Source: Verrucomicrobiota bacterium (GTDB taxonomy: Bacteria; Verrucomicrobiota; Verrucomicrobiia; Limisphaerales; JACPZS01). From it: 64,000 bases of DNA. The DNA is taken from positions 1-64,000 of the forward strand of contig JACPZS010000161.1 of assembly GCA_016195385.1 (NCBI GenBank). Reading direction: 5' to 3'. The translations under genes were made by a program, and so were the position numbers. How positions within the stretch are numbered: position 1 is the first letter of the stretch; each line of letters opens with the position of its first letter. Of the stretch, positions 1 to 64,000 are shown piece by piece. Below the pieces are notes generated by a model that was not told the DNA's origin, did not search any database, and was given only the letters and a program-made list of their open reading frames with translations.

Positions 1-924
1 CCGGCAAGTCAGCTTGAATGCTTCGCCGTTGTTGTAAAATTCCCGCTCGTTGCTCCAGCACATGCCGTCGCGGCGCTGTCGCTCGGTGGCGGCGTCCACG
101 TGCGGCAGCCCGGCCTCTCGCTTGGTGATCTTCGTCAAATGCGGCGCGAGGATGACGCAGCCGGTGTGCCCGGTCCAATGCTCCACATCCAGCCCGGCGT
201 CGTTCTCCGGCAGGTTCGGATCACCGGCGTTCCCGAAAATGCTCTCGACGAAATCCAGGTTGCTCACGAGATTGCCCGGCGCGAAAAAACGAGTCTCCAT
301 CATTTTCGGTGGAGTAAATCCCGGCGCTTCCGGGCAGACAATGGGACGGAGATAAAGCGAAACGAGGCACTCGCAGGGCTGTGCTTGCGTCACGGTGAAC
401 GGGAGTCGCATCAATTCGCGGGGCGGAGCCAGCGCGAGCGCCAGCAGTTTCGCGAAGACGTTTTTGGGAACGCCGATTTTGTCCGCCGGTATCGGCAAGC
501 CGCCCTCGGTGATGTGGAAAATGCCCTGCGTCGTGCGGCGATCGCTTTTCGGATTGTGCAGCACGCCCTGCCGGACTCGAAAAGAACTGAGGATGCTCGA
601 TGTAAATTCGTCACGATCAATGGGCAGGGACAACGCGCGCGCCATGCCCGGCCGGTCGAGCACGAGTGTGCGCAGCGGCAGTTTCGGCACCGGCACGTCC
701 TGGAGGTAGTCGTAGAGAAATGTTTGAATCCGCTGATCGGGCGGACACAAGTGACTCGCCAGCAGGCGCTCCTTTTCCCGGTACTGCGCGATGAGTGAAG
801 CAACTGCGTCGGCGAACCGCGCCGCATCCTCCGTCTGCACCGGCTCAAATCCCAGCAAAGCGAGCTTGATGTTGATGTGAGCAATCAAGGAGCAGTCCGG
901 CAAGTTTTGCGCAACCATATTCAT
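1..924 (-). CDS. Large unknown protein of the ATP-grasp/alpha-E cluster (N-terminal part, cut by window edge)
   Basis: An open frame of 308 codons runs from ATG at 924 (a second in-frame ATG lies at 918) off the left edge without a stop, so only the N-terminal part is seen. No signal peptide or membrane segment is visible. Conserved-looking stretches are TTQGIFHITEGGLPIPADK and EHWTGHTGCVILAPHLTK, followed by WSNEREFYNNGEAFKLTC at the edge. I cannot assign a catalytic fold. It follows the alpha-E gene by 58 bp and the ATP-grasp gene before that, on the same strand, so it is probably the third gene of that operon. In other bacteria this pair often travels with a transglutaminase-like gene; this sequence does not look like the start of one. 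I have a vague memory of large hypothetical proteins like this in planctomycetes and verrucomicrobia, but no name. The function is unknown. Confidence 0.75.
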   Translation of the reverse strand, partial: MNMVAQNLPDCSLIAHINIKLALLGFEPVQTEDAARFADAVASLIAQYREKERLLASHLCPPDQRIQTFLYDYLQDVPVPKLPLRTLVLDRPGMARALSLPIDRDEFTSSILSSFRVRQGVLHNPKSDRRTTQGIFHITEGGLPIPADKIGVPKNVFAKLLALALAPPRELMRLPFTVTQAQPCECLVSLYLRPIVCPEAPGFTPPKMMETRFFAPGNLVSNLDFVESIFGNAGDPNLPENDAGLDVEHWTGHTGCVILAPHLTKITKREAGLPHVDAATERQRRDGMCWSNEREFYNNGEAFKLTCR

Positions 925-982
925 GGCGTGGTGGTCTGAGGCCGGTTGACATTAAACGGCCGGTCAAGGCTGGGATTGCGTT

Positions 983-1972
983 TCATTGGATCTGCGACTG
1001 CTGGGATTTCTTGGCCGGCTTGGGACTTTTAAAAGCAAAAAACGTCTCACTGATTCCGGCGGCGATTTGGTTCATCTTCGTTTGCAATACATCCAGATAT
1101 TCGTGCAAGCCGGCGTTCACGATTTCATCGACGGCCGCGTATGAAAGTTCGGAACAAAGCAGGCCTAGAAGTTTTTCCGGCGGGTGGCGGAAAGTTCCTG
1201 GTGTCGTGCCGGAAATCTGGTAGAGCGAGTCGCGCGCGGCGAGGAGACAGAAATGGATCGCCCGCGGAAATTCCCGATCCAGCAACAAAAACTCCACGAC
1301 GCTGCGCGGCGAAATGCGACCATGCTTTTTGCGATACATTTCGAAGGCGCTGGCCGAGCGCAGCACGGCGGCCCATTGGATGTCGTCGAATGGCGTGCCG
1401 ACGTCCGCGACCGAGCGCAGGAGGATGAAGTATTTCACATCGAGAATCCGCGACGTCTTGTCGGCGCGCTCCAGCATCCGGCCCAGTATGGGGCCAAAGT
1501 GCCACGCTTCGCCGTGCGTCATCGTCGAGGCAGTGATGCCGTTGAAAAGATGGCTGGCGTCCTTGACGGCGTTGAAAAACTCGTGTGGCGCGGCCATGCC
1601 TTTGCCGCTGGCGGCGGCCTCATTCACCATCAAAAAGAATTTGTTCAACTGAAGCCACATCTCGGAGGAGATGATTTCCCGGACGGTGCGGGCGTTTTCG
1701 CGCGCGGCCCGCAGGCAAGAAAGAATTGAGTTGGAATTCTCGCCGTCGAACGCCAGAAAGCGAATCACATTCTCCTGCGTGGCCACGCCGTAGCGTTTTG
1801 CGAATCCCTCGTGATCGCCCGTGGTTGCGACGAGCGGTTCCCATTGCTGATCCTGCCCGGCCGGTGCGTCGAGCATGAGCTGGAGGTTCACGTCGATGAA
1901 CCGCGCGACGTTTTCCGCGCGTTCGATGTAGCGGCTCATCCAATAGATGGAATCGGCGACTCGACTCAGCAT
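983..1972 (-). CDS. Alpha-E domain protein (DUF403)
   Basis: This 329-residue protein begins with the typical alpha-E signature: IYWMSRYIERAENVAR at residues 9-24. The rest is mostly helical and Arg/Glu rich, and the length matches the family (about 310-330). Alpha-E proteins are known companions of circularly permuted ATP-grasp enzymes and have been predicted, from gene neighbourhoods, to act in peptide-ligase-like or peptide-tagging pathways; the biochemistry is unproven. Here it lies 51 bp downstream of the ATP-grasp gene and 58 bp upstream of a large unknown gene, all on the minus strand, consistent with one operon. It has no export signal, so it is probably cytoplasmic. A low-complexity Lys/Gln/Ser tail (PKPAKKSQQSQIQ) ends the protein. 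Confidence 0.92.
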   Translation of the reverse strand: MLSRVADSIYWMSRYIERAENVARFIDVNLQLMLDAPAGQDQQWEPLVATTGDHEGFAKRYGVATQENVIRFLAFDGENSNSILSCLRAARENARTVREIISSEMWLQLNKFFLMVNEAAASGKGMAAPHEFFNAVKDASHLFNGITASTMTHGEAWHFGPILGRMLERADKTSRILDVKYFILLRSVADVGTPFDDIQWAAVLRSASAFEMYRKKHGRISPRSVVEFLLLDREFPRAIHFCLLAARDSLYQISGTTPGTFRHPPEKLLGLLCSELSYAAVDEIVNAGLHEYLDVLQTKMNQIAAGISETFFAFKSPKPAKKSQQSQIQ

Positions 1973-2023
1973 TTGGGTGTTTGATTCAGGATTGAACGCA
2001 GGGAAATGGTGATCAATGCCGCG

Positions 2024-3526
2024 TCAAGCGGCGTGCCCTTCGACCACGGCTGGCCTCGTTGTCGTTGAAAACTCGTCCTGCTCCTCCACGCGAGCGTCGG
2101 CCAGCACCCAGGTGTCCTTGCTGCCGCCGCCTTGCGATGAATTCACCACGAGCGATCCTTTCTTCAACGCAACCCTGGTCAGCCCACCGGGCAGGACGAA
2201 GATGTCTTTGCCATAAAGGATATAGGGCCGCAAATCGACATGCCGTCCCTCAAAATGATCGCCGCAGAGCGTGGGCACGCGCGACAAAGCCAGTGTCGGC
2301 TGCGCGATGTAATTGCGCGGATTCGCCTGTACTTTCTCCGCAAACTCGGCCTGCTGCTCCTTAGTGGAGTGTGGGCCGACGAGCATTCCGTAGCCGCCGG
2401 ATTCGTTCGCCGCCTTCACAACCAGTTCGCCAATGTGTTCGAGCACGTAGCTCAAATCCTTTTCCTCCGCGCAAATGTAAGTAGGCACGTTGGGCAGGAT
2501 GATTTCTTCACCAAGATAATACTTCACGATGCGCGGCACGTAGGCATAGACAACTTTGTCGTCCGCCACGCCGCCGCCCGGCGCGTTGGCGAGAGCGACG
2601 TTCCCGGCCTGATAAACTTCCATCAACCCCGGCACGCCGAGCATCGAGTCGGGGCGGAAACATTTCGGGTCGAGGAAATCATCGTCGATGCGCCGGTAAA
2701 TCACGTCCACGCGCTCGAAGCCTTTCGTTGTCCTCATGCAGACGAAACCATCATCCACGACGAGGTCGCGGCCCTCGACCAGTTCGATGCCCATTTGCTG
2801 CGCGAGGAATGAGTGCTCGAAGTAAGCGGAGTTGTAAATGCCCGGCGTTAGCAGCACACAGCGCGGAGCCGTGACGTGATCTGGCGCGAGAAATTCGAGC
2901 ATGTCGCGCAAGCGGCTCGGATAGCTTGCGACGGGGCGAATCTTCGACTGCGCGAACACTTGCGGGAACATGCTCTTCATCACCGCGCGGTTTTCAAGCA
3001 CGTAGGAAACGCCGGAGGGACACCGCAGGTTGTCTTCGAGAACGTAAATCTGACCGTCGCGGTGCCGCACCAGATCGGTGCCCGTGACGTGACACCAGAT
3101 GCCGCGCGGCGGATTGAACCCCATGCACTGCTTCCGAAACGCTTTTGATGAAAGCACAATATCCGCCGGCACAATCCCGTCGTTGAGAATCTTTTGCTCG
3201 TGGTAAAGATCGTTGATGAAAAGGTTCAGCGCGGTGATGCGCTGTTTGAGTCCCTTCTCGATGCGGCTCCACTCCGCGGCGGCAACAATGCGTGGGACGA
3301 GATCGAAGGGGAATATCTTCTCCGTACCGGCATGCTCTCCATAGACATTGAACGTGATGCCCATCTGGAGCAAGGCGCGTTCGGCCGCGCGCTGCCGGTT
3401 GAGCAACTCGCCTTCAGGCAACGACTGGATGTTGTTCACCAGCGTCTTGGCCGATGCCCGGGGGCATCCGCTTTCTCCGAACATTTCGTCGAAGAATTCG
3501 CCGACTTCGTACTGATCAAATTGCAT
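2024..3526 (-). CDS. Circularly permuted type 2 ATP-grasp protein
   Basis: This 500-residue protein matches the circularly permuted ATP-grasp family (formerly DUF404/DUF407) in length and motifs: FNVYGEHAGTEKIFPFD near residue 56, CHVTGTDLVRHRDGQIYVL near residue 145, VKAANESGGYGMLVGPH in the middle, and RPYILYGKDIFVLPGGLTR near residue 430, with GGGSKDTWVL close to the C terminus. The family is predicted to ligate a carboxylate to an amine using ATP; the substrate here is unknown. It is the first gene of a minus-strand group with alpha-E and a large unknown protein. The ATG at 3526 gives the usual family start (MQFDQYEVGEFFDEMF). Confidence in the family is high; the pathway is inferred from context only. 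Confidence 0.93.
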   Translation of the reverse strand: MQFDQYEVGEFFDEMFGESGCPRASAKTLVNNIQSLPEGELLNRQRAAERALLQMGITFNVYGEHAGTEKIFPFDLVPRIVAAAEWSRIEKGLKQRITALNLFINDLYHEQKILNDGIVPADIVLSSKAFRKQCMGFNPPRGIWCHVTGTDLVRHRDGQIYVLEDNLRCPSGVSYVLENRAVMKSMFPQVFAQSKIRPVASYPSRLRDMLEFLAPDHVTAPRCVLLTPGIYNSAYFEHSFLAQQMGIELVEGRDLVVDDGFVCMRTTKGFERVDVIYRRIDDDFLDPKCFRPDSMLGVPGLMEVYQAGNVALANAPGGGVADDKVVYAYVPRIVKYYLGEEIILPNVPTYICAEEKDLSYVLEHIGELVVKAANESGGYGMLVGPHSTKEQQAEFAEKVQANPRNYIAQPTLALSRVPTLCGDHFEGRHVDLRPYILYGKDIFVLPGGLTRVALKKGSLVVNSSQGGGSKDTWVLADARVEEQDEFSTTTRPAVVEGHAA

Positions 3527-3890
3527 TGGTCGTCTGGGATCGCTTCGCGGCCGATCCGCTCATGGTTTTGAGATACGGAATTGATGGTAGCAACGGCGAT
3601 GCCAGTTGCCGGGTGGAGTAAATTGAATGACGGAATTTGAGTTCAAATCGAAAGAGTAAACGGTAACGCGCCCAAAATACGGCAATTGCCAGTGACGAAT
3701 TGTTTGACGGGCAACATCAGAAACTGGCTCGTGCCCTCAGCGCCACAGACTTTGTGTTGGATCCTGGCCGAAGTGAACAAAAAAGATCAAGTCAGGCGTG
3801 TTTGAGCGTTTCGTTCGGGATTACTCCATGAAGTTGCGTGATCGCGCTTCTGATCCTGGTGATGATGAGAATTCAAGTGAGAAGGCATGA
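3527..3890. other. Intergenic region, 364 bp, no gene seen
   Basis: This lies between the start of the ATP-grasp gene and the end of the glutaminase-fusion gene, both on the minus strand. It must hold the promoter of the ATP-grasp operon, but I could not pick out a convincing -35/-10 pair, hairpin or small gene. Confidence 0.5.
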
Positions 3891-5732
3891 TTAGTCGAAC
3901 ACGCTCAGTTCGCGGTTGGCTTTGCGAAGTTTGCCGCACAAGTCGAGGCAGAGGTTGCGCCAGAGCTTTAGTTTGAGCGCCGGATGTGTCTGGTCCAGTC
4001 GATCAAAGTCATCAAGCCTTAAAACATCACACTCTGCTTCCGTATCGGCCGTGATGGTGGCGGAGCGCGGAGCGCGATCAATTACCGCCATCTCGCCGAA
4101 GGCCATGCCGGGTGAAAAAGTCGCCAGCCGCTTGCGTGCGCCCGAGGCGAGCGCCACTTGCACGCTCACGGTGCCGCGCGCCAGCAGAAACATTTCCGCC
4201 GCCTCTGCTCCAACGTCGATGATGGTTGCGCCCGCGGCAAAGGTTCGGCGTTTGAGCAGGGTGCCCATTACTTCGAGTTCCGCCACGGTCAAACCCGCGA
4301 ACAGGGCGAAGGTTTCCGGCCCGATCCGTCGCTCCGAGGGTGGAGCCGGCTGCAGCAGCTTGTTCTCGCACCACTCCAGCGCGCGATCAGTGTCATCGAA
4401 CGAACGGAACGTCGCTTCAAAGCGGTCGCCAAGCTTGATGCGCATGAACCGCTGCAAGACCTTTACCCGATCCGCATGGGCGAATAGGAGTGACTTGCCC
4501 TGCGCGCCAAGATCGAGCAGCAGTTGATGGAACATGCTGCAGGCGCATTCGTGGATGCCCAGCACTCGTTTCAGATCGAGGAGCGCGTAATCAAAATCGG
4601 CGAGACTTTCAACCACGTCGCGCGCCACGACCTCGGCCGTCGAGAACGTAAGGTTGCCCTGCAATTGCCACACACGGATGCGCCGGCCGTTTTCCCGCAA
4701 CACGCGCCGTTCCTCCTCGTTGCGGACACGGCTGGAGTTGAAATCCGCGCCCGTGAATTTGAGCCGGATGGTGAATCGGCCAACGCCGGGCCGGTTGAGC
4801 AGGTGCAGATCAAAGCGCCGGGACAACTCCTCGCAGACGCGAATGCCCCGGACGCTGTTGCCGCGCGCGTCGAGCGGAGGGGAGAATACGCCGATGCCGA
4901 GTTGCCCGGGCAGGACTGCGATGATGCCGCCAGAAACGCCGCTCTTGGCCGGCATCCCTACTTTGTAAAGCCACTCGCCGGCGAAATCGTACATGCCGCA
5001 AGTCTCCATGACCGAAAGCACGCTCTCGACATATTCGCCGCGAATGGCCTGCTTGCCGGTGACTGGATTGACTCCCTGGTTCGCGAGTGTCGCAGCCATG
5101 ACGGCCATGTCACGACAGGTCACGGAGATCGAACACTGCTTGAAATAAAGCTCCGCCACGGGCATGGGGTCGCTCGTCAGGATGTCAAAATTGCGCAACA
5201 TGTGGCCGATAGCGCGATTGCGATGACCGGTTTCGCTTTCAGAGCGATAGACGGTTTCGTCGAAAGTCAACGTGCGTCCGGCATAAGCGCCAAACATTTC
5301 CAGCAACCGTTTCGGTCGCGTATCCGCGCGGCCCGCAATCAGCCCGGCGGTGGCGATCGCTCCGGCGTTGATCATCGGATTTCGCGGCCGTCCCGTGCCG
5401 GGTTCGAGGCTGATCGAGTTGAAGGCGTCCCCGGTTGGCTCCACGCCTACTTTCTGAAGCACGGCGCTGCGGCCGCAGTCTTCCAGTGCCAGGCCATAGA
5501 CGAAAGGCTTTGAGATCGACTGAATGGTAAACGGTTGCCCCGTATCGCCCACTTCGTACACCGCGCCCGTGGCAGTCACGAGGCAGATGCCGAACCAATT
5601 CGGATCCGCCTTGGCCAGTTCAGGAATGTAGGTCGCCACTTTGCCGTCGGTCATGCCGGCGCACTCGCGATGCAAGCGCTGGAGGTAATCGAGCACAGGC
5701 GAAGGAAGGGATGGTGCGGGTCTGCAATTCAC
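3891..5732 (-). CDS. glsA: Glutaminase A fused to STAS and cyclic-nucleotide-binding domains
   Basis: This 613-residue protein starts at GTG 5732. Residues 1-310 are a serine-dependent glutaminase (L-glutamine to glutamate plus ammonia): the SISK motif of the Ser-Lys catalytic pair is at 72-75, with NPMINAGAIAT, GHRNRAIGHMLRN and GMPAKSGVSGGI further on, as in GlsA enzymes. About 340-450 looks like a STAS domain (DFDYALLDLKRVLGIHECA). About 475-600 is a cNMP-binding domain (ARGTVSVQVA, AFGEMAVIDRAPRSATITAD, matching the phosphate-binding cassette). Classic bacterial GlsA is about 310 residues, so half of this protein is added C-terminal regulatory sequence, suggesting allosteric control by a nucleotide. 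It stands alone: the upstream Ig-repeat gene is divergent and the downstream operon is 364 bp away. I see no signal peptide. Confidence 0.93.
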   Translation of the reverse strand: MNCRPAPSLPSPVLDYLQRLHRECAGMTDGKVATYIPELAKADPNWFGICLVTATGAVYEVGDTGQPFTIQSISKPFVYGLALEDCGRSAVLQKVGVEPTGDAFNSISLEPGTGRPRNPMINAGAIATAGLIAGRADTRPKRLLEMFGAYAGRTLTFDETVYRSESETGHRNRAIGHMLRNFDILTSDPMPVAELYFKQCSISVTCRDMAVMAATLANQGVNPVTGKQAIRGEYVESVLSVMETCGMYDFAGEWLYKVGMPAKSGVSGGIIAVLPGQLGIGVFSPPLDARGNSVRGIRVCEELSRRFDLHLLNRPGVGRFTIRLKFTGADFNSSRVRNEEERRVLRENGRRIRVWQLQGNLTFSTAEVVARDVVESLADFDYALLDLKRVLGIHECACSMFHQLLLDLGAQGKSLLFAHADRVKVLQRFMRIKLGDRFEATFRSFDDTDRALEWCENKLLQPAPPSERRIGPETFALFAGLTVAELEVMGTLLKRRTFAAGATIIDVGAEAAEMFLLARGTVSVQVALASGARKRLATFSPGMAFGEMAVIDRAPRSATITADTEAECDVLRLDDFDRLDQTHPALKLKLWRNLCLDLCGKLRKANRELSVFD

Positions 5733-5997
5733 GGCGCGTTGTTAACTTTGAAAAAGCCGCGAGTAAAGCCGATCTTGCGTGCCCGGTGAAAAATCCAGCA
5801 GCGTCGCGGCCGGTTTGGCGTTCGCCCGCAGCTTCCTCATCGGCCTGAGCCATACTTACCCAGTCTGCGTCGGAGGGTGCTTATTCCGACGGGTTAAACT
5901 TTGATTAAACCTGAAAACCGGAGAGAGCGGTTTCCCAGCGCGCTCGGTTTCCAATGTCCTGTGGACTTTGAACAACAACTCAACTAAAACATGCCTC

Positions 5998-7512
5998 ATG
6001 CGTCACCCCACCGGTGTCCACCAAATCGAGGCAAGGCCAAGTCCGCGATTACCACAGTTTCCCCCCATTGTTCTACCGCTCGTGTTGACAGGACTCGTTT
6101 TGATTTGGTTAGCCGGCACCACCTCTTCAGGAAATGCGGTTAACCAGCCACCCAAAGTTTCTATTCTCTTTCCCCCGCCATGTTGCGTGACTATTTCCGA
6201 TGGACCGCTTCGAATAAGAGCCGACGCTTCAGCCGCCGATGGAGCCATCCGCCAAGTGGTATTTTATGCCGAAGATGAATTGATTGGTATTGTCACCAAT
6301 GCTCCGTACAACATCTTTTGGACGCCGGATAAAAATACCGATGAGTATCCGCAGTGGCGTTTGACAGCCGTTGCCATCGATAATTCCGGCCTTTCAAGCA
6401 CTTCAGCGCCAGCCCGGATCAGGTTCCGACAACCTCCCACGGGAACGCCTTCAATGGCGATTACTGCGCCCACAAATGACGCGTCCTTTGCCGCTCCAGC
6501 CACGCTTTTGTTTGCGGCGGACTTGCTAACCACCGACGGAATCGACAATCCGGTTGACTTTTTAATCGGAACGAACGTAATCGGAACTGTCACGAATGCA
6601 CCCTACTCGCTGGTGGTGACCACTTTGCCCGAAGGTCGCTACGAACTAAGCGTCAGAACAGTCGGCGGTGTTTTTCACCAGACAGGTTATTCCGCGCCAA
6701 TTGGAGTTAACGTTGGCAAAAGAAATAACAACCCGCCCACGGTAAAGCTGATCGGCTCGCCCATTTTCGGCATTTTTTACCTGCCTGCAACTTTGAGATT
6801 GAGCGCTGTGTCGAACGATAGCGATGGGACGATTGCTCAGGTCGAATTTTTTATTGGCAAGACCTCGATCGGAATTGCCAGAGATCCGCCGTACAGTCTG
6901 ACTTTGAGTAATTTCGTTTTTGCAGAGGGCATGTACGACGTCTATGCTGTGGCCACGGACGATCAAGGAACGAGTGTCCAATCTCAGGCAGATGGGATTA
7001 GTTTTATTACCGGTCTTCCTGATCCTATCGCGCGCATTGAATTACCAGGAAACGGAGCTTTTTATAGTCCACGAGACACGATCCCGGTGGTGGCTTATGT
7101 CGTGCGTGCGGATAACAACATCAACCCTGTCGAGTTTCTTTTAGATTCGGTAGTGGTAGATGCTACTCTCGGCCCGCCTTATCTATTCGCCGTGCGTAAT
7201 CTTACTGTTGGAACGCATACTCTTGCCGCGAGAATAAAGGACCTTGATGGTAGCGAGAGTAGAGGCCAGGTGTTCTCAATAACGGTAGCCGATCCTGTTT
7301 TAGTCGCTCCGCAATTGAGGACTGATCGGCAATTTCAATTTGAGGCCCAAGGTTTGATTCCGCGAGCCCCCTTGTCGCTGCAAAGCAGTACCGATCTCGT
7401 CCACTGGATCGAAATACAGCAAACTATTCTCGCTACAAACAAGCTCACGCTTTTCGATTCTACTGCGACGAACTATTCACGACGCTTCTACCGCGTGCGC
7501 CTGGGGCCGTAG
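5998..7512 (+). CDS. Secreted protein with four Ig-like repeats and an FYRV-type C-terminal tail
   Basis: I choose ATG 5998 (504 residues); a TTG lies 30 bp upstream in frame. After a short basic/proline stretch comes one hydrophobic segment (about residues 26-43, IVLPLVLTGLVLIWLAG), a signal peptide or anchor. Then follow four copies of a bacterial Ig-like unit, recognisable by V(F/E)F(Y/L)...IG...(A/P)PY: VVFYAEDELIGIVTNAPY, VDFLIGTNVIGTVTNAPY, VEFFIGKTSIGIARDPPY and VEFLLDSVVVDATLGPPY. The last about 65 residues (FQFEAQGL, SSTDLVHWIEI, RRFYRVRLGP) form a tail of the kind I know from verrucomicrobial secreted proteins. No enzyme domain is seen, so a surface or adhesion role is only a guess. 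GC is visibly lower than in the flanking genes. Confidence 0.85.
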   Translation: MRHPTGVHQIEARPSPRLPQFPPIVLPLVLTGLVLIWLAGTTSSGNAVNQPPKVSILFPPPCCVTISDGPLRIRADASAADGAIRQVVFYAEDELIGIVTNAPYNIFWTPDKNTDEYPQWRLTAVAIDNSGLSSTSAPARIRFRQPPTGTPSMAITAPTNDASFAAPATLLFAADLLTTDGIDNPVDFLIGTNVIGTVTNAPYSLVVTTLPEGRYELSVRTVGGVFHQTGYSAPIGVNVGKRNNNPPTVKLIGSPIFGIFYLPATLRLSAVSNDSDGTIAQVEFFIGKTSIGIARDPPYSLTLSNFVFAEGMYDVYAVATDDQGTSVQSQADGISFITGLPDPIARIELPGNGAFYSPRDTIPVVAYVVRADNNINPVEFLLDSVVVDATLGPPYLFAVRNLTVGTHTLAARIKDLDGSESRGQVFSITVADPVLVAPQLRTDRQFQFEAQGLIPRAPLSLQSSTDLVHWIEIQQTILATNKLTLFDSTATNYSRRFYRVRLGP

Positions 7513-7574
7513 CTCAACTTTGATTGAAATCTCCTTGGTGCTGTTGAGTGGCCATTCAGGTTGGTAAAAAAGCA

Positions 7575-7600
7575 GGCGCGTGAGGCAAACCTCACGCGCC
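7575..7600 (+). terminator. Hairpin downstream of the Ig-repeat gene
   Basis: A perfect 11-bp stem (7575-7585 with 7590-7600, arm GGCGCGTGAGG) closes a CAAA loop 62 bp after the stop codon. There is no T-run on the plus strand after it, but an A-run (AAAAAA) precedes it, so it would be a better intrinsic terminator in the minus direction. It is likely a terminator or transcript-end hairpin. Confidence 0.5.
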
Positions 7601-7810
7601 CGTTGCTTGTGACGGAACCAATTTGTTCCGGCGTTTACTCCTTGTCTGCCAGCATGGAGCTAGAGCGTTCGCAAGCGTCGGACCCCAACGATGAGTGACC
7701 GTTTGGGTGTCCCAAATCGCAGCGTTTTTGCTGGCGATGGAAACGGCGCGCGCTATTTTCACTTACATGATATTAGGAACTTTGAACTTCTTATTTTGAA
7801 CATTTACGTC

Positions 7811-10453
7811 GTGCCTTTACAACGATTGAAAGCATTCTTTATGTTCTGCCTGGCGTTGGCCTGTGCATCTTCGCTCGCTGCGGTGGATGTGGCGGCTGGC
7901 GGCCGGCAGTTTGTTGAACGCTACTGCGTCGAATGCCATGACGCCGAGACCAGGAAAGGCGGGTTGGATTTGGCGGCGCTGAAGTTCGACCCGGCGAACT
8001 CCACCAACTTTTCCACCTGGGTGCTGGCGCATGACCGCGTGAGCAATGGCGAGATGCCGCCCAAGAAAAAAGCGCGGCCCGACACGGCGGATATGGAGGT
8101 GTTTACGAAATCGCTTTCCTCGTCGCTCGTGTCCGCGGAGCAAACGCGCCTCGCCAGGGAAGGTCGCGCGACTCAGCGGCGGTTGAATCGCTACGAATAC
8201 GAAAACGCACTGCGGGATCTCCTGCACGCGCCGTGGCTGCAAATCCGCGATTCGCTGCCGGAAGACGGCGAGGCGCAGCGCTTCAACAAAATCGGCGACG
8301 CCCTCGACATTTCGCACGTGCAGATGGCGCGCTATCTCGGCGCGGCGGATTACGCGCTGCGCCAGGCGATGGCGCCATACGTCGAACAGCCAAAGCCACA
8401 AGTGAAACGCTATTACGCGCGCGACCAGCGCAGCTTCACCGGACCGATGAAGTTTACCGTGTTCAACACCGCGCCCGAACGCGCCACGTTCCCGGTGCTC
8501 GGCTTCAAGGGCCAGCCGGACTTGCGTGCGGAGAAAGCGCCGACCACTGTCGGCGAAACCAACGCCGAACTGCGCGAACTCGAAGGCGTGGGCGTGGTCG
8601 CCAGCGCCTACGAACCGATCGAGCCGAAGTTCAACCAGTTCAAGACTCCGGTCGCGGGCCGTTACAAGTTGCGGTTTAATGCCTATTCAGTCTGGGTCGG
8701 GCCAGGGCCGACGAACAAATGGTTCGTCCCCGATCTCGACAACATTTCCAAAGGCCACCGCGACGAGCCGATCACGATTACAGCGGAAACGCCGCCGCGT
8801 CTGCTGCGGCATCTCGGCGACTTCGATATCACGCCCGAACCATCCGTGCATGAACTCGATGTGTGGCTGCTCGCCGGCGAAATGATCCGGCCCGATGCCG
8901 GACGGCTCTTTCGTTCCCGGCCCGGCGCTGGTCGCTGGCAAAATCCGCTGGCCGAGAAGGACGGTCAGCCGGGCGTGGTTTTTCGCTGGCTCGAAGTCGA
9001 AGGACCAATCTACGACGAATGGCCGCCGGCGGGACACAAGTTGCTTTTCGGCTCATTGCCAATCGTGGAGCGCAACGTGGTGAAGGCGGACGAAAATGCC
9101 AGCGAGACGAACAAACTTGGCGCTCGCCGGTTCAAACCAGCACTTGGCGTCGAGGTGGTTTCAAAGAGGCCGGTGGCTGATGCCGAAAATCTGCTGCGCG
9201 GTTTCCTGCGGCACGCCTACCGGCGTCCGTACAACGAGGCAGCGGAACTCAAACGCTTTTTGCCAGTCGTCCGCACGGCGTTGAACAAGGGCAACAACTT
9301 CACCGACGCCATGATTGCCGCTTACACCGCCGTGCTTTGCTCGCCGGAATTCGTCTGCCTCGAGAAAAAGCCCGGCCGGCTGGACGATTTCGCGCTCGCC
9401 TCACGGCTGTCCTTCTTTCTCTGGAACTCGGCGCCGGACGACGAACTGCGCGCTATCGCGTCTCGCGGCCAATTGCGCCAGCCCGAGGTGTTGCGCGCTC
9501 AAACCGAACGCCTGCTTGCCGATCCGAAGTCGCGCCGATTCGTCGACGCATTCCTCGATTACTGGCTCGACCTACGGAAGATGTTGAACACCGCGCCCGA
9601 CGCCGAGCTGTATTCGGACTACTACCTTGATGACTTGCTCACCGAATCGGCGCTTGCGGAAACACAACTCTTTTTCGCCGAACTGCTGCGCAACGATTTG
9701 CCCGCGCGCAATCTCGTCGCGTCCGACTTCGCGATGCTTAACGAAAAGCTCGCCGCGCATTACGGACTGCCGCCCGTGCCGGGCGTGGCGCTGCGTCGCA
9801 CGCCGTTGCCGCCGGACAGTGTGCGGGGCGGACTGATGACACAAGCCGCCGTGCTCAAAGTCACTGCCAATGGCACGACCACGTCGCCTGTGCTGCGCGG
9901 CGCGTGGATCATGGAACGCATCCTCGGCCAGAAACCGCCGCCGCCGCCGCCCACCGTGTCGGCCATCGATCCGGACATCCGCGGCGCGACGACGATTCGC
10001 CAGCAACTCGAAAAGCACCGCAATCAGGAATCGTGCAACGCCTGCCACGCGAAGATTGATCCCGCCGGGTTCGCGCTGGAAAACTTCGACGTGATAGGCG
10101 GCTGGCGCGAGCGTTACCGTTCCGAAGCCGGCGGCGAACCGGCGCAAGGGATCGCCAAGAGCGGCCAGAAATTTTCCTTCCATTACGCGCTGCCAGTCGA
10201 TGCCAGCGGCGAACTCCCGGATGGCCGAAAATTCCGCGACATTCGCGACCTCAAGCAACTGCTGCTTGCCGACGAAAAGCAACTCGCCCGCAATCTTGCT
10301 CGCCAATTGGCAATTTACGCCACCGGCGCGCCCGTGCGTTTCTCGGATCGTGAACAGATCGAAGGAGTCCTTCAGCGCGCAAGTTCGAGCCACTACGGCG
10401 TCCGCTCGCTCGTGCATGAAGTCGTGCAGAGCGATCTCTTTCGCAGCAAGTAA
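7811..10453 (+). CDS. Exported c-type cytochrome protein with DUF1587/DUF1592/DUF1588/DUF1585 domains
   Basis: The GTG at 7811 is preferred because it gives a clean signal peptide ([20 protein letters not shown], cleavage near SLAA) and 880 residues; an in-frame ATG at 7691 would add 40 residues that look non-coding. A haem c motif CVECH is at 39-43 and a second CxxCH, CNACH, at 742-746. Domains in order: cytochrome c-like (to about 120, with [11 protein letters not shown]), DUF1587 ([16 protein letters not shown]), a long beta-rich middle, DUF1595 ([11 protein letters not shown]), DUF1592 ([16 protein letters not shown]), DUF1588 ([31 protein letters not shown]) and DUF1585 at the end. Such proteins are characteristic of planctomycetes and verrucomicrobia and usually sit beside a DUF1552 gene, as here (12058). 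The function is unproven; periplasmic redox or polymer degradation has been suggested. Confidence 0.92.
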
Positions 10454-10792
10454 ACCACTGCGTCCTCCGCGTTCAGGAAAGGGCCGCAGGCCCAACACTG
10501 CGGCGGGCGGGCGCGTGGTGCGCCTTCTCTGGCGAATGGGACAAGCTCAGTCGCCAGCCCTATTCAGCCAACTCTGGCGAGACCCCGCACGTGAAAACCA
10601 TTGCCTGGCGGTGGCAGGCATTCCGAAGTTCGACATTCTGCGCGGCGGCTTTCCCTGCCAGCCTGCCAGCGGTCTGACGATGAGGCGCATGGGCTGTGGT
10701 GCCGTGGAGGGAAAGACTCTCCCGGCGTGAGTACTTCGCGCCTTCGAACATGCTGGAAGTTCCGGCGGCTTCATCACAAACTGTTCTTCAAT
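10454..10792. other. Intergenic region, 339 bp, with two short inverted repeats
   Basis: It lies between the DUF1592 and serine hydrolase genes. A 7-bp inverted repeat GCCGCAG/CTGCGGC (10483-10489 with 10498-10504) sits 30 bp after the cytochrome gene and may be a weak transcript-end hairpin. A second, CTGGCGA/TCGCCAG (10529-10535 with 10551-10557), lies a little further on. No convincing small gene was seen; an in-frame extension of the hydrolase from 10601 lacks coding character. Confidence 0.4.
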
Positions 10793-11941
10793 ATGAAACC
10801 AACCTGCTCAATTCTCATGCTTGTCGCCGCGCTCACCTGGCCGGCATCGCTTTTCGCCGCCGCGCCTGCTTCTTCCGCCGCACTGCTCGCGCCTTTCGTG
10901 GAGAAGCATGAACTCGCCGGCGCGGTCGCGCTCGTCGTGGACAGGGACAAGGTAATCTCGGTCGAGGCGGTGGGTTTTGCAGACATCGCCGGACGGACGG
11001 CGATGAAGACGGACTCAGTGTTCTGGATCGCCTCGCAGTCGAAGCCAATGACGGCGGTCGCCGTGATGATGCTCATGGACGAAGGGAGAATCGCGCTCGA
11101 CGACCCGGTGGAGAAATATCTGCCGGAGTTTCGCGGCCAGATGGTCGTGGCGGAAAAGGACAATGACCATGTGTTGCTCCGCAAGCCGGCGCATCCCATC
11201 ACCATCCGCGAGGTGCTCAGTCACATAAGCGGGCTGCCGTTCCAATCCGCCATTGAGAAGCCGACGCTCGACGGGCTGCCGCTCGACGCGGCTGTGCGCA
11301 GCTACGCGATGACACCGTTGCAAACCGAACCAGGCACGAAATATCAATACTCCAACGCCGGCATCAACACCGCCGCGCGCATCCTCGAAGTCGTGGCCAA
11401 GATGAAATACGAGGACTTCATGCAGCAGCGGCTCTTCAACCCGCTTGGCATGAAGGACACGACCTTCTGGCCGGGCGAGAAGCAGGTGAAGCGCGTGGCG
11501 AAATCGTATCGCCCGGATGCCGCAAAAACGAACCTCGAGGAATTCGCCATCAGTCAGCTCATTTACCCGCTCACGGACCGCGCGCACCGCTTCCCGATGC
11601 CGGCGGGCGGGCTGTTCTCCACGGCGCAGGACACGGCGCGTTTTTGCCAGATGCTGCTCAACGGCGGCGAACTCAATGGCCGTCGCTACCTGAGCGAAGC
11701 TGCGTTCAAGGAACTCACCAAGCGGCAGACGCCTATGTCGTTGAAAGACAGCTACGGCCTTGGCTTCGCGGTGGGTCCCGACTGGTTCGGGCACGGCGGC
11801 GCGCACGCGACAAACATGGAAATCCGTCCCGCGAAAGGACTGGCCATTATCTGGATGGTGCAGCACGGCGGCTTCCCCGGCGAGGGCGGCAAGGCGCAAG
11901 GCGTGTTTAGGAACTGGGCGCTGGAACGATTTGGAAAATGA
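10793..11941 (+). CDS. Secreted serine hydrolase, beta-lactamase/penicillin-binding class C type
   Basis: The start at ATG 10793 gives 382 residues with a signal peptide ([23 protein letters not shown]). The catalytic SxxK motif is SQSK at 81-84, the YxN motif is YSN at 186-188, and HGG at 334-336 stands where class C enzymes have KTG, the usual pattern of the beta-lactamase-related esterase/peptidase family (PF00144). Likely periplasmic; substrates of such enzymes range from D-amino peptides to esters, and nothing here picks one. Its stop overlaps an in-frame ATG of the next frame (ATGA at 11938), so it may be transcribed with the DUF1552 gene. It stands between a DUF1592 and a DUF1552 gene that are normally direct neighbours. 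Confidence 0.92.
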
Positions 11942-12057
11942 TGCGGGCCGCCCGCTCGGCGGCAGAGTCTATTACGCGCCTGATCCCATGGTTGAACTTC
12001 TTTACAACAAAACGGAGTTGCGCGCCGTCCATAGAAGAGCAACATACCGGACAGCCT

Positions 12058-13386
12058 ATGAACGCACCTTACGTTTCGACTCGGCGCGCCCTTTCGCGGC
12101 GCAAGTTCCTCCGGGGCGCGGGCATCCTGCTCTCGCTGCCGATGCTTGAAGCGATGACCCCGGTGTTCGCGGGCGTGGTGAAGTCTGCGGCCAGTGCCAC
12201 GCCGGGCGGGAAGCCGCGCCGCGTGTTCGGCATCTGCAACAATCTCGGTTTGCTGCCGGATAATTTTTTCCCGAAGGACAGCGGGCGCGGCTACACGCTG
12301 TCGCCCTACCTCGAAGGGTTGAAGGAGCATCGCAACAACTTCACCGTCTTCAGCGGCGTGTCGCATCCCGACGTGGACGGCGGGCACCCGGCGGACAACT
12401 GCTTCCTCACCGCCGCGCCGCATCCGGGCAGCGCGGGCTTTCGCAACACCATCTCGCTCGACCAATACATCGGCGAGCGCATCGGACATCTCACGCGGTT
12501 CCCGTCGCTCACACTGGGCGTCAACGTGCAGCAGGGGCTGCGCAGCCTTTCGTGGACGGGATCGGGTGTGCTGATTCCGTGTGAGGAAAAAGCGGCGGAC
12601 GTTTTCAGCCGCATGTTTTTGCAGGGCACGAAGGCCGAGACCGAGGCGCAGGTGCGCAAACTGGAAACTGGCCAGAGCATCCTCGACGCGGTGGCGGGGC
12701 AGGCGAAGGACTTGCAGCGCAACGTCGGCGCGCGCGACCGCGACCGGCTCGATCAATACTTCACCAGCGTCCGCGATCTCGAACAGCGGATGCAGATGTC
12801 GCGCGAGTGGGAACGCAAGCCCAAGCCGAAAACCACCGCGTCCATGCCGCTCGATCCGGCCAGCCCCAAAGCCTACATGGACAAGGTGCGGCTGATGTAC
12901 GACATGGCGCGGCTCGCGTTTGAAACGGACTCGACGCGCTCGGTGTCGCTGCTGCTCGACAGCGTGAACTCGCCCGCGATTGAGTTTGGCGAAGTGAAGA
13001 CCAGCGACGGCTACCACAACCTTTCCCACCACGGCAAATCGAAGGAGAAGCTGGCGCAGTTGAAGACCATCGACGAGTGGCACATGAAGCTGCTGGCCGA
13101 GATGTTCACGCACTTGAAGAACGTGAAGGAGGACGGCGACACGCTGCTTGACCGCACGATGATTCTCTACGGCTCGAACCTCGGCAACGCCAACACGCAC
13201 GTCACCACGAACATGCCGACGATTTTTGCCGGCGGCGGTTTCAAGCACGGGCAACATCTCGCCTTTGACACGCAGCACAATTATCCGCTGCCGAATCTGT
13301 TCGTCTCGATGCTGCAACGAATGGGCCTGGAGACGGACAAGTTCGCCTCCGCCACCGGCACCATGCGCGGGCTGGAGCTGATTTGA
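12058..13386 (+). CDS. Tat-exported DUF1552 protein
   Basis: The start at ATG 12058 gives 442 residues and a classic twin-arginine signal: [10 protein letters not shown] at residues 13-22 followed by a hydrophobic stretch ([11 protein letters not shown]). An upstream in-frame ATG (11938, overlapping the hydrolase stop) would add 40 residues without coding character. The body matches DUF1552 ([69 protein letters not shown]), related to the DUF1501/sulfatase-like fold. The family is found mainly in planctomycetes and verrucomicrobia and partners the DUF1592 cytochrome proteins; Tat export implies that it folds, perhaps with a cofactor, before leaving the cytoplasm. The exact role is not established. 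Confidence 0.93.
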
Positions 13387-13535
13387 GGTCGGCGCAGGTT
13401 GCCGGGTGGAGGGGAATGTTTCAACGGCGCGACTGCGGCCGTGAAAGAACCGCACATTTCCTGTAACCATGTGGTCGTCACGGGACTCATTAAGCTAGAA
13501 CGATTGCATTAAATCTTAACCACAGGAGAGCAGTT

Positions 13536-14951
13536 ATGAAACATTGGACGTTGGCTTTGGCGTTGATCACTTCACTCTGGGCAAGCTGCGGCTTTGCCCA
13601 GGACTGGCCTCAGTGGCGCGGCCCGAATCGGGATGCAAATGCGGCGGGCTTCAAGTCGCCGAAATCCTGGCCCAAGGAACTGACCCAGAAATGGAAAGTC
13701 ACCGTCGGCGAAGGTGTCGCGACGCCGTCACTGGTGGGCGACCGGCTCTACGTCTTTTCACGCGAGGATGGCAACGAAATCACGCGCTGTCTCAACGCCG
13801 CCGATGGCAAGGAGATTTGGACCGAGAAGTACGAGTCGCTCGGCGCGAGCGGTCCCGCGCAGGGTTTTTCCGGCCCGCGCAGTTCCCCCGCCGTGGCCAA
13901 CGGCAAAGTCGTGACGCTCGGTGTGCGTGGGATGCTCTCGTGTCTCGATGCAGCCACCGGCCAGAAGCTCTGGCGCAAGGATGACTTCCATGCCTATCCC
14001 AATTTCCATCCGTCGAGTTCGCCTCTCATCGTTGATGGTCTCGCCATCGCGCAGCTTGGCGGACGCGAAAATGGCGCGGTCGTCGCCTACGATCTCGCCA
14101 GCGGCACGGAGAAATGGAAATGGAGCGGGCCGGGCCCGGCCTATGCCTCGCCTGTGCTGATGACCATCAGCGGCACCAAGCTGATCGTCGCGCAGACGGA
14201 GGCGAACCTCGTCGCCCTCAACGCCACCACCGGGCAGGTCGCGTGGGAATCCGAGGCCACTCCTCAAGGGGGTGGGCCTGGCGGAGGTGGACGGGGCATG
14301 GGTGGCGGACGGGATTACAAAGCGGCCACGCCAATCGTCGATGGCCAGACCATCATCACTGCGGGGCGCGGGGTGAAGGCGGTCAAGTTGGAAAAGAACG
14401 GCGACAAGTTCGTCGTGAAGGAATTGTGGAATAACCCGGACAAATCGATTTCGTTCAACACTCCGGCCCTGAAGAACGGCGTGCTTTACGGACTCGGCGG
14501 AAACAATGAGTTGTTCTGCCTCAACGCCAAGGATGGCTCGGTCGCGTGGAGCACTGCCTTCCCCGGCGGCGGCGCTGCTGGAGGTGGTCCTCGCGCTGCG
14601 ATCGATCTCCCTGCGCGTGCGCCGAGTTTTGTCGGCCTGGTGCAGGCGGATGGTCCCCCGCCACGCGAACCCGGCCGGCCTGGAGGCCCAGGCGGTCCCG
14701 GTGGGCCGGGTGGAAGACGCGGTGGCATGGGCGGCGGTGGTGGTTTCGGATCAATCGTGGACGCTGGCTCGGTGCTGCTCGCCCTCACCCCGGCTGGACA
14801 ACTCGTCGTCTTCGAGGCGAGCGACAAGGAATTCAAACAACTCGCCAGCTACAAGGTTTCTGACAATCAAACTCACGCCTACCCAGTCCTGTCCGGCAAT
14901 CGCATATTCATCAAAGACAAAGACTCGATCATACTTTGGACCGTGGATTGA
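13536..14951 (+). CDS. Exported PQQ-like beta-propeller protein with Gly-rich inserts
   Basis: This 471-residue protein is preceded by a good ribosome site (AGGAGAG, 7 nt before ATG). Signal peptide MKHWTLALALITSLWASCGF; the mature protein begins QDWPQWRGPNRD, the usual start of verrucomicrobial/planctomycete PQQ-like propellers (outer-membrane BamB-related fold). Blade repeats such as CLNAADGKEIWTEKYE, CLDAATGQKLWRKDDF, ALNATTGQVAWESEA and CLNAKDGSVAWSTAFPG are clear. Two low-complexity segments interrupt it: about residues 245-260 (Gly-rich) and about 375-405 (PGGPGG-type followed by GGRRGGMGGGGG). No catalytic residues for a quinoprotein dehydrogenase were recognised, so a binding or scaffold role is more likely. 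Its neighbours are other exported proteins. Confidence 0.9.
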   Translation: MKHWTLALALITSLWASCGFAQDWPQWRGPNRDANAAGFKSPKSWPKELTQKWKVTVGEGVATPSLVGDRLYVFSREDGNEITRCLNAADGKEIWTEKYESLGASGPAQGFSGPRSSPAVANGKVVTLGVRGMLSCLDAATGQKLWRKDDFHAYPNFHPSSSPLIVDGLAIAQLGGRENGAVVAYDLASGTEKWKWSGPGPAYASPVLMTISGTKLIVAQTEANLVALNATTGQVAWESEATPQGGGPGGGGRGMGGGRDYKAATPIVDGQTIITAGRGVKAVKLEKNGDKFVVKELWNNPDKSISFNTPALKNGVLYGLGGNNELFCLNAKDGSVAWSTAFPGGGAAGGGPRAAIDLPARAPSFVGLVQADGPPPREPGRPGGPGGPGGPGGRRGGMGGGGGFGSIVDAGSVLLALTPAGQLVVFEASDKEFKQLASYKVSDNQTHAYPVLSGNRIFIKDKDSIILWTVD

Positions 14952-14995
14952 AGTTCCGGCGAACTTCGAGTCTGCCAGCCTGTCGCCGCACTAAG

Positions 14996-16183
14996 GAAAC
15001 GCTGAATAAATCGGAGTTTTCAAATTTCAATTGGCTGATGGTGAATGATCCTCCAAGGGCGGGAAAATGTGCTCGATCCATTGGGTTGACGGGGCCGTGC
15101 TGGTTTGGTGGCGGGCTTTGGCCGCTCTTTTTTCATCGGCGCGCCCGGCCGGGGCGGGGATTTTCACGTCCTGGCCGCGCGCGCGCCGATCACCACGTTG
15201 GCCAGGCCAAAGAGGGTGTAAAGTTGCTGCCCGTTTTTGGCCAGTCCCCGATACCGCACCTTCCGGTGCCGGAATAGGTTATTGAGGATGTGGAAGGGGT
15301 GTTCCACGAACGCCCGCACCAAAGCCTTGGCTTTCTCGACGGCCTTGAGGGCTTCTTTCTCCGCGCCTTCAACCATGCGTTTGATCGGCCCGTGTTTGCC
15401 CGCAATCGGCCAGTCCATCGGCCGATCCAGGGCCACAATCTCCGCCCGTTTCGCCACCCCGGTGTAGCCCGTGTCGGCGTGGACTTGCTTCTCCTGCCCG
15501 GGCAGCAGTTGCGCCGTCTTGGTGATGTCGGCCACATTGGCCGCTGTGACCACCACGGTATGAACCAGCTTGCGGTCCCGATCCGCGCCGATGGACGCTT
15601 TCATTCCGAAATACCATTGCTGGCCCTTTTTGGTCTGGTGCATTTCCGGGGCGCGCTTCTTCTCCTTGTTCTTGGTGGAGGAGGGCGCGGCGATCAAGGT
15701 GGCGTCCACCCGGTGTGCCTTCGCGCAGCAGCAGGCCCCGCGCGCTCAGGTCGGCGTTGATGGCGGCAAAGAGGCTCTGGCACAGATCGTGGGTTTCGAG
15801 CCACCGCCGGAATTTCAGGAGCGTGGTGGCGTCGGGCACGCCTTCGGCCGCCAGGTCAATGCGGGCAAATCCGCGCAGCGCCTGACTGTCGTAGAGCGCG
15901 TCTTCGCGGGCTTCGTCGGCCAGGCCATACCATTGCTGAAGAAAATACACCCGCAGCATCCGCTCCAGTCCGACGGGCGGGCGTCCGCGTTCGCCCTTGG
16001 GATAAAACGGTTCAATGACGGCCAGCAGCTTGGCCCACGGGATGACTTCCTCCAGGCGGGCCAGAAACTTCTCACGGCGGGTGGTCTTCTTTTTGGCGGC
16101 AAACTCAGCTTGGGAGAAACTCGTCTGGTGCGTCCTGTCAGCGAGTTTAGGAAACGCCTGCTTCGCCGTCTGTATTAAATTGA
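14996..16183 (-). mobile_element. Decayed IS5-family insertion sequence
   Basis: A frame-shifted IS5-type transposase fills most of this stretch. The left boundary is put at GGAAACGCTGAATAAAT (14996-15012), which resembles IS5-family ends; a matching inverted copy at the right end was not found, and the element there runs straight into a 120-bp inverted-repeat element at 16184. The total of about 1.19 kb fits an IS5-family element. Loss of the right end, a lost start codon and a frameshift all suggest an inactive copy. Confidence 0.7.
15164..16133 (-). pseudogene. IS5-family transposase, frameshifted
   Basis: Two overlapping minus-strand frames together give a complete transposase. The N-terminal part reads from an ACG at 16133 (probably a former ATG: HQTSFSQAEFAAKKKTTRRE, then PVGLERMLRVYFLQQWYGLA) to GLLLREGT at about 15722. 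One extra base there (an added C in ACACCGGGTGG) moves the frame, and the C-terminal part continues VDATLIAAPSSTKNKEKKRA, HQTKKGQQWYFGMKA to the stop at 15164. The DDE residues are present: D in VDATLI, D in HADTGYTG and E in VEHPFHILN. I see no obvious slippery heptamer, so I read this as a mutation rather than programmed frameshifting. Confidence 0.85.
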
Positions 16184-16303
16184 TATGCCTATCGGGTTTA
16201 CTCAGTGAACCACTACCGCTTGACTTCGCGAGTCACGTCATCGGCCCGGCGTGGCTGGCATCAACTACAGGTTATATGTCACTGAGTGAAACTGATAGGC
16301 ATA
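16184..16303 (+). repeat. 120-bp inverted-repeat element, copy 1 (MITE-like)
   Basis: It begins TATGCCTATCGGGTTTACTC and ends GAGTGAAACTGATAGGCATA. The outer 25 bp form imperfect terminal inverted repeats (22 of 25 match), and a 70-bp non-coding core lies between. It is identical to the copy at 18401-18520 except at two positions in the core, and lies in the same orientation. There is no target-site duplication here; the left side abuts the decayed IS5 element, so one flank may have been lost. It lies 92 bp downstream of mnmG. Confidence 0.85.
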
Positions 16304-16395
16304 ATTATTTTTGGCAACCGCCCTAGGATAAATTGTGATCGTCTCAGGATTTTGACACGTAAAGATTTTGAAAATAATAACTTACAAAAATCGGT

Positions 16396-18288
16396 TTACG
16401 TCTGATTGAAGTTACGGAGATAGACTGCAATCATCTGCACGTCAACCGGCGAAACACCTGAAACTCTGGATGCTTGCGCCAGCGTCGCCGGGCGCTGGGC
16501 AGCCAGTTTTTGACGCGTTTCTGTGCGTAAGTTCGGGATTTTTATGTAGTCAATCGAAAAAGGGATTTGCTTGCTCTCTGTTTTCTTGGACCTGTCGATT
16601 TCACTGGCTTGACGTTCGATATAGCCCGAATACTTGGCAATCATTTCGACCTGACTAATAACTTCACCATCGAGTTTTGCGATGTTTACGCCTAGATCAC
16701 GATACTTGACTTCCGGCCTTCGCAGAATCTTCAACAATGAATCGGTGCCATCAAATGTGATCTCCAATTTGCGCAGTTCTGATTGAATGGCCTTAGTCTT
16801 TTTATCGACTCGCTCGTATTGTGGCTTCGACAAGAGGCCTACTTCGTACCCCAGTCGTGATAATCTTTGATCAGCATTGTCTTGACGCAGCATGAGTCTA
16901 AACTCAGCCCTCGAAGTGAACATGCGATATGGCTCCAAGGTCCCTTTGCTTGTCAGATCGTCAATCAGCACTCCTATGTAGGCTTGATCTCTTCCCAGAA
17001 GCACTGGTTCCAAGTCATGCACTCTCCGTGCTGCGTTGATCCCGGCGATCAAACCTTGCGCAGCCGCTTCTTCGTATCCAGAAGTACCGTTAATTTGACC
17101 CGCTAGAAATAAATTTTGACAAGATTTTACTTCAAGTGACAAGTCAAGCTGCGTCGGGTTTACAAAATCATACTCCACTGCATAAGCCGGCCGCACGATT
17201 TCAGCTTGTTCGCAGCCGTGAATTGACCGCACAAGTTCGAGTTGTAAAGCATAAGGAAAGCTTGTTGATAGCCCGTTTACATAGATTTCATCAGTGGCGA
17301 CCCCTTCGGGTTCCAGAAAGATCTGATGAAACTCTTTCTCTGGGAATTTCACAATTTTATCCTCAATAGAGGGACAGTAACGTGGGCCGATCCCCTCAAT
17401 CGCTCCTGAATACACCGGTGATTGATTTAGGTTCTCTTGGACGATTTTAGCAGTCATTTCGGTTGTATGAGTAGTGTAACAATCCAACTGATGACCGATT
17501 TGTCGCAAGATTGAGCCTGCAGGGAATTGGCATACACTTGACGGCAGCGCTCCAACTGATTGCTTTTCGCGTTCCATGTGGAACAAATCTTCCTTCCAAT
17601 ACGAAAAAAACGGTGGCGGATGGTCACCACTTTGAGGCTGGGTTCGCGAAAAATCAATGCTCCTTTTGCTGAGTCGCGGTGGGGTACCCGTTTTCATTCG
17701 CCCAAGTTTGAGTCCAACATCGCGAAGGGAATCAGATAGTGCCATTGCTGCCGGATCACCGGAACGCCCTCCTCGTTCGGTTTTCTTGCCGAGATGCATT
17801 AGTCCTTGCAAAAAAGTGCCAGTCGTTATGATGACTGTCTCACCATGAAATGCAACTCCAAAATCAGTTTCCACACCATAAACTTGATCATTTCTGACAA
17901 TCAATCGCGAAACAGATCCTTGCTTACAATCAAGATTAGTTTGTCTTTCGCAAACGGATTTTAAGTGAAATTGGTAAAACTTCTTGTCGCATTGAGCGCG
18001 TGGCGACCAAACCGAAGGCCCTTTCTTTGTATTGAGCATTCGGAACTGAATTCCAGCGAGATCAGCTGCTTTCCCCATTTCTCCTCCGAGGGCATCTATT
18101 TCTCGAACCATCTGCCCTTTACCCAAACCTCCGATTGCCGGGTTGCAGGACATCTGCGCGATAGAATCGAAATTGATGGTGAGCAATAATGTCGAGCAGC
18201 CGATGCGGGCAGCGGCAAGCGCAGCCTCAACACCAGCGTGCCCTCCTCCGATGACGATCACATCGTATTTCTTTGGATAAACTGTCAT
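16396..18288 (-). CDS. mnmG: tRNA uridine-5-carboxymethylaminomethyl synthesis protein MnmG
   Basis: This 630-residue protein has the length and motifs of MnmG (GidA). With MnmE it makes the cmnm5/nm5 modification at the wobble uridine of tRNAs, using FAD, NADH and a folate donor, in the cytoplasm. The FAD-binding GxGxxG is at residues 14-19 (GGGHAG). Further family motifs are SCNPAIGGLGKG, GIQFRMLNTKKGPSVWSPRA, VIITTGTFLQGLMHLG, RYCPSIEDKI, YAVEYDF, GYEEAAAQGLIAGINAAR and EPYRMFTSRAEFRL. The base composition is odd: sampled lines are about 38-52% GC against about 60% in neighbours. Near-identical 120-bp elements flank it on both sides. mnmE is not in the window. Confidence 0.97.
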   Translation of the reverse strand: MTVYPKKYDVIVIGGGHAGVEAALAAARIGCSTLLLTINFDSIAQMSCNPAIGGLGKGQMVREIDALGGEMGKAADLAGIQFRMLNTKKGPSVWSPRAQCDKKFYQFHLKSVCERQTNLDCKQGSVSRLIVRNDQVYGVETDFGVAFHGETVIITTGTFLQGLMHLGKKTERGGRSGDPAAMALSDSLRDVGLKLGRMKTGTPPRLSKRSIDFSRTQPQSGDHPPPFFSYWKEDLFHMEREKQSVGALPSSVCQFPAGSILRQIGHQLDCYTTHTTEMTAKIVQENLNQSPVYSGAIEGIGPRYCPSIEDKIVKFPEKEFHQIFLEPEGVATDEIYVNGLSTSFPYALQLELVRSIHGCEQAEIVRPAYAVEYDFVNPTQLDLSLEVKSCQNLFLAGQINGTSGYEEAAAQGLIAGINAARRVHDLEPVLLGRDQAYIGVLIDDLTSKGTLEPYRMFTSRAEFRLMLRQDNADQRLSRLGYEVGLLSKPQYERVDKKTKAIQSELRKLEITFDGTDSLLKILRRPEVKYRDLGVNIAKLDGEVISQVEMIAKYSGYIERQASEIDRSKKTESKQIPFSIDYIKIPNLRTETRQKLAAQRPATLAQASRVSGVSPVDVQMIAVYLRNFNQT

Positions 18289-18400
18289 AATGAACTTATC
18301 AATTGTCAGTCACGGGTGCGAAGTAAGGCAATCACATTCTGTCGGTTCGGATCCGAGCCAACGGCGTAGTTGAGTATTTGCCAAAAATGCCAATTTTAAA

Positions 18401-18520
18401 TATGCCTATCGGGTTTACTCAGTGAACCACTACCGCTTGACTTCGCGAATCACGTCATCGGCCCGGCGTGGCTGGCATCAACTACAGGTTGTATGTCACT
18501 GAGTGAAACTGATAGGCATA
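18401..18520 (+). repeat. 120-bp inverted-repeat element, copy 2 (MITE-like), with 8-bp target duplication
   Basis: The same sequence as 16184-16303 with two substitutions (118 of 120 identical). It is flanked by perfect 8-bp direct repeats ATTTTAAA (18393-18400 and 18521-18528), the mark of a transposition event. It has no coding capacity, so it must have been moved by a transposase from elsewhere. It lies 112 bp upstream of the mnmG start and 227 bp upstream of ubiX; the rest of that spacer shows nothing recognisable. Confidence 0.9.
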
Positions 18521-18747
18521 ATTTTAAATGGAAAGCAATCAACTGTGAATTTTTTCAGGCACGAGAACCTGATTCCTGCCATGTCATCAATCCCATCAAT
18601 CGACCGAACAACACTTGCTGGAAAACTTGGCTGCGGCATACTGCTGCTAATGAAGTTACCCATATTTTCCTCACTCATGTTTTATCACGACCTGGTTGAA
18701 CAATTATTTTCAAATCACACGATAAAGTTTACGGGCATATTTAACCC

Positions 18748-19305
18748 ATGAGAATCGTGCTCGCCATCACGGGTGCCAGCGGTGCGTTGTATGCCCAGCG
18801 ATTTATCGACAACCTCGACCCGCGCACTCACGAGCTGCACCTTGTGTTAAGCAACTACGCCCAGAGCGTCATCGCACAAGAATTACCTGAAGGTTTGCGT
18901 CTTCCGCCTTCGGCTACGCGCCACAATCTCAAAAGCATGAACGCGCCGTTCGCGAGCGGCTCGAACGCCTTCGACGCGATGGTCATCATGCCCTGTAGTA
19001 TGGGCACACTCGGACGCATCGCTCACGGCGTGAGCGAAGACCTTTTGCTTCGCACGGCGGATGTGATGCTTAAGGAACGGAAAAAATTGATCCTCGTTCC
19101 ACGCGAGTCTCCGCTTAGTCTCATCCACGTGAAAAATTTTGAACTTCTGCTTCTTGCCGGCGCGACAATCATTCCTGCGAACCCTTTTTTTTACTCGCTT
19201 CCTCAAACTATCGAACAGGTCGTGGACACGGTTGTCGCCCGCGTGCTCGATCATCTCGGCTTACCGCAGAAGCTGATCACGCGTTGGCAGGACGAAGTTG
19301 AATGA
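18748..19305 (+). CDS. ubiX: UbiX-family flavin prenyltransferase
   Basis: This 185-residue protein shows the UbiX signature: TGASGALYAQRF (8-19), MVIMPCSMGTLGRIAHG, DVMLKERKKLILVPRESPLS, IHVKNFELLLLAGATIIPAN and FYSLPQTIEQVVDTVVAR. UbiX joins a dimethylallyl group to reduced FMN to make prenylated FMN, the cofactor of UbiD-type decarboxylases used in ubiquinone and menaquinone (futalosine) synthesis. It overlaps the following UbiA-type gene by 8 bp, so the pair is probably one transcript for quinone synthesis. The partner decarboxylase is not in the window. Confidence 0.96.
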   Translation: MRIVLAITGASGALYAQRFIDNLDPRTHELHLVLSNYAQSVIAQELPEGLRLPPSATRHNLKSMNAPFASGSNAFDAMVIMPCSMGTLGRIAHGVSEDLLLRTADVMLKERKKLILVPRESPLSLIHVKNFELLLLAGATIIPANPFFYSLPQTIEQVVDTVVARVLDHLGLPQKLITRWQDEVE

Positions 19306-20230
19306 GACGCAGCAGCTCAAGTATCGGTGCTCAATGTTCTCGCTAGTCTCTAAATGGCTATCGTTCGTGCGCTTCTCGCACACGATCTTCGCGCTGCCAT
19401 TTGCGTTGGCGGCGATGATGGCTGCCGCACGTGAAAATCGCGGCTGGCCCGGTTGGCGCGTGTTCGGACTCATCCTAGTAGCGATGATTTCAGCGCGCAC
19501 TTGCGCGATGGCGTTCAACCGCATCGTCGATCGTCGATTCGACGCGCTCAATCCACGCACAGCGAAGCGTCACTTGCCCAGCGGCCAGATCTCGCTGGCG
19601 AACGCGACGAGTCTGTGTGCCTTGGCGGGCATCGGTTTGATTGTTACGAGTTATTTTTTGAACCCGCTTTGCTTCTGGCTTTCGCCCGTCGCATTGGTGG
19701 TGATTTGCTTTTACTCGCTGACGAAACGGTTCACCGACTACACGCACATTTTTCTTGGCGTGGCCCTAGCGCTCGCGCCAATCGGTGCATGGCTGGCGGT
19801 TAAAGGCACGCAGGTTTCGATTTTAGAAATTCTGCAAATGCTCACGCTTTCCAGCGCAGTGGTGCTCTGGCTTGTCGGCTTCGATATCATCTACGCGCTG
19901 CAAGATTACCAGTTCGATAAAGCACACGGGCTCCATTCGCTGGTCGTGGCTTGGGGACCGAAGAACGCCCTGGCCGCCGCGTTCCTCGCGCACATGATCA
20001 TGTGCGGACTGCTCTTTGCCTTTGGACTGCTCTGCCGGTTTCGCCTCGCGTACCTCATTGGTTGGTTCTTCATCGTCGGCTGCCTGTTTCTCGAGCATTG
20101 GATCGCGCGCCGCCGCAGTTTGAACTGGATCAACGTCGCGTTCTTTCGCCTGAATGCGATAGTCAGCACGGTATTCTTCGTCATCGTCGCGACAGAAGTA
20201 CTCTTCAAGGGTGGTTTTCGGTTGCGATAG
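19298..20230 (+). CDS. ubiA: UbiA-family aromatic prenyltransferase (UbiA or MqnP)
   Basis: This 310-residue integral membrane protein has both aspartate motifs of UbiA enzymes: N74 R I V D78 R R F D82 in the first and D196...D203 Y Q F D207 in the second, which bind the Mg-diphosphate of the polyprenyl donor. About eight hydrophobic segments are evident. It attaches a polyprenyl chain to an aromatic acid, either 4-hydroxybenzoate (ubiquinone) or a futalosine-route naphthoate (MqnP); which one cannot be told from this sequence. Pairing with UbiX is typical of the futalosine cluster. ATG 19334 (MFSLVSKWLSFVRFSHTIF) is a plausible alternative start that would remove the 8-bp overlap with ubiX. 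Confidence 0.93.
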   Translation: MNETQQLKYRCSMFSLVSKWLSFVRFSHTIFALPFALAAMMAAARENRGWPGWRVFGLILVAMISARTCAMAFNRIVDRRFDALNPRTAKRHLPSGQISLANATSLCALAGIGLIVTSYFLNPLCFWLSPVALVVICFYSLTKRFTDYTHIFLGVALALAPIGAWLAVKGTQVSILEILQMLTLSSAVVLWLVGFDIIYALQDYQFDKAHGLHSLVVAWGPKNALAAAFLAHMIMCGLLFAFGLLCRFRLAYLIGWFFIVGCLFLEHWIARRRSLNWINVAFFRLNAIVSTVFFVIVATEVLFKGGFRLR

Positions 20231-20308
20231 CGGACCGATCAGATCGAAAATTCCACTCGCGGAAAAGCGCATAGATTCTACTTCTTACATTTTTTCTCCG
20301 AGTCCGTC

Positions 20309-20978
20309 ATGAACTTAAAAATGTTTGCTGCTGTTTTGCTATTCGCCTCGGTTGCGTTTGCTGGCTGCTATTGGATGGCACGCCAAAATGGGCCGATGGA
20401 AAAAGTCGCGTTAGCTTCACCTTTTTGATTCCGCGCCGATCAATGCCAACCCCGTAGCGACCTGGCCGGAAATCCGAAACAAAAAGTCGGGGCAGCGTTG
20501 TGATCGCACAATCGCGATTGTTTGAATCGCCAAGCCCACGCTGGAAGAAATCGAGGCAAAAATACGTAAACGGGACGTTGACAGTTTCGGCTTGGGAAAC
20601 CGGTGCGCGTTTGCGGATTGGAAAAAATCATGGACGCATTAGATCCCGCCGAATTCCCCTCAAACGCTGGTGTTCGTGGGAAAAGGTGGTTCGCGCAACT
20701 TGCGAGACTCGTTGCGAGGGATGCTGTTGACGCAGTGGGCGCAGAACGATCCGACCGGCACTGGGGAAATGGCTGGCCACCTTGTCCGTCGGCGAATCGC
20801 AGAGCTGCGGCGTGGACTGAAACCATCAGCGATCCGAACCAGCAAAACATTAGGGTCGAAGATCTCTCGCCAATGGTTCACCACTGATCCTGCCGCCGCG
20901 CAAGCCTCCTGGCCGGCCAAAATCCTTCTGCCTGAAAACCGCAGGCAACAATTACTGGACCACTTCAAGAACCGGTGA
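20309..20978 (+). pseudogene. Decayed lipoprotein gene with WAxxDP-type repeats (tentative)
   Basis: A 39-codon frame (20309-20428) encodes a lipoprotein-like start, MNLKMFAAVLLFASVAFAGC, with the lipobox cysteine at position 20, and then stops. Coding-like scraps follow in shifted frames: PTLEEIEAKIRKRDV (about 20530-20575), LLTQWAQNDPTGTGEMAGHL (about 20725-20785) and WFTTDPAAAQASWPAKI (about 20875-20925). The WAxxDPxxA pattern is like repeat proteins I associate with verrucomicrobia, so I read the stretch as one gene broken by stops and frameshifts. It could instead be a real 39-residue lipopeptide plus unrelated DNA. From 20979 to 21120 I see nothing except a perfect 14-bp palindrome GGTCGTCGACGACC at 21103-21116. 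Confidence 0.4.
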
Positions 20979-21120
20979 TGCGCGGAGGAAAAGTGGTGGT
21001 GCGGCCATTGGGATCGACGCGATACGCGGCCACAGTTTGAACGCAATTTAAAATTCGAAGACGGCGCAACGAAACCATGCGGCATGTTCCGTTGCCGCTC
21101 ATGGTCGTCGACGACCTTAT

Positions 21121-24100
21121 TCACGCCGCCTTTGCTTCGGCAAGCGCCTCATCGAGGCAACTTGCGGCGGTCGGGAGTATGCGCCGCAAGTCGGCGAGAC
21201 GTTCGTTGAGTGCGCGAATCACGGTGCCGGCATTCGTCTCGATCAAGCGGCGGTACCATTTCAAAAATTCCTGGCTCGTCTCGATTTCGTTCGCCGGAGG
21301 CGCGAGTTTGCCCACGTTACCGTTGAGGACTTCGCAAACGATCAACGCGGCGAATTGGCCCGGCTGTGTCGGCGAGTGCGCCTTGCGCCACCACGGCAAG
21401 GCTGCTTTGGCGTCGCCGTTGAGCAGCAGCGCCTCGGCGCGATGGAGCGCAAGTTGTAAATTCTCCGGGAAGAATCTTACCGCTTCGCCCGTCCAGTCGG
21501 CAGCGAATTCCGCAAAGCCGGGTGTGCGCAGCGCGATGTATCCGCCCGCGAGCCACGCGGATTCGTCCTGCGCGGATTCGGTGACGAGCGCGTGCAGTTG
21601 TTTGATCGCGTCGAGCGCGCGGCTTTGTTCGGCGAGAAACTTTGCGTAGTCGAAGCGCGCCGGACGCGAAGTCGCATCATCGGCGAGCGCGGCTTGAAAG
21701 GCTTTTTCCACGTCGGCGGGTTTTCCAATTTTCGCGAGACACATCGCGAGGCAATGCTGCGGCGCGGCTTTACGGATGTCTTTGTTCACCGGACAGAGCG
21801 CGGGTTGATTTCGCTTCGCCAGGCACTCGCGCATCTGCGCGGCAGCTTCGACCGGCCGTTGCAATTCCATCAACGCGAGGCCGAGTGTGAAATGGAGCGA
21901 CGCCGTAAGACCAGCGGATTTCGCCAGCGGCGCTTGGAGCAGACGCACAATTTGGTCGAACTGTTTCGCGCCCATCAAATGTGTGGCGAGTTGCGTCAGC
22001 AGCGTTTCGCGCAGTTCGGGCACGACCTGGCTCGCCGGCAGCGCGGACATCAAGTGAAACGCCTCCCAGTATTGTTCGAGGCCGGCTTCCAATTGACCGG
22101 AGCGCACGAGTTCGAGGCCGAAGTTCATGATCAAGTTAGGCTCGTTGGGTAGTTCTTCGATCGCGCGTTCGAGCAGGCGCAAATTGCGCGCGACTTTGTG
22201 GCGATCCTGCACGACGGCTTTGGTGTAGCCGTGATGGAGCAACTTCGCCGTGCCGAGCCGGTTTTCCAGATTCCACTCCTGGCGGCGCACTTCGAGACTG
22301 CTGAACACTTGCTCGTGGATGCGGCCAACAAAAAACAGACCCGGGGCATTACGAAACAATCGCGGCACGTAACTGCAACCTTCTTCTTCCGGATCGATAA
22401 TCGGCACGCGATACGCCATCACGTCCGGTGCCTGCATTTCTTTCAACAGCGCAGCGCGGCTCTCCGGCAGCAACTCCTCGTCCGCGTCCAAAATCAAAAT
22501 CCAATCTCCGGTCGCGTGCTCTAGCGCGGCGTTGCGCGCGGCGCTGAAATCATCGCACCACATGAACGAATGAACTTCCGCGCCGAACTCTTTGGCAATT
22601 TCGACGGTGCGATCCGTCGAGCCGGTGTCCACCACGACAATTTGTTGCGCGAATTCGCGCACCGACTTTAAGCAGCCTGCGAGAAAGCGCTCTTCATTTT
22701 TCGTGATGAGACAAACCGTGAGTGTGGGCGTGGACGAATCACGCAGCAGCGCTTCAAGCAACGGCGGCAGCGCGGCTTGAATGCCCATTTTCTTGTTCGG
22801 CGCACGGAGAAATTGCTGCGCCGGACGCCACTTCGGCACCAGGGCCAATGCACGATCCGCGCAGAATTTGACGAGCGAAGTGTCGTCGTGGATGCGGGCA
22901 ATCTCTGCCAGCAACAGCCAGCCTTCGGGATGGAATGGCCGAGCGACAATCGCTTGAGCCGTGGTTTCCCAAGCAGCCGCAAGTTGATTTTCTTTCAACT
23001 GCGCGCGGGCTTGCACGAGGTTTCCAACTTTCGCTGTTTCGGGCAGGACGAGCGGCTGCGGCTTGCGGGCGCGACGTTTCGCGATTGCATCCGCTTCGGC
23101 CTGCCGGCGCGCAAGCAACTCGCGCGCGCACTGGGCGGTCGCTTGAGCAGCGCGCGCCCACGTCCACTCGCGGCGCACATGCGCGCTCGCGGCGCTTCCT
23201 TTCGCGCGGGCGTCGTTGGGTTGCGAGTGGACGTGACGCATCTGCTGACCGAGCGCGTCGGCGTCCGGTTCGAGCCACCAACCGTTGCCGGCGAGCGGCA
23301 TTCCGCTGACTTCCGGGCCGAGCGAATGACGCCGGGCTGGAATGCGAAAAGCAAATTCATCTGTGGCAAAATCATCCGTCGAACCACCGGCAGTGACGAT
23401 GACCGGCAGACCGCACGCCATTGCTTCGAGCACGGGCAGGCCGAAACCTTCGCCGCGGTATGGATGCACGAGACAATCGCACGCCGCGTACAGACCGGGC
23501 ATCGCGTCGGGCGGCAATTCTTGATCGAGATAGAGAATCGCGGGCGCGCTGGGGTTCGCGGCGAGCGCCTTGATTTGCTCCGCGAGCGTCTGGCCCGCAT
23601 AAACCGTGCTGCCGCCGAAATCTTTAATCACGAGGCACACGTCATCGGCAGCGGTGAAATTCTGCAAATACGCTTTCAACAATACGTCCGGCCCTTTGCG
23701 CTGAATGGTCCCGCCGACGAACAGAAATTTGAACTTCTTATTCGTGGCGAGCGGCAGTGGTTTCACTTCCGGGCGAAAGTGTTCCGGGTCAATGCCAAGC
23801 GGCACGACTTTCACTTTTGCCGGATCGACGCCGGAGTCGATGTAGGCTCGGCGCGTGTGATGCGAATTGACCCACGCTTCGTCCACTTTGCCGAGTTGCT
23901 TGACCCATTCCGCGGGCAGCACGCCAAATTCCCACGGCTGCATCATCACCCAAGCGCCGCGTTCGGGCGCGGTCCAGTCCGGCGGCCAGGCTTGGCGAAT
24001 GGTGAGCTGGGTTTGCTTCGACGCTTGCGGTTTCAAGCGCCGCGCGAAATCACGCAGTGAAGCGTCGGACGGAGCTTGCGCGCTCGTGGTGTTCTGGCCG

Positions 24101-27100
24101 ACGCAGGTCAATTGCACGCCGGGCAGTTTGGAAAGTTGTTGAGCGAATTCGCGATTGACGTACGACAGGCTGCCGAAATCCAGGAATGAACCTTCCCAGG
24201 CGACGTGAATAGATTGCGAGTTTGGTTTCGGCTGCGGCAAAGAACGCGCCGCCATAGCGAGGCAAACGGGCGTGATTAACTTTTGTTCGATGACTTCGAG
24301 CCGCGCCACAACTTGCGCGGCGACGGCTTCGCAACTGAAGCGCGCCTGCATTCGCGAACGCGCGACTTTTCCTTTTGCCACAGCTTCGGCGGGGTTTTGC
24401 TGCACGCGGCGCATCAATTCGCGCAAATGATTTTCCTTCGGATCGGCCCAGCGATGCCCGCGATAATGCCACAGCTCCGGCTCCGTGCGCGTGACTTCCA
24501 CCAACTCGTAGTCGATCAAGTAGGAATTCTCCGCATTCATGAACGCAGTGTTGCCGCTCCAATTCGTCGCGATGACGGGCACGCCCATCATCATCGCTTC
24601 GTGATGCGGCCGCCCCCAGCCTTCGCCGCGACTCGGCGCGACGAGGCAATCAACGGCTTTGTAAAGGCGCGGCAGTTCCGCAGTGGGAATTTGTTCCGCC
24701 AGAATTTCGATGCGCGGCAGTTGCTTGTCACCGAGCACAAGTGTCGCGGCGTGTTGATCAATCAACCGGCGAATTGTCTGCGTCGGATCGCCGTCCGGCT
24801 GATTGACGAGATACGCGCGGAGATAAAGACAGACATCGTCCTGCGCGGAGAACTCGCGCAGATACGCGGACAACAGCACATCCCCGCCCTTGCGCGACGA
24901 CCATTCAAACACGGAAAGGAAATTGAATTTGGCGCGATTCGGCAGCGGTAGCGCTGTGTGGCGCACGGGATCAAAATGGTTTGCATCGACCGCGCCGGGA
25001 ATCACGACAAGCTTGTCGCGCTCGACGCCGCTGGCCGCGAACGTCTCACGGTTGAACTCGCTCGGCACCCACACTTCGTCCATCTGATTGCAGCGCGTGA
25101 CCCACGCGAGCGGCAGGCGATCCGTTTCGAACATCGTGCGGCCGATGTTGTACGCTGCGCCGGGTTGCGGCGCAAAACTGCTGCCCGGCGTATGCGTGAC
25201 GCAGATTTTGCCGGCGACTTCCGCGCGCGAACGCAGATGCTCGCTGAGGTGTTTCTGCAAATTCTTCGGAAGCCCCTCGACGAAGGATTTGGATTTGGTC
25301 TTCGCAACAGCGAAGAAATCGAGCTTGAGCGAACGCGGGAGATCTTGCGTTAGCGAAAATGCTTCGCTGCAATAGCCACTGGGATTTTGCCACGGCGCGA
25401 ACCAGACGACGTCGCGATGCGCAACTTCTAGCGGTTGTAGCGTGGTTGTGACAGGCGACTGCGGCGGCGTGGGTTTGATTTGCAATATCGGTGACGGAAA
25501 ATTGCCCGGAACCGTGACCCTCGTTGGCTGCGATGTCAGGCCCAGCATTTCTTCCCACACCGCGATGGAGGCGCGCGCGGTGTTTTCCCAGGAAAATTTC
25601 GCGGCCTGCGCGCGCCCTTTCACGCGCATCGCGTCGCGCTGTCTGGGGTTCTTCAGCAGTTCGACCATCGCGCGGCCGATGGCGGCGACGTCGTTCGGCC
25701 GGAACATCAACGCGGCGTCGCCCGCGACCTCGGGAATGGACGAGACGCCCGTGGTGATGACTGGACAATCCTGCGCCATCGCCTCCAACACGGGAAAACC
25801 AAAACCTTCCCACATGGAGAGGAAGAGCAATGCGACGGCATCGCGGTAGAGCACTTCGAGATCGGCGCGTGGGATGAAGCCGGTGAAAATGATGTCGCGC
25901 ATTTTCATCTGCTCGCAATGCTCGGCGATTTGCTTGAGGAAATGTTCTTTCTGTCCGACGACGACGAGTTGCGCGCGCGCGGCGCCGCGCATGGCGCCCA
26001 TCGCTTGAATTACGGCGGTGAAATTTTTGTGCGGATCGAGCGAGCCGACATGCAGGAAAAACGGCTGCGTGACGCCGTATTTTTTGCGGATGTCGCGGAT
26101 CACTGCCGGGGAAATCTGCGGCTGCGTTTCGGCACGATTCAACCCGGCCATGATCGTATGCACGCGGTCAGCGCCGAGGAGTCCGCAATTGATCACTTCC
26201 TGGCGCGTGCATTCGGAAATTGCCAGCAGGCGCGGGGCGCGCGCGGCCAGTTGTGCCAACCGTTCAAGGTAAGCGTGCTGGGCCGGCTTTTTCCAGCTAT
26301 CGATGTAAAAACGCAACGGCGTGACGTCATAAAAAATCGAAGTTGTTTCAACTCCCGACAACCGTTGCATTGGCGAGTCGAATCCCGGCGCGAGCGTCAG
26401 CGGGTCGGGGATGTGATACAGCGCCACGTCCGCCACTTTGACTTCCGCAAGTGACTTGACGCGCACGTTCGGCAGTTTGAGCAGCCGTGAAATCGCTTCA
26501 CTCGTTCCCGCCGGATCGCCGAGAATCCAAAATTCCCAGTCCGGCTTCAACTCGGCGCATTTTTGCAGATGATGAAACGCGTAGTGGCCGACGCCGCGAG
26601 CCATCGAATCCCCGCAATAAAACGTCTGGCCATCCACGGCGATGATTGGCTTGCCAATGGAGGAACGTTTGGCGGGACGCGCGGAAGCGGCAGGCGCGCT
26701 GGACGCTGGCGCAGTTTGCAACTGCGACTGGAGGAGACGAAGCTGCGTGGCTTCATCCAGCAGTCCGTTCACCTCAGCGAGCAGGATGCGGAACTCGATC
26801 ATCGCTGGCACGACCAAGTCGCCCGTCGATTCGAGCGGCGTCCCTTGCGCGAGGGCGGTGAGCGCCTTATCCACACGCATGTCCGCGATGCGAAATTGCA
26901 AATCCGTCAACGGTCGCCGCGACTGCGCGGCCAGCCACGCGGTTTTCTGTTGGAGCGTATCGCCGACCAGCAGATGCTCGCCGGGCACGGCGCGGAAAGG
27001 TTTGGCGAAGGCATCCTTGCGCACGTAGCCGTGGCGGACGTACGAGCTGAACGGCGTGAGGATGATGCCGAAGAGTTGCGTCGTCGCGTCCTCGAACCAG

Positions 27101-28554
27101 GTGTTTTGCGTGCCGAAGAACAGAAATTTTTTCGTGTGATGCGGATTCGCGTCGAAGCGCTGCTTCTCGCGGCGCGCGAACGTGTGCAGCCGTTTCATCA
27201 TCAACGCGGCAAAGCGTCCGCCTTCCGGTGAAGGTTTCGGCACGGTGTAGCCCGCGCGATTTTTCGTCACCGGAAAATTACCCATCCAAAGATCCAGGCA
27301 CACCACGAATGAACGCTCATAAAGTTGCCCCACCTCGGTCGCGACACATTCCTGCGGCAACGGCCCGCGCCCGTCACCGGCAGACATGGCTTCGGGATCG
27401 AAAAGAGTTTTCCCTGTGTGGCCGAAGTTCTTGCGGAACTCGGTGATAAGTTTGATGAACCCGGCGTTGCCGCCCACGTAACCGATGTCCGCCGTCGCGG
27501 GAATCTGACTGAGATGATCCGTGATGTACGGCAGCGCATGCTGGATGTCGTAGAGCAGGCCGTGATTGTAGGCTTCGCCGACGAGCGCGTTGTGGAGCAT
27601 GGGCGCGTCGAGGCCAGGCAGCATTTGCTCGAGCACGCGGAGGTAACGATTTTCGTGTTCGGCGGTCAGTCGAATTTCTTCGACGGGTTCGTGCGGCATG
27701 CCCCAGGTTTCGGCCTGTTGGGGAATGTACGGCGTGTGAACGTCGTTGACGAAATGGCGCCAGTCGTTGGCGGTGCCGCCTTCGGCGGTGTGCATCATCG
27801 TGTTCACGCGCGTGTGATCGCAGTGATACGAATGATAATGGTCGAGCAGCGAAGAAGTTTTGCCGTTCAAGAGAAACAGCCGGCGGCAAAGATTGCTGTC
27901 CACGTGCCAGCCGAGCACCATCTGCTCGTTCATGCCGTGGATGGCGAACATCTGCTGGCGCGGCGCGAGTTGGAAATCGCCGGGGCCGTCGAAAACATTT
28001 TCCGGATTGCCGATCACGCATTCGTTGAGGTGCAGCCGGCGGCCCCAGTGCTTGAATTGTTCGATGGTTTCCTGCGGCTTCAGCCGATCTGTGGATTCCC
28101 ACAAAATTTCGGGCATCTCGAAACGCGGCAGTTCATAGAGACAATCAGGTAATTTGGCGACGATTTCCGAAAGCGACTGACCGGGCTTGACAGGCACGAA
28201 CACGATGTCGGTGTTCGTGTTGAGAATCCAGCGGTTCTTCGGATTCGAACGGCGCATGGCCACGTTGCGGCACAGCGGTTCGAGCACTTTCATCTTCGTG
28301 CCGTTCTTGCCCTTCTCGTACGACGCGGGACGGAAGCGGAGAATGCGAAGCAATTTCTTGGCGCGCTCGGTCAGCGTGTCGCGGATCGACTCGGGAAACG
28401 TCGGCAGGTCATCCGGCGTGTTGCAATCGACAAAAATGATCTCATCATCCGGATGCGTGAGCACTTCCGCAATGCAGTTGAAACTGAGCGCCGCGCGCTT
28501 GTGGAGGTTGTAGCCGTACGAATCGTTGCGGCCGTAAAGGATGACAGAAATCAT
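21121..28554 (-). CDS. Giant multi-module glycosyltransferase (about five GT modules plus TPR)
   Basis: This single frame of 2,477 residues is the last gene of the flagellin-linked cluster. About 1-330: a GT-A-like module (MISVILYGRNDSYGYNLHKR, DDEIIFVDCNT, WILNTNTDIVFVP). About 400-620: an unassigned region. About 650-1050: GT4 module 1 (FLHVGSLDPHKNF, EGFGFPVLEAMAQDCPVITT near 915). About 1080-1430: GT4 module 2 (EGWGRPHHEAMMMGVPVIAT near 1305). About 1460-1830: GT4 module 3 (KFLFVGGTIQRKGPDVLLKA, EGFGLPVLEAMACGLPVIVT near 1698). About 1940-2190: a GT2 module (TVCLITKNEERFLAGCLKSV, VVVDTGSTDRTVEIA, ILDADEELLPE near 2021). The rest is TPR-like. No signal peptide or membrane helix is seen, so it probably works in the cytoplasm, adding several sugars in turn; the acceptor is inferred to be flagellin or a lipid-linked glycan. 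Confidence 0.93.
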   Translation of the reverse strand: MISVILYGRNDSYGYNLHKRAALSFNCIAEVLTHPDDEIIFVDCNTPDDLPTFPESIRDTLTERAKKLLRILRFRPASYEKGKNGTKMKVLEPLCRNVAMRRSNPKNRWILNTNTDIVFVPVKPGQSLSEIVAKLPDCLYELPRFEMPEILWESTDRLKPQETIEQFKHWGRRLHLNECVIGNPENVFDGPGDFQLAPRQQMFAIHGMNEQMVLGWHVDSNLCRRLFLLNGKTSSLLDHYHSYHCDHTRVNTMMHTAEGGTANDWRHFVNDVHTPYIPQQAETWGMPHEPVEEIRLTAEHENRYLRVLEQMLPGLDAPMLHNALVGEAYNHGLLYDIQHALPYITDHLSQIPATADIGYVGGNAGFIKLITEFRKNFGHTGKTLFDPEAMSAGDGRGPLPQECVATEVGQLYERSFVVCLDLWMGNFPVTKNRAGYTVPKPSPEGGRFAALMMKRLHTFARREKQRFDANPHHTKKFLFFGTQNTWFEDATTQLFGIILTPFSSYVRHGYVRKDAFAKPFRAVPGEHLLVGDTLQQKTAWLAAQSRRPLTDLQFRIADMRVDKALTALAQGTPLESTGDLVVPAMIEFRILLAEVNGLLDEATQLRLLQSQLQTAPASSAPAASARPAKRSSIGKPIIAVDGQTFYCGDSMARGVGHYAFHHLQKCAELKPDWEFWILGDPAGTSEAISRLLKLPNVRVKSLAEVKVADVALYHIPDPLTLAPGFDSPMQRLSGVETTSIFYDVTPLRFYIDSWKKPAQHAYLERLAQLAARAPRLLAISECTRQEVINCGLLGADRVHTIMAGLNRAETQPQISPAVIRDIRKKYGVTQPFFLHVGSLDPHKNFTAVIQAMGAMRGAARAQLVVVGQKEHFLKQIAEHCEQMKMRDIIFTGFIPRADLEVLYRDAVALLFLSMWEGFGFPVLEAMAQDCPVITTGVSSIPEVAGDAALMFRPNDVAAIGRAMVELLKNPRQRDAMRVKGRAQAAKFSWENTARASIAVWEEMLGLTSQPTRVTVPGNFPSPILQIKPTPPQSPVTTTLQPLEVAHRDVVWFAPWQNPSGYCSEAFSLTQDLPRSLKLDFFAVAKTKSKSFVEGLPKNLQKHLSEHLRSRAEVAGKICVTHTPGSSFAPQPGAAYNIGRTMFETDRLPLAWVTRCNQMDEVWVPSEFNRETFAASGVERDKLVVIPGAVDANHFDPVRHTALPLPNRAKFNFLSVFEWSSRKGGDVLLSAYLREFSAQDDVCLYLRAYLVNQPDGDPTQTIRRLIDQHAATLVLGDKQLPRIEILAEQIPTAELPRLYKAVDCLVAPSRGEGWGRPHHEAMMMGVPVIATNWSGNTAFMNAENSYLIDYELVEVTRTEPELWHYRGHRWADPKENHLRELMRRVQQNPAEAVAKGKVARSRMQARFSCEAVAAQVVARLEVIEQKLITPVCLAMAARSLPQPKPNSQSIHVAWEGSFLDFGSLSYVNREFAQQLSKLPGVQLTCVGQNTTSAQAPSDASLRDFARRLKPQASKQTQLTIRQAWPPDWTAPERGAWVMMQPWEFGVLPAEWVKQLGKVDEAWVNSHHTRRAYIDSGVDPAKVKVVPLGIDPEHFRPEVKPLPLATNKKFKFLFVGGTIQRKGPDVLLKAYLQNFTAADDVCLVIKDFGGSTVYAGQTLAEQIKALAANPSAPAILYLDQELPPDAMPGLYAACDCLVHPYRGEGFGLPVLEAMACGLPVIVTAGGSTDDFATDEFAFRIPARRHSLGPEVSGMPLAGNGWWLEPDADALGQQMRHVHSQPNDARAKGSAASAHVRREWTWARAAQATAQCARELLARRQAEADAIAKRRARKPQPLVLPETAKVGNLVQARAQLKENQLAAAWETTAQAIVARPFHPEGWLLLAEIARIHDDTSLVKFCADRALALVPKWRPAQQFLRAPNKKMGIQAALPPLLEALLRDSSTPTLTVCLITKNEERFLAGCLKSVREFAQQIVVVDTGSTDRTVEIAKEFGAEVHSFMWCDDFSAARNAALEHATGDWILILDADEELLPESRAALLKEMQAPDVMAYRVPIIDPEEEGCSYVPRLFRNAPGLFFVGRIHEQVFSSLEVRRQEWNLENRLGTAKLLHHGYTKAVVQDRHKVARNLRLLERAIEELPNEPNLIMNFGLELVRSGQLEAGLEQYWEAFHLMSALPASQVVPELRETLLTQLATHLMGAKQFDQIVRLLQAPLAKSAGLTASLHFTLGLALMELQRPVEAAAQMRECLAKRNQPALCPVNKDIRKAAPQHCLAMCLAKIGKPADVEKAFQAALADDATSRPARFDYAKFLAEQSRALDAIKQLHALVTESAQDESAWLAGGYIALRTPGFAEFAADWTGEAVRFFPENLQLALHRAEALLLNGDAKAALPWWRKAHSPTQPGQFAALIVCEVLNGNVGKLAPPANEIETSQEFLKWYRRLIETNAGTVIRALNERLADLRRILPTAASCLDEALAEAKAA

Positions 28555-28580
28555 AAAGATTTTTCCGAATTGGCTTCAAT

Positions 28581-29963
28581 TCATGCGGCCGACGCCGTGG
28601 CCAGATTGTCCTCGCGATGAGTTGCGAGCCGCGCCGGGGCGGCGAGGCGGCTGTAAATGATTTCCAAAACTTCGGCCAGTTCCTCGTTGCGTTCCCGCCG
28701 CGCCGAAGCCAGGTGGTAGAGGAGCATGGGCACCAGCGCCGGTTGACCGCGCGTGCCGTGCTTTTGGATCTCGGCGGAAATGTCGCGGGACGCGAAGAGC
28801 GCGTTGAGCGCTGCCGTGGCGTTCTCCACCTCGGATTCAGAAACCGGCTCCGGCCGGTTGAGCATCCGGCCAAGCGTATGACGCAGGCGCAGCATCTCAG
28901 GATTCGCTTCTGCCGGTGCGGGCGATGCGAAAGACGGCTGCGTGGACGCGAGCCTTTCCCGTCCGAAATGAAATAGTTTCCCTTCCTTGATGGCAGCGTC
29001 GAAAACCTTGTTGTAGTGTTGGTACGAAAGCTTTTCCCCCGCGAGTTCCGGCGTGAGCGCGTCGAGGCAGTAATCGAAATCAATGAGCGGCGCCAATTCG
29101 CTGCGGAATTTTTTCAGCAGCTCAATCGCGCAGTCCGGCAAATCAAAAATTTCAAAGAGGCAGGCGAGCTTGAGCTTTTTGATCGGGGAAAATTCGCGGG
29201 GCCACATGCGCTCAAAATCCGCGTCGCCGAGATCCTGGAAATACAACGCCTCGCCCCATTGCACGGCACCGTGCGTCGTTTGCGCGGGAATGTCGTAGAG
29301 AAACGGACGCGGCAGATCCGCGCGGCTGTAGCGATAGACATCGAGATTGAACAAGGTGAAACCTTGGTTACGGAGCAGACGATCGATGTTGCCGAACAAA
29401 TTCGCTTCGTCATCAATCGGGCCGAGGAATGGGCACTCGACCGTGAGGCCGAGGACGCCGCCGGCGGCGAGCGTCTGGCGCGCGCCGACAAGCACCGGAT
29501 AATCAGAACCATCGGTATCAATCTTGATGAAATCGACGGCACGGCGATTCGATTCGGGCAGCCATCCATCCACGGTGAGCTGTTTCTTCGACCACACCAT
29601 TTCCGCGCCGGAATTGAACACCTGCTGCTGATAATTCAGGTTCATCAAGCCGGTGGCACGCACCGCGCTCGTGCGCTGGAACGAGCCATTGTTGCGGGCG
29701 GCGATTTTGTCCAGGGGCTGCGTTGGCATTCCGGAGCCGACGAAGCCGTCCTCGTAGCGCACGCGTGGATTCGTCTCGATGCGATTGAGCCGCTCAACCT
29801 CGGTGACGAGCGGATCAAAGCCCGTGGCTTTCAGGTAGGGCTGGAAAACATTCCAATGTGGCTGGATGCCGCCGCTCGCGCCGACATCGAGCAGGAAAAA
29901 TTCCTCGGCGCTCAGGCAGCCTTGGGCGAGGACGTGTTTTGTGAAAGGAGTTTGCGAGTTCAT
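28581..29963 (-). CDS. FkbM-family methyltransferase with a cluster-specific C-terminal domain
   Basis: This is a 460-residue protein. The N-terminal part (about 20-270) is an FkbM-type SAM methyltransferase: FFLLDVGASGGIQPHW (SAM-binding loop), KATGFDPLVTEVERL, SAVRATGLMNLNYQQQ, DFIKIDTDGSDYPVLVGARQ and LTVECPFLGP. Such enzymes O-methylate sugars in glycans. About 361-450 is a separate helical domain (LGRMLNRPEPVSESEVENA, VPMLLYHLASARRERNEELA, EVLEIIYSRLAA) that is also present at the end of the neighbouring GT2 protein (29982-31223). It is 18 bp from that gene and 26 bp from the giant glycosyltransferase, within one operon, and is likely to cap or decorate the flagellin glycan. Confidence 0.88.
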   Translation of the reverse strand: MNSQTPFTKHVLAQGCLSAEEFFLLDVGASGGIQPHWNVFQPYLKATGFDPLVTEVERLNRIETNPRVRYEDGFVGSGMPTQPLDKIAARNNGSFQRTSAVRATGLMNLNYQQQVFNSGAEMVWSKKQLTVDGWLPESNRRAVDFIKIDTDGSDYPVLVGARQTLAAGGVLGLTVECPFLGPIDDEANLFGNIDRLLRNQGFTLFNLDVYRYSRADLPRPFLYDIPAQTTHGAVQWGEALYFQDLGDADFERMWPREFSPIKKLKLACLFEIFDLPDCAIELLKKFRSELAPLIDFDYCLDALTPELAGEKLSYQHYNKVFDAAIKEGKLFHFGRERLASTQPSFASPAPAEANPEMLRLRHTLGRMLNRPEPVSESEVENATAALNALFASRDISAEIQKHGTRGQPALVPMLLYHLASARRERNEELAEVLEIIYSRLAAPARLATHREDNLATASAA

Positions 29964-29981
29964 GGTGAGCTAAGTTGGGAT

Positions 29982-31223
29982 TCAGGCGGCGTGAGCGGTG
30001 CAGCGGCCGTAAATGGTTTCCAGCGCCTCCGCGAGCACATGGTTTTCCTCCATCCACGCCGCTTGCAGATGTTGCGCAATCAGCGGCACCGTGGCGGGGG
30101 GAAATTGCGCGATGCGGTCGCGAATGTGGGCAAGTGGATCCTCGGCGGTTACGATTTCGTTCAACGTGTTCATGGCCGCCACGAGGTCGGCTTCCGAAAC
30201 CGGCTCGGCTCGGCCGAGCATGCGCCCGATGCGCTGGCTCAACACCTCGAACGAACTGGCTGAATCGTTCGTTGGACCTGCGTCCGTCGGTAAATCAGCG
30301 GCTGCTTTTGGCGCGGGATCGCTGGTTGGATCACGAGCTTCCGTTTTCGCGGAAATCCTTTGGCGCACGCTTTCCAGCGGCTTGGCCGAGGGCGCGAGAC
30401 TTTCCGCCAGGTTGAACAGCCGTTCAAACTCGGCCGACTGTCCCTCGATGCGCAGCAAAGATTCCGCCGCCCAGGCGTAAATTCCCCCCACGGCCTCGCG
30501 ATAAATCTCGTGGTCGATGCCCACGCCGGCGCGCGTCAAATGGCGGCCTAACGCGGTGATCTTGTCCTGGCAGAACTGTTCGTACGTCGCGGCGCGGCAA
30601 CTCATGCTGTGCTCGCTGATGCGCGTGCTGCCAAAGAGATCCTGAACGAGATGGATCGGCAGATGGCTCAAACGCAGCCAGAGATCGAAATCCGCGCAGG
30701 TCTTCAACGTTTCGTCGAAGCGCAGTTCATCGCCACAAACCGCACGCGCGAAAAACGAAACCGAAAAGGGTGGAACCACTTCGCAACGCCGCAGACCCGC
30801 CAGCTCAAATTCGGGCGGCGTCCACGTGCTGGTGATTTTTCGGTGCTCGTCGATCATGTGCGACACGCCGTAGAACGCCGCCCAATCGGGGTGGGCTTGG
30901 AATTGCGCCGCCGTTTTTGCCAGCGCGTCCGGTTCGAGCAAATTATCCGCGTCGATGGTGCCGATGAGCGCGCCCTGGCAGCGGCGCACCGCGCGATTGT
31001 AGGCGTCGCCGATGCCGCCGTCCGGCTCGGACACGATTTCGATGGCCGGCAAATCGCAGAGGCTCCGTAGATATTCGAGCGAGCCATCGGTAGAACGCGC
31101 GTCCTGAACGATCAGTTCAAAGTCGCGAAAGGTTTGCGCCCGGACGGATTCGATTGCTTGTGGCAAATAGGGCATCCCGTTTTTGACGCAAAGAATCAGG
31201 GAGATAAGTGGAGTCGAGGACAT
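29982..31223 (-). CDS. GT2-family glycosyltransferase with a cluster-specific C-terminal domain
   Basis: This is a 413-residue protein. Residues about 7-230 form a GT-A fold glycosyltransferase of family 2: ISLILCVKNGMPYLPQAIES, FELIVQDARSTDGSLEYL, SEPDGGIGDAYNRAV and LIGTIDADNLLEPDAL (the DxD-type metal site). It has no membrane segments. The C-terminal domain (about 328-413: IGRMLGRAEPVSEADLVAA, VPLIAQHLQAAWMEENHVLA, EALETIYGRCTA) matches the one on the adjacent FkbM protein. It is 13 bp from the C-methyltransferase gene upstream. It probably transfers one sugar of the same glycan; donor and acceptor are unknown. Confidence 0.9.
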   Translation of the reverse strand: MSSTPLISLILCVKNGMPYLPQAIESVRAQTFRDFELIVQDARSTDGSLEYLRSLCDLPAIEIVSEPDGGIGDAYNRAVRRCQGALIGTIDADNLLEPDALAKTAAQFQAHPDWAAFYGVSHMIDEHRKITSTWTPPEFELAGLRRCEVVPPFSVSFFARAVCGDELRFDETLKTCADFDLWLRLSHLPIHLVQDLFGSTRISEHSMSCRAATYEQFCQDKITALGRHLTRAGVGIDHEIYREAVGGIYAWAAESLLRIEGQSAEFERLFNLAESLAPSAKPLESVRQRISAKTEARDPTSDPAPKAAADLPTDAGPTNDSASSFEVLSQRIGRMLGRAEPVSEADLVAAMNTLNEIVTAEDPLAHIRDRIAQFPPATVPLIAQHLQAAWMEENHVLAEALETIYGRCTAHAA

Positions 31224-31236
31224 AGCGTGATTTGAT

Positions 31237-32517
31237 CTAGTTAGTGGTTGATGAATCCGCCTTGATGATTCGCGGCGTCGGCAGCGGCACGATGAAGTCG
31301 CCGCGAAAACCTTTTTGTTTCAACTTCGGAATGAGTTCGTCGGCGATGTGCCACGAAAGCAGCAACGCGTATTCCGGCTGGTCCGCGAACAACCGGCTTT
31401 CCTCCAGCACGGGAATCAACGTGCCGGGAATGTATTTGCCGACTTTGTGCGAACCGCCGACTTCCAGGACGCAACCGAGGATCGCGTCGTCGAGTCCGAC
31501 GTAATTGATGAGCGTGCTGGCGCGCGACGGCGCGCCGATGCCGTAGATGCGGCCGCCGCGTTGCTTGATGTCGAGCGCGAGCGACTGCAACTGCATTTTG
31601 GAAAGCGCGACTTGGCGTTTGAACTCCGCCAGCCTGGCTCCATTCAGCGCCGAGCGTTTTTCCTCCAGCAGCATCGCGGCGACGCTGGCCTGCGCCGGAT
31701 ATTGGCCGGGCCGCGCGGCATAGACGCGGATCGAGCCGCCGTGTGTCGGAATGCGTTTCGCGTGAAACACCGTCAGCCCGTGCATTTCGAGCAGATACTT
31801 GAGGCTGTGCAGCGAGTAATAGCGCAGATGCTCGTGGTAGATCGTGTCGTATTGGAGCGTCTCGACGAGCGAGTGAACGTAATGCGACTCGGAGACGAAC
31901 ACGCCGTCCGGCGCGAGCAACGAAGTCAGATTGTCCACCACGGCGTGGACATCTTCGATGTGGGCAAAAACATTCGTGGCCGTAATGATTTTGGCCGCGC
32001 CTTTCTCGGCGCGAACTTTGGTGGCCGCCTCTGCGTTAAAAAAAGAGATGAGCGTTGGAATGTCACGCTGATTGGCGAGGTTGCCGACGTTGGCTGGCTC
32101 GATGCCCTGGACGCGGTGGTGTGGGGCGAAGTTGCTCAATAGCGTGCCGTCATTCGCGCCGATATCCACGACGAGATCGTCGGGCTTCAGCGGCAGGAGC
32201 GAGCGGCATTCGCGGTAAAGCTCGGCGAAATTTTCGCGGAGAATTTTGGTGGTGCCGCTCGTGTAGGGATATTCGGGCGGGAACAAAACGCGCGGATCGA
32301 CAATCAAGCCGAGCTGAATCAACTGGCAGCACGGGCAGCGCAAAAGCTGCGCCGGATAACCCGGTTGCTCGTGCGGTGTCGAGCCGATCGCCGGCATCGT
32401 ATTGACCGGCGGCAGATAGCCGAGGAAGAGGACGTTTTCCAAGCCCGGTGATTTGCAGACCTGGCAGGATTTCACCACCGCGCTGGAACCGGTGCCAAGA
32501 GTAAGAGGTGTTTTCAT
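31237..32517 (-). CDS. SAM-dependent sugar C-methyltransferase (NovU/TylC3-like)
   Basis: The start at ATG 32517 gives 426 residues; longer in-frame readings run into the epimerase gene. The architecture is that of NDP-sugar C-methyltransferases: an N-terminal zinc-binding part (CQVCKSPGLENVLFLGYLPP, then LLRCPCCQLIQLG), a central SAM domain (DDLVVDIGANDGTLLSNF, RVQGIEPANVGNLA) and a C-terminal extension (YSLHSLKYLLEMHGLTVFHA, GGSIRVYAAR, GGRIYGIGAPSRASTLINYV). Such enzymes add a methyl group to carbon 3 or 5 of a keto-sugar nucleotide. It lies 28 bp after the epimerase/dehydratase and 13 bp before the GT2 gene, fitting synthesis of a branched sugar for the glycan. Confidence 0.93.
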   Translation of the reverse strand: MKTPLTLGTGSSAVVKSCQVCKSPGLENVLFLGYLPPVNTMPAIGSTPHEQPGYPAQLLRCPCCQLIQLGLIVDPRVLFPPEYPYTSGTTKILRENFAELYRECRSLLPLKPDDLVVDIGANDGTLLSNFAPHHRVQGIEPANVGNLANQRDIPTLISFFNAEAATKVRAEKGAAKIITATNVFAHIEDVHAVVDNLTSLLAPDGVFVSESHYVHSLVETLQYDTIYHEHLRYYSLHSLKYLLEMHGLTVFHAKRIPTHGGSIRVYAARPGQYPAQASVAAMLLEEKRSALNGARLAEFKRQVALSKMQLQSLALDIKQRGGRIYGIGAPSRASTLINYVGLDDAILGCVLEVGGSHKVGKYIPGTLIPVLEESRLFADQPEYALLLSWHIADELIPKLKQKGFRGDFIVPLPTPRIIKADSSTTN

Positions 32518-32545
32518 GGGAAGATAATTGGAGTGAGTGATTTCA

Positions 32546-33556
32546 TCAGGCAGCTCGAGAAATGGGCGGCGCAGACGAAGCCTGCGGACGGAGATGCGCA
32601 TGCTCATCGTACCAGCGCGCCACGCCGGGCAAACCAGCGCGGAACGCGACGCGCGGCGCAAAACCAAGCCGGCGGAGTTTCGTGATGTCAGGACAACGGC
32701 GCAGCGTGCTGCCGGGCTGGAGCGGGCCAGGCTGTATCTCGATGGCGCGTCCGAAGTAGCGGGCCACTTCGCGGGCGGCTTCGGCCACGCTCGTCTCTTC
32801 GTCCGAACCCACATGATAGATGTTCAGGTGCTCACCGCGATCGAGCAGGAAGGCAAGCCCGTCCGTGAAATCGTCGATGTGCGTGAACGCGCGCGTCTCG
32901 GAGCCGGTGCCTTGAATCGGAAAATGGATCGTGCCCGACGAAGCCGTGCAAAGTTCCTTCAGCCGCAGGACGAATTGCGGCAGGACGTGCTCCCAGCCCA
33001 TGTTTGGCCCATAGACATTGTGTGGACGAAAAATCACCACGCGATCGAAGTGAACGCGGCCGTAGTTGATCGCAAGAAGTTCGCTGATGATTTTTCCGCC
33101 GCCATACGAATAGCGCGGGTTCAGCGGATCCGGGACCGAGAGCGGCGCGGATTCGTCCGTCGGAACCGTGGGCGGTGTTTGATAAACCTCGGAGCTGGAC
33201 GCCAGCGCCAGTTCACGCACACTAGCAGCCCGGCAGCCATTTAGCACGTTCATCATTCCCGTCACCGCGACGTCGAGAATCAAATCCGGCTTCGTGTAAA
33301 AAAATTCCGTGCCATTGACATAAGCCAGGTGGATGACGCTCTCCACGCCGTGACAAGCGCGGCGCACGGTTTCCGCGTCGCGGATGTCAGCGCGAACAAA
33401 CTCAAGTTCACTCATCACGTCTCGCAGCCGATCGGCGCTGCCGCGCGAATCGTTGTCGAGCACCCGCACGCGATGACCGTCGCGAAGCAGACGTTGGACG
33501 ACCGCGCTGCCGATGAAGCCAGTGCCGCCGGTGACAAGATAATTTTTTGCGCTCAT
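32546..33556 (-). CDS. NAD-dependent nucleotide-sugar epimerase/dehydratase
   Basis: ATG 33556 is chosen: it gives 336 residues starting MSAKNYLVTGGTGFIGSAVV, with the Rossmann GxxGxxG at the very N terminus, and overlaps the aminotransferase stop as ATGA. Catalytic Ser/Tyr/Lys features are LALASSSEVYQTPP and YSYGGGKIISELLA (YxxxK). RPHNVYGPNMGWEHVLPQFV and the SETRAFTHIDDFTDGL stretch are typical of extended SDR enzymes acting on UDP- or dTDP-sugars. The exact reaction (4-epimerase, 4,6-dehydratase or reductase) cannot be told by eye. It is coupled to a PLP aminotransferase, as in amino-sugar pathways. Confidence 0.93.
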   Translation of the reverse strand: MSAKNYLVTGGTGFIGSAVVQRLLRDGHRVRVLDNDSRGSADRLRDVMSELEFVRADIRDAETVRRACHGVESVIHLAYVNGTEFFYTKPDLILDVAVTGMMNVLNGCRAASVRELALASSSEVYQTPPTVPTDESAPLSVPDPLNPRYSYGGGKIISELLAINYGRVHFDRVVIFRPHNVYGPNMGWEHVLPQFVLRLKELCTASSGTIHFPIQGTGSETRAFTHIDDFTDGLAFLLDRGEHLNIYHVGSDEETSVAEAAREVARYFGRAIEIQPGPLQPGSTLRRCPDITKLRRLGFAPRVAFRAGLPGVARWYDEHAHLRPQASSAPPISRAA

Positions 33557-34731
33557 GCGGCGATCTTCGCGATGGCGCGCTTGGGCAATGGCGTCATGGT
33601 GCGATGCGCTTTCGCTCCACTGTCTGATCGGGATGGTTGCGCGGCCCATTCGACTACCGCGCGGCAAACCGTGAGCACATCCCCATCAGTCAGCGTAAAC
33701 GCTGACGGCAACCAGAGCGCGTTCGGTCCCAGCCGGGTGCTGTTCGGAAAACGATCGTTGGTTGCTCGATACGGCGTCTGCGTGTGCAAAGGGAACCAGA
33801 AACGGCGGCAGAAAATCTGGCGCGCTTCCAAAAACTCGACCAGCGCGTCGCGGTCTTCCACCAGCGCATCCGTCCATTGCGGCACTTCGCCGGCGGCGAG
33901 ATCGAAGCCTGGCAATGTGATTGGTTCGCAGTCGGCCAATTCCACGGCGTAGATCGAAAAGATTTTCTTCTGGCGCTCGATTCGTTCCGGCAACGCGTCA
34001 AGCTGCGCCAGCCCCACAGCCGCCTGTAGGTTGGTGAGTTTGAAATTGAAGCCGACAGCGTGATGCACGTCATCGCCGCCCGTGCCGCGTCCGCGACGGC
34101 CGTGATCCTTCAACTCACGCAATCGCGTGTGCAGCGCATCGTCATTCGTTAGCACCATTCCGCCCTGGCCGGTGGTGATCGTTTTGTTCGGCGAGAAGGA
34201 GAGGCAACCGGCCGCGCCGATGGTTCCAAGACATTTTCCGTCTAGACGCGAGAGCAGCGCCTCGGCGGCATCTTCGACGACGAAGAGATTGTGCGCTTCG
34301 GCCACGCGTCGGATCGCGGGCAGGTCGGCGGCGCGTCCACTGACATGCACCGGCATGATGGCTTTGGTGCGCGGGGTGATCGCTTCGGCGATCTGCCGCG
34401 GGCAGATGTTGAGCGTGAGCGGGTCCACATCAACGAGCACCGGGGTGGCGCCCGCAAGCTTCACCGCATTGGCCGTAGCAATGAACGTGATGTCCGGCAC
34501 GATCACTTCATCGCCCGGGCCGACGCCCAGCGCAGCCAGTGCGAGGAACAGTGCAGTGGTTCCGCTCGTGACGGCGACGGCGTGTTTCGCTCCGACCAAC
34601 GCAGCGACTTCGCACTCGAAGCGTGATGTAACTTCGCCGTCATTGAGATAATTGCTCGCGAGCACTTCTGCGATCAGGTGTTGCTCCGTGCCGGCAAGTT
34701 GCGGTGACCACCAGGGAATGGGTTTGTTCAT
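33553..34731 (-). CDS. DegT/DnrJ/EryC1-type PLP sugar aminotransferase
   Basis: This 392-residue protein has the motifs of sugar aminotransferases: EVAALVGAKHAVAVTSGTTA, GDEVIVPDITFIATANAVKL, LFVVEDAAEALLS, and the PLP lysine in LSFSPNKTITTGQGGM followed by LKDHGRRGRG. It converts a keto-sugar nucleotide into an amino sugar with glutamate as donor. ATGA overlaps link it to the formyltransferase upstream (34728-34731) and the epimerase downstream (33553-33556), so the three are translationally coupled. With the formyltransferase it points to a formamido sugar. Cytoplasmic. Confidence 0.95.
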   Translation of the reverse strand: MNKPIPWWSPQLAGTEQHLIAEVLASNYLNDGEVTSRFECEVAALVGAKHAVAVTSGTTALFLALAALGVGPGDEVIVPDITFIATANAVKLAGATPVLVDVDPLTLNICPRQIAEAITPRTKAIMPVHVSGRAADLPAIRRVAEAHNLFVVEDAAEALLSRLDGKCLGTIGAAGCLSFSPNKTITTGQGGMVLTNDDALHTRLRELKDHGRRGRGTGGDDVHHAVGFNFKLTNLQAAVGLAQLDALPERIERQKKIFSIYAVELADCEPITLPGFDLAAGEVPQWTDALVEDRDALVEFLEARQIFCRRFWFPLHTQTPYRATNDRFPNSTRLGPNALWLPSAFTLTDGDVLTVCRAVVEWAAQPSRSDSGAKAHRTMTPLPKRAIAKIAA

Positions 34732-35423
34732 GCGTCTTTTCGTGATGGCAGTTCAAAGCGCAGACCGGCGACCTCCATGAATGGGCCGGGGAATCGGCTG
34801 TGACGAACGGCGCGTTCCTTTCGGGCGATAAGCTCCGGCGAATCGTTCGGCGAGAGCGTCATCCATTTTTCAAACTCTTTCCGCGTGATTGCTTTGCGCC
34901 GCCAGGAGTCGCCGGAGGGTTCGACAAGCCCGCTGCTCGCGACGCTGGCGAGCACTTCGTAGAACTGCATCAACGAGTAATTCAGGCTGCGGTTAAAGAG
35001 CTGCTCGCAGGTCTCCGCACGCAGGATGGGAAAACGAAGCACGCGGAGGATCGGGCCGGCGTCCACTTGACCTGTCATTATGTGAGCCGTCACGCCGAAG
35101 TCAGAGGCATTCTCGAAAAGCGCGAAACTGGCGGAGCCAATGCCGGGCCATTCGGGAGGTGCCGGATGAAAATTGATCGCGGCGCGCGTCACCTTCGCGA
35201 GCAGTGCTTCCGGCAGGATCACCGGGGAGAGAAAATTGAAAAGAAAATCGATCGGTTGCCGGGAAAGCATTTGATCCAACTCGGGAGGCAGTGATTTTTG
35301 ACCGCGTCCCTGCCGGCCGATGAACCGGACTTCGAAGGCGCTCCGCGCGAATTCCTCGGCCGAGTTGGCCAGGTGCTCGTGGTCCGAGGTGAGCAGTACG
35401 CAAGAGTAAGGAAGTGGGTTCAT
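34728..35423 (-). CDS. Formyltransferase-family protein (probable sugar N-formyltransferase)
   Basis: This is a 231-residue protein of the methionyl-tRNA formyltransferase fold. The catalytic region is clear: INFHPAPPEWPGIGSASFAL (His of the Asn-His-Asp set) and TAHIMTGQVDAGPILRV (the Asp). It lacks the C-terminal tRNA-binding domain of true Fmt enzymes (about 310 residues), and lies between a nucleotide-sugar dehydrogenase and an aminotransferase, overlapping the latter by ATGA. The likely reaction is transfer of a formyl group from 10-formyl-tetrahydrofolate to the amino sugar made by the neighbouring aminotransferase. N-formyl sugars are known from O-antigens and surface glycans; the assignment to the flagellin glycan is inference. 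Confidence 0.85.
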   Translation of the reverse strand: MNPLPYSCVLLTSDHEHLANSAEEFARSAFEVRFIGRQGRGQKSLPPELDQMLSRQPIDFLFNFLSPVILPEALLAKVTRAAINFHPAPPEWPGIGSASFALFENASDFGVTAHIMTGQVDAGPILRVLRFPILRAETCEQLFNRSLNYSLMQFYEVLASVASSGLVEPSGDSWRRKAITRKEFEKWMTLSPNDSPELIARKERAVRHSRFPGPFMEVAGLRFELPSRKDA

Positions 35424-35432
35424 GCGGGCGCG

Positions 35433-36692
35433 TCACGCGACCTGGGCTAGTCGCTCGTGAACCTCTTTCTCTTTCACTGTTTGCCGCGGTATTACTCCCC
35501 ACACATCCACCAACTCGGTGTCGCTCGGAACAAAAAGCTTTTTGTAAGCGCTGTGCGGCGCGCCGACGATGACGACATCGCTGGTTGAAAGAAGTTCCTC
35601 CTTGCTGACAAACGTCGGATCCTGCGCGAATTCGTCGGAGTAGGACACCTGCGCGCCGTGGAATCGCAGAATCTTGCCGAGCTTGTAGGAGAGCGAATCG
35701 CGCGTGTCGTCGATGTCCGCCTTGAAGGCCATGCCGAGGATTCCCACTCGCGTGTGCGCCAGATCACGCTTCTGGCGCAACTGCTCGACGATAAAATTAG
35801 GCAGCCCTTCATTCACCATCATGGCCGCCTGGCCGAGCGCGAAATTGTAGTTGTTGAACGCGGAGAGTTGCATCGTGTCCTTGAGCAGACACGGCCCGGC
35901 GGCAAAGCCTGCGGCCGGCAGGCTTGCCGCGCGGCCGTAGCCTTGGATCATCGCTTCGCGGACGTGATTGAAATCCACGCCGAAGCCTTGGGCCATCATG
36001 TAAAATTGATTTGCGGCGGCGAACTGGATGTAGCGCCACGCGTTGGAAAAAAGTTTCGCCAACTCTGCCTCCTCGATGGAGACGGGAATGACGCGCGGCG
36101 CAATCCGGGAGAAGAGTTGCATGGCGTCGCGCTGCGCCGCATCGGTGAGGCCGGCGGCGAGCTGGGGTAACTCCTTGAGTTCGCGAATCGCGTGTCCCTG
36201 CGCGATGCGTTCCGGACAGTACGCGATCCGCCACGGCCCGCTGCCGTCCCGGCTCAACGCGTCGTGAACGGCGCGACAGGTGCGCGGGAAAACGGTACTA
36301 CGAATGATCAGCGTCTGCGCGGGCGAAAGGTGCGGCCGTAGGAGCGCGAACAAATCGAGCAACGCCTTGAGCTTCGGATTAAGGTATTCGTCCACCGGCG
36401 TGCCGACGGCGATGATGATATGGCGCGCTTTCGCAACGTCGCACACATCCGCAGTCAATTCCAAATTGCGCCCGAGCACCGCTTGGAGAATCGGTTCCGC
36501 GGCGTATTCGACGAATGGCATCTTCCTCTGGCGAACATGCGCCAGGGCTTCTGTGTTCGTGTCGAACAAAGTGACGCGCGCGCCGCTTTCGGCGAAAGCC
36601 AGCCCCAGCGGCAAACCGACGTGGCCTAATCCGCCGACAATGCAAATGTCGGTCGAGAATTGATTGGCTGCGGAAGACGAGTTGAAGTTCAT
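35433..36692 (-). CDS. Nucleotide-sugar dehydrogenase (UDP-sugar 6-dehydrogenase type), first of two
   Basis: This 419-residue protein starts with the NAD-binding motif CIVGGLGHVGLPLGLAFAES. Further on: IIIAVGTPVDEYLNPKL, ELAKLFSNAWRYIQFAAANQ, the catalytic cysteine in FAAGPCLLKDTMQLSAF, and VGILGMAFKADIDDTRDSLS, as in UDP-glucose/UDP-ManNAc dehydrogenases. It oxidises C6 of a sugar nucleotide to the uronic acid in two NAD-dependent steps. ATGA overlap with the Nudix gene upstream; 9 bp to the formyltransferase. A second, only distantly similar member of the family lies at 39046. Exact sugar unknown. Confidence 0.92.
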   Translation of the reverse strand: MNFNSSSAANQFSTDICIVGGLGHVGLPLGLAFAESGARVTLFDTNTEALAHVRQRKMPFVEYAAEPILQAVLGRNLELTADVCDVAKARHIIIAVGTPVDEYLNPKLKALLDLFALLRPHLSPAQTLIIRSTVFPRTCRAVHDALSRDGSGPWRIAYCPERIAQGHAIRELKELPQLAAGLTDAAQRDAMQLFSRIAPRVIPVSIEEAELAKLFSNAWRYIQFAAANQFYMMAQGFGVDFNHVREAMIQGYGRAASLPAAGFAAGPCLLKDTMQLSAFNNYNFALGQAAMMVNEGLPNFIVEQLRQKRDLAHTRVGILGMAFKADIDDTRDSLSYKLGKILRFHGAQVSYSDEFAQDPTFVSKEELLSTSDVVIVGAPHSAYKKLFVPSDTELVDVWGVIPRQTVKEKEVHERLAQVA

Positions 36693-37276
36693 GCGGCCTG
36701 GGAGGTTGTCCGTGGCGTCAGTTGTTCCAGTCCGCTGATCCGCAATTCGTACAGAAACAAGACGCCGATGTGGAGCTGAAGACCGAACGCGCCCGAGCGG
36801 ACGAGATTCTTGAGTTGATCGAAGGTGACGAATTCGAGATCCATGCCTGGTTCGTGAATAAATGCCGCATTCGGTTCGCCGGTTTCGACGAAGAACGCGT
36901 GTTGCTTGTTTTCCAGCCGGCCCGTGTCGGCGAAAAACGAGCCGAGGTGCGTGAGCGACTTCACTTCGAGGCCGGTCTCCTCGCGCAATTCGCGGCGACA
37001 GGTTTGTTCCGGGTCTTCATTGGCTTCGAGCAAGCCGGCCGGCAGTTCCCAAGTGCAGGCTTCAATTGCTGGCCGAAACTGGCGGACCACCGGGAACAAA
37101 CCGCCCGGCGTGCGTGCCAGGATCGTGATGTAGTCGCGCGGCGCGAGAAAATGGTAAACCTCCGGCGGTTGGCCGGGGGCAAATTCGACTTCTTTTTCAA
37201 TCAGCCGGACCCACGGTGAAATGCGCGTTTCGCGGCGGGAAAGGATGCGGGCGGGCGAAGGGCGGACGGTTTTCAT
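36689..37276 (-). CDS. Nudix hydrolase (ADP-ribose/ADP-sugar pyrophosphatase type)
   Basis: ATG 37276 gives 195 residues; the longer reading runs into nadE. The Nudix box is complete: GLLEANEDPEQTCRRELREE followed by TGLEV (GX5EX7REUXEEXGU). Flanking sequence (YITILARTPGGLFPVVRQFR, CTWELPAG, FFADTGRLENKQHAFFVETG) resembles ADP-ribose or ADP-sugar pyrophosphatases. The gene starts 5 bp after the NAD synthetase stop and overlaps the sugar dehydrogenase by ATGA, so it is made with NAD-making and NAD-using enzymes. It may recycle ADP-ribose from NAD breakdown or hydrolyse a sugar nucleotide; I cannot decide which. Confidence 0.93.
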   Translation of the reverse strand: MKTVRPSPARILSRRETRISPWVRLIEKEVEFAPGQPPEVYHFLAPRDYITILARTPGGLFPVVRQFRPAIEACTWELPAGLLEANEDPEQTCRRELREETGLEVKSLTHLGSFFADTGRLENKQHAFFVETGEPNAAFIHEPGMDLEFVTFDQLKNLVRSGAFGLQLHIGVLFLYELRISGLEQLTPRTTSQAA

Positions 37277-37281
37277 GCGAG

Positions 37282-39012
37282 TTACTCGAAGGCGCTTTGG
37301 TAGCGGTTGGTGATGGGCAGACGCCAGTCCTTGCCGAAGGCGCGCGAAGTGATCTTCACGCCGGGCGGGCTTTGGCGGCGTTTGTATTCGTTGCGATCCA
37401 CGAGCCGAATGACGCGACGTACGCTGTCCGGATCGCCGCAGCGCGCGACGATTTCCTCGAAGCCGCGATTGGCCTCCACGTAATCGCACAGAATCGGATC
37501 GAGCACGTCGTACTCGGGCAACGAATCAGAATCTTTTTGATCCGGCCGCAATTCGGCCGACGGCGGTTTCTCGATCGTGCGCGCCGGAATGATTTCGCGG
37601 CCGGCGATTGAATTGCGATAACGGCTCAGTTCGTAAACGAGAAGTTTCGGCACGTCCTTGATGACCGCGAAGCCGCCGGCCGTGTCGCCGTAAAGCGTCG
37701 AGTAGCCGACGGCGGACTCGCTCTTGTTGCTCGTCGTCAACACGAGCGAGCCAAACTTGTTTGAAAGCGCCATCAGAATCGTGCCCCGCACGCGTGGCTG
37801 AAGATTTTCTTCCGTCAAGTCGGTTGGCCGCGCGCCGAACACCGGCTTGAGCAAATCGAGGAAGCTCTGAAAAGTTTTGTCGATCGGCACTTTAAGAAAT
37901 TCGATGCCGAGGCTGCCGGCGAGTTGCTCGGCGTCTTCGAGGCTGTGCGACGACGAATAGCGCGTGGGCATCGCGACGCCGGTGACGTTGTTCGCACCGA
38001 GCGCGTCGGCGGCGATGGCGGCGGTCAGCGCCGAATCAATGCCGCCCGACAAACCGAGCACCACTTTTTGAAAGCCATTCTTGTGAACGTAATCGCGCGT
38101 GCCGAGGACGAGCGCCTGGTAAACTTCGGCGACGCGTTCGAGGGGTGTGGCGATCGAAGTTGTCGAGCGCGCTTTCGCGGGAGTCGGCAGCGCACGGAGC
38201 GAGATTTTTTCGTAGTCCGCCACGGCGGCACTCGTGCGCTTGCGGCGGCGCGGATCGGAAAGGCGGGCACGAAAGACCTGGCGAAAATCCAAATCCGCGA
38301 TGATGAAATCTTCCTCGAATTGTTTTCCGCGCGCGAGGAGTTCGCCTTGCGGACCGCAGATCAAACTTTGGCCGTCGAAGATCAATTCGTCCTGTCCGCC
38401 GACGAGATTGCAGTACGCGACGAAAGCCGTGTTGTCCGAGGCACGCGCGGCGATCATGCGTTCGCGCGTCACACCTTTGCCGAGATGATAGGGCGAAGCC
38501 GAAAGATTGATGAGTAATTCCGCGCCGCCGAGGGCGGCCTGGCCTTCGTACGGACCGTTCGGATACCAGATGTCTTCACAAACGCTGACGCCGAACACCG
38601 AGCCGTTGCGGGAGAAAACTTGTTTCTGCTGGCCGGCGCCGAAGTAGCGATTCTCGTCGAACACACCGTAGTTCGGGAGGAATTGCTTTTTGTAAAGCCC
38701 AACAAGCTGGCCGTCGTGCGCGATGGCGGCAGCGTTGAAAAGATCGTCTTCGACGTGAACGCAACCGATGATCGCCGTGAGTCCGCGCGTGGCGGAGACA
38801 ATTTCGTTGAGCGACTGCGAAGCGGCGCGAACGAAGTCCGGCTTCAACAAAAGATCTTCCGGCGGATAACCGGTGATGGCGAGTTCGGGGAACACCACGA
38901 GGTCAACCCCCGCCGCGCGCGCGTCGTTCAGGCGGGCGATGATCTTCGCCCGGTTCCCGGCGAGGTCGCCGACCGTCGTGTTGATTTGGGCGAGGGCGAG
39001 GCGGAGCGGCAT
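37282..39012 (-). CDS. nadE: Glutamine-dependent NAD+ synthetase
   Basis: This 576-residue two-domain enzyme has an N-terminal nitrilase-type glutaminase (about 1-260; FPELAITGYPPEDLLLKP with the catalytic Glu, the active-site Cys in GVSVCEDIWYP near 143) and a C-terminal ATP-dependent amidating domain (about 290-576; LGLSGGIDSALTAAIAADAL, PTRYSSSHSLEDAEQLAGSL, TTSNKSESAVGYSTLYGDTA). It turns deamido-NAD into NAD using glutamine-derived ammonia and ATP. It is a housekeeping gene, yet here it is embedded in the sugar-modification operon (33 bp after one dehydrogenase, 5 bp before Nudix). Confidence 0.97.
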   Translation of the reverse strand: MPLRLALAQINTTVGDLAGNRAKIIARLNDARAAGVDLVVFPELAITGYPPEDLLLKPDFVRAASQSLNEIVSATRGLTAIIGCVHVEDDLFNAAAIAHDGQLVGLYKKQFLPNYGVFDENRYFGAGQQKQVFSRNGSVFGVSVCEDIWYPNGPYEGQAALGGAELLINLSASPYHLGKGVTRERMIAARASDNTAFVAYCNLVGGQDELIFDGQSLICGPQGELLARGKQFEEDFIIADLDFRQVFRARLSDPRRRKRTSAAVADYEKISLRALPTPAKARSTTSIATPLERVAEVYQALVLGTRDYVHKNGFQKVVLGLSGGIDSALTAAIAADALGANNVTGVAMPTRYSSSHSLEDAEQLAGSLGIEFLKVPIDKTFQSFLDLLKPVFGARPTDLTEENLQPRVRGTILMALSNKFGSLVLTTSNKSESAVGYSTLYGDTAGGFAVIKDVPKLLVYELSRYRNSIAGREIIPARTIEKPPSAELRPDQKDSDSLPEYDVLDPILCDYVEANRGFEEIVARCGDPDSVRRVIRLVDRNEYKRRQSPPGVKITSRAFGKDWRLPITNRYQSAFE

Positions 39013-39045
39013 GATCAGTTTCGGAAAACAAATTTGGCGTGTTGG

Positions 39046-40602
39046 TCAGTTGCCATTGCTGGTGAATTCAATGATGCGATGGCGGTCGGCGGCGGATCGT
39101 TTGCGGACTTTGAGCGGAGATTTTCTTTCGGCGAAATCAGCCGGAGCCACGTTTGCGGCGGGCAATTTCGGATCCGGTTTCTCCAAAATGCGCGGTGTGT
39201 GCAGACCGGGATTCCATAGTTCGATGAGCCGGAGCGCGTTGTCCGCGTCGGCCACACTGCAACCGATGGGGACGTAGTTGATGTGCTCCTGACCGCGCAG
39301 TTCCTTTTCCAAAACGCGCCAGAAATCGACGACGGTGATGGAGCGTTCAAGGCGCGGAAAGTCAGCTGCCTTCAAATTTTGAAACGCCGGATCGGGCGTC
39401 GTGATCAAAACCACTTCCGCCTGCGCGAGACAATCCGCCAGACTGTCGAGCATCAAGATCTGGCCGCGGAATTCAGTGTGCGCCGCGTCGCGGGCGAGCG
39501 GGTCGAACGCGACTACGCGCGCGCCGTGCTTGAACAACTGCCAGGCGATTTCAATCGACTGCGATTCCTCGATGATGTGCGAGTGCGGTTTGTAGGCGAG
39601 GCCCAGAATGGCGACCGTCGTGCCGCGTCTCACGTAAGGCTTGAGATGCTTGACGATGCGCTCGGGCAGCGAGCGATTCGAGCGGTCGGTGGTTTCCGAA
39701 ATGTCCGCGCTGGTGCCGAGCGCGCGGGCGAGAAAGCCGAGGGCGACATTGTCGCGCGGGAAACACGGGCCGCCAAAGCCGAGCGCGCCCTTGAGATATT
39801 TCGCACCGACCCGCTTGTCCGCGCCGACGGCGGCGGTGACAACATCGACGTTGCCGCCAGGAATGCGTTCGCACAAATCGGCGAGCATGTTGGCGAAAGT
39901 GATTTTTGTGGTGACGAAGGCGTTGACGGAAATTTTCGTCAGCTCGGCGTTTTCCAAACTCATGCGTTTGCACGGAGCATTGTTCAGCATGATTTGCGAA
40001 TACGCTTTTTCCAAAATGCCGCCGCAACGTTCGTCGAATTCGCCGATGAGCGTGAAGTCGGGGTTCAAAAAATCGCGAATGACACTGCCGAGCGCGATGA
40101 ATTCGGGGCTGTAACACAGACCAAAGTCGCGTCCGCACTGCTTGCCGGATTCCTGTTCGAGAATCGGCAGCAGGCCGTAGCGCATCGAGCCGGGCAGCAC
40201 GGTGCTCGTGAGCACGATGGTGTGATAATCTTTTTTCTTCGCGAGCGCGCGGCCGAGTTCCTTGAATGCCCACGAGGCGTACTGGAGCGAGAACGCGCCG
40301 CGATCATCGCTCGGCGTCGGCACGATGACGAACGTCACGTCAGAACCGAGCACGGCCTCTTCATGGCTGCGTGTGGCGCGAATGCGCTCCTTGTTCGCGG
40401 CGACCATTTCTTCGAGATTGGTTTCCTGGACGGGCGCGTGGCCGGCGGCGAGTTGGTCCACGGCGCGTTGATTGACATCAACGCCGATGACGTGGAAGCC
40501 GCGGCTGGCCATGGCGGCGGCCATGCTCGCGCCAAGTTTGCCGAGTCCGATGATGGAAAATTTCAGGGCGGGTTGCGTGGGGATTGGTGAGGAGGTTTTC
40601 AT
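39046..40602 (-). CDS. Nucleotide-sugar dehydrogenase (UDP-glucose/GDP-mannose type), second of two
   Basis: This 518-residue protein has the NAD motif FSIIGLGKLGASMAAAMASR, VTFVIVPTPSDDRGAFSLQY, AELTKISVNAFVTTKITFAN, the catalytic cysteine in LGFGGPCFPRDNVALGF, and VAILGLAYKPHSHIIEESQS. It is longer than usual (about 430-450) because of a C-terminal tail (about 430-518) containing FWRVLEKELRGQEHINYVPI and a basic, repeat-poor end. It likely oxidises a UDP- or GDP-sugar to its uronic acid. It lies 9 bp downstream of the TPR-methyltransferase gene and 33 bp upstream of nadE. It differs enough from the 35433 dehydrogenase to suggest a different sugar. Confidence 0.92.
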   Translation of the reverse strand: MKTSSPIPTQPALKFSIIGLGKLGASMAAAMASRGFHVIGVDVNQRAVDQLAAGHAPVQETNLEEMVAANKERIRATRSHEEAVLGSDVTFVIVPTPSDDRGAFSLQYASWAFKELGRALAKKKDYHTIVLTSTVLPGSMRYGLLPILEQESGKQCGRDFGLCYSPEFIALGSVIRDFLNPDFTLIGEFDERCGGILEKAYSQIMLNNAPCKRMSLENAELTKISVNAFVTTKITFANMLADLCERIPGGNVDVVTAAVGADKRVGAKYLKGALGFGGPCFPRDNVALGFLARALGTSADISETTDRSNRSLPERIVKHLKPYVRRGTTVAILGLAYKPHSHIIEESQSIEIAWQLFKHGARVVAFDPLARDAAHTEFRGQILMLDSLADCLAQAEVVLITTPDPAFQNLKAADFPRLERSITVVDFWRVLEKELRGQEHINYVPIGCSVADADNALRLIELWNPGLHTPRILEKPDPKLPAANVAPADFAERKSPLKVRKRSAADRHRIIEFTSNGN

Positions 40603-40611
40603 GGGATGATT

Positions 40612-42270
40612 TCAAACGGGTTTTTGAAACAACAAACCGATCGACGTGCAGACAAAATTTCCGAGCAGCAGTTTTAGATGGTTGAGCTGCGGGTGTGTTG
40701 AGTAGGGCGGTACATCGATGTAACGATCCACCGGGCCACTGCCGGGATCGAAGTTAAGTTCGATGCGACTGACGGCAATGCCGTGTTCCGCCGCGATGGC
40801 GCTGGCGATTTCCTCGATGTCGCGCCGGCGATAGAGAACGGTTTCGCCGCTTTCGAGTGTGGCGTCGTTCGAGGAGAGATTGAATTCGGTCGTGTGGACG
40901 GCGACGCCGCCCGGCTTTAAGCAGCGCATTTGATTGAGCAGAAATTCGCGGCCGTGTTCGATCGAGCCGAGGTGCTCGAAGGAGCAGGTGGACCAGGTGA
41001 AATCAAACTGACCGGCCATGAGGTCGGCGGGGATCTGATTCATATCGACCGTGCGGAACTGAACGAGTCGCGCGAACTCCGCGTAATCGCAGATGCCCTC
41101 GATAAAAAGATTTTGGACGCTGCTGCTGTGCTGGTTCGTGTCAACCCAACCGCGTTGCGCGGCGGTTGTGTGATCCAGATCGGTTGCCAGAATCTCACAA
41201 CCATGTTTCGCGAAATAAGCCACGAGATGTTCGCGACCCGTGCCGAAGCCGAGTCCTTTGGATGCGGGCGTCAGCAGACCGCGCTCGCGCAACGCGCGCA
41301 CGATGAAGCCGTATTCCCAATACTTGCGATTGAACTGCTCGGCGGAGAGTTTCAAGTCGCGGCACATTTGTTGAAACCAAGGCTGGCTGTAAGCTTCCTG
41401 CTGGCAAAGTTCGACGGTGATGAGCGGCAGTTTGGCGCGCGGCCCCACCACTTTTTGGGCCGTGGGTGGTTGCGTGAGTTTTTGAAAGTGATCGACCTTG
41501 TCTGCAATCACTCGCGCCAGTGGATGGCTCGCGGGAATTCGCCGCAGCACTTGTTGAAAACAATCCCGCGCGTTCGGCCAAGCGTTCATCGTCACGGCGG
41601 CGAAACCGCGGTTGAGCCACGCCGCCGCTTCCTCTGAAACGCCCGCGAGCGAATACTGTTCGTCGCGCAGCGAAACCCGCGCTGCCTCGGCCTCTGCGAG
41701 CGTGCGTTCCACGACGGCGAGATTCGCGCGCGCGGCTTCGTGCCCGGGATCGGACTGGAGAATTAACTGAAACGCTTCACGAGCTGAGTTCGGATCGCCG
41801 GCTTTGAAGAGGCAAGTGCCCAGCTCCAGCAGCGCGTCGAGATCATTCGGCTGAACCAGTAAAATTTTATGATAGGCTTGCGCAGCTTCGACGAAGCGCT
41901 GCAAACGGAAATGGAGCCGGGCGGACAGACGGAGGATCTCACTGTTGGCGGTTTCGAGTTGGGCGGCTTGACGCGCGTAATGGGCAGCGAGTTCCAATTC
42001 GCCAAGCTGGTCGAGCACCAGCGCGAGATTCACAAAGGCCGGCGCGTGCTGCGGATCAATTTCAGCGGCGCGTTCAAAAGGGCTGCGGGCCGAGGTCAGG
42101 TCGCCGAGTTGGAAATGCGTGTAGCCGAGGGCGACCAGCACTGGAGCGGTGGCCGGTTCCGAGAGGAGCACTTCCTGGAGGCAGTCGCGGGCGCCGGCGA
42201 AATCACGCCCATTGAAGAATTTTTCCGCTGCGGCGAGGGCGGGGGCGGGGTTGATTTCGATCGCGACCAT
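40612..42270 (-). CDS. TPR protein fused to a SAM-dependent methyltransferase
   Basis: This is a 552-residue protein. Residues about 1-290 are TPR repeats (VLVALGYTHFQLGDLTSARS, AFVNLALVLDQLGELELAAH, ALLELGTCLFKAGDPNSARE). The C-terminal half is a class I methyltransferase-like domain: LGFGTGREHLVAYFAKHGCE, ILATDLDHTTAAQRGW, FDFTWSTCSFEHLGSIEHGR and MRCLKPGGVAVHTTEFNLSS. There is a good ribosome site AGGAG 9 nt before ATG 42270. It is the first gene after flagellin (114-bp gap, no clear terminator). TPRs may hold the substrate protein; methylation of flagellin or its glycan is a reasonable guess. The substrate is not shown by the sequence. Confidence 0.88.
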   Translation of the reverse strand: MVAIEINPAPALAAAEKFFNGRDFAGARDCLQEVLLSEPATAPVLVALGYTHFQLGDLTSARSPFERAAEIDPQHAPAFVNLALVLDQLGELELAAHYARQAAQLETANSEILRLSARLHFRLQRFVEAAQAYHKILLVQPNDLDALLELGTCLFKAGDPNSAREAFQLILQSDPGHEAARANLAVVERTLAEAEAARVSLRDEQYSLAGVSEEAAAWLNRGFAAVTMNAWPNARDCFQQVLRRIPASHPLARVIADKVDHFQKLTQPPTAQKVVGPRAKLPLITVELCQQEAYSQPWFQQMCRDLKLSAEQFNRKYWEYGFIVRALRERGLLTPASKGLGFGTGREHLVAYFAKHGCEILATDLDHTTAAQRGWVDTNQHSSSVQNLFIEGICDYAEFARLVQFRTVDMNQIPADLMAGQFDFTWSTCSFEHLGSIEHGREFLLNQMRCLKPGGVAVHTTEFNLSSNDATLESGETVLYRRRDIEEIASAIAAEHGIAVSRIELNFDPGSGPVDRYIDVPPYSTHPQLNHLKLLLGNFVCTSIGLLFQKPV

Positions 42271-42384
42271 GCGTTGAGGCTCCTGGATAATTCGCCCGCT
42301 AGATTTTCATCACGCGTGAGCAGAGTTGATGGGCGGTGTGAATTTTTTAGAATCGACGCAGCGTTGCGCGACACAAGTGAATAT

Positions 42385-43197
42385 TTATTGCAGCAGTCGT
42401 AGCACGCTTTGGGGCAACTGGTTGGCTTGCGCGAGCATCGCCGTGCCGGATTGGACGAGGATGTTGTAGCGGGCGTATTCGGTGGTTTCCTCGGCGATGT
42501 CCACATCCTTGATGCGGGAGGTCGAGGCCGAAAGGTTTTCTTTGGTGACCACGAGTTGCTCGGAGGTGTAGTTAAGCCGCGTTTGGAACGCGCCGAGCAG
42601 CGCACGATCCTGGGCGAGTTGCGTGATGGCGGCTTTGACGTTGGTGAGCGCGGTGGCGGCCGCAGTGGTGGTGGCGATGTTTGAGGTCGGAGTGTTGGTG
42701 GTGGTCGTGTAAGCGGCAACGCTCAGATCCACGCCGGCCATGTTGAAGGTATTGCCTTCGGAATCGATCGTCACGTTGAGGCTCGCGGACGAGAAGAGGC
42801 TGACGCCATTGAAGTCTTTGCCGGCGGCGTTGGTGATGTACGCGGCGAGTTGTGCGAATTCGCTGTCATAAAGCGCACGGTCGCTATTGGACTTGGTGAC
42901 ATCTTGCGAAAGGATGGAAAGTTCGCTCATACGGTCGAGCGCTTTGCCAATCTTCTGGAGGTAGCCGTCCTGGGTCTGCGTGAACGATGTCGCATTGCCC
43001 ACGTTGGATTTGGCGGCGTCCAGACGTTTTATCTGCGCATCCAGGCGCATGGAGACCGCAAGGCCGGCGGCATCATCCGATGGAGAGACGATTTTGGAGC
43101 CGGAGCTCAAGCGATTGAGCGATTTGGCCAGCATGGTTTGACTGGCGGACAGGTTGCTGGCAGCGGCCTGGGCCTGGATGTTGGTGTTGATGACCAT
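42385..43197 (-). CDS. fliC: Flagellin
   Basis: This 270-residue flagellin has the conserved D0/D1 ends: MVINTNIQAQAAASNLSAS, SLNRLSSGSKIVSPSDDAAG at the N terminus, and SASTSRIKDVDIAEETTEYA, RYNILVQSGTAMLAQANQLP, QSVLRLLQ at the C terminus. The variable middle (about 130-185) is short, with a Thr/Ser/Ala-rich stretch (AYTTTTNTPTSNIATTTAAA) that offers many O-glycosylation sites. No export peptide is expected, since flagellin leaves through the flagellar type III system. Its leader (31 bp after csrA) carries CsrA-type motifs. The next 13 genes on the strand look like its modification machinery. No hook or basal-body genes are in the window. Confidence 0.97.
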   Translation of the reverse strand: MVINTNIQAQAAASNLSASQTMLAKSLNRLSSGSKIVSPSDDAAGLAVSMRLDAQIKRLDAAKSNVGNATSFTQTQDGYLQKIGKALDRMSELSILSQDVTKSNSDRALYDSEFAQLAAYITNAAGKDFNGVSLFSSASLNVTIDSEGNTFNMAGVDLSVAAYTTTTNTPTSNIATTTAAATALTNVKAAITQLAQDRALLGAFQTRLNYTSEQLVVTKENLSASTSRIKDVDIAEETTEYARYNILVQSGTAMLAQANQLPQSVLRLLQ

Positions 43198-43210
43198 ATT
43201 GCTTTAACTT

Positions 43211-43239
43211 TCCTTTTTGGTTGTTATTCTAACTTCCTT
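43211..43239 (-). promoter_or_regulatory. Two CsrA-type AAGGA motifs in the flagellin leader
   Basis: On the minus strand AAGGA occurs at 43239-43235 (overlapping the last codons of csrA) and at 43215-43211 (the flagellin ribosome site, 13 nt before ATG). Both sit in similar contexts (CCAAAGGAAGTTAG and CCAAAAAGGAAAGTTA). Paired ANGGA sites with one on the Shine-Dalgarno are the usual mark of CsrA translational repression, as in the hag leader of Bacillus. RNA structure was not computed. Confidence 0.55.
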
Positions 43240-43516
43240 TGGTGGACAGAAACGGCTCCAAGGTCGGTCGTCTTGAAGCCGCGTCGGCAGCCGACATTGT
43301 TTTCGCGGGCAGTTTCGGCACGGGTGGCCGGCCGCGGGTGAGAGCTTCCTGGTTGGCCCGCTGGATCTCCTCGTAAACTTCGTGGCGATGCACGGGCACT
43401 TCCAAGGGTGCCTGGATGCCGAGTTTGACGACCTCACCATCGACGCGCACGACTTTCACGCTGATGCGTCCATCGATGATGATGCTTTCGTTAATTTTTC
43501 GGGAAAGGATTAGCAT
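43229..43516 (-). CDS. csrA: Carbon storage regulator CsrA
   Basis: This 95-residue protein begins with the CsrA core MLILSRKINESIIIDGRISV, VKLGIQAPLEVPVHRHEVYE, EIQRANQEA (about 1-60). CsrA dimers bind ANGGA motifs in mRNA leaders and block ribosome access; here the likely target is the flagellin mRNA just downstream. The tail of about 30 residues is Pro/Ala/Ser-rich and longer than in E. coli CsrA (61 residues). It lies between fliW and flagellin, the arrangement in which FliW binds CsrA and is displaced by newly made flagellin. Confidence 0.97.
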   Translation of the reverse strand: MLILSRKINESIIIDGRISVKVVRVDGEVVKLGIQAPLEVPVHRHEVYEEIQRANQEALTRGRPPVPKLPAKTMSAADAASRRPTLEPFLSTKGS

Positions 43517-43541
43517 AAGGGGCAGGCTGCGGAGTCATGAA

Positions 43542-43967
43542 TCAAGCGGGAAGCGGATGTTGCAATGAGTACTCGGCGGCGTTGACCGGGATGACTTGTT
43601 TGCCCATGAGAGTTCGTCGGTTGAGCACGATTGGCCCCTTCAAATTGACGGTCGCTTTGCCCTGCGGCCGCAGCGTGACGATGTTGAACACGAGCGCGTC
43701 CGCCGGCTCTTCGAGGCCGAGAAATTCCGCATCTTCCGCGCTGATGTCGGGATGATAGTCCGGGATGATCGTGAGCGGGAAAAGCACCAGGAAGGCCAGG
43801 TTGGGATCGTCCATGACTTGCAGCCAGAGAAACGGGGCTTCCTCCGGATCGGCCAGCAGAACATACTTCTTGATCTTCTCGAATCCCAAGAGTCCGAGGG
43901 GCAGGTGGATGACATTGTCCTGCTCAGTTTCGAGCAATTCTGGTTCGGTTAACTCGGCAAATTTCAT
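43542..43967 (-). CDS. fliW: Flagellar assembly factor FliW
   Basis: ATG 43967 gives 141 residues, the usual FliW length; an upstream in-frame start at 44021 would place the candidate sigma-54 promoter inside the gene. Family features are DNVIHLPLGLLGFEKIKKYV, PFLWLQVMDDPNLAFLVLFP, DALVFNIVTLRPQGKATVNL and LKGPIVLNRRTLMGKQVI. FliW is a protein antagonist of CsrA and also binds flagellin, giving a three-way switch that matches flagellin synthesis to export. It is the first gene of the flagellin operon, 25 bp before csrA. Confidence 0.95.
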   Translation of the reverse strand: MKFAELTEPELLETEQDNVIHLPLGLLGFEKIKKYVLLADPEEAPFLWLQVMDDPNLAFLVLFPLTIIPDYHPDISAEDAEFLGLEEPADALVFNIVTLRPQGKATVNLKGPIVLNRRTLMGKQVIPVNAAEYSLQHPLPA

Positions 43968-43993
43968 ACAATTCAACTTTTGCGATGCTGTTA

Positions 43994-44009
43994 AGCAGGC
44001 GATATGCCA
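43994..44009 (-). promoter_or_regulatory. Candidate sigma-54 promoter of the fliW-csrA-flagellin operon
   Basis: The minus strand reads TGGCATATCGCCTGCT (44009 to 43994), matching the sigma-54 consensus TGGCAC-N5-TTGCW at all but two positions, with the GG and GC dinucleotides at the required spacing. Transcription would begin near 43983, about 16 nt before the fliW ATG. Sigma-54 control of flagellar genes is common. No activator-binding site was identified. Confidence 0.55.
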
Positions 44010-44575
44010 CGGCGATCGCAAACCGACCCTAGCGCGACGGAAGGCTTGTTAACATTGATGATTCTGCGATGGACGTTTGGTTGGGAAGTTTCCAAGAGAT
44101 CCCGCACGCTACGCGAGACCGGCAAAATCCACCGGCAACGCGGCGAGATTTTCCCCCTTGTTAAAACAGGATCGTCTCGCAGCGCTATCGGAAATCTCGA
44201 TGAGACCACTCGTTGCCAAAGAAACCGAACCGAGAATATCGGCCGGCGAGACCGTGCTTTAACCATCGTCGCCGGCGTGCATCAAGTTTGCCCGCTCGCG
44301 CGCCGATAGTGAAAAGTACACACGGATTGGTTTCGGCGGTGTTCTTGCGGGTGAACCGCCAGCCAGTGTCTAAGCGTCAGAATGATTGAAAGAAGTATGC
44401 GACGACGAAAGCAGCGACATGAAAAGGATCGATCGGATGATTTTAAGCTCAACCTGCGCGACAGCAGCCAACCTCTAACAGCGCGACACGCAAGGCCACA
44501 CTCAGGGGACGGAGTTAAGCAACCGAAATTGTCGCTCACATTGCACGCGCATCAAATTTAGTCCCAAACTTCGAC
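44010..44575. other. Intergenic region between divergent fliW and cheD, about 565 bp
   Basis: It separates the minus-strand flagellin operon from plus-strand cheD. Apart from the sigma-54-like site at its left end and a sigma-28-like match at 44282-44309 it shows no gene, tRNA or clear hairpin. A purine-rich stretch follows the sigma-28-like match. Confidence 0.5.
44282..44309 (+). promoter_or_regulatory. Possible sigma-28 (FliA) promoter upstream of cheD
   Basis: TCAAGTTT (44282-44289) and GCCGATAG (44302-44309) are separated by 12 nt; the FliA consensus is TAAAGTTT-N11-GCCGATAA. Each half has one mismatch and the spacer is one longer than ideal. It points towards cheD, whose start lies 267 bp further on, a long leader. 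Plausible because cheD is a chemotaxis gene. Confidence 0.35.
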
Positions 44576-45097
44576 ATGCCGTTACCTAGTCTTGCTGGAT
44601 TGACGCAAAAATCGGTGGTTGGAATCGCCGACCTCGCCGTTTCCACCAACCCCAACGTCGAGTTGGCCACGTATTCGCTCGGATCGTGCCTCGGCGTTTC
44701 ACTTTACGATCCGGTCAGCAAAGTGGGTGGCCTGCTGCACATCATGTTGCCGGATTCTTCGATTGATCCGGTCAAAGCGGCCCTGCAACCGGCGATGTTT
44801 GCGGACACGGGTCTGCCGGCGATGTTGCATGCGGCTCATAAGTTGAAGGCCGACAAAAAGCGCGTGCAGATCTGTGTGGCTGGTGGCGCGCAGATACTGG
44901 ATACGAGCGGGATTTTCAATATCGGCCGAAAAAATTATGAGTCGTTGGCTTGCGTCCTCCAGCAGCACGGTCTGAGCGTGCAAGCGGAGCACGTCGGTGG
45001 GCTGGTCAGCCGTTCGATGTATCTGAACATCGCCACCGGCGAAGTACGGCTCAAAATTTCCGGGCAACCCAACGAAAGGATCCTATGGACGAGCTAG
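44576..45097 (+). CDS. cheD: Chemoreceptor glutamine deamidase CheD
   Basis: This 173-residue protein carries the catalytic residues of CheD in the right spacing: Thr32, Cys38 and His55 (TYSLGSCLGVSLYD then GGLLHIMLPDS), equivalent to Thr21, Cys27 and His44 of the Thermotoga enzyme. CheD deamidates glutamines in chemoreceptors to tune their signalling, and can work with CheC. CVAGGAQIL and FNIGRKNYE are further family motifs. It overlaps the HDOD gene by 13 bp, so the two are co-translated. Receptors and CheC are not in the window. Confidence 0.95.
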   Translation: MPLPSLAGLTQKSVVGIADLAVSTNPNVELATYSLGSCLGVSLYDPVSKVGGLLHIMLPDSSIDPVKAALQPAMFADTGLPAMLHAAHKLKADKKRVQICVAGGAQILDTSGIFNIGRKNYESLACVLQQHGLSVQAEHVGGLVSRSMYLNIATGEVRLKISGQPNERILWTS

Positions 45098-45927
45098 ACA
45101 GTTACATCAACAAGGTCAAAAAGCTTCCGCCCATGCCGCCGATGGTGCCGCAGTTGATGACCTTGCTCAACGACCCGGATGTGGATTCGGAAAAAGTCGT
45201 CAAACTGATCACCTACGATCCTTCGTTGACCGCGAACGTCCTCCAAGCCTGCAACAGCGCGTTGTTTTCAGGTTCCGCTCCCGCGGATGATGTCGGTGAA
45301 GCCATCATGCGCATCGGATTTCAACAGGTTTACCGCATGGTCGTCCTCGTCAGTTCTTCGCGCATGTTGAAACCATCACAAACCGGCTACGGCATCGACG
45401 AGGGCGAACTTTGGAAACACTCGGTGGCGACTGCGGTGGCGGCGCAGACGCTGGCGAAGGAATTAGGCGACAACGAAAGCACTGCCTTCACTGCTGCGTT
45501 GCTGCACGACATCGGCAAGATTATACTCTCCCAGGCGCTCGAGCACATTTACAAGAAATTGGTGGAAGAAACCGAAGCGCAACAGGCCGCGCTGGTCGAA
45601 ACGGAAAAACGACTGCTCGGTGTCACGCACGCCGAAGTAGGAGGCCGTCTCCTGACACGCTGGAAATTTCCTCCCAATCTCGTGACGGCAGTCACCTTCC
45701 ATCACGAACCTGGCTCCGCTCCGGAGCACCAGCGTGTCGCCGCTTGCGTTTATCTTGGCAACCTGATCGCTTATTCCCTCGGCCACGGTTACGGGCATCT
45801 GGCTTTCGCGCAACGCGGCCGCGCCGACGCGCTGGATTTACTCGGTGTTAATGGTGATGACATCCCGCGACTCATGATCCGGGCGCAGGAAAACTTTGCC
45901 GCCGTCCAGTCATTGCTCCAACTCTGA
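45085..45927 (+). CDS. HDOD-domain signalling protein
   Basis: ATG 45085 gives 280 residues with an AAGGA ribosome site 5 nt before it and a 13-bp overlap with cheD. The HDOD domain covers about 10-210: KKLPPMPPMVPQLMTLLNDP, KLITYDPSLTANVLQACNSA, IMRIGFQQVYRMVVLVSSSR and ALLHDIGKIILSQALEHIYK, then VGGRLLTRWKFPPNLVTAVT and FHHEP. HDOD domains resemble HD phosphohydrolases without full metal sites and act in signalling; here HDIGK is present but upstream HD histidines are not obvious. Coupling to cheD suggests a role in motility or chemotaxis control. Confidence 0.92.
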   Translation: MDELDSYINKVKKLPPMPPMVPQLMTLLNDPDVDSEKVVKLITYDPSLTANVLQACNSALFSGSAPADDVGEAIMRIGFQQVYRMVVLVSSSRMLKPSQTGYGIDEGELWKHSVATAVAAQTLAKELGDNESTAFTAALLHDIGKIILSQALEHIYKKLVEETEAQQAALVETEKRLLGVTHAEVGGRLLTRWKFPPNLVTAVTFHHEPGSAPEHQRVAACVYLGNLIAYSLGHGYGHLAFAQRGRADALDLLGVNGDDIPRLMIRAQENFAAVQSLLQL

Positions 45928-46067
45928 GTTCGGCGACCACTCGTCCCATCCGAGTCCTCATGGTAATGGACGCGGCGATCATCCGAAGAACTTCCGAATT
46001 CAAACCCGACGTTTGCGCTCTCGATTTCGGGATGACGCGAATAGACGGTTTGAGCGACTGGCTCGCT

Positions 46068-46910
46068 TCAGTTTGTGCCGGGCACTTTTGAAAGTGCCTC
46101 GCGCGCTTTCTTTTCACCCGCAGCTTGTGCCACAAACCAGTTCAACGCCGTGCGCAACTCCTCGTTGTTCAACTGATGCCCGCCAGCGTAGGTGCTGAGG
46201 CGCACATTGATGAAGCCGGATTCACCCATGGACGCGCGCACCGTCTTGTGCTGCTCCGGCGTCGCGATGGGATCCGTGTCGCCGCTGCTCAGAAAGATGG
46301 GCACCTGATGAAACGCCTCGCCCGGCTGATGAGTGTTGAATCCGAAGGTCGCCCGGTCTTCATTGCATCCACCCATGAAGATGCCGATCAACTCGTAATT
46401 CTGCCGGGCGAGGATCGCGCCGAGCGAGCCGGACATTTTGGCCCCGCCGGAAAAACCGGCGCAAGCCACCGGCCAGCGCGCGGACTCCGGCCAGTTGCGA
46501 TGGAGCGTGTCCAGCGCGGACCCCAGCATGACACCGCGCCAGGCAAACGTATCGTACTTCGGTTGCGTTTGCGCCGGACCTTCGGCGGCAAACAACACCC
46601 ACCCCTCCGCCAGTGCCACGTTTGTGTAGCCGCGTAGCGCGGCAATGGGGGATCCTCCGCTCGGGCTGCTTACGATTAGCAATTGCCACGGCTTCTTCAA
46701 ATCAAACCCGGCGGGCACGGCCAGGCCGAAGCGCGCGGTGTTCACAAATGAATTTCCGGCCTGGTTCGCCGCCCCTTTGGCTTGCGCAGAAAGCGGAATG
46801 CTGAATTCGAACACTCGGCCGGGCACGAGATTGGTAAGGCCAAACTTGATCGGCTGTGCCCACGCGGCCAATGGCAATAAGGCAAGGAAAAATCCGAGGA
46901 GCTTTTTCAT
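46068..46910 (-). CDS. Secreted alpha/beta hydrolase, PHB-depolymerase/esterase-like
   Basis: This is a 280-residue protein with signal peptide MKKLLGFFLALLPLAAWA (cleavage at AQ). The nucleophile elbow is CAGFSGGAKMSGSLGAILAR (GxSxG), the acid is probably in FLSSGDTDPIATPEQH and the histidine in YAGGHQLNNEELRTAL, the order expected of an alpha/beta hydrolase. FGLAVPAGFDLKKPWQLLIV resembles the start of secreted esterases of the PhaZ/LpqC group. Likely periplasmic or secreted; substrate unknown. It converges with the HDOD gene and is followed upstream by a small secreted protein on the same strand. Confidence 0.85.
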   Translation of the reverse strand: MKKLLGFFLALLPLAAWAQPIKFGLTNLVPGRVFEFSIPLSAQAKGAANQAGNSFVNTARFGLAVPAGFDLKKPWQLLIVSSPSGGSPIAALRGYTNVALAEGWVLFAAEGPAQTQPKYDTFAWRGVMLGSALDTLHRNWPESARWPVACAGFSGGAKMSGSLGAILARQNYELIGIFMGGCNEDRATFGFNTHQPGEAFHQVPIFLSSGDTDPIATPEQHKTVRASMGESGFINVRLSTYAGGHQLNNEELRTALNWFVAQAAGEKKAREALSKVPGTN

Positions 46911-46962
46911 CGAGTCAGAAGAGCGTGCAAGACTTGGTTTTGGAAAATGTGTAGAAGGAGGT

Positions 46963-47418
46963 TTACCAAAGAAAAGATTTCTGCTCGGCGATGATTTGCG
47001 CGCCGTCCCACAAGCTGACCCGCCAGGCGACTGGTTCGCCCAACTCGCGGTAGCGCTCGCCTTCCAATTTAACGGCCGACCATTGAGCGAAGCGGCGCTT
47101 GGTGCTCACGGGCGTTTCCAGTTGCACCGGGCTGGTCGAAAGAGTGCCGCGCACTTCAGTCCGCAGCTTTAGTTCCTTCGCGCGGCGCGCCGACTTCCAT
47201 TGGATGTCGAACCGGAGTGCCGCGCGTTTCTCGGGGTTGCGGCGCAGCAACGCCTGGTACGCGTCGCGATCATACAAGCTGGGCGAAAGTGCGTGCCGGC
47301 CTTGCTCGTCGAGGTAATGCGTCAAAACTTTGACGATTCTTCCGTCACCGGCGGCGGGCAGATGGGCGGTCGAAAAGCCCAGGCAAAGGAGCAGCATTCT
47401 GAAGTAACGCGAGCGCAT
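46963..47418 (-). CDS. Small secreted protein of unknown function
   Basis: This is a 151-residue protein with a signal peptide (MRSRYFRMLLLCLGFSTAHL, cleavage near PAAG). The mature part is about 125 residues, with many Arg/Lys/Glu residues, DGRIVKVLTHYLDEQGRHAL, SLYDRDAYQALLRRNPEKRA and WRVSLWDGAQIIAEQKSFLW. The pattern of alternating hydrophobic residues suggests a beta-sandwich. I do not recognise a named family. It sits 52 bp upstream of the hydrolase gene on the same strand and may be co-transcribed with it. Confidence 0.8.
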   Translation of the reverse strand: MRSRYFRMLLLCLGFSTAHLPAAGDGRIVKVLTHYLDEQGRHALSPSLYDRDAYQALLRRNPEKRAALRFDIQWKSARRAKELKLRTEVRGTLSTSPVQLETPVSTKRRFAQWSAVKLEGERYRELGEPVAWRVSLWDGAQIIAEQKSFLW

Positions 47419-47534
47419 CGCTAGAAGATAGGCCGGGACGCGCCAAAGACAATTCTGATTTTGGCGAGGGAACGTCCGTTCACGTGGGGCTTGTGTTTTT
47501 TTGGAAAATGACGATTCATTCCCGCAGACCCCTT

Positions 47535-48878
47535 ATGAAATGCGTCCTGCTCATCGAAGACGAAGCCGACACGCGCAGCACGCTGGCGGAGTTCCTGACC
47601 GGCGCGGGCTGGCGGGTGCTGCAGGCGGATGACGGCGACGTCGGTTTGACGCTCGCCCACCGCCACCGTCCCGATGTCGTGATTTGCGATCTCTTGATGC
47701 CGCGATGCAACGGCTTTCAAGTCTGCCGCGCCATTCGCCAGCAACCGCGTCTTGGCCACACCAAAATTATTGTCATCACCGGCAAGGAAGAATCGGATCG
47801 CCACGAAGCCCTCGCCGCCGGAGCGAACGAGTATCTGCTCAAACCGTTGAGCCTGCCGCGGCTCGCGCGGATGCTGGCACAGGTCGCGCCTCCGGCGACT
47901 GGACAAGGCGCCAGCCTGCCGGAGGATCGGCCGGAGGAGTGCGTGAGTTCAGCCGGCGCGAGAATCAAATTCTGGGGCGTGCGCGGTTCCATTCCCACAC
48001 CGGGTCCGGGAACGGTTCACTACGGCGGCAACACTTCGTGCATTGAAGTCCGGGCCGACGATGAATTGATCGTGCTCGATTCGGGTTCCGGGATCCGCCC
48101 GCTGGGGCTTTCGCTGGTAAAGGAATTTGGCGCGCATCCCATCAAATTGACGCTGCTGATTTCGCACACGCACTGGGATCACATCCAGGGCTTTCCGTTC
48201 TTTGTGCCGGCTTATGATTCGAAAAATCACATCCGCATTCTCGGCTACGAAGGCTCGCGCGAGGGGCTGCGCGCCACTCTCTCCAGCCAGATGGAAAGCC
48301 CCTACTTTCCCGTCGGCATGTCGCAAATGCCGGGCCACATCCGCATCGAGGAGTTGAAGGAGTTGAACTTCGACATTGGCCGCGTGCATGTCGAGGCCGC
48401 CTTCATGAATCATCCGGGGATTTGCGTCGGCTATCGCTTGAACACCAGCGCCGGTGCCATTGCCTACGTGCCCGACAATGAGCCGTTCCATCCACGCCGC
48501 ACGGCGCATCATCCACAAAGCGGCAGCACGGGAGACACGCGGCGCTTCATGAAGGAGAAGGAGCGCAAGTTGACCGCGTTTCTTCACGATGCCGAGGTGT
48601 TGATTCTCGATGCGCAATACGACGACGTCGAATACAAAAACCACTTGGGCTGGGGACATGGCAGCACCCAGGCCGCCGTCGATCTGGCCGTGCGCGCCAA
48701 AGTGAAAAAGCTTTTCCTTTTTCACCACGATCCATTGAACGACGACGCCAAGATCACGCACATGGTTGAACACGCGCGCTTCCAGGCGGCGCGGCTTGGC
48801 AACGGCCTCGAAGTGGATGCGGCACGCGAAGGAGTGGAAGTGATCCTGCCGTCGATCCGCCACTCCAAGAAAGCCTGA
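47535..48878 (+). CDS. Response regulator fused to a metallo-beta-lactamase-fold hydrolase
   Basis: ATG 47535 gives 447 residues starting directly with the receiver domain (MKCVLLIEDEADTRSTLAEF). The phospho-acceptor is Asp52 (VVICDLLMPRCNGFQVCR), with acidic residues at 8-9 and the KP lysine in YLLKPLSLPRL. After a short linker comes an MBL-fold domain (about 140-440): KFWGVRGSIPTPGPGTVHYG, GGNTSCIEV, metal motif HTHWDH at 211-216, and further metal-binding candidates in NHPGICVGYRL, LDAQYDD and FLFHHDPLNDD. It resembles PhnP/RNase Z-type phosphodiesterases. Phosphorylation probably switches the hydrolase. No histidine kinase is adjacent. Earlier in-frame ATGs at 47484 and 47508 are less likely. 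Confidence 0.9.
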   Translation: MKCVLLIEDEADTRSTLAEFLTGAGWRVLQADDGDVGLTLAHRHRPDVVICDLLMPRCNGFQVCRAIRQQPRLGHTKIIVITGKEESDRHEALAAGANEYLLKPLSLPRLARMLAQVAPPATGQGASLPEDRPEECVSSAGARIKFWGVRGSIPTPGPGTVHYGGNTSCIEVRADDELIVLDSGSGIRPLGLSLVKEFGAHPIKLTLLISHTHWDHIQGFPFFVPAYDSKNHIRILGYEGSREGLRATLSSQMESPYFPVGMSQMPGHIRIEELKELNFDIGRVHVEAAFMNHPGICVGYRLNTSAGAIAYVPDNEPFHPRRTAHHPQSGSTGDTRRFMKEKERKLTAFLHDAEVLILDAQYDDVEYKNHLGWGHGSTQAAVDLAVRAKVKKLFLFHHDPLNDDAKITHMVEHARFQAARLGNGLEVDAAREGVEVILPSIRHSKKA

Positions 48879-48972
48879 CGCCGAGGAAAACCCTCCGTCT
48901 CCGGAACCGCTGCGGTGCCGGCCAACGCTTCGGAGAGTTGTCACGCGATGCAATTTTTCCTACGCTGCGGCC

Positions 48973-49269
48973 ATGACGAGACATTGTCACAAATGCGGTT
49001 GGGAATGGACGCTCGCCGGCTTGCCGGGACGCAGCGAGTCGTGCCATCGGTGCAACGCGGATCTGCGCGTCTGCCTGAACTGCACCAGCTACGACGTGCG
49101 CGCGGCGCATCAATGTCGCGACCGCCGGGCGGAGCCGGAAGCCGAAAAAGCGGTCGGGAATTTCTGCGAATACTTTGATTTCATCCGGCGGAAATTTGTC
49201 GCCTATGGCGAACCGAATTCACGCGAGGCGTCGGCCCGGGAGAAGTTGAAGAAGTTGTTCGGAGACTAG
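48973..49269 (+). CDS. Small zinc-ribbon-type protein
   Basis: This is a 98-residue protein. Three CxxC pairs (Cys5/8, 24/27, 34/37) and Cys48 suggest one or two bound zinc ions. The second half (FCEYFDFIRRKFVAYGEPNS, then EKLKKLFGD) is helical and charged. No signal peptide. I recognise this as a conserved small protein of unknown function rather than a named family. It follows the response regulator-MBL gene by 94 bp on the same strand. Confidence 0.8.
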   Translation: MTRHCHKCGWEWTLAGLPGRSESCHRCNADLRVCLNCTSYDVRAAHQCRDRRAEPEAEKAVGNFCEYFDFIRRKFVAYGEPNSREASAREKLKKLFGD

Positions 49270-49295
49270 CTAAAGCGCGCGGCGATTCCGTAGCA

Positions 49296-49314
49296 GAAGT
49301 GAATAAATCACTTC
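49296..49314. terminator. Hairpin between convergent genes
   Basis: A perfect 7-bp inverted repeat GAAGTGA/TCACTTC with an ATAAA loop lies between the ends of the zinc-ribbon gene (stop 49269) and the sigma-factor gene (stop 49322). There is no clear T-run on either side, so it is a weak or factor-assisted bidirectional terminator at best. Confidence 0.35.
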
Positions 49315-49321
49315 GACCATG

Positions 49322-50752
49322 TCAGCGCTCCTTGGCCGGTTTGGTGGCCTCTTCCATTGCAAGGTAGTCGTTTTCAAAGCCCTCGAAATTGCCATCGGGA
49401 GAAATCCTTTCTACGACCGAACCATCCGCTGTCGTGTAAACTCGCGCCCAAGTGCCATCCAATCGGGATCGCGGCTCACGCTCGCGAAACAAAAGCCAAT
49501 CCATCTTCATCTCCGAAAGGGGCCGGACGTGTTTTACGAATTCAAACCGGTCTAGTTTGAAATCGCTAGGCAGATTCTCCGACCAGTACTTTTTAAACTC
49601 ATCGAAACTCGTTGGGAACGTGTCGTGATTATCCGTTTGAAATATGCGAGCTGCGATCCCCAGATGCTGCATCGCCCTAATGGTTTCTCGTGAAAGCTGC
49701 GATTCGGCGGCGAGTAGCACGGCCTTTTCTGCGGCGCCTTGGTCTTTGACTATCCCCGAGTTCAACGCCGGTTGAGCGCCGTTGCTTTGCAGCGCGATCT
49801 GTTTACGCAAGCGTCCCACTTCGCCGCGCAACTGAAGCAACTCGGTATGCTCTTTGCGGAGGCGCTCCACTTCGCCCGGTTCGACAGTGGATGACACGAC
49901 GCCCAGATTGTCTTCGACGCGAGTGTTGAGTTGGGCGACCTGTTGTTGGAGCGCCTGATTTTGTTCGCGCAATTGCGCGACAGTTTTTTGCTGGTACGCC
50001 CACGGCGCTGCGACAGCAGCCAGGGCGACGGCACTGACGGCAAGTTTTGTTTTCATAAGTGCGAGGGTTTGAATAATTCCAACGGACGAGGCGGCAGCAC
50101 CCGCCGCCGCCAAAGAAGCAGCCGCCACGGAAACCGCGAGGCCAGCGGGGGCGATTTGCGTGCTTGCGACACCAAAGGCGGCGGTCAACGCGCCCGCCGA
50201 CACGCCCACTCCACGGCGACGAAAATAAACACGTAGTTTTTCCAGCGCTCGGGCAAGCCGCTTTTGCGCCGCGTCATCGCTTGCGCCAAGGGCAGCGCCC
50301 ACTTGCGTGAGACTCTTGCTGGCGAAGTAGCGCAGCACGACGGCGTCGCGATCGGCATCGGGGAGCTGGCCCAGGGCTTCGTCGAGCAGCGGTTGGAGCG
50401 CGTCGGCCATCCGGGCCTCGACGGAATCGCCGGCGTGCAGAGCATGAAGTTCCATAGCTTGTTTCTCCCGTTCGGCGCGGCGGGCATTACCGCGCACCGC
50501 GTTGGCCGCCGCGTGACAGGCGGCACGATAGAGCCAGCCAGGCAGCACCGTGCCGGACGGCAGGCGCGACGCTTTGCGCGCGAGGTCGGTGAAGACAGCT
50601 TGGGCGACGTCGCGGGCAAGGTCGGAGTCGTTCGTGATGCGCCTGGCCGCACCCCAGACGAGGTTCAAGTGCCGCCGCACCAGTTCGGTGAAAGCCTCGT
50701 CGAGATGTTGCTCGACGTAACGGCGGAGGAGTTCCTGGTCGTTTGCGCTCAT
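49322..50752 (-). CDS. ECF sigma factor fused to a membrane-anchored coiled-coil/periplasmic part
   Basis: ATG 50752 gives 476 residues (a GTG 18 bp upstream is possible). Residues 1-185 are an ECF sigma factor: region 2 ([55 protein letters not shown]) and region 4 ([39 protein letters not shown]). Two hydrophobic stretches follow (about 205-235 and [20 protein letters not shown]), then a coiled coil ([40 protein letters not shown]), and a C-terminal domain ending [13 protein letters not shown]. Such fusions are common in verrucomicrobia. The tail may act as a built-in anti-sigma or sensor; no separate anti-sigma gene is adjacent. Confidence 0.9.
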
Positions 50753-50938
50753 GTCTTCACCAGATAACACCCGCCGAATTTCTGATCCGACAAACTTATT
50801 TGAGCCGGTCGTTGATCATCTTCGTCAAGAACGTCACTTGGAATTCCAATTTTCAGGTTGGAAGGTTCAGGATGATCGCAGTTCCGAGATGTCGGTGCTC
50901 CAAGCGAAAGTTCGGGAATGGAGAAATTTTGAGACCGG

Positions 50939-53200
50939 CTAGCCGAAGCCAAGGAATTTACCTCCGTGATAAGTGACGAACGCCAGCGTCCACGCCAGCG
51001 CGCCCATGTAGGCCCATTGGAAGAATGGCCACTTCCAGGAATTGGTTTCGCGGCGAACTACCGCGACAGTGCTGACGCATTGGAGCGCGAAAACGTAGAA
51101 AACCATGAGCGTGACAGCGACGAGCGGCGTATAAATCTTCGTGCCGTCGGGACGCTTTTGTTGCGCGAGAATCTGCGCGAGGTTCGTCGTCGCCGTATCG
51201 GATTTGTCATAATCGCCGACGTTGTAAACGGTGGACATCGTGCTGACAAAAACCTCGCGCGCCGCGAACGATGCAATGATCCCAATGCCCATCTTCCAAT
51301 CGAAACCCAGCGGCGCGATGACCGGCTCAATGGCGCGTCCCAGATAGCCGGCGAAGCTGCTGCGGAATTTTTCGCCGGCTTCTTCCTTGTCCAGCGCGGT
51401 GAGTTTTTCCAGAAAGGCCTGCTTGATTGCCGGACTGGCGCTGCTGGCTGGAGCCTCGATTTGCTCGCGGCGGGTAGTAAATTCCCGCTCAATCGCGGAG
51501 CCGCGCGGATACGTTTCGAGGAACCACAGCAGAATGTTGATCCCCAAAATCACCGTGCCGGCGCGGCGCAGAAACAGCTTTGAGCGATCCCACATGTGGC
51601 GCAGCGTCACGAGCAACACGGGCCGTTTGTATGGCGGCAGTTCCATAATGAGCATCGGCGTGTCGCTTCGGAGCAACGTCTTTTTGAATAACCAGGCCAT
51701 GAGCAGCGCGACTAGGATGCCGAGCGAATACATGGCGAGCATTGTCAGGCCGGTGAGTTTGAGAAAACCCAGCACGCGCACGTCGGGGATGCAGCCGGCG
51801 ATGAGCACCGCGTAAACCGGCAACCTCGCCGAGCAGCTCATCAAGGGCGCGACGAGGATCGTGACGAGACGATCCTTCGGACTTTCGATCGTGCGCGTGG
51901 CCATGATGCCGGGAATCGCGCACGCGAATGAACTGAGCATCGGGATAAAACTTTTTCCGTGGAGGCCGACTTTGCTCATGAGCCGATCCATGAGAAACGC
52001 AGCCCGCGCCATGTAGCCGGTGTCTTCGAGCAGGCTGATGAACAAGAAGAGCAGGCAAATCTGCGGCAGGAAAACGATCACGGCGCCGACCCCTTTGATG
52101 ACGCCGTTGGACAGAAGGCTGTTGAGATCGCCCGGCGGCATCTGGGCCGCCACTTGCCCGCCGAACCAGTCCACCATCGCCGTCAGCCCATCCATCGGCA
52201 GCTTGGCCCAGGTGAAAATGCTCTGGAACATCAGCGCCATGAGGACGACGAAAATCATCATGCCCCAGACTTTGTGCGTGAGGACGTGGTCAAGTTTGTC
52301 GCTGAATGATTCGCCCGGCGGCGCGACTTCCGTCGTCACCGACTCCTGGATTTCCGCGACGCGCGCGTAACGCCACTCGATCGGCGCGCCACGCCAATCA
52401 ATGTGGTGGGCCTCCAGCCGTTGGCGCGCCGCCGCGACGGCGTCCTGAATCTTCTGCGGATAATGCGCCGAACTCGAAGCAAGCGCCTTTTCGTTCGAGA
52501 GGAGGAGCAGCGCCTCCGCCGTCGCCTGCAAACGGCGCTCAGCATAAGTCTCCGCCAGCAAATTCGCCAGCGCCATCGCTTCGATCCGGAAAAGTCCGGG
52601 CAACTGGCAAAACAACTTCGGCTTCATCTCCGGCGCGCGTTCAACCATCGCGACGATCTTTTGCTTCAGTTCGGAAACACCTTCGCCTTCGCTCGCGATG
52701 ATCGGAATGACTGGCGCGCCCAGCGCGGCGGAAAGCTTTTGAGCGTCGATGCTTTGGCCGTTGACCTCCGCCACGTCGATCATGTTCAGCGCGATGACGG
52801 TGGGATGCCCCAGCTCGACGACTTGCGTGGCGTAATAAAGATTGCGTTCCAGGTTCGACGCATCCACGACGACGACGATCACATCCGGCGGCGGCAGCTC
52901 AGGCAGGCGATGCAGCAGCACGTCGCGCGAGATCTGCTCATCGAGCGAATTCGGGCTGAGGCTGTAAGTGCCCGGCAAATCCAGCACGCGGATGTCGCGC
53001 TGCGATTGAACATGTTGTAGCCGGCCTTCCTTGCGTTCGACGGTAACGCCCGCGTAATTGCCGACCATGGCGCGCAAACCGGTGAGCGCATTGAACAAAG
53101 TCGTCTTGCCGCAGTTCGGATTGCCGGTCAGGGCGACGTAGGCAGGCACAGAATCCCATCCGACTGATTTTTGTTTTGGAAATTCTGTGCCTTGCATCAT
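50939..53200 (-). CDS. feoB: Ferrous iron transporter FeoB
   Basis: ATG 53200 (or 53197) gives 753 residues; the longer reading to 53254 overlaps the preceding small gene. The N-terminal GTPase has G1 GNPNCGKTT (26-34), G3 DLPGTYSLSP and G4 NMID. The membrane part carries two Gate motifs, with the conserved GYMARAAFLMDRLMSKVGLH, KSFIPMLSSFACAIPGIMAT, MSCSARLPVYAVLIAGCIPD, ELPPYKRP and GIIASFAAREVFVSTMSTVY. It takes Fe2+ into the cytoplasm in a GTP-dependent way. It is the last gene of feoA2-feoA1-(Cys-rich membrane protein)-feoB. Confidence 0.97.
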   Translation of the reverse strand: MMQGTEFPKQKSVGWDSVPAYVALTGNPNCGKTTLFNALTGLRAMVGNYAGVTVERKEGRLQHVQSQRDIRVLDLPGTYSLSPNSLDEQISRDVLLHRLPELPPPDVIVVVVDASNLERNLYYATQVVELGHPTVIALNMIDVAEVNGQSIDAQKLSAALGAPVIPIIASEGEGVSELKQKIVAMVERAPEMKPKLFCQLPGLFRIEAMALANLLAETYAERRLQATAEALLLLSNEKALASSSAHYPQKIQDAVAAARQRLEAHHIDWRGAPIEWRYARVAEIQESVTTEVAPPGESFSDKLDHVLTHKVWGMMIFVVLMALMFQSIFTWAKLPMDGLTAMVDWFGGQVAAQMPPGDLNSLLSNGVIKGVGAVIVFLPQICLLFLFISLLEDTGYMARAAFLMDRLMSKVGLHGKSFIPMLSSFACAIPGIMATRTIESPKDRLVTILVAPLMSCSARLPVYAVLIAGCIPDVRVLGFLKLTGLTMLAMYSLGILVALLMAWLFKKTLLRSDTPMLIMELPPYKRPVLLVTLRHMWDRSKLFLRRAGTVILGINILLWFLETYPRGSAIEREFTTRREQIEAPASSASPAIKQAFLEKLTALDKEEAGEKFRSSFAGYLGRAIEPVIAPLGFDWKMGIGIIASFAAREVFVSTMSTVYNVGDYDKSDTATTNLAQILAQQKRPDGTKIYTPLVAVTLMVFYVFALQCVSTVAVVRRETNSWKWPFFQWAYMGALAWTLAFVTYHGGKFLGFG

Positions 53201-53216
53201 GAAGTTCTGATCAATT

Positions 53217-53498
53217 CTAAAACCGAAAACTTCGTCGATATAAAGAATAACCAAGCAACAAACAAAGCAACACGATTACTGGCCAAAGTGCAGGAATTCG
53301 AAATGGCCATGTCCACGCAACAATCCTGTAGCAACGGTCACACCAAGCTCCCGTATATGGAACTGGCCCGGGAAAATGACTCGTGTGTCCAAGTTTTCCA
53401 CACTTCTCGCAAATTCCGCAATATCCCGGCTGAAGGCCTTTCTTTCTCAAAACGTCCGGCTCTGTTTTCCAAAGCCGGCAATAACAAGAACGCTTCAT
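53217..53498 (-). CDS. Cys-rich small membrane protein within the feo operon
   Basis: This 93-residue protein is encoded between feoA1 (12-bp gap) and feoB (16-bp gap), so it is almost certainly co-transcribed with them. It has a metal-site-like pattern: Cys5, Cys7, Cys27, Cys30, Cys33, His38, His41, Cys53 and Cys56 (GYCGICEKCGKLGHTSHFPG, then YTGAWCDRCYR). One membrane helix follows (about 66-86, RIPALWPVIVLLCLLLGYSL) with a basic end (YRRSFRF). FeoC, the usual third Feo protein, is a winged-helix protein and looks different. I infer a role in iron handling, redox sensing or FeoB stability; nothing proves it. Confidence 0.8.
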   Translation of the reverse strand: MKRSCYCRLWKTEPDVLRKKGLQPGYCGICEKCGKLGHTSHFPGPVPYTGAWCDRCYRIVAWTWPFRIPALWPVIVLLCLLLGYSLYRRSFRF

Positions 53499-53510
53499 TT
53501 AGAATCGTGG

Positions 53511-53753
53511 CTATACATTCGCCTTCACCAAAATCTGCTCCGCCTCGTGCTTGCGCAGCGTGAGATGGTAGCCGCGCACCTTGATTTCGACCGGGTCGCC
53601 GAGTGGCGCGAAGCGAACGAGTTGAACGGTGCTGCCAACCAGCAAACCCATTTCCATCAGGCGGGCACGATTTTCAACCGGAACCTTGATCTCCGTGACC
53701 GTCGCCCGCGTGCCGACCGCGAGCGCGGTCAACGGTTGATTTCCCGCCGCCAT
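53511..53753 (-). CDS. feoA: FeoA-family protein, copy 1
   Basis: ATG 53753 gives 80 residues, the usual FeoA size; a longer reading to 53876 runs into the neighbouring feoA copy. SH3-like features are PLTALAVGTRATVTEIKVP, RARLMEMGLLVGSTVQLVRF, APLGDPVEIKVRGYHLTLRK and HEAEQILV. FeoA is a small cytoplasmic partner of FeoB. It starts 4 bp after the other feoA copy. Confidence 0.93.
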   Translation of the reverse strand: MAAGNQPLTALAVGTRATVTEIKVPVENRARLMEMGLLVGSTVQLVRFAPLGDPVEIKVRGYHLTLRKHEAEQILVKANV

Positions 53754-53757
53754 AAAT

Positions 53758-53997
53758 TCAGGCGACGCGTTTTTGCGCGGGCACGGGTTCGACCAGAATT
53801 TGTTGCGCCAGTTCGTGGCTGATGGCGAGGCGCACGTTGCAAACCTGGCAGATGACATTGGTTTGCTGACTGACAAGCTTGATGCGCTGGTCCTCGCAAA
53901 AGCCCAATTCGCGGAGTCGATCGCTCATTTCCGGCGACGCCGAGAGCCGCCGGACTCTCACGAAGGAGCCGGCGCGCACTTGATTGAGCGGGCACAT
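53758..53997 (-). CDS. FeoA-family protein, copy 2 (Cys-containing)
   Basis: ATG 53997 gives 79 residues matching FeoA (PLNQVRAGSFVRVRRLSASP, MSDRLRELGFCEDQRIKLVS, VRLAISHELAQQILVEP). The in-frame start at 54174 is rejected because it lies inside the terminator hairpin of the upstream gene; the intermediate stretch could still be coding from a non-ATG start. Unlike copy 1 it carries cysteines (GFCEDQ, NVICQVCNVR), which might bind metal. First gene of the feo operon. Confidence 0.88.
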   Translation of the reverse strand: MCPLNQVRAGSFVRVRRLSASPEMSDRLRELGFCEDQRIKLVSQQTNVICQVCNVRLAISHELAQQILVEPVPAQKRVA

Positions 53998-54151
53998 CAG
54001 CGGCCGCGTGCCGCCGCTGTCTTCGACACCGCAGGATGGATCGGTTTCTTTCAACGCGCCGCAAGCTAAGTCCGTTGAGACTCGGTTGCAAGAAGCGATT
54101 TGCGGCTGGGGCAACTCGAAAACCCGCAGCCGGGAACGCGCGGTCGGATAC

Positions 54152-54189
54152 AAAAATTCCACGCCAACGATCAAATCGCAGGCGTGGAA
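54152..54189 (-). terminator. Intrinsic terminator of the small secreted protein gene
   Basis: On the minus strand, a perfect 9-bp stem TTCCACGCC/GGCGTGGAA (54189-54181 with 54165-54157, 15-nt loop) is followed immediately by TTTTTG. It lies 66 bp after the stop of the gene at 54255-54692 and separates it from the feo operon. From here to the feoA start nothing else was recognised. Confidence 0.7.
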
Positions 54190-54254
54190 ACGACGATGAG
54201 ACTATTTCCAAGCGTGGCCAATCTAGTGCCAGGCTGCGCGATCCGGCAGGGAGA

Positions 54255-54692
54255 CTACTTTTTCTCGACGTCGCGTTTGGCTTCCCAGTCACGCGATTGA
54301 GTTTCGCCATTGCGCTCGGTTTCAATTTTTCCCTTGATGGCGTCACCGGAGATTTTGCCCGTGTGCTTGGAAGTCATCTTGTTGCCGTTGAATTCGCGCG
54401 TGACGGTAAAGGAAATTTCATCACCCGTGATTTTCGCATTGCTGATTTCTGTCTCGCGGGCCTGACCATCGCGGCCAGGGCTGGAGATCTTGCCGGTCAC
54501 CTTGTCGCCATCGACCTTCAAGGTGAGCGTGTTTTTGCGATCCGGCCCGCCGTTGCGACCGGCGGTGGTCCATGTGTAAGTGCCGTTGGGATCGGCTTTC
54601 TTTTCGTCCGCGCGGACGGTGAGGTTGAGCGCCAGCATCAAACCAACCGCGAGCATGGTGAGAGTCGTCAGAGATTTCGATATACGTTGCAT
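54255..54692 (-). CDS. Small secreted beta-rich protein
   Basis: ATG 54692 gives 145 residues with a ribosome site (GGAAAG) just before it and a signal peptide (RISKSLTTLTMLAVGLMLAL, cleavage near VRADE). The mature part has a regular strand pattern: GTYTWTTAGRNGGPDRKNTL, TLKVDGDKVTGKISSPGRDG, NAKITGDEISFTVTREFNGN and HTGKISGDAIKGKIETERNG. It looks like a small lipocalin-like or beta-barrel fold with a lysine/glutamate-rich end. I know similar small exported proteins from planctomycetes and verrucomicrobia; their function is not established. It has its own terminator. Confidence 0.85.
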   Translation of the reverse strand: MQRISKSLTTLTMLAVGLMLALNLTVRADEKKADPNGTYTWTTAGRNGGPDRKNTLTLKVDGDKVTGKISSPGRDGQARETEISNAKITGDEISFTVTREFNGNKMTSKHTGKISGDAIKGKIETERNGETQSRDWEAKRDVEKK

Positions 54693-54825
54693 AATTCTTT
54701 CCAGTTGCACTGCGTTTGTGTTGCCAAAGACGCCATCCGCGTTTGTGCGAATGCCGCCAAATTTGGTTCCGTAACTGATGACGCCCGGGCTTTGGCGGCG
54801 GTTACAAGGTATTACACGACTCGCC

Positions 54826-57800
54826 TCAGCGTCGGGGTCCTTCCGAAAGTTCAACCACCCGATAAAAACCGGCGCGGCCGGTCGCAGCAAAGTTCAGCGT
54901 CCTGGTTGAACCGTCGCCGCTGATGTTCTGGACGATGCTCCAAGCAATGTCACCGAGCGCGGCTTTGAATTGAATCTGGTACGTCCTGCCGGATTGAGTC
55001 GGCAGCGTGAACTGGAACTGGCCGTTCGCAAATGTCGGCGCACTCAATTGGAGTCCGGCAGGCGCGGCGCTGCCGAGACTTGCGAAAATCCCCGTGCTGC
55101 CGTCGGCAAAATCGACACCGATGGCCACATCGTCGCCTTGCGCGTCGATCTGCCAGACCGTTCGCACCTGGCGGCAATCAATCTGTGATGACTGCGGCAG
55201 GATTTCCTCGGCGGCTCCGTTGATCACCAGCCGCACGACTGTCGATCCCGAAGCGAAATAAACCAGGTCTGGCCCGGCGGCGGCCATCACGTCCGTGCCT
55301 CCGGTGCCAATGAGCGTTCCATCCGGCGCGGCGGCGTACAATCCGCGATCCGTGCCGAAGAACACGTAGCCGCCGTCCACGTCACTCGCAGAAAACCGGC
55401 TGAATTTTCTCGTCGCAGTCGCGGAGGTATCCACGTCGGCAATCTTTGTAATGTTCCCATTCAGGTCGAATCGAAACACACCCTGCTTGGGCGTTGCACC
55501 GAAGCCGCTTTGCGCCGCGAGCACAAGGCTGGTTCCATCGAAGCCGACGAAGTTGCTCGGCAAACCATCGAAGCCGACGAGACTGCCAGGCAAATCCGTC
55601 GTTTCATCGGCGAGCGTTTTGATCACGCCGTTGATCAGTGCGTAATGGCCATTGCCGGCGGTGGAGCCGGCACCAAATGTGAGCACGCTGCCACGCCGCG
55701 CGAGGGATCCGAAACCCGTGAACGTGCCGCCGCCGCGCGGGCGCGCGGTGCTGTTGTCGGCGAGTTGAGTGAGCTTGCGGCTGCCGCGAAGGCCGATGCC
55801 GATTTCGTAAAGTGCGAAGTGATCCCCGTCGCGTGAAAGGCCGCTGAAGTTCATCGCGCCGTCGGTTTCGTCCGTTGGATAAAACACGTCGAGAAACTTG
55901 GTTCCATCCGGCGCGGCGGTATTCGTGAACACGAGCGTGTCGAGTGCGCCGTCGCGCCAGCGCAGGAGCGCGCCGAGCGACTGGCTGAATTTGCCTGCGA
56001 GTGGGGACGTGATGATCGTCTCGCCGGCGTGCGCGACCAGATGGACGGTTTTGTCGCGCAGAGTGAAGCGCGGTTTCACACTCTTCCAATCGCCAAATAA
56101 GTTGGGATAACCCGGAACTGTCATCGCGTCATCGACGATTTTCACCCACGGCCGGCCAAGGAACGTGGCGTCCGGCGTGCCGGAACAGACGAGCACTCGC
56201 GCCACGGCGGAATCCGCAGTGCCCAAGCCGTTGAAAACCATGACGCTGTATTTCGCCGTGTCATCGGTCGCCGCCGCGGAAATGGTGAACGCGGCGTTGG
56301 TCGCGCCCGGAATGCTGTTGCCGTTCTTGAGCCATTGATAACGCAAATCGCCGCCGGTCGCCTCGACGCTCAATTTGATAGCTTCGCCCGCATTGATGCG
56401 TTGCGCGCTGGGCTGCGTGACAATTTGCGGAGGTCCGCCAATTTCAAGCCGTGCTACGTCACTCGTCACCACTCCGACTGCATTCGAGACGACGCAGGTG
56501 TAATCGCCCGCGTTCGCCGCCGTCACTCCCAGAATGGTCAATGTGCTCGCCATCGCGCCCGGCAGGCCTGCGGAAGCGAAGATTTGCAAATTGGCTTCAG
56601 GAATCGGATTTCCATTTTTGAGCCATGTGAAAGTCAGTTCACCACCTTTCGCATTGCAACTGAGAGCACGGCTTTCGCCGAGCCGGGAAAGCTGCGACGC
56701 CGGTTGGCTCACAATTTCTGGCGCAAACGGTTTGGGAAAACCCGCGACTTTGGCGACGAACACCCGTTGACTCGCGTTTGTCAGGCGCGTGGAATTCATG
56801 TTCAGCACGCCCGACCACGCGCCGGCGAAATAAAGATCACCATTGTTATTGGCTTCGACTTCTTCCCCCACAAGCGCCGCCGCCGCGCGCGGTGAATCCA
56901 CAAAGCCCGGCAATCTCACGTCGCGGACTAGTCCCGCGCTGTTGCCCGCACCGGCCCAGAGTGAAATCGGCGAGGTTCCAATTCCGAGCGATACCCCCGC
57001 CACGCTCGCAATTCCCACAGCGTCGCCGCCGAAAATCGGCCGGTCACCGTTCGCGACAGCGACGCCAGTTCCGCGGCTTGCAATGGCAACCGCTGTGTTC
57101 GTAATCGCTGTTCCATCCTTCACAAACCCGCTCAAGACGATGCGCCCCGGCGGATCATCCGCGCCGATCGTCCACACGGAATTCGCGCCCAAGCCGACAT
57201 CGTTTGGCACGCTGCCGCGCACGCCGCGCAACCAGATTTCCTGGCCGTTGGCGTCCAATTTGCCGAGCCAACTGAGATCGCGAAACGGCGGCGCAAAAAT
57301 TTTAAGGTCAAATGTGCCGAACTTGATGGACTGGTTGTAACTGCCAAGCAGGTAAATGCCCGACGCGTCGGCGGCGACATTGTAAATGTCCACCGCGCCA
57401 CCGACCGTGTCATTTTTGCGGTAGCTCTTGGCCCATTTCGTCGAGCCGTCCGCGCCGAATTTGAAAACTGCGCAAGCGCCAAACGCTTCAGCCGAAAGGA
57501 CTGCGCCGGGCGCGACGAGTTGCGAAGTGTAGCGGCCGGTGAGGATGACGTTGCTATCGGGATCAACCGCCAGTTCGCGTTGGTAGAGATTGCCGGTGAT
57601 GACCAACGACCAGATTCCTTTGCCCGTCGCATCGAACTTCACGAGAAACGTTCCGTCCGTCGTGCTGTTCGTCATTTTCAATCCGCCGACTTCGCCGACG
57701 CCCGCGAGCGGGCCGGTGGCAAAGACGTTGCCCGCAGCGTCCGCCGCAACAGCAACTTGCGTGATGGCCGAGAGCGAGCCGCTCAAATTGCCCACGACGG

Positions 57801-59778
57801 TCTGCGCCCATACGAGCGCGCCCGTGTCATCGAGGCGCACGATGAAGCCGTTGAGCGCCGTCGGGCGGGGAAATTGGACGCTGGCAAAAGTAAATTCCGG
57901 AGCGCCCGCCGGTGCCGGAAAATAATTTCCGCCGACCACGACGCCGCGCGCGCCGTCCTGCCAAAGATCCGTAATCGTGCCTAGCCCTTCGGTTTGCGAC
58001 TTGACAATCCAAGCCGGCTTGCTGCCGAACACAGTAACCTGCACCGACGGGCTGCGCACGGTGCCCAGCGAATTTTTCGCTTCGAGTTCGTAGCTGCCTT
58101 CGTCCGTTTTCTGCGCGTTGAAAAAATCAAGCGTGGCGCTCGTGGCACCGGTGATGGCCAAGCCATTTTTGAACCATTGGAAACTCAACGGCGCCTGTCC
58201 ATCGACCACCGCAGTCAACGCCGCCGTCGCCCCCTGCGCGACGGAGATCGCCACCGGCGGCGTGGTGAAACGCGGCGGCGTGTTGACGATCAATTTCGCG
58301 GGGCCGCCAATGATCGTGCCCCCGCTGTTCGTTACTTCTACAGTGTAGCTGCCTTCGTCGGCGAGCGACAAGTTGGCGATGGTGAGCGTGGCTGAGTTCG
58401 CGCCGGAAATCGCGACGCCGTTTTTTTTCCATTGATACACGAGGGGCGCGCTGCCGGCTGCCACCACGCTGAAAGTCGCCGTGCCGCCGACGTTAACGGC
58501 GGCGTCCGCGGGTGGCGTGGTGATGGACGGCCGCGTCGCCGCACCGCCGCCGGTGCTGCCGTCGTCGGTCAGGCGAAAGACGCTGTTGGCCGTCACAATT
58601 TGGCCGCTCACAAAACTGAGCAGTGACCCGAAAAGAAAAACTTTGCCGTCCAGCGCGGTTTTAGGCCGCTGCAATATCGTTGCGAGCAAGCTGCCGTTGT
58701 TCGTGAGTCCGTACGAGGTGTCGCGCGAGCCGTCCGCTTTGATGCGAACGACGGGGCCGAAGACGCCGGCGAAACTGCCGGCGAGAATGGAGCGTCCGTC
58801 CGGCAGCGCGGCGACACCGCTGGCCTGCGCGGTTGCGAGCGTGAAGTTGAATGATTTGTCCAGTGTGCCATCGGAAAGAAGCCGGAAAAATTTTGCCACC
58901 GGCTGGCCGTCAATCTGCGGCGCGGAATTTGCGACCAGCACGCGGCCGCTGCCATCAATGCTCGCCGCGGTGGGGCCGGTCAGACCCGACGCCAGACTCA
59001 CGTGGAATGACGTATCGTGCGAGCCGTCGGCATTGAGCCGCGCGATGCCACTGGTAAATTGAAAGCTCTTGGTGCCGGCGAACAGGATTACCAGTTTCCC
59101 GTCCGGCTGACGCGCGAGCGTGGACACCGTGAACTGGCCGGCGTCCATTCCCACCGTTGTTCCCAGCGTCGAATCCAGGAACGAGCCGTCCATCGTGCCA
59201 TCCGAGTTCAGGCGCGCGATGCCCGAGAGTCGTTTGGGTTTGAAGTCGCTCGCACGGCTGGTCATGAGAATTTTTCCATCGGGCAGCGCCCACATCCCGT
59301 TGGCGGTGGTGACCGCCGAAGTAAAAGTTGAATCCAAAGAACCGTCCATCTTGAGGCGGACGAAGTTATTGCGCGCAACTCCAGCCCAGGTTGAGAAAGC
59401 GCCACCGGCAATCACCGCTCCATCCGGTTGCACCTCGACGAGCGTCACCGCGCCGGGGGAAGTGTTGGTAAAAATCCCCGGAATGATCACCGTGACCGGA
59501 CCGGGGCCGGCCTTGGGATCGAACGTCGTGTCGAGCGAACCGTCGGAATTAAGCCGGACCACGCCGTTGCGCGTCTGGCCGTGGAAATTCGTGAACGAAC
59601 CCACGACGACGATTTTGCCGTCCGCGCCAATCGTGTAGCCGGAAACCTGGCCCGAAGCGCCAGGCGTGTATTGAAAGGTGAAATCGAGTCCACCGACGGT
59701 CTGGGCGTGGAGACGAGCGGTTGACAACCAAAGGATGCTCCAAAACGTGGACGCTGAAAGGAACGCACTGGTCTTCAT
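54826..59778 (-). CDS. Giant secreted protein with delta-60 repeats, Ig domains and an FYRV-type tail
   Basis: This is a 1,650-residue protein with signal peptide FLSASTFWSILWLSTARLHA (ends near residue 25). About 30-410: delta-60/beta-propeller repeats with a G-K/R-I/L...G-F...R-L-DGSLD...F pattern (DGKIVVVGSFTNFHGQTRNG, RLNSDGSLDTTFDPKAGPG). About 415-600: two Ig domains (VYQWKKNGVAISGANSATL, FQWFKNGLAITGATSATLDF). About 605-1010: SBBP-like repeats (AADAAGNVFATGPLAGVGEV, KFDATGKGIWSLVITG). About 1015-1200: two more Ig domains (FTWLKNGNPIPEANLQIFAS, YQWLKNGNSIPGATNAAFTI). About 1215-1560: another propeller-like part. The end (NGQFQFTLPTQSGRTYQIQF, GRAGFYRVVEL) is the tail also seen on the Ig protein at 5998. 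Probably surface-exposed or secreted; no enzyme domain was recognised. Confidence 0.9.
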   Translation of the reverse strand: MKTSAFLSASTFWSILWLSTARLHAQTVGGLDFTFQYTPGASGQVSGYTIGADGKIVVVGSFTNFHGQTRNGVVRLNSDGSLDTTFDPKAGPGPVTVIIPGIFTNTSPGAVTLVEVQPDGAVIAGGAFSTWAGVARNNFVRLKMDGSLDSTFTSAVTTANGMWALPDGKILMTSRASDFKPKRLSGIARLNSDGTMDGSFLDSTLGTTVGMDAGQFTVSTLARQPDGKLVILFAGTKSFQFTSGIARLNADGSHDTSFHVSLASGLTGPTAASIDGSGRVLVANSAPQIDGQPVAKFFRLLSDGTLDKSFNFTLATAQASGVAALPDGRSILAGSFAGVFGPVVRIKADGSRDTSYGLTNNGSLLATILQRPKTALDGKVFLFGSLLSFVSGQIVTANSVFRLTDDGSTGGGAATRPSITTPPADAAVNVGGTATFSVVAAGSAPLVYQWKKNGVAISGANSATLTIANLSLADEGSYTVEVTNSGGTIIGGPAKLIVNTPPRFTTPPVAISVAQGATAALTAVVDGQAPLSFQWFKNGLAITGATSATLDFFNAQKTDEGSYELEAKNSLGTVRSPSVQVTVFGSKPAWIVKSQTEGLGTITDLWQDGARGVVVGGNYFPAPAGAPEFTFASVQFPRPTALNGFIVRLDDTGALVWAQTVVGNLSGSLSAITQVAVAADAAGNVFATGPLAGVGEVGGLKMTNSTTDGTFLVKFDATGKGIWSLVITGNLYQRELAVDPDSNVILTGRYTSQLVAPGAVLSAEAFGACAVFKFGADGSTKWAKSYRKNDTVGGAVDIYNVAADASGIYLLGSYNQSIKFGTFDLKIFAPPFRDLSWLGKLDANGQEIWLRGVRGSVPNDVGLGANSVWTIGADDPPGRIVLSGFVKDGTAITNTAVAIASRGTGVAVANGDRPIFGGDAVGIASVAGVSLGIGTSPISLWAGAGNSAGLVRDVRLPGFVDSPRAAAALVGEEVEANNNGDLYFAGAWSGVLNMNSTRLTNASQRVFVAKVAGFPKPFAPEIVSQPASQLSRLGESRALSCNAKGGELTFTWLKNGNPIPEANLQIFASAGLPGAMASTLTILGVTAANAGDYTCVVSNAVGVVTSDVARLEIGGPPQIVTQPSAQRINAGEAIKLSVEATGGDLRYQWLKNGNSIPGATNAAFTISAAATDDTAKYSVMVFNGLGTADSAVARVLVCSGTPDATFLGRPWVKIVDDAMTVPGYPNLFGDWKSVKPRFTLRDKTVHLVAHAGETIITSPLAGKFSQSLGALLRWRDGALDTLVFTNTAAPDGTKFLDVFYPTDETDGAMNFSGLSRDGDHFALYEIGIGLRGSRKLTQLADNSTARPRGGGTFTGFGSLARRGSVLTFGAGSTAGNGHYALINGVIKTLADETTDLPGSLVGFDGLPSNFVGFDGTSLVLAAQSGFGATPKQGVFRFDLNGNITKIADVDTSATATRKFSRFSASDVDGGYVFFGTDRGLYAAAPDGTLIGTGGTDVMAAAGPDLVYFASGSTVVRLVINGAAEEILPQSSQIDCRQVRTVWQIDAQGDDVAIGVDFADGSTGIFASLGSAAPAGLQLSAPTFANGQFQFTLPTQSGRTYQIQFKAALGDIAWSIVQNISGDGSTRTLNFAATGRAGFYRVVELSEGPRR

Positions 59779-59990
59779 GAGTACACAGATAACAACAACA
59801 ATTTTTATTCTCTCTGCGAGCTACGATTCCCGCGTAGCGACGCGCCAATGCGCGGCAGATTGAATGGCCTCTATTTAGTTCAGCCACGAAGCGGTTGGCA
59901 ACAACTCCTTGCCACTTTGCAGTCGATACCGACCCAGCACGATGGATTGCGCTCGGCGATGCTCGTGCTGGACGGCGTCGTGGCCGACGT

Positions 59991-60331
59991 GAACCTCGCG
60001 GTCGAAATGCGCAGCGGCAAAGCGCCGTGGTCAACAAACTCTAGCGCAAGCCGATCGTGACGACTTCGCCGCAAAAATCAGCGCGTTCAAAACCCTGCTC
60101 ACCCAACCGCGCCAGGCCAAAGCCATCACTAAAGGCGCGACCGACTTGATTCCCGACAAACTCCACGGCGCCGACCGTATCGTCGAGCGGCAGATCGACC
60201 GCCTGATGGAACGCCAAAAAGTAAGCAACCCGGATTTCTACGCCGCGTATCAAGTCGCCCGCGTCATCGTGGACCCCGGCGGTGGTGGTGGTGCGGTGCC
60301 AACTCCGCCCGCGCCAACACCGCCGACGTAA
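59991..60331 (+). pseudogene. Gene remnant with a Pro-rich C-terminal end (tentative)
   Basis: An open frame without a clear start begins after a stop at about 59990 and ends at 60331. It looks coding over its helical, charged C-terminal part: FAAKISAFKTLLTQPRQAKA, PDKLHGADRIVERQIDRLME, VSNPDFYAAYQVARVIV and then Gly/Pro-rich PTPPAPTPPT. A second frame just upstream (59848-60060, VLDGVVADVNLAVEMRSGKA) may be the N-terminal half separated by a frameshift. I do not recognise the family. The rest of 59779-59990 shows nothing else. Confidence 0.35.
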
Positions 60332-60388
60332 GAATCAGGGAAACAATTTGAGCACTCGCAGCGGCCTTCGGAAACGCGGGCCGCTTTT

Positions 60389-61206
60389 TTAATTCTTCCT
60401 CTCCTTCAACCCCGGCAACCCATTCACCACCTTCATCGTCTCCAGGCTCACGGTGATGATGCTTTTGAGCAGGTTCAGGATGTATTTCGGGTCGTCGTGT
60501 TCGCGCGCCCAATCGTTCGGGTCGTTCACGATCTGGCTGTCCTTGTCCTTGCTGAATTGGTAGCGGTCCATGATCCACTCAATGGCGGGCTTGCCGTTGA
60601 CGACGTAATCGTAGGCGGCCAGCGGGATGCCGGTGAGCGTGATGTGGCTGTTGTATTGGATGGTGGTCTTGTCAAACTTTTCATTGGTAGGGATGGCGCG
60701 CTGCGCAGTCCCCGCTGGCGCAGTCCCCTCCGTAGCCAGCGGAACGGGAGGCTGTCCGGCGGCGGACGGCGCAGCGCGCCCGTCCCCACCTTCCCAAACC
60801 GCATTTTCTCGACGACATACAATTTCTCGTCTTTCAATTCCAACACGTCCCGATGTTCCTTCACCGGATACGGCTTGGCGTCTTCGTAAGTCAGATGGAT
60901 TTCCGCCAGCTTGCGCCCGGCCTGGCTAAACGCCCAAAAATCCTCCGCCAACGGAATGCGCGGCAGCATCTTCGTCAAATCGGCAGCGAACCGCGTCTTG
61001 TATTCCCGCGAATGGAGGACGCCATAGACGTAATAGAAAATGTCTTCCTTGCCGATCTTTGCGTCCCTGTATGCCGCGCGATAGGCTTTCAGGGCGAAGT
61101 CGCTGACGTTGAGCCGCCGGCCATTTTGATCGGCATCACCCAAACTCAATTCCACCGGCTTCGGCTCGGTGATTTCGTAATTTATGGTTGACTCAGCAAA
61201 ACACTT
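60389..61206 (-). pseudogene. Type ISP restriction-modification enzyme, C-terminal remnant
   Basis: Only the last about 250 residues remain and they are broken. The first piece (frame from about 61206; NYEITEPKPVELSLGDADQN, IFYYVYGVLHSREYKTRFAA, DLTKMLPRIPLAEDFWAFSQ, AGRKLAEIHLTYE) ends at VVEKMRFGKVG. A 105-bp palindromic repeat (60686-60790) then interrupts it, and coding sense resumes in another frame with NEKFDKTTIQYNSHITLTGI, AAYDYVVNGKPAIEWIMDRY and VNDPNDWAREHDDPKYILNL, to the stop at 60389. These are the typical C-terminal motifs of the long single-chain ISP enzymes (about 1,000-1,600 residues). The 5' part is gone, replaced at 61207 by a divergent XRE gene. Confidence 0.85.
60686..60790. 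repeat. 105-bp palindromic (REP-like) element inside the ISP gene
   Basis: The two ends are inverted copies: GGTAGGGATGGCGCGCTGCG at 60686-60705 and, on the other strand, GGTGGGGACGGGCGCGCTGC starting at 60790. The core also contains GCGCAGTCCCC and GCTGGCGCAGTCCCCTCCG tracts. It interrupts the ISP reading frame exactly between MRFGKVG and TNEKFDKT, where family members continue without a break, so it was inserted. It is a single copy in this window. Confidence 0.7.
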
Positions 61207-61218
61207 ATGTCAGAAAGC

Positions 61219-61241
61219 GTCTTGACACATTCAGTCAAGAC
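61219..61241. promoter_or_regulatory. Inverted repeat at the start of the XRE gene, likely operator
   Basis: A perfect 8-bp inverted repeat GTCTTGAC/GTCAAGAC with a 7-nt spacer lies immediately before the ATG at 61243. Controller-type XRE proteins of restriction-modification systems bind such symmetric sites at their own promoter. Confidence 0.5.
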
Positions 61242-61242
61242 A

Positions 61243-61554
61243 ATGAAAGACAAGTCCAGCTTTGGGGAATTCATTCGCAAGTTGCGTCAAGAGCGCGAAG
61301 AACCGCTTCGTGTCGTGGCTGCCGGTGTTGGCATTGATTCAACCCTTTTGAGCAAATTGGAACACGGCGACCGATTCCCAACTGAGATTCAGATTTCAAA
61401 ATTTGCCAAGTTCTTCAAATTACCAGAGGAAGAACTGAAAGGCCGGGTCATCGCGGACAAGGTCACTTCGGAATACGATGATGACGACGCAGCCCTCCAC
61501 GCTGCACATATTCTCCGGGAGCGCGCAACGCCTTACAAAACCAGTTCAAAATAG
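61243..61554 (+). CDS. XRE-family regulator, controller-protein-like
   Basis: ATG 61243 gives 103 residues; an in-frame ATG at 61207 is also possible but would put the inverted repeat 61219-61241 inside the gene. The helix-turn-helix covers about 5-65 (FGEFIRKLRQEREEPLRVVA, VGIDSTLLSKLEHGDRFPTE, QISKFAKFFKLPEEELKGRV). It precedes a DNA adenine methylase gene by 9 bp, the arrangement of controller proteins of restriction-modification systems, and has a candidate operator at its start. The C-terminal tail contains an acidic run (EYDDDDAA). Confidence 0.9.
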   Translation: MKDKSSFGEFIRKLRQEREEPLRVVAAGVGIDSTLLSKLEHGDRFPTEIQISKFAKFFKLPEEELKGRVIADKVTSEYDDDDAALHAAHILRERATPYKTSSK

Positions 61555-61563
61555 CAAGCGACC

Positions 61564-62040
61564 ATGAATTTTATCGCAAATGAAAGCGCACAGAAGTTGC
61601 GAGGCGGGTTTTACACAGACCCCAACATTGCGAGTTTCTTGGCAAGATGGGTTTTAGAAAAAAAGCCGAAGTCGGTTTTAGAGCCGAGCTGCGGAGATGG
61701 CGCATTTCTTGAGGCGATAGCAGACGAGAAGTGCGGATCGCTTCGCAAGCTTTTCGGCTGCGAGATGGAGCGCGACGAGGCTGGCAAGGCACGCGAGCGC
61801 GTTCCCGGTTCAAGCAAGCTCTCGGTTGAGATTCACACCGGCGACTTTCTCAAATGGTTTCTGTTTCATTCCCAAGAGGCGGGGCAATTTGATGGCGTCG
61901 TTGGAAATCCGCCATTCATTCGCTACCAGTATTTGCCGGAGGAACAACAATTTCTTGCCGCGTGGAAGAATTGGCCTTTGCAGACGCCGCCAATGGAGTT
62001 ACAGTTTTGCCAAGATGAAAACGGTCGAAGCAATTATTGA
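61564..62040 (+). CDS. N6-adenine DNA methyltransferase, C-terminally truncated
   Basis: This is a 158-residue frame with the SAM motif VLEPSCGDGAFLEAI (38-52) and catalytic NPPF (115-118), in the order of gamma-type adenine methylases (Eco57I/TaqI group). The start ANESAQKLRGGFYTDPNIAS is also typical. Full enzymes of this type run to 400-600 residues; here the homology ends soon after YQYLPEEQQFLAAWKNW, and the next gene (antitoxin, 62015) begins inside the tail in another frame. The target-recognition part is therefore lost, and the gene is probably inactive. No cognate nuclease is adjacent. Confidence 0.85.
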   Translation: MNFIANESAQKLRGGFYTDPNIASFLARWVLEKKPKSVLEPSCGDGAFLEAIADEKCGSLRKLFGCEMERDEAGKARERVPGSSKLSVEIHTGDFLKWFLFHSQEAGQFDGVVGNPPFIRYQYLPEEQQFLAAWKNWPLQTPPMELQFCQDENGRSNY

Positions 62041-62227
62041 AACAAATGGCGAGGTGCATTTGGTCGAGCCGATCCATGTGCTGACGCCGCGCCGCGCGCT
62101 CGTCACGATTCTTGAAGAAGCTCCGACCGTGCATGACACCGCGCTGTTGAGCGAGGCCGCGCTCGCCGAGGACTGGAATCGCGCCGAGGAGGATGCCGCA
62201 TGGGCACATTTACAGCCGGCCAAGTAG
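62015..62227 (+). CDS. Probable antitoxin partner of a PemK/MazF-type toxin
   Basis: This 70-residue protein starts MKTVEAIIETNGEVHLVEPI, an AbrB-like or DUF2281-like beta-strand opening used by many antitoxins, followed by VLTPRRALVTILEE and an acidic C-terminal tail (EAALAEDWNRAEEDAAWAHL). It overlaps the toxin gene by 28 bp (62200-62227), the usual coupling of type II toxin-antitoxin pairs. It would neutralise the toxin by binding and repress the shared promoter. It begins inside the truncated methylase frame, so the pair marks the breakpoint. Confidence 0.85.
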   Translation: MKTVEAIIETNGEVHLVEPIHVLTPRRALVTILEEAPTVHDTALLSEAALAEDWNRAEEDAAWAHLQPAK

Positions 62228-62535
62228 TCATCGTTCACTTTCCCTTCTCCGACCTTACCGCCTCCAAGCTCCGACCAGCGGTAGTGCTGGCGGAAGCCGG
62301 ACGTGGCGACTGGATTCTGTGCCAGATCACCAGCAAATCCTACGGCGACAAAAAAGCCATTTCTCTGGATGCCCCCGACTTCGCGCGCGGCTCACTTCGC
62401 CTGACCAGCTATGTCCGTCCGGGCAAACTTTTCACCGCGCACAGCAGCCTCGTTGCAAATCAGGTTGGTGAATTGCAGCCCGGAAAATTCTCCGCCGTTC
62501 GTGATGCGGTTGTGCAAATGATTCAAAAAGGTTGA
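62200..62535 (+). CDS. PemK/MazF-family toxin (endoribonuclease)
   Basis: This 111-residue protein is of the MazF/PemK fold: GQVVIVHFPFSDLTASKLRP, AVVLAEAGRGDWILCQITSK, LRLTSYVRPGKLFTAHSSLV. The FPFSD...(K)LRPAVVL opening and the arginine after it are the family hallmark. Such toxins cut mRNA at short sites and stop growth unless bound by the antitoxin. It overlaps the upstream antitoxin gene by 28 bp; its stop overlaps the TTG start of the next frame. Confidence 0.92.
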   Translation: MGTFTAGQVVIVHFPFSDLTASKLRPAVVLAEAGRGDWILCQITSKSYGDKKAISLDAPDFARGSLRLTSYVRPGKLFTAHSSLVANQVGELQPGKFSAVRDAVVQMIQKG

Positions 62536-62873
62536 AAACGGATCACACACGGATTCGATTCAGTTTGCCGTATTCGCATTCGGAACTGGAATTGGAACAT
62601 GGGATGAGACTGCCCGACCTCATCAGACGCCTTGTCGCTGCTTATGGACTTCAACCGTGCGACATCAACAACGGCAATTGTGACTACTTCGCCGAAGATT
62701 TTCTATTCGCCTCCAAGACACTTGGAAATCTCGGTGAGTTTTTCGTCACTCCAGACGATGAAGACCTGCCGAGGCATTGCTGGGCATGCGTGAGCGGCAA
62801 GCATTTTGATGCAGAAGCCCCCGAAGGAGTCGAGGATTGGCGAGACCTTCCAATTTTCAAAAAGCATTCATAG
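62532..62873 (+). CDS. Hypothetical protein with a Cys/His-rich C-terminal half
   Basis: This is a 113-residue frame starting with TTG that overlaps the toxin stop; the next in-frame ATG gives a start at MRLPDLIRRLVAAYG. Features: CDINNGNCDYFAEDFLFASK, TPDDEDLPRHCWACVSGKHF and DAEAPEGVEDWRDLPIF. Cysteines and histidines could bind a metal. I do not recognise the family. The composition fits a real gene. Confidence 0.6.
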   Translation: MKTDHTRIRFSLPYSHSELELEHGMRLPDLIRRLVAAYGLQPCDINNGNCDYFAEDFLFASKTLGNLGEFFVTPDDEDLPRHCWACVSGKHFDAEAPEGVEDWRDLPIFKKHS

Positions 62874-62927
62874 AACGCCCGCCGGTTATATCCCAATTTG
62901 GGTTTTTCGATGGCGACTTGGTAAAAG

Positions 62928-63224
62928 ATGGGAGTGCCAAGCACTGCCTACACAGACCGATACGACCTTTTTCGCGAACTTCTCAGGGAATTGCGCGAGT
63001 CGAAAGGCGTTACCCAAGCTCAATTGGCAGAACGGCTTGAAATTCCTCAAAGCTACGTCAGCAAATATGAAACTGGCGAACGGCGTCTCGATTTCGTCGA
63101 GACGGCAGAAATCTGCGAGGCTCTTGGAATAAAGACGGCAGACCTTGCGAATCTTTTTGAGTCACGATTGAGAAAAGCTGCTGCGACTTCAAAAGCGCAC
63201 AACCCGCGAAGGAGGAAGCCGTGA
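62928..63224 (+). CDS. XRE-family DNA-binding protein
   Basis: This is a 98-residue protein with a clear helix-turn-helix (RELLRELRESKGVTQAQLAE, RLEIPQSYVSKYETGERRLD, VETAEICEALGIKTADLANL), followed by a basic tail (SKAHNPRRRKP). It overlaps the next gene by 4 bp (GTGA), so both are made together. It is probably the regulator of that gene. Confidence 0.92.
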   Translation: MGVPSTAYTDRYDLFRELLRELRESKGVTQAQLAERLEIPQSYVSKYETGERRLDFVETAEICEALGIKTADLANLFESRLRKAAATSKAHNPRRRKP

Positions 63225-63691
63225 GTGCTAAAAGGAAGTCACGCGAAAATAAAGAAGGGAATGCGACTGCTCGCCGCGCCGCGCAAATTCTCGTCGAGAA
63301 AAATGCTGGCTTCTTCATTCCGACCGCTAAACAGAAGAAAAACCTAGTCGTCGCTTTCGTAAAACGGAACATGATCGTCTATGGGAAAGCTTTTGACATT
63401 GTGAGGCTGGCGTCTGCCGTGAACCTTGATGACCTGTCAGAGGTTGAGTCAAAGCTGGATCAGATTCAGCTTATTGAAATCAAATCGACAAACAAGAAAG
63501 GCATTGGCCCAGACTTCAAGAAATACTTCTTTGGGTTGACCGGCGCTGAGGTTTTGGTCGCGCAGAGTCTGAAAAAGCAATTCAAGTTTGCGCTTGTCAA
63601 TACCTTGACGAACGCCCACATCGAATTGGAATTGGCCGAGATGTTCGGCAGAGCGAAGGGTATCTACCCAACGTGGAGTATTCTCCTTTGA
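63221..63691 (+). CDS. Unknown protein with an ExK (possible PD-(D/E)XK nuclease) motif
   Basis: This is a 156-residue protein coupled to an XRE gene by a 4-bp overlap (GTG start). The core reads KLDQIQLIEIKSTNKKGIGP, with Glu86 and Lys88 forming an ExK and an Asp a few residues upstream, the pattern of PD-(D/E)XK nucleases. DFKKYFFGLTGAEVLVAQSL and GRAKGIYPTWSILL follow. The N-terminal 35 residues are basic. It could be a small restriction-type endonuclease or an inactive relative; there is no methylase coupled to it. Its end overlaps a convergent PLD-family gene. Confidence 0.75.
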   Translation: MSAKRKSRENKEGNATARRAAQILVEKNAGFFIPTAKQKKNLVVAFVKRNMIVYGKAFDIVRLASAVNLDDLSEVESKLDQIQLIEIKSTNKKGIGPDFKKYFFGLTGAEVLVAQSLKKQFKFALVNTLTNAHIELELAEMFGRAKGIYPTWSILL

Positions 63692-64000
63692 AGCGCCGGT
63701 CTTGAGTCAGTCGTCCGTTCGACAATTCCCTCCAATACGTTTGGTAAAACTCAACCGTTCTGTCGTAAGTCGCCTTCTGCTCTGCGTCATTCAAGTCGAG
63801 ACGCAACACCACATTGACCTCAACATTTCGTTGAAGGCCTCCCTGCGTCCAATTGGATGAGCCGATGATGAGTGCCGCTTCGCTCGCATTCGCAAAAAGG
63901 TAAAGCTTCGGATGAAACGTGCGGGTCGGCTCGTTGTAGAGGTAAAGCTTCACGCTCGGATAGCCAGACAATTCTTTCAGCAACGCCTCAATCGCCTCGT
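63597..64000 (-). CDS. Phospholipase D-family protein (partial, runs off the window)
   Basis: The frame is open to the right edge (no start seen) and stops at 63597. It shows a PLD-type HKD half-site: FHPKLYLFANASEAALIIGS followed by SNWTQGGLQRNVEVNVV (HxK ... GSSN). Proteins of this kind include PLD-type nucleases of restriction and defence systems. The last about 30 residues (STLGRYPSLCRTSRPIPIRC) are read antisense to the end of the 63221 gene and look non-homologous, so the C terminus may be altered by a rearrangement. Confidence 0.75.
   Translation of the reverse strand, partial: EAIEALLKELSGYPSVKLYLYNEPTRTFHPKLYLFANASEAALIIGSSNWTQGGLQRNVEVNVVLRLDLNDAEQKATYDRTVEFYQTYWRELSNGRLTQDRRFKGEYSTLGRYPSLCRTSRPIPIRCGRSSRY

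Follow-up and report, generated by a model that had tools for sequence, protein, structure and literature searches.

A run of 15 minus-strand genes in the 64,000-nucleotide stretch of DNA analyzed here (the window) is probably an operon for the O-glycosylation of flagellin, with genes for making donor sugars and a giant multidomain glycosyltransferase (GT) that would initiate the glycan and take part in extending it. The case rests on comparative evidence rather than gene names. A preliminary description of this DNA had proposed flagellin glycosylation, and the proposal is supported by the homology of the giant protein to GmaR and SunS, by its co-occurrence with flagellin among relatives of the same order, and by its place directly behind flagellin in relatives. 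The features of the locus, in order of transcription, are as follows.

43994-44009, minus strand: predicted sigma-54 (-24/-12) promoter TGGCATATCGCCTGCT, 42 bp upstream of the fliW ATG
43542-43967, minus strand: fliW, flagellar assembly factor and CsrA antagonist (PF02623, 5.9e-36)
43229-43516, minus strand: csrA (PF02599, 8e-22; TIGR00202, above cutoff)
42385-43197, minus strand: flagellin, 270 aa, with a Ser/Thr-rich central loop (PF00669, PF00700)
42271-42384, minus strand: 114-bp gap behind flagellin, no terminator-like structure in scans (fold z-score, 0.22)
40612-42270, minus strand: TPR and SAM methyltransferase (TPR, Methyltransf_11)
39046-40602, minus strand: UGD1, UDP-glucose 6-dehydrogenase-like (PF03721/00984/03720; 3vtf, 2.8e-65)
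37282-39012, minus strand: glutamine-dependent NAD+ synthetase (NadE), full-length (NF010588, 728 bits; cutoff, 479)
36689-37276, minus strand: Nudix hydrolase, ADP-sugar diphosphatase-like (PF00293)
35433-36692, minus strand: UGD2, second nucleotide-sugar dehydrogenase, UDP-ManNAcA-dehydrogenase-like (TIGR03026, above cutoff; 4r16, 1.3e-31)
34728-35423, minus strand: sugar N-formyltransferase-like (PF00551; weak matches to PurN and GDP-perosamine formyltransferase)
33553-34731, minus strand: DegT-family sugar aminotransferase, LegC/perosamine-synthase-like (PF01041, 1e-109; 3bn1, 8.1e-73)
32546-33556, minus strand: SDR nucleotide-sugar dehydratase/epimerase, LegB-like (PF01370; 8rdg, UXS1)
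31237-32517, minus strand: sugar 3-C-methyltransferase, CMT (PF08484/PF08421; 4rv9, D-mycarose 3-C-methyltransferase, 1e-66)
29982-31223, minus strand: GT2 glycosyltransferase (PF00535, 2.1e-21)
28581-29963, minus strand: FkbM-family methyltransferase (PF05050, 2e-8)
21121-28554, minus strand: giant multidomain glycosyltransferase, 2477 aa (Pfam, NCBIfam, and PDB sequence searches)

From fliW to the gene for the giant 2477-residue protein (21121-43967), all 15 genes are in frame, and each is backed by family homology in Pfam, NCBIfam, and PDB sequence searches. The gaps between them, read from fliW in the direction of transcription, are 25, 31, 114, 9, 33, 5, -4, 9, -4, -4, 28, 13, 18, and 26 bp, a range of -4 to +33 bp with the sole exception of the 114 bp after flagellin, and G+C varies little over the length of the operon (0.56-0.62). 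Coordinates, frames, and gaps thus agree with the minus-strand order and close spacing first described; the earlier count of 12 genes after flagellin also stands, but only ten had been named, the NAD+ synthetase and the Nudix hydrolase having been left out.

A strict sigma-54 pattern occurs twice in the window (about 0.35 occurrences expected per 64 kb), and one of the two sites lies just before fliW. Among the 17 relatives that have fliW-csrA-flagellin together with upstream sequence, this site is kept in 16 (14 strict and 2 looser matches), mostly at -29 to -46 relative to fliW, and the genome carries rpoN as well as a FliA-type sigma factor. Inside the island there is no strict sigma-54 match. 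Sigma-70 scan matches do not rise above chance, and Rfam and tRNA scans gave no matches. The absence of a terminator-like structure from the 114-bp gap comes from two scans, in one of which a match also turns up in 17% of random 200-bp windows. With a sigma-54 site just before fliW, none of strict form inside the island, and no terminator-like structure in the gap, the sequence is compatible with a single transcription unit of 15 genes, which we consider plausible. In two relatives' loci (L048 and L050), a strong terminator-like hairpin separates flagellin from the giant GT gene, and read-through past flagellin may therefore be partial elsewhere in the order; terminator results were mixed, and we neither claim nor exclude read-through as an order-wide rule. 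The 600-bp space between fliW and the divergent cheD also holds a sigma-28-like site, TAAA-N14-GCCGATA (44237-44261, minus strand), about 270 bp upstream of fliW. The second strict sigma-54-like site (3589-3604, minus strand) is some 60 bp upstream of a gene for a circularly permuted ATP-grasp protein (2024-3526), with an Alpha-E gene (983-1972) behind it.

Read from its N terminus, the giant protein comprises about 630 residues without a Pfam match, three GT4 domains, TPR, GT2, and TPR. Its GT2 domain matches GmaR (1.8e-32) and SunS (4.7e-23) among PDB sequences, the DxD region is kept, and TPR repeats come after GT2 as in GmaR, giving an architecture of the GmaR/SunS type. By homology, we predict that the C terminus is a protein glycosyltransferase of this type. 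GmaR is a GT2-TPR protein that transfers GlcNAc to Listeria flagellin (PMC9638930); in Listeria monocytogenes, this flagellin O-GlcNAc transferase is also the MogR antirepressor. Here, by contrast, the homologous module is the C-terminal part of a 2477-aa multi-GT protein, and no MogR partner is shown. The GT2 domain is likewise homologous to that of the peptide S-glycosyltransferase SunS, but the protein scores only 84.4 bits against the SunS equivalog TIGR04195 (cutoff, 350), and no bacteriocin-type substrate is seen nearby. Among named genomes, the N-terminal domain is closest to proteins of Trichlorobacter/Geobacter (45-47%), in a search whose named matches were confined to Geobacter-type and other deltaproteobacterial genomes; in a deltaproteobacterial MAG (L037), a relative of it and a flagellin gene are about 9 kb apart. 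That flagellin gene (L037:21096-21508) ends the deltaproteobacterial glycan cluster that holds the N-terminal-domain relative. For residues 1-633, a structure predicted from four sequences had a mean pLDDT of 54.9 and was not used for a fold search.

Across relatives, the TPR-GT2-TPR part is constant and the N-terminal parts vary (a HAD-like domain, more or fewer GT domains), which would fit a conserved flagellin-recognizing initiator with exchangeable extension domains. It is quite possible, if short of probable, that the protein is a flagellin glycan synthase in one polypeptide, specific to the order, in which exchangeable N-terminal and GT4 domains are joined to a flagellin-recognizing TPR-GT2-TPR initiator, and that N-terminal swaps and cassette insertion rewrite the filament glycan between species. 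If this is true, the C-terminal module adds a new enzyme to the protein glycosyltransferases that act on flagellin, one whose extension domains can be swapped, useful in protein glyco-engineering and in explaining surface variation of environmental bacteria.

The distribution of the giant GT follows that of flagellin. At E below 1e-60, a homolog occurs in 22 of the 26 relatives in the order that have flagellin and in 0 of the 31 that lack it (Fisher p = 4e-12, from a test that takes no account of phylogeny and on assemblies of which many are fragmented); the 26 include G053, in which flagellin is represented by a short fragment only. When only the more complete genomes are counted, the figures are 14 of 18 and 0 of 21. 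Giant GT and flagellin share contig and strand, no more than about 20 kb apart, both in this genome and in ten relatives (G007, G011, G013, G016, G022, G024, G037, G046, G048, and G049); such linkage is seen in loci L064, L048, L039, L040, L044, L050, L063, L065, L066, and L067. In G048, the flagellin-like gene behind fliW-csrA is divergent. The contig breaks off not far upstream of the gene in eight other relatives with a giant GT, and four (G003, G004, G041, and G051) carry a giant GT on a contig without a flagellin match. The order in L064 is fliW-csrA-fliC-giant GT, with a 4-bp overlap between the flagellin stop codon and the giant gene's start, and that in L048 is fliW-csrA-fliC-giant GT-fliC2, behind which come open reading frames resembling fliD and fliS, an identification made by eye only. 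Tandem large flagellins of 423 to 680 aa precede the giant GT in L066 and L067. What recurs is the C-terminal half of the giant protein; what otherwise comes after flagellin differs by species. Greedy two-strand ORF calling in the relatives produced spurious ORFs and was replaced by same-strand calling and tblastn. At the same 1e-60 threshold, with only the best candidates per genome scored, 11 flagellated genomes from other orders of the phylum have no homolog, and the partnership of giant GT and flagellin therefore looks order-specific. For a poorly studied group this points to a simple, testable rule: a giant multi-glycosyltransferase accompanies the flagellin gene throughout one order, with a variable set of genes between the two.

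These distributions also bear on whether the genes are an O-antigen or capsule cluster for surface polysaccharide that merely abuts a flagellin operon. Such clusters share the enzyme families seen here, and GT4 and GT2 domains are generic; however, none of the 15 genes is assigned by Pfam to a flippase, polymerase, or exporter family, and the terminal gene is homologous to flagellin and peptide glycosyltransferases and follows flagellin across genomes. We consider a polysaccharide cluster very improbable.

In the proposed flagellin glycosylation operon, FliW and CsrA are present and adjoin flagellin, as expected for FliW-CsrA-flagellin homeostasis, and the three genes are contiguous in most flagellated relatives of the order; the Ser/Thr-rich loop of flagellin is conserved in kind. 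The preliminary description had regarded flagellin as the third gene of such an operon as new, a claim weakened by the conservation of this triad and by a layout resembling that of the Clostridioides difficile F1-F2 region. The neighborhood search it had suggested recovered the triad; the sugar block is absent behind flagellin in most relatives. The genome holds further flagellin copies, complete on contig C146 and partial at the ends of C60 and C161, and no homologs of the operon's glycan genes occur in the 20 kb around the complete copy on C146.

It is also conceivable that the giant protein regulates flagellar transcription as well, or that CsrA/FliW control of flagellin translation imposes polarity on the glycan genes and so ties the supply of glycan to the synthesis of flagellin. 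Either would add to the flagellin-operon explanation rather than compete with it. GmaR combines glycosyltransferase and antirepressor, fliW and csrA share the operon, and the single GGA of the fliC leader lies at the Shine-Dalgarno site, but no antirepressor domain was detected in the giant protein, and only about half of the relatives share the leader GGA. Across the relatives, candidate CsrA sites in the leader show no conserved pattern and no conserved hairpin. We judge such a dual role or coupling unlikely.

Among the sugar genes, both UGD1 (motif GGPCFPRD) and UGD2 keep the catalytic Cys. The LegC model scores best for DegT (287 of 420 bits), with perosamine synthase also close, and the LegB model scores best for SDR (138 of 475 bits); neither protein reaches the equivalog cutoff for the LegB/LegC pathway, and assignment of the exact sugar from enzyme models was abandoned, as the specific models remain below cutoff. 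Together with the formyltransferase, the LegB- and LegC-like scores suggest a 4-formamido-4,6-dideoxy sugar as the product. A second NAD synthetase elsewhere in the genome (C65:17988-19619) makes the copy within the operon (37282-39012, minus strand) a paralog.

Homologs of several of these genes occur together in relatives without a flagellin match: UGD2 (43-50%) and Nudix (34-36%) in G018, G002, and G025, and SDR (64-68% identity) and CMT (65-68% identity) in G002 and G025. Nudix adjoins UGD2 in L060 and L062 and is near it in L061, all from flagellin-negative relatives. The neighbors of Nudix and UGD2 in L060, L061, and L062 are SDR, C-methyltransferase, Gfo/Idh, or GT2 genes. Judged from these homologs, the predicted sugar supply block is a portable insert, not one specific to flagella. 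A dedicated flagellin sugar pathway, as first proposed, is not supported: conservation of the sugar genes in nonflagellated relatives, seen here for Nudix, UGD2, SDR, and CMT homologs, had been set in advance as a finding that would refute it. Behind flagellin, G041 carries genes for a GHMP kinase, a nucleotidyltransferase, a B12-radical SAM protein, and DegT, and G037 has relatives of CMT and DegT; with such unlike gene sets, the glycans are likely to differ between species.

The same homologs invite a refinement of the flagellin-operon explanation that overlaps with it, in which the giant GT (with GT2 and the methyltransferases) forms the core flagellin glycosylation machinery and the NadE-Nudix-UGD2-formyltransferase-DegT-SDR-CMT block is a general surface-glycan supply that also feeds cell-surface polysaccharide. 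The grouping of Nudix-UGD2 and SDR-CMT homologs in nonflagellated L060-L062, the absence of the block behind flagellin in most relatives, and a NadE with a paralog elsewhere and no obvious glycan role all favor it. The block nevertheless sits between flagellin and the giant GT, its genes overlap, no internal promoter was found, and L040 has a related CMT and DegT at the same place behind flagellin. On balance we find this composite reading possible but somewhat doubtful.

As a flagellin glycosylation operon, the locus would work as follows. The sigma-54 promoter before fliW would drive fliW and csrA, for control of flagellin, then flagellin itself, and then the glycan genes. In the cytoplasm, the C-terminal TPR-GT2-TPR module would recognize flagellin and attach a first sugar, probably HexNAc, to Ser/Thr of the short central loop, and the N-terminal and GT4 domains of the giant protein and the separate GT2 would lengthen the chain. 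Donor sugars would be made by 4,6-dehydration (SDR), 4-amination (DegT), and N-formylation, with 3-C-methylation, two 6-oxidations, and FkbM-type O-methylation as further making or decorating steps. In this scheme we infer the single transcript, the attachment to flagellin, the order of sugar addition, and the exact sugars. Against the operon reading we counted the sub-cutoff LegB, LegC, and SunS scores, the sugar-gene homologs in nonflagellated genomes, the L048/L050 hairpins, and the four relatives whose giant GT has no flagellin match on its contig.

Glycan genes adjoin the flagellin gene both here and in relatives, as in known flagellin glycosylation islands. A similar layout is that of C. 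difficile, where the gene for the glycosyltransferase CD0240 and further glycan genes come behind fliW-csrA-...-fliC (PMC10889297). There too fliW and csrA are in the region and sugar genes are in the flagellin locus, and an initiating GT gene and sugar genes come at once after flagellin; here, in contrast, fliW-csrA-fliC is contiguous behind a sigma-54 site, the sugar set differs, and the GT-like module that would initiate the glycan is part of a protein with several other GT domains, whose gene comes last. Geobacillus carries variable sugar-gene islands of 0.9-30.4 kb at the flagellin locus (PMC5109656), a variability shared by the present locus, in which, unlike those islands, GT domains are fused in one protein and none of the 15 proteins has a Maf-type Pfam match. 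The combination of TPR and GT also resembles FlmG of Caulobacter crescentus, a cytoplasmic flagellin glycosyltransferase whose TPR binds flagellin (PMC7591256); FlmG differs in being a GT-B enzyme that uses pseudaminic acid, and we claim no sequence relation to the giant GT. Our literature search found no account of flagellin glycosylation in Verrucomicrobia. The locus is a lineage-specific variant of the C. difficile F1-F2/Geobacillus island type; its novelty lies in the giant enzyme formed by fusion, specific to the order and linked to flagellin, and in the variable cassette ahead of the gene for this enzyme.

Elsewhere in the window, the product of a minus-strand gene at 54826-59778 is 1650 aa long and combines immunoglobulin-like domains with DUF5122 beta-propeller repeats.

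Follow-up and report, generated by a model that had tools for sequence, protein, structure and literature searches.

The window analysed here, a 64,000-nucleotide stretch from a Verrucomicrobiota bacterium, carries in a flagellin operon a single reading frame in which glycosyltransferase modules follow one another, raising the question of whether one polypeptide can build an ordered glycan and on which acceptor it would do so. As a rule, separate enzymes assemble the glycans of proteins, and sugar order is difficult to read from the genes.

Modular organization of the giant frame

The initial annotation of this DNA had proposed a 2477-residue protein encoded by one uninterrupted frame. An open ATG-initiated frame of this length (the giant) is indeed present at 21121–28554, though on the minus strand (28554 to 21121), the plus strand of the same segment being full of stops; neither the strand nor the relationship to GmaR, the constant-end and variable-front pattern and the nested module order described below had been recognized. 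Pfam searches identified three separate GT4 stretches (PF00534, E 7e-62, and PF13692), one GT2 domain and TPR repeats, as had been predicted, and the chain is described here as modules A to G, all on the minus strand. Module A (residues 1–310; 27625–28554) has no profile match and module B (residues 311–640; 26635–27624) is an alpha/beta domain with weak methyltransferase-like fold matches only. Modules C (residues 641–1020; 25495–26634), D (residues 1040–1430; 24265–25437) and E (residues 1448–1830; 23065–24213) each combine a GT4 profile match with an intact EX7E donor-site motif, namely EGFGFPVLE at 916–924, EGWGRPHHE at 1311–1319 and EGFGLPVLE at 1702–1710, within a few residues of the positions originally given (915, 1305 and 1698). 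In the PDB, module C is most closely related to MshA-type, BshA-type and mannosyl transferases. Module F (residues 1835–2180; 22015–23052) consists of a helical/TPR lead-in and a GmaR/SunS-like GT2 domain, matched by PF00535 at residues 1946–2079 (E 4e-25; 89 bits against a cut-off of 23.3), close to where a GT2 module had been placed (1940–2190), and contains DTGSTD and DAD motifs, the latter at residues 2023–2025. The C-terminal module G (residues 2181–2477; 21124–22014) is a TPR superhelix. No transmembrane stretch was apparent on inspection of the giant sequence, which agrees with the earlier description of a cytoplasmic chain beside flagellin.

At the level of sequence, four of the five glycosyltransferase modules originally proposed are confirmed and the fifth, at the N-terminus, is possible. 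Its description as a GT-A-like module is unproven: residues 1–640 gave no Pfam match at E ≤ 1, no relevant PDB profile match and a single NCBIfam match with an E value of only 0.2. Alignment of module A with the GT2 profile of module F (hhalign) was weak (E 0.12) and placed 'WILNTNTD' of module A over 'WILILDAD' of module F, which is suggestive only. As the AF2 model of A+B was poor (pLDDT 57) and its fold matches were weak and methyltransferase-like, no claim is made about the structure of this region. Module A shares 66–67% identity with the N-terminal half of proteins of 617–632 residues that stand alone in genomes of the Trichlorobacter/Geobacter type. A class-wide search with A+B recovered only the genome of the window itself and a partial A in G103; the region is present in genome G012 and missing from nearly all relatives. 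In Trichlorobacter the gene immediately after A-B encodes a 1067-residue E-TPR-F protein, which matches the order of the modules in the fused giant, and flagellin lies downstream on the shared contig in all three Trichlorobacter-type A-B loci. A-B is thus a mobile module.

The C-terminal module is related to flagellin glycosyltransferases

The best solved relative of the F+G sequence is the glycosyltransferase domain of GmaR (22ao; E 2e-32), followed by SunS (5e-23). The AF2 model of F+G was confident (pLDDT 91.4), with ThuS/SunS and the TPRs of OGT as its best PDB folds. SunS and ThuS glycosylate polypeptides directly. F+G also matched the SunS family TIGR04195 (E 7e-24), but at 84.4 bits it lies far under the cut-off of 350, and the giant has no bacteriocin context. 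GmaR, the flagellin O-GlcNAc transferase and MogR antirepressor of Listeria monocytogenes, transfers GlcNAc to flagellin (PMC9638930), and F+G resembles it in that a homologous GT2 domain precedes TPR-type helical repeats in a flagellar gene setting, so that a GmaR-type activity is predicted. GmaR has one glycosyltransferase domain plus an antirepressor domain (PMC9638930), whereas the giant has several more glycosyltransferase modules in front; it is not claimed to be GmaR proper, and an antirepressor role is not indicated. The TPR domain of FlmG binds flagellin (PMC7591256), and the TPRs of the giant are better read as part of a C-terminal flagellin-glycosyltransferase module than as the general scaffold for all modules that had been envisaged. 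Elsewhere in the class, in other families, the relative of F stands by itself as a gene of 371–376 codons, longer in G129 and G093 (533–542). In three of the loci checked it lies beside flagellin, at distances of 102 bp (L117), 131 bp (L119) and, on the opposite strand, 118 bp (L120).

The giant gene closes a flagellin operon

In the window the giant is the last gene of a same-strand run, fliW-csrA-fliC followed by 11 sugar genes, in which genes as called overlap or are separated by 9–114 bp from fliW to the giant; the giant lies 13.8 kb from fliC. The run, on the minus strand throughout, is preceded by a sigma-28-type promoter-like box (TAAA-N14-GCCGATA; 44237–44261; one found against 0.03 expected) upstream of fliW, whilst scans around fliC for sigma-70 promoters and terminators yielded no more than chance would give. 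It begins with FliW (43542–44021; PF02623, E 6e-36), a CsrA-like protein assigned from sequence (43229–43516; MLILSRKINESIIID...) and a 270-residue flagellin (42385–43197; PF00669/PF00700). The genes between flagellin and the giant encode a TPR and methyltransferase protein (40612–42270), a UDP-glucose/GDP-mannose dehydrogenase family protein (39046–40602), a glutamine-dependent NAD synthetase-like protein (37282–39012), a NUDIX protein whose true start is probably downstream of the listed one (36689–37489), a second UDP-glucose/GDP-mannose dehydrogenase family protein (35433–36692), a formyltransferase (34728–35423), a DegT/DnrJ/EryC1 sugar aminotransferase (33553–34731), an NAD-dependent sugar epimerase/dehydratase (32546–33667), a sugar C-methyltransferase (Methyltransf_13/23/14; 31237–32814), a stand-alone GT2 protein (29982–31223) and an FkbM-type methyltransferase (28581–29963) ending 26 bp before the giant. 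The combination of dehydrogenase, formyltransferase, aminotransferase and epimerase genes may point to a formylated or methylated amino sugar. The NAD synthetase-like protein encoded within this sugar operon might have been co-opted to act as a sugar amidotransferase. Elsewhere in the window, CheD and an HDOD protein are encoded at 44576–45927 on the strand opposite to the operon, and a 1650-residue protein combining DUF5122 beta-propeller repeats with four immunoglobulin-like domains is encoded at 54826–59778.

Among 286 genomes of the class, 75 with and 211 without flagellin, F+G was found in 23, all of which have flagellin, and in none of the 211 flagellin-less genomes (hypergeometric 2e-15, a value inflated by kinship as the order of the window accounts for 22 of the 23). 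Within the limited flanks available, flagellin was located within 14 kb of 14 of the 36 F-bearing ORFs; it was absent from the flanking stretch examined at L069 and L072–L076. Genomes that have the F system and those that lack it are not told apart by the serine/threonine richness of their flagellin. At one locus (L035, 11717–17298) three tandem flagellins of 431–687 residues with long middle domains immediately precede a D-E-TPR-F giant. In a Geobacter-type genome a 2230-residue TPR protein with three GT9-type stretches (L104, 2098–8787) lies directly before flagellin and may be a different multi-module flagellin enzyme.

A constant C-terminal end and nested front modules

The GT2-TPR module is C-terminal in all 36 F-bearing ORFs. 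Their architectures are F or F-G (13), E-F (13), D-E-F (8) and A-B-C-D-E-F-G (2), without exception, although some of these ORFs end at contig ends and front modules may be hidden. E, when present, is ahead of F, D ahead of E and C ahead of D, with an extra TPR stretch between E and F in some cases. In the order of the window modules are thus added N-terminally in a strictly nested manner, from F to E-F, D-E-F and A-B-C-D-E-F. In the bacterial order of Trichlorobacter/Geobacter, relatives of up to 3053 residues likewise carry E followed by F close to the C-terminal end, and the placing of E before F is therefore a rule shared by two distant groups. Front ends vary and include GT2, GT4, GT11, GT29-like, WbsX, HAD and TPR segments as well as FkbM and other methyltransferases. 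Since methyltransferase, HAD or long TPR stretches occur inside sister proteins, some segments add no sugar.

Modules C, D and E each form a monophyletic group, and with 54–60% identity within but only 17–27% between types they represent old distinct modules rather than recent copies. Every D module and every E module except one has EX7E, and DTGSxD and DADE occur in 36 of 36 F modules. The E module of one D-E-F protein (L076; genome G190, contig C11) lacks the EGFG.P..E and RKG motifs that are kept in 22 other E modules and, judged by these motifs, may be inactive with D and F kept; the same genome has a second, intact copy (L075). Module distances correlate for E-F (rho 0.46), whilst D-E and D-F, based on nine proteins, fall short of significance, and these correlations show neither that the modules descended jointly nor that D was shuffled.

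Sister proteins reach 4432 residues. The longest frame (L087; genome G051, contig C5, 23595–36890) contains at least four GT2 and two GT4 modules and dozens of TPRs. This frame, which carries D, immediately precedes a 1196-residue frame carrying E-F, and the pair is a two-protein version of the line of the giant.

Discussion

We consider it probable that the giant acts in the cytoplasm as a soluble assembly line on which a flagellin O-glycan is started by F+G and extended by the upstream modules. The multi-glycosyltransferase chain, its place in a flagellin operon, its conservation and the GmaR-homologous C-terminus together make ordered glycan building on flagellin likely; of the processive or ordered assembly suggested in the initial annotation, nothing points to processivity. 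F+G would bind flagellin before export and attach the first sugar to serine or threonine, as GmaR does, after which the GT4 modules would extend it in the order E, D and C, and the A-B region would add or modify a residue further out. The activated sugars would be made by the products of the genes lying between fliC and the giant. We infer flagellin to be the acceptor of every module, the sugars being laid down in C- to N-terminal module order; the identities proposed for them are likewise drawn from the gene set. The chain may have grown by N-terminal fusion of new modules onto an old flagellin-initiating enzyme. The nested order fits an assembly line, but stepwise N-terminal fusion alone would also yield nesting.

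That the long frame is an assembly chimera or a decayed, functionless fusion has a practically negligible probability. The genome of the window is a 263-contig assembly, which would favour a chimera, but the giant gene is internal to a contig of 103 kb, G012 (L023) has A-B-C-D-E-F-G in identical order, cut only by a contig end, and related giants are present in many genomes of this order, including a 1954-residue frame in the one-contig closed genome G285. The recurrence of the modules in identical order in other genomes rules out an assembly artefact or chance. Between the window and G012 the third codon position differs most in every module, indicating purifying selection throughout, and the catalytic motifs are kept. 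Of the two grounds on which the initial annotation would have abandoned its reading, loss of catalytic residues from most modules and a fusion artefact, neither applies, the fusion recurring in independent assemblies.

GT4 enzymes commonly use lipid-linked or small-molecule acceptors. This habit, and the relatives of module C listed above, would suit an arrangement in which only module F acts on flagellin, with the GT4 modules making a surface glycan, lipid-linked or of another kind, and being fused for co-expression or localization. Such an arrangement appears unlikely given the fixed order beside F in two distant groups, the lack of an apparent membrane segment, the tie to the presence of flagellin and the extension of known flagellin glycans by enzymes of one shared locus (PMC5207246). 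The loci with no flagellin in the stretch examined (L069, L072–L076) would be accommodated if the target were another protein or an exopolysaccharide and the proximity of flagellin incidental, yet this is very improbable when F+G is confined to flagellin-bearing genomes of the class, GmaR is its best solved relative and fliW-csrA-fliC heads the operon in the window.

Parts of this system have precedents, GmaR-like flagellin O-glycosylation and extension by neighbouring glycosyltransferases being already known (PMC9638930, PMC5207246). In C. difficile type B flagellin modification a first glycosyltransferase (GlcNAc) and a second with a methyltransferase domain are encoded separately (PMC5207246); this cluster resembles the giant in having initiating then extending transferases beside fliC, but as separate genes rather than one chain. 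FlmG of Caulobacter is similarly cytoplasmic, combines TPRs with a glycosyltransferase and is flagellin-specific (PMC7591256), but has a single GT-B/OGT-like transferase of a different family. The A111/114R protein of chlorovirus PBCV-1 is soluble, carries three glycosyltransferase domains in a single chain and has been proposed to assemble part of a glycan linked to protein (PMC7826918); in contrast to the giant it is viral, has only three domains, serves an N-glycan, involves no flagellin and lacks an initiating module. Searches of open-access papers yielded no description of multi-module flagellin glycosyltransferases, although earlier work may exist, and none of a family of 1200–4400-residue lines that share one flagellin-initiating end and differ by exchange of their fronts.

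Among relatives the end unit is retained while the fused front differs, which suggests an assembly line building the flagellin sugar chain. A stronger form of this proposal, that the line is template-like, with C- to N-terminal module order setting sugar order outward from flagellin and lineages diversifying the flagellar glycan by N-terminal module swaps, by analogy with modular polyketide synthases, is advanced only tentatively, as rather less than an even prospect. With members that have F alone, E-F, D-E-F or longer chains, the family forms a natural ladder on which such an order rule could be tested directly. If module order is indeed sugar order, the gene would allow the glycan to be predicted, and swapping modules in a laboratory system could be used to write defined protein glycans.

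Follow-up and report, generated by a model that had tools for sequence, protein, structure and literature searches.

A shared C-terminal helical module on two unrelated enzymes of a Verrucomicrobiota flagellin cluster: a possible docking domain

Little is understood, to our knowledge, of the way in which enzymes that tailor glycans single out one protein acceptor in the cytoplasm. The locus analyzed here, a window of 64,000 nucleotides (the whole stretch of DNA under analysis) from a genome of the phylum Verrucomicrobiota, brings this question down to two adjacent genes of the minus strand, which encode an FkbM-family methyltransferase of 460 aa (28581..29963) and a GT2 glycosyltransferase of 413 aa (29982..31223). 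A preliminary description claimed that the two proteins share a tail although their N-terminal enzymes are unrelated, and that this tail is a movable helical module, perhaps a docking domain. Is the common tail real, where else does it occur, and what could it be for?

The methyltransferase matches Pfam Methyltransf_21 (PF05050; E 2e-8, aa 128-203) with 35 bits against a curated cut-off of 22.7; with 24.7 bits it falls below the NCBIfam TIGR01444 cut-off of 37.7 and is a divergent member of the FkbM family. The glycosyltransferase matches Glycos_transf_2 (PF00535; E 2.1e-21, aa 8-147) with 77.1 bits against a cut-off of 23.3. A DxD-type motif is a mark of GT2 glycosyltransferases, and IDADN in the translation was scored as such. 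No TPR match was found in either protein with Pfam.

Both genes lie in a minus-strand cluster with the order FliW, an ORF which we take to be CsrA-like, flagellin (42385..43197; Pfam Flagellin_N and Flagellin_C), a TPR and methyltransferase protein (40612..42270; TPR_2 and Methyltransf_11), an NDP-sugar dehydrogenase, NAD synthase, ORF 36689-37489, a second NDP-sugar dehydrogenase, formyltransferase, DegT aminotransferase, epimerase, C-methyltransferase, the GT2 and FkbM proteins with their tails and, last, a giant multidomain glycosyltransferase of 2,477 aa (21121..28554). In the giant enzyme Pfam detects GT4-type domains in three stretches, GT2 and TPR. The GT2 stop is separated from the FkbM start by 18 bp and the FkbM stop from the giant start by 26 bp. 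Flagellin is the presumed glycan acceptor, and the dehydrogenase, formyltransferase, aminotransferase and epimerase (32546-36692, minus strand) suggest synthesis of a formamido-type amino sugar. Two neighbors may be singled out: the protein next to flagellin, in which a TPR array is joined to a methyltransferase, has an FlmG-like layout with a methyltransferase replacing the glycosyltransferase, and the NAD synthase, which carries a carbon-nitrogen hydrolase domain (37282-39012, minus strand), is found within a flagellin glycan cluster. Elsewhere in the window (61207-63983) an HTH protein, a methylase-like fragment, a PemK/MazF-like ORF and a phospholipase-D-like ORF look, by eye, like a restriction or toxin-antitoxin patch.

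The C-termini of the FkbM and GT2 proteins (~90 residues) are homologous. Their Smith-Waterman score is 161, as compared with a mean of 32.1 (sd 5.9, maximum 67) for 5,000 shuffled pairs, whereas the catalytic N-terminal parts reach 31, no more than the mean of 32.8 obtained after shuffling, and are not homologous. The shared tail and the unrelated enzymes in front of it, as originally claimed, are thereby confirmed. The local alignment spans aa ~343-444 of the FkbM protein and ~305-412 of the GT2 protein with 40-43% identity, and its core comprises aa 356-444 (28632..28898, minus strand) and 325-412 (29988..30251, minus strand), respectively. In the translations the core is preceded by a linker, which is Pro/Ala/Ser-rich in the FkbM protein (aa ~337-355; 28899..28955, minus strand) and Pro/Ala/Asp-rich in the GT2 protein (aa ~291-324; 30252..30353, minus strand). 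Three motifs follow each other in the module: GRML(N/G)R(P/A)EPVSE, VPx[L/I]xxHLxxA and LAExLExIYxR. The first and third had been given correctly in the preliminary description; the second, quoted there as VPxLxxHLxxA, needed correction, as the FkbM / GT2 proteins read VPMLLYHLASA / VPLIAQHLQAA. Codon identity between the two tails is 0.54, 0.69 and 0.46 at positions 1, 2 and 3, with an amino-acid identity of 0.43. The better conservation of position 2 than of position 3 indicates constraint at the protein level and not a recent DNA copy.

Apart from the query itself, a search of the complete genome (5.9 Mb) with the FkbM tail retrieved nothing at E<=10 except the GT2 tail (E 2.9e-13), so that the genome holds two copies of the module, both in the window. 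Similarity of tails but not of heads was also sought among ORFs of at least 300 aa from the window and related loci (228 among 424 ORFs). Only seven pairs were found, of which three are due to the module and four were taken as related proteins or overlapping/antisense ORFs; shared tails are thus no general habit of these clusters.

No meaningful sequence relative of the module was detected in profile searches of Pfam, NCBIfam or PDB. This does not by itself prove a new fold. A Pfam scan of all four module copies at E<=10 found no TPR family, the sole match being DUF6376 (E 0.036) in one copy. A literature search found no such module described in titles or abstract openings, and on these searches the module is apparently undescribed in the libraries covered. 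AlphaFold2, run on a three-row alignment, returned five helices (construct residues 7-19, 28-43, 47-54, 62-75 and 79-93) with a mean pLDDT of 82 and a pTM of 0.69; the module is therefore predicted to be a small, independently folding five-helix domain. Foldseek gave no match to it in PDB at E<=0.001, and the best Z obtained with VIA-align 2 for 84 chains was 4.6 (none was >=5), within the chance range for helical bundles. The flagellar export chaperone 1orj, which served as the FliS comparison, aligned with Z 2.0 and an rmsd of 5.7 over 67 residues, indistinguishable from chance for such bundles. A single-sequence fold of the whole GT2 protein was poor (pLDDT 47) and was set aside.

The module is rare. 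A first search of 97 relatives gave 13 genomes at E<=0.1, with only the window genome and a second one, G012, strong. With a three-row model clear copies were found in 3 of 320 genomes of the order, namely these two and G077, and with a four-row model none of 386 other genomes drawn from the phylum had the module at E<=0.001 (1 of 387 with the window genome included). An exact-peptide pattern scan of genome contigs matched only the G012 contig, CAIYYI010000571.1, from an uncultured Verrucomicrobia bacterium; a copy that has diverged as far as that of G077 would escape such patterns. Another scan of genome contigs yielded no relative, and a scan of viral sequences no module. Both G012 and G077 are incomplete drafts (89% and 56%).

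Weak matches to the three-row model were obtained in G023, G003, G115 and G033 (E 0.001-0.005 per genome). The four-row model, applied to 4,721 frames, gave E 0.0097 for G115, 0.016 for G023 and 0.13 for G003, with G033 unlisted and a best match to reversed sequences of E 0.27. G023, G115 and G033 were dropped as module carriers because no giant or flagellin match surrounds these sites (L027, L029, L030). The G003 match (L028 10348-10584; RLAQALGKAAGRRGPIS; E 0.003 with three rows, 0.13 with four) lies within a giant relative, where it seems by eye to be flanked by TPR-like and GT2-like parts; it is a plausible reading but not a significant one.

The catalytic parts were followed separately. 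Among 244 other genomes the only relative of the FkbM part at E<=1e-15 is found in G087 (39% identity), and this protein ends at residue 346, before the linker and the module, so the tail is dispensable for the FkbM catalytic part. An ORF near that gene (L118 10444-12465) resembles, by eye, the NAD synthase of our cluster. A search of 145 other genomes with the GT2 catalytic part gave no relative at E<=1e-30.

What the module accompanies in the other two genomes proved informative. G012 belongs to a different family of the same order, and here the module terminates a tandem SAM methyltransferase (Methyltransf_24 and Methyltransf_23), again after a Pro/Ala/Ser-rich linker, so that such a linker precedes each of the three stand-alone copies and is always rich in Pro and Ala. 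The gene ends 3 bp ahead of the ATG of a giant enzyme collinear with that of the window, with 77% identity over the first 205 residues and 52.7% over aa 151-2476 (the G012 giant gene is split over two contigs, each compared separately). The cluster also holds a FliW relative, flagellin and, by eye, a TPR-like protein, the latter situated after flagellin (L015 12311-13090) as in the window. Thus the FkbM and GT2 enzymes are replaced in G012 by a tandem methyltransferase, and different catalytic parts carry the same tail before an orthologous giant. The N-terminus of the window giant occurs in close form (68-77% identity) in only these two of the 320 genomes of the order, and both have the module immediately upstream; more distant relatives (38-43%, in much shorter frames) are present in five others.

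In G077, from the same order, the module (E 4.8e-8) is located within a giant enzyme of 3,399 aa, where it directly follows a Methyltransf_23 domain and precedes a GT2-like domain. This giant has its last ~1,040 residues in common with the window giant (51.5% identity), and the N-terminus search of the 320 genomes did not find the window-type N-terminus in it. Two genes separate this giant gene from a flagellin gene that lies upstream of it on the same strand. Judged from its sequence, the G077 protein is a 'Rosetta stone' fusion of the module with a giant relative. Altogether the module occurs in four catalytic contexts, on an FkbM methyltransferase, a GT2 enzyme and a tandem methyltransferase and at a Methyltransf_23 domain within a giant. 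Pairwise identity among the copies is 19-40%, and G, R, P, S, N and H columns are invariant in the alignment of the three closest. With these contexts, the predicted independent fold and the tail-less nearest FkbM relative, the notion of a movable helical module is supported.

All three genomes with the module have flagellin and a giant glycosyltransferase in the cluster. This family of giants, with frames of up to about 5,000 aa, is much more widespread and often found beside flagellin; the C-terminal part of the window giant (its conserved TPR part) is present in 120 of the 320 genomes of the order. No module was detectable at 40 giant loci (L071-L110; 39 other genomes, mostly high-scoring), so giants do not generally need it. 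Flagellin was found at E<=1e-50 in the stretches around 12 of these 40 loci and more weakly at two others (L100, L075), and this is a lower bound as many stretches are cut by contig ends. Linkage to flagellin is therefore partly a property of the giants, and the three of three for the module are by themselves only modest evidence. The preliminary description needs correction in that the module is rare and most giants of this type lack it.

A linker followed by a small helical domain on interchangeable enzymes, kept when the enzyme is swapped and present within a giant, is the pattern of a docking domain. We give an even chance to the reading that the module recruits tailoring enzymes to a flagellin-glycan complex. 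Its most probable partner would be the giant enzyme, since the giant gene is both the common neighbor and the fusion partner; docking on the giant specifically is possible but on the doubtful side, and the TPR and methyltransferase protein beside flagellin is an alternative candidate. The five-helix domain would be tethered to the C-terminus of a tailoring enzyme by the flexible Pro/Ala-rich linker and would bind a component of the complex that glycosylates flagellin, most probably the giant glycosyltransferase encoded just downstream, which may serve as docking platform. The tethered methyltransferase and GT2 enzyme would then be locally concentrated around the flagellin glycan on which they act as it grows. 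The docking domain of the preliminary description accordingly agrees with the tether anatomy and with the neighborhood of giant and flagellin in three of three genomes, while the binding partner stays conjectural. Two findings that could have told against it did not materialize: a well-known domain of another function was not found in the libraries searched, and similarity is not lost in relatives, the module being retained in G012 and G077. Some observations do weigh against docking. As the G077 giant lacks the window-type N-terminus, a docking site there cannot be common to all three; at 19-40% identity, binding need not be conserved; and module, giant and flagellin could be linked through having been inherited together as a single cluster.

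Of the other explanations, the one that survives best, although we consider it unlikely, is that modules self-pair, or that the GT2 tail pairs with the FkbM tail, and that the small enzymes are thereby brought together with no part played by the giant. The two copies on adjacent genes of an operon-like run and the predicted small helical bundle would suit such an oligomerisation tag, but G012 and G077, drafts as they are, have one copy each, so hetero-pairing is not general, and the G077 copy sits in a single large protein. Somewhat less probable still is binding of the module to flagellin or its chaperone (FliS, FliW), so that the enzyme is brought near its acceptor, a role that the TPR domain has in FlmG; flagellin in every module cluster and the FlmG precedent (PMC7591256) speak for it, but giants are often beside flagellin without any module, and the module has no TPR match. 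The weakest proposal, a 3' end copied long ago between neighboring genes and retained as a helical tail that stabilises the protein but binds nothing, would account for the two adjacent copies, the rare distribution and the tail-less FkbM relative, but is improbable given the recurrence, in other families of the order and each time in this context, on a third enzyme and within a giant, the much better preserved second codon position and the invariant columns.

A tag of ~90 residues that is carried now by a methyltransferase, now by a glycosyltransferase, in the neighborhood of a giant glycosyltransferase offers a small testable part for the question of how an acceptor is found, and if the docking reading is correct, it would lend itself to linking enzymes of choice to the glycosylation complex. 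Docking domains are classical in polyketide (PKS) and non-ribosomal peptide synthetases (NRPS), where short domains at subunit ends order the multienzyme, and such systems show split and fused versions. The module likewise occurs split and fused; its three stand-alone copies are all C-terminal, and two of the genes concerned, that of the FkbM protein and that of G012, are followed directly by the giant gene. PKS/NRPS docking domains differ in belonging to another pathway and in having no sequence match to the module, and on the giant enzyme a cognate element was not found. Tentatively, and short of an even chance, some flagellated Verrucomicrobiota may possess a PKS-like assembly line for flagellin glycans, in which a giant multi-glycosyltransferase backbone works with interchangeable tailoring enzymes joined via, or fused through, a shared and previously undescribed docking domain. 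FkbM-family methyltransferases are encoded in the flagellin glycosylation islands of Geobacillus; the passage on them in PMC5109656 does not mention a C-terminal module, and the presence of such an enzyme in a flagellin glycan cluster is what these islands have in common with the window. Targeting helper domains on flagellin-modifying enzymes are already known: FlmG, the flagellin glycosyltransferase of Caulobacter, depends on a separate TPR domain for its binding to flagellin (PMC7591256). In both cases a non-catalytic helical domain is attached to a flagellin-modifying enzyme, with targeting established for FlmG and presumed for the module. Neither the FkbM nor the GT2 protein has the FlmG-type layout of TPR fused to GT-B in one protein. 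The FlmG domain is an N-terminal TPR array of ~310 residues (PMC7591256), whereas the module is a C-terminal, non-TPR domain of ~90 residues common to unrelated enzymes.
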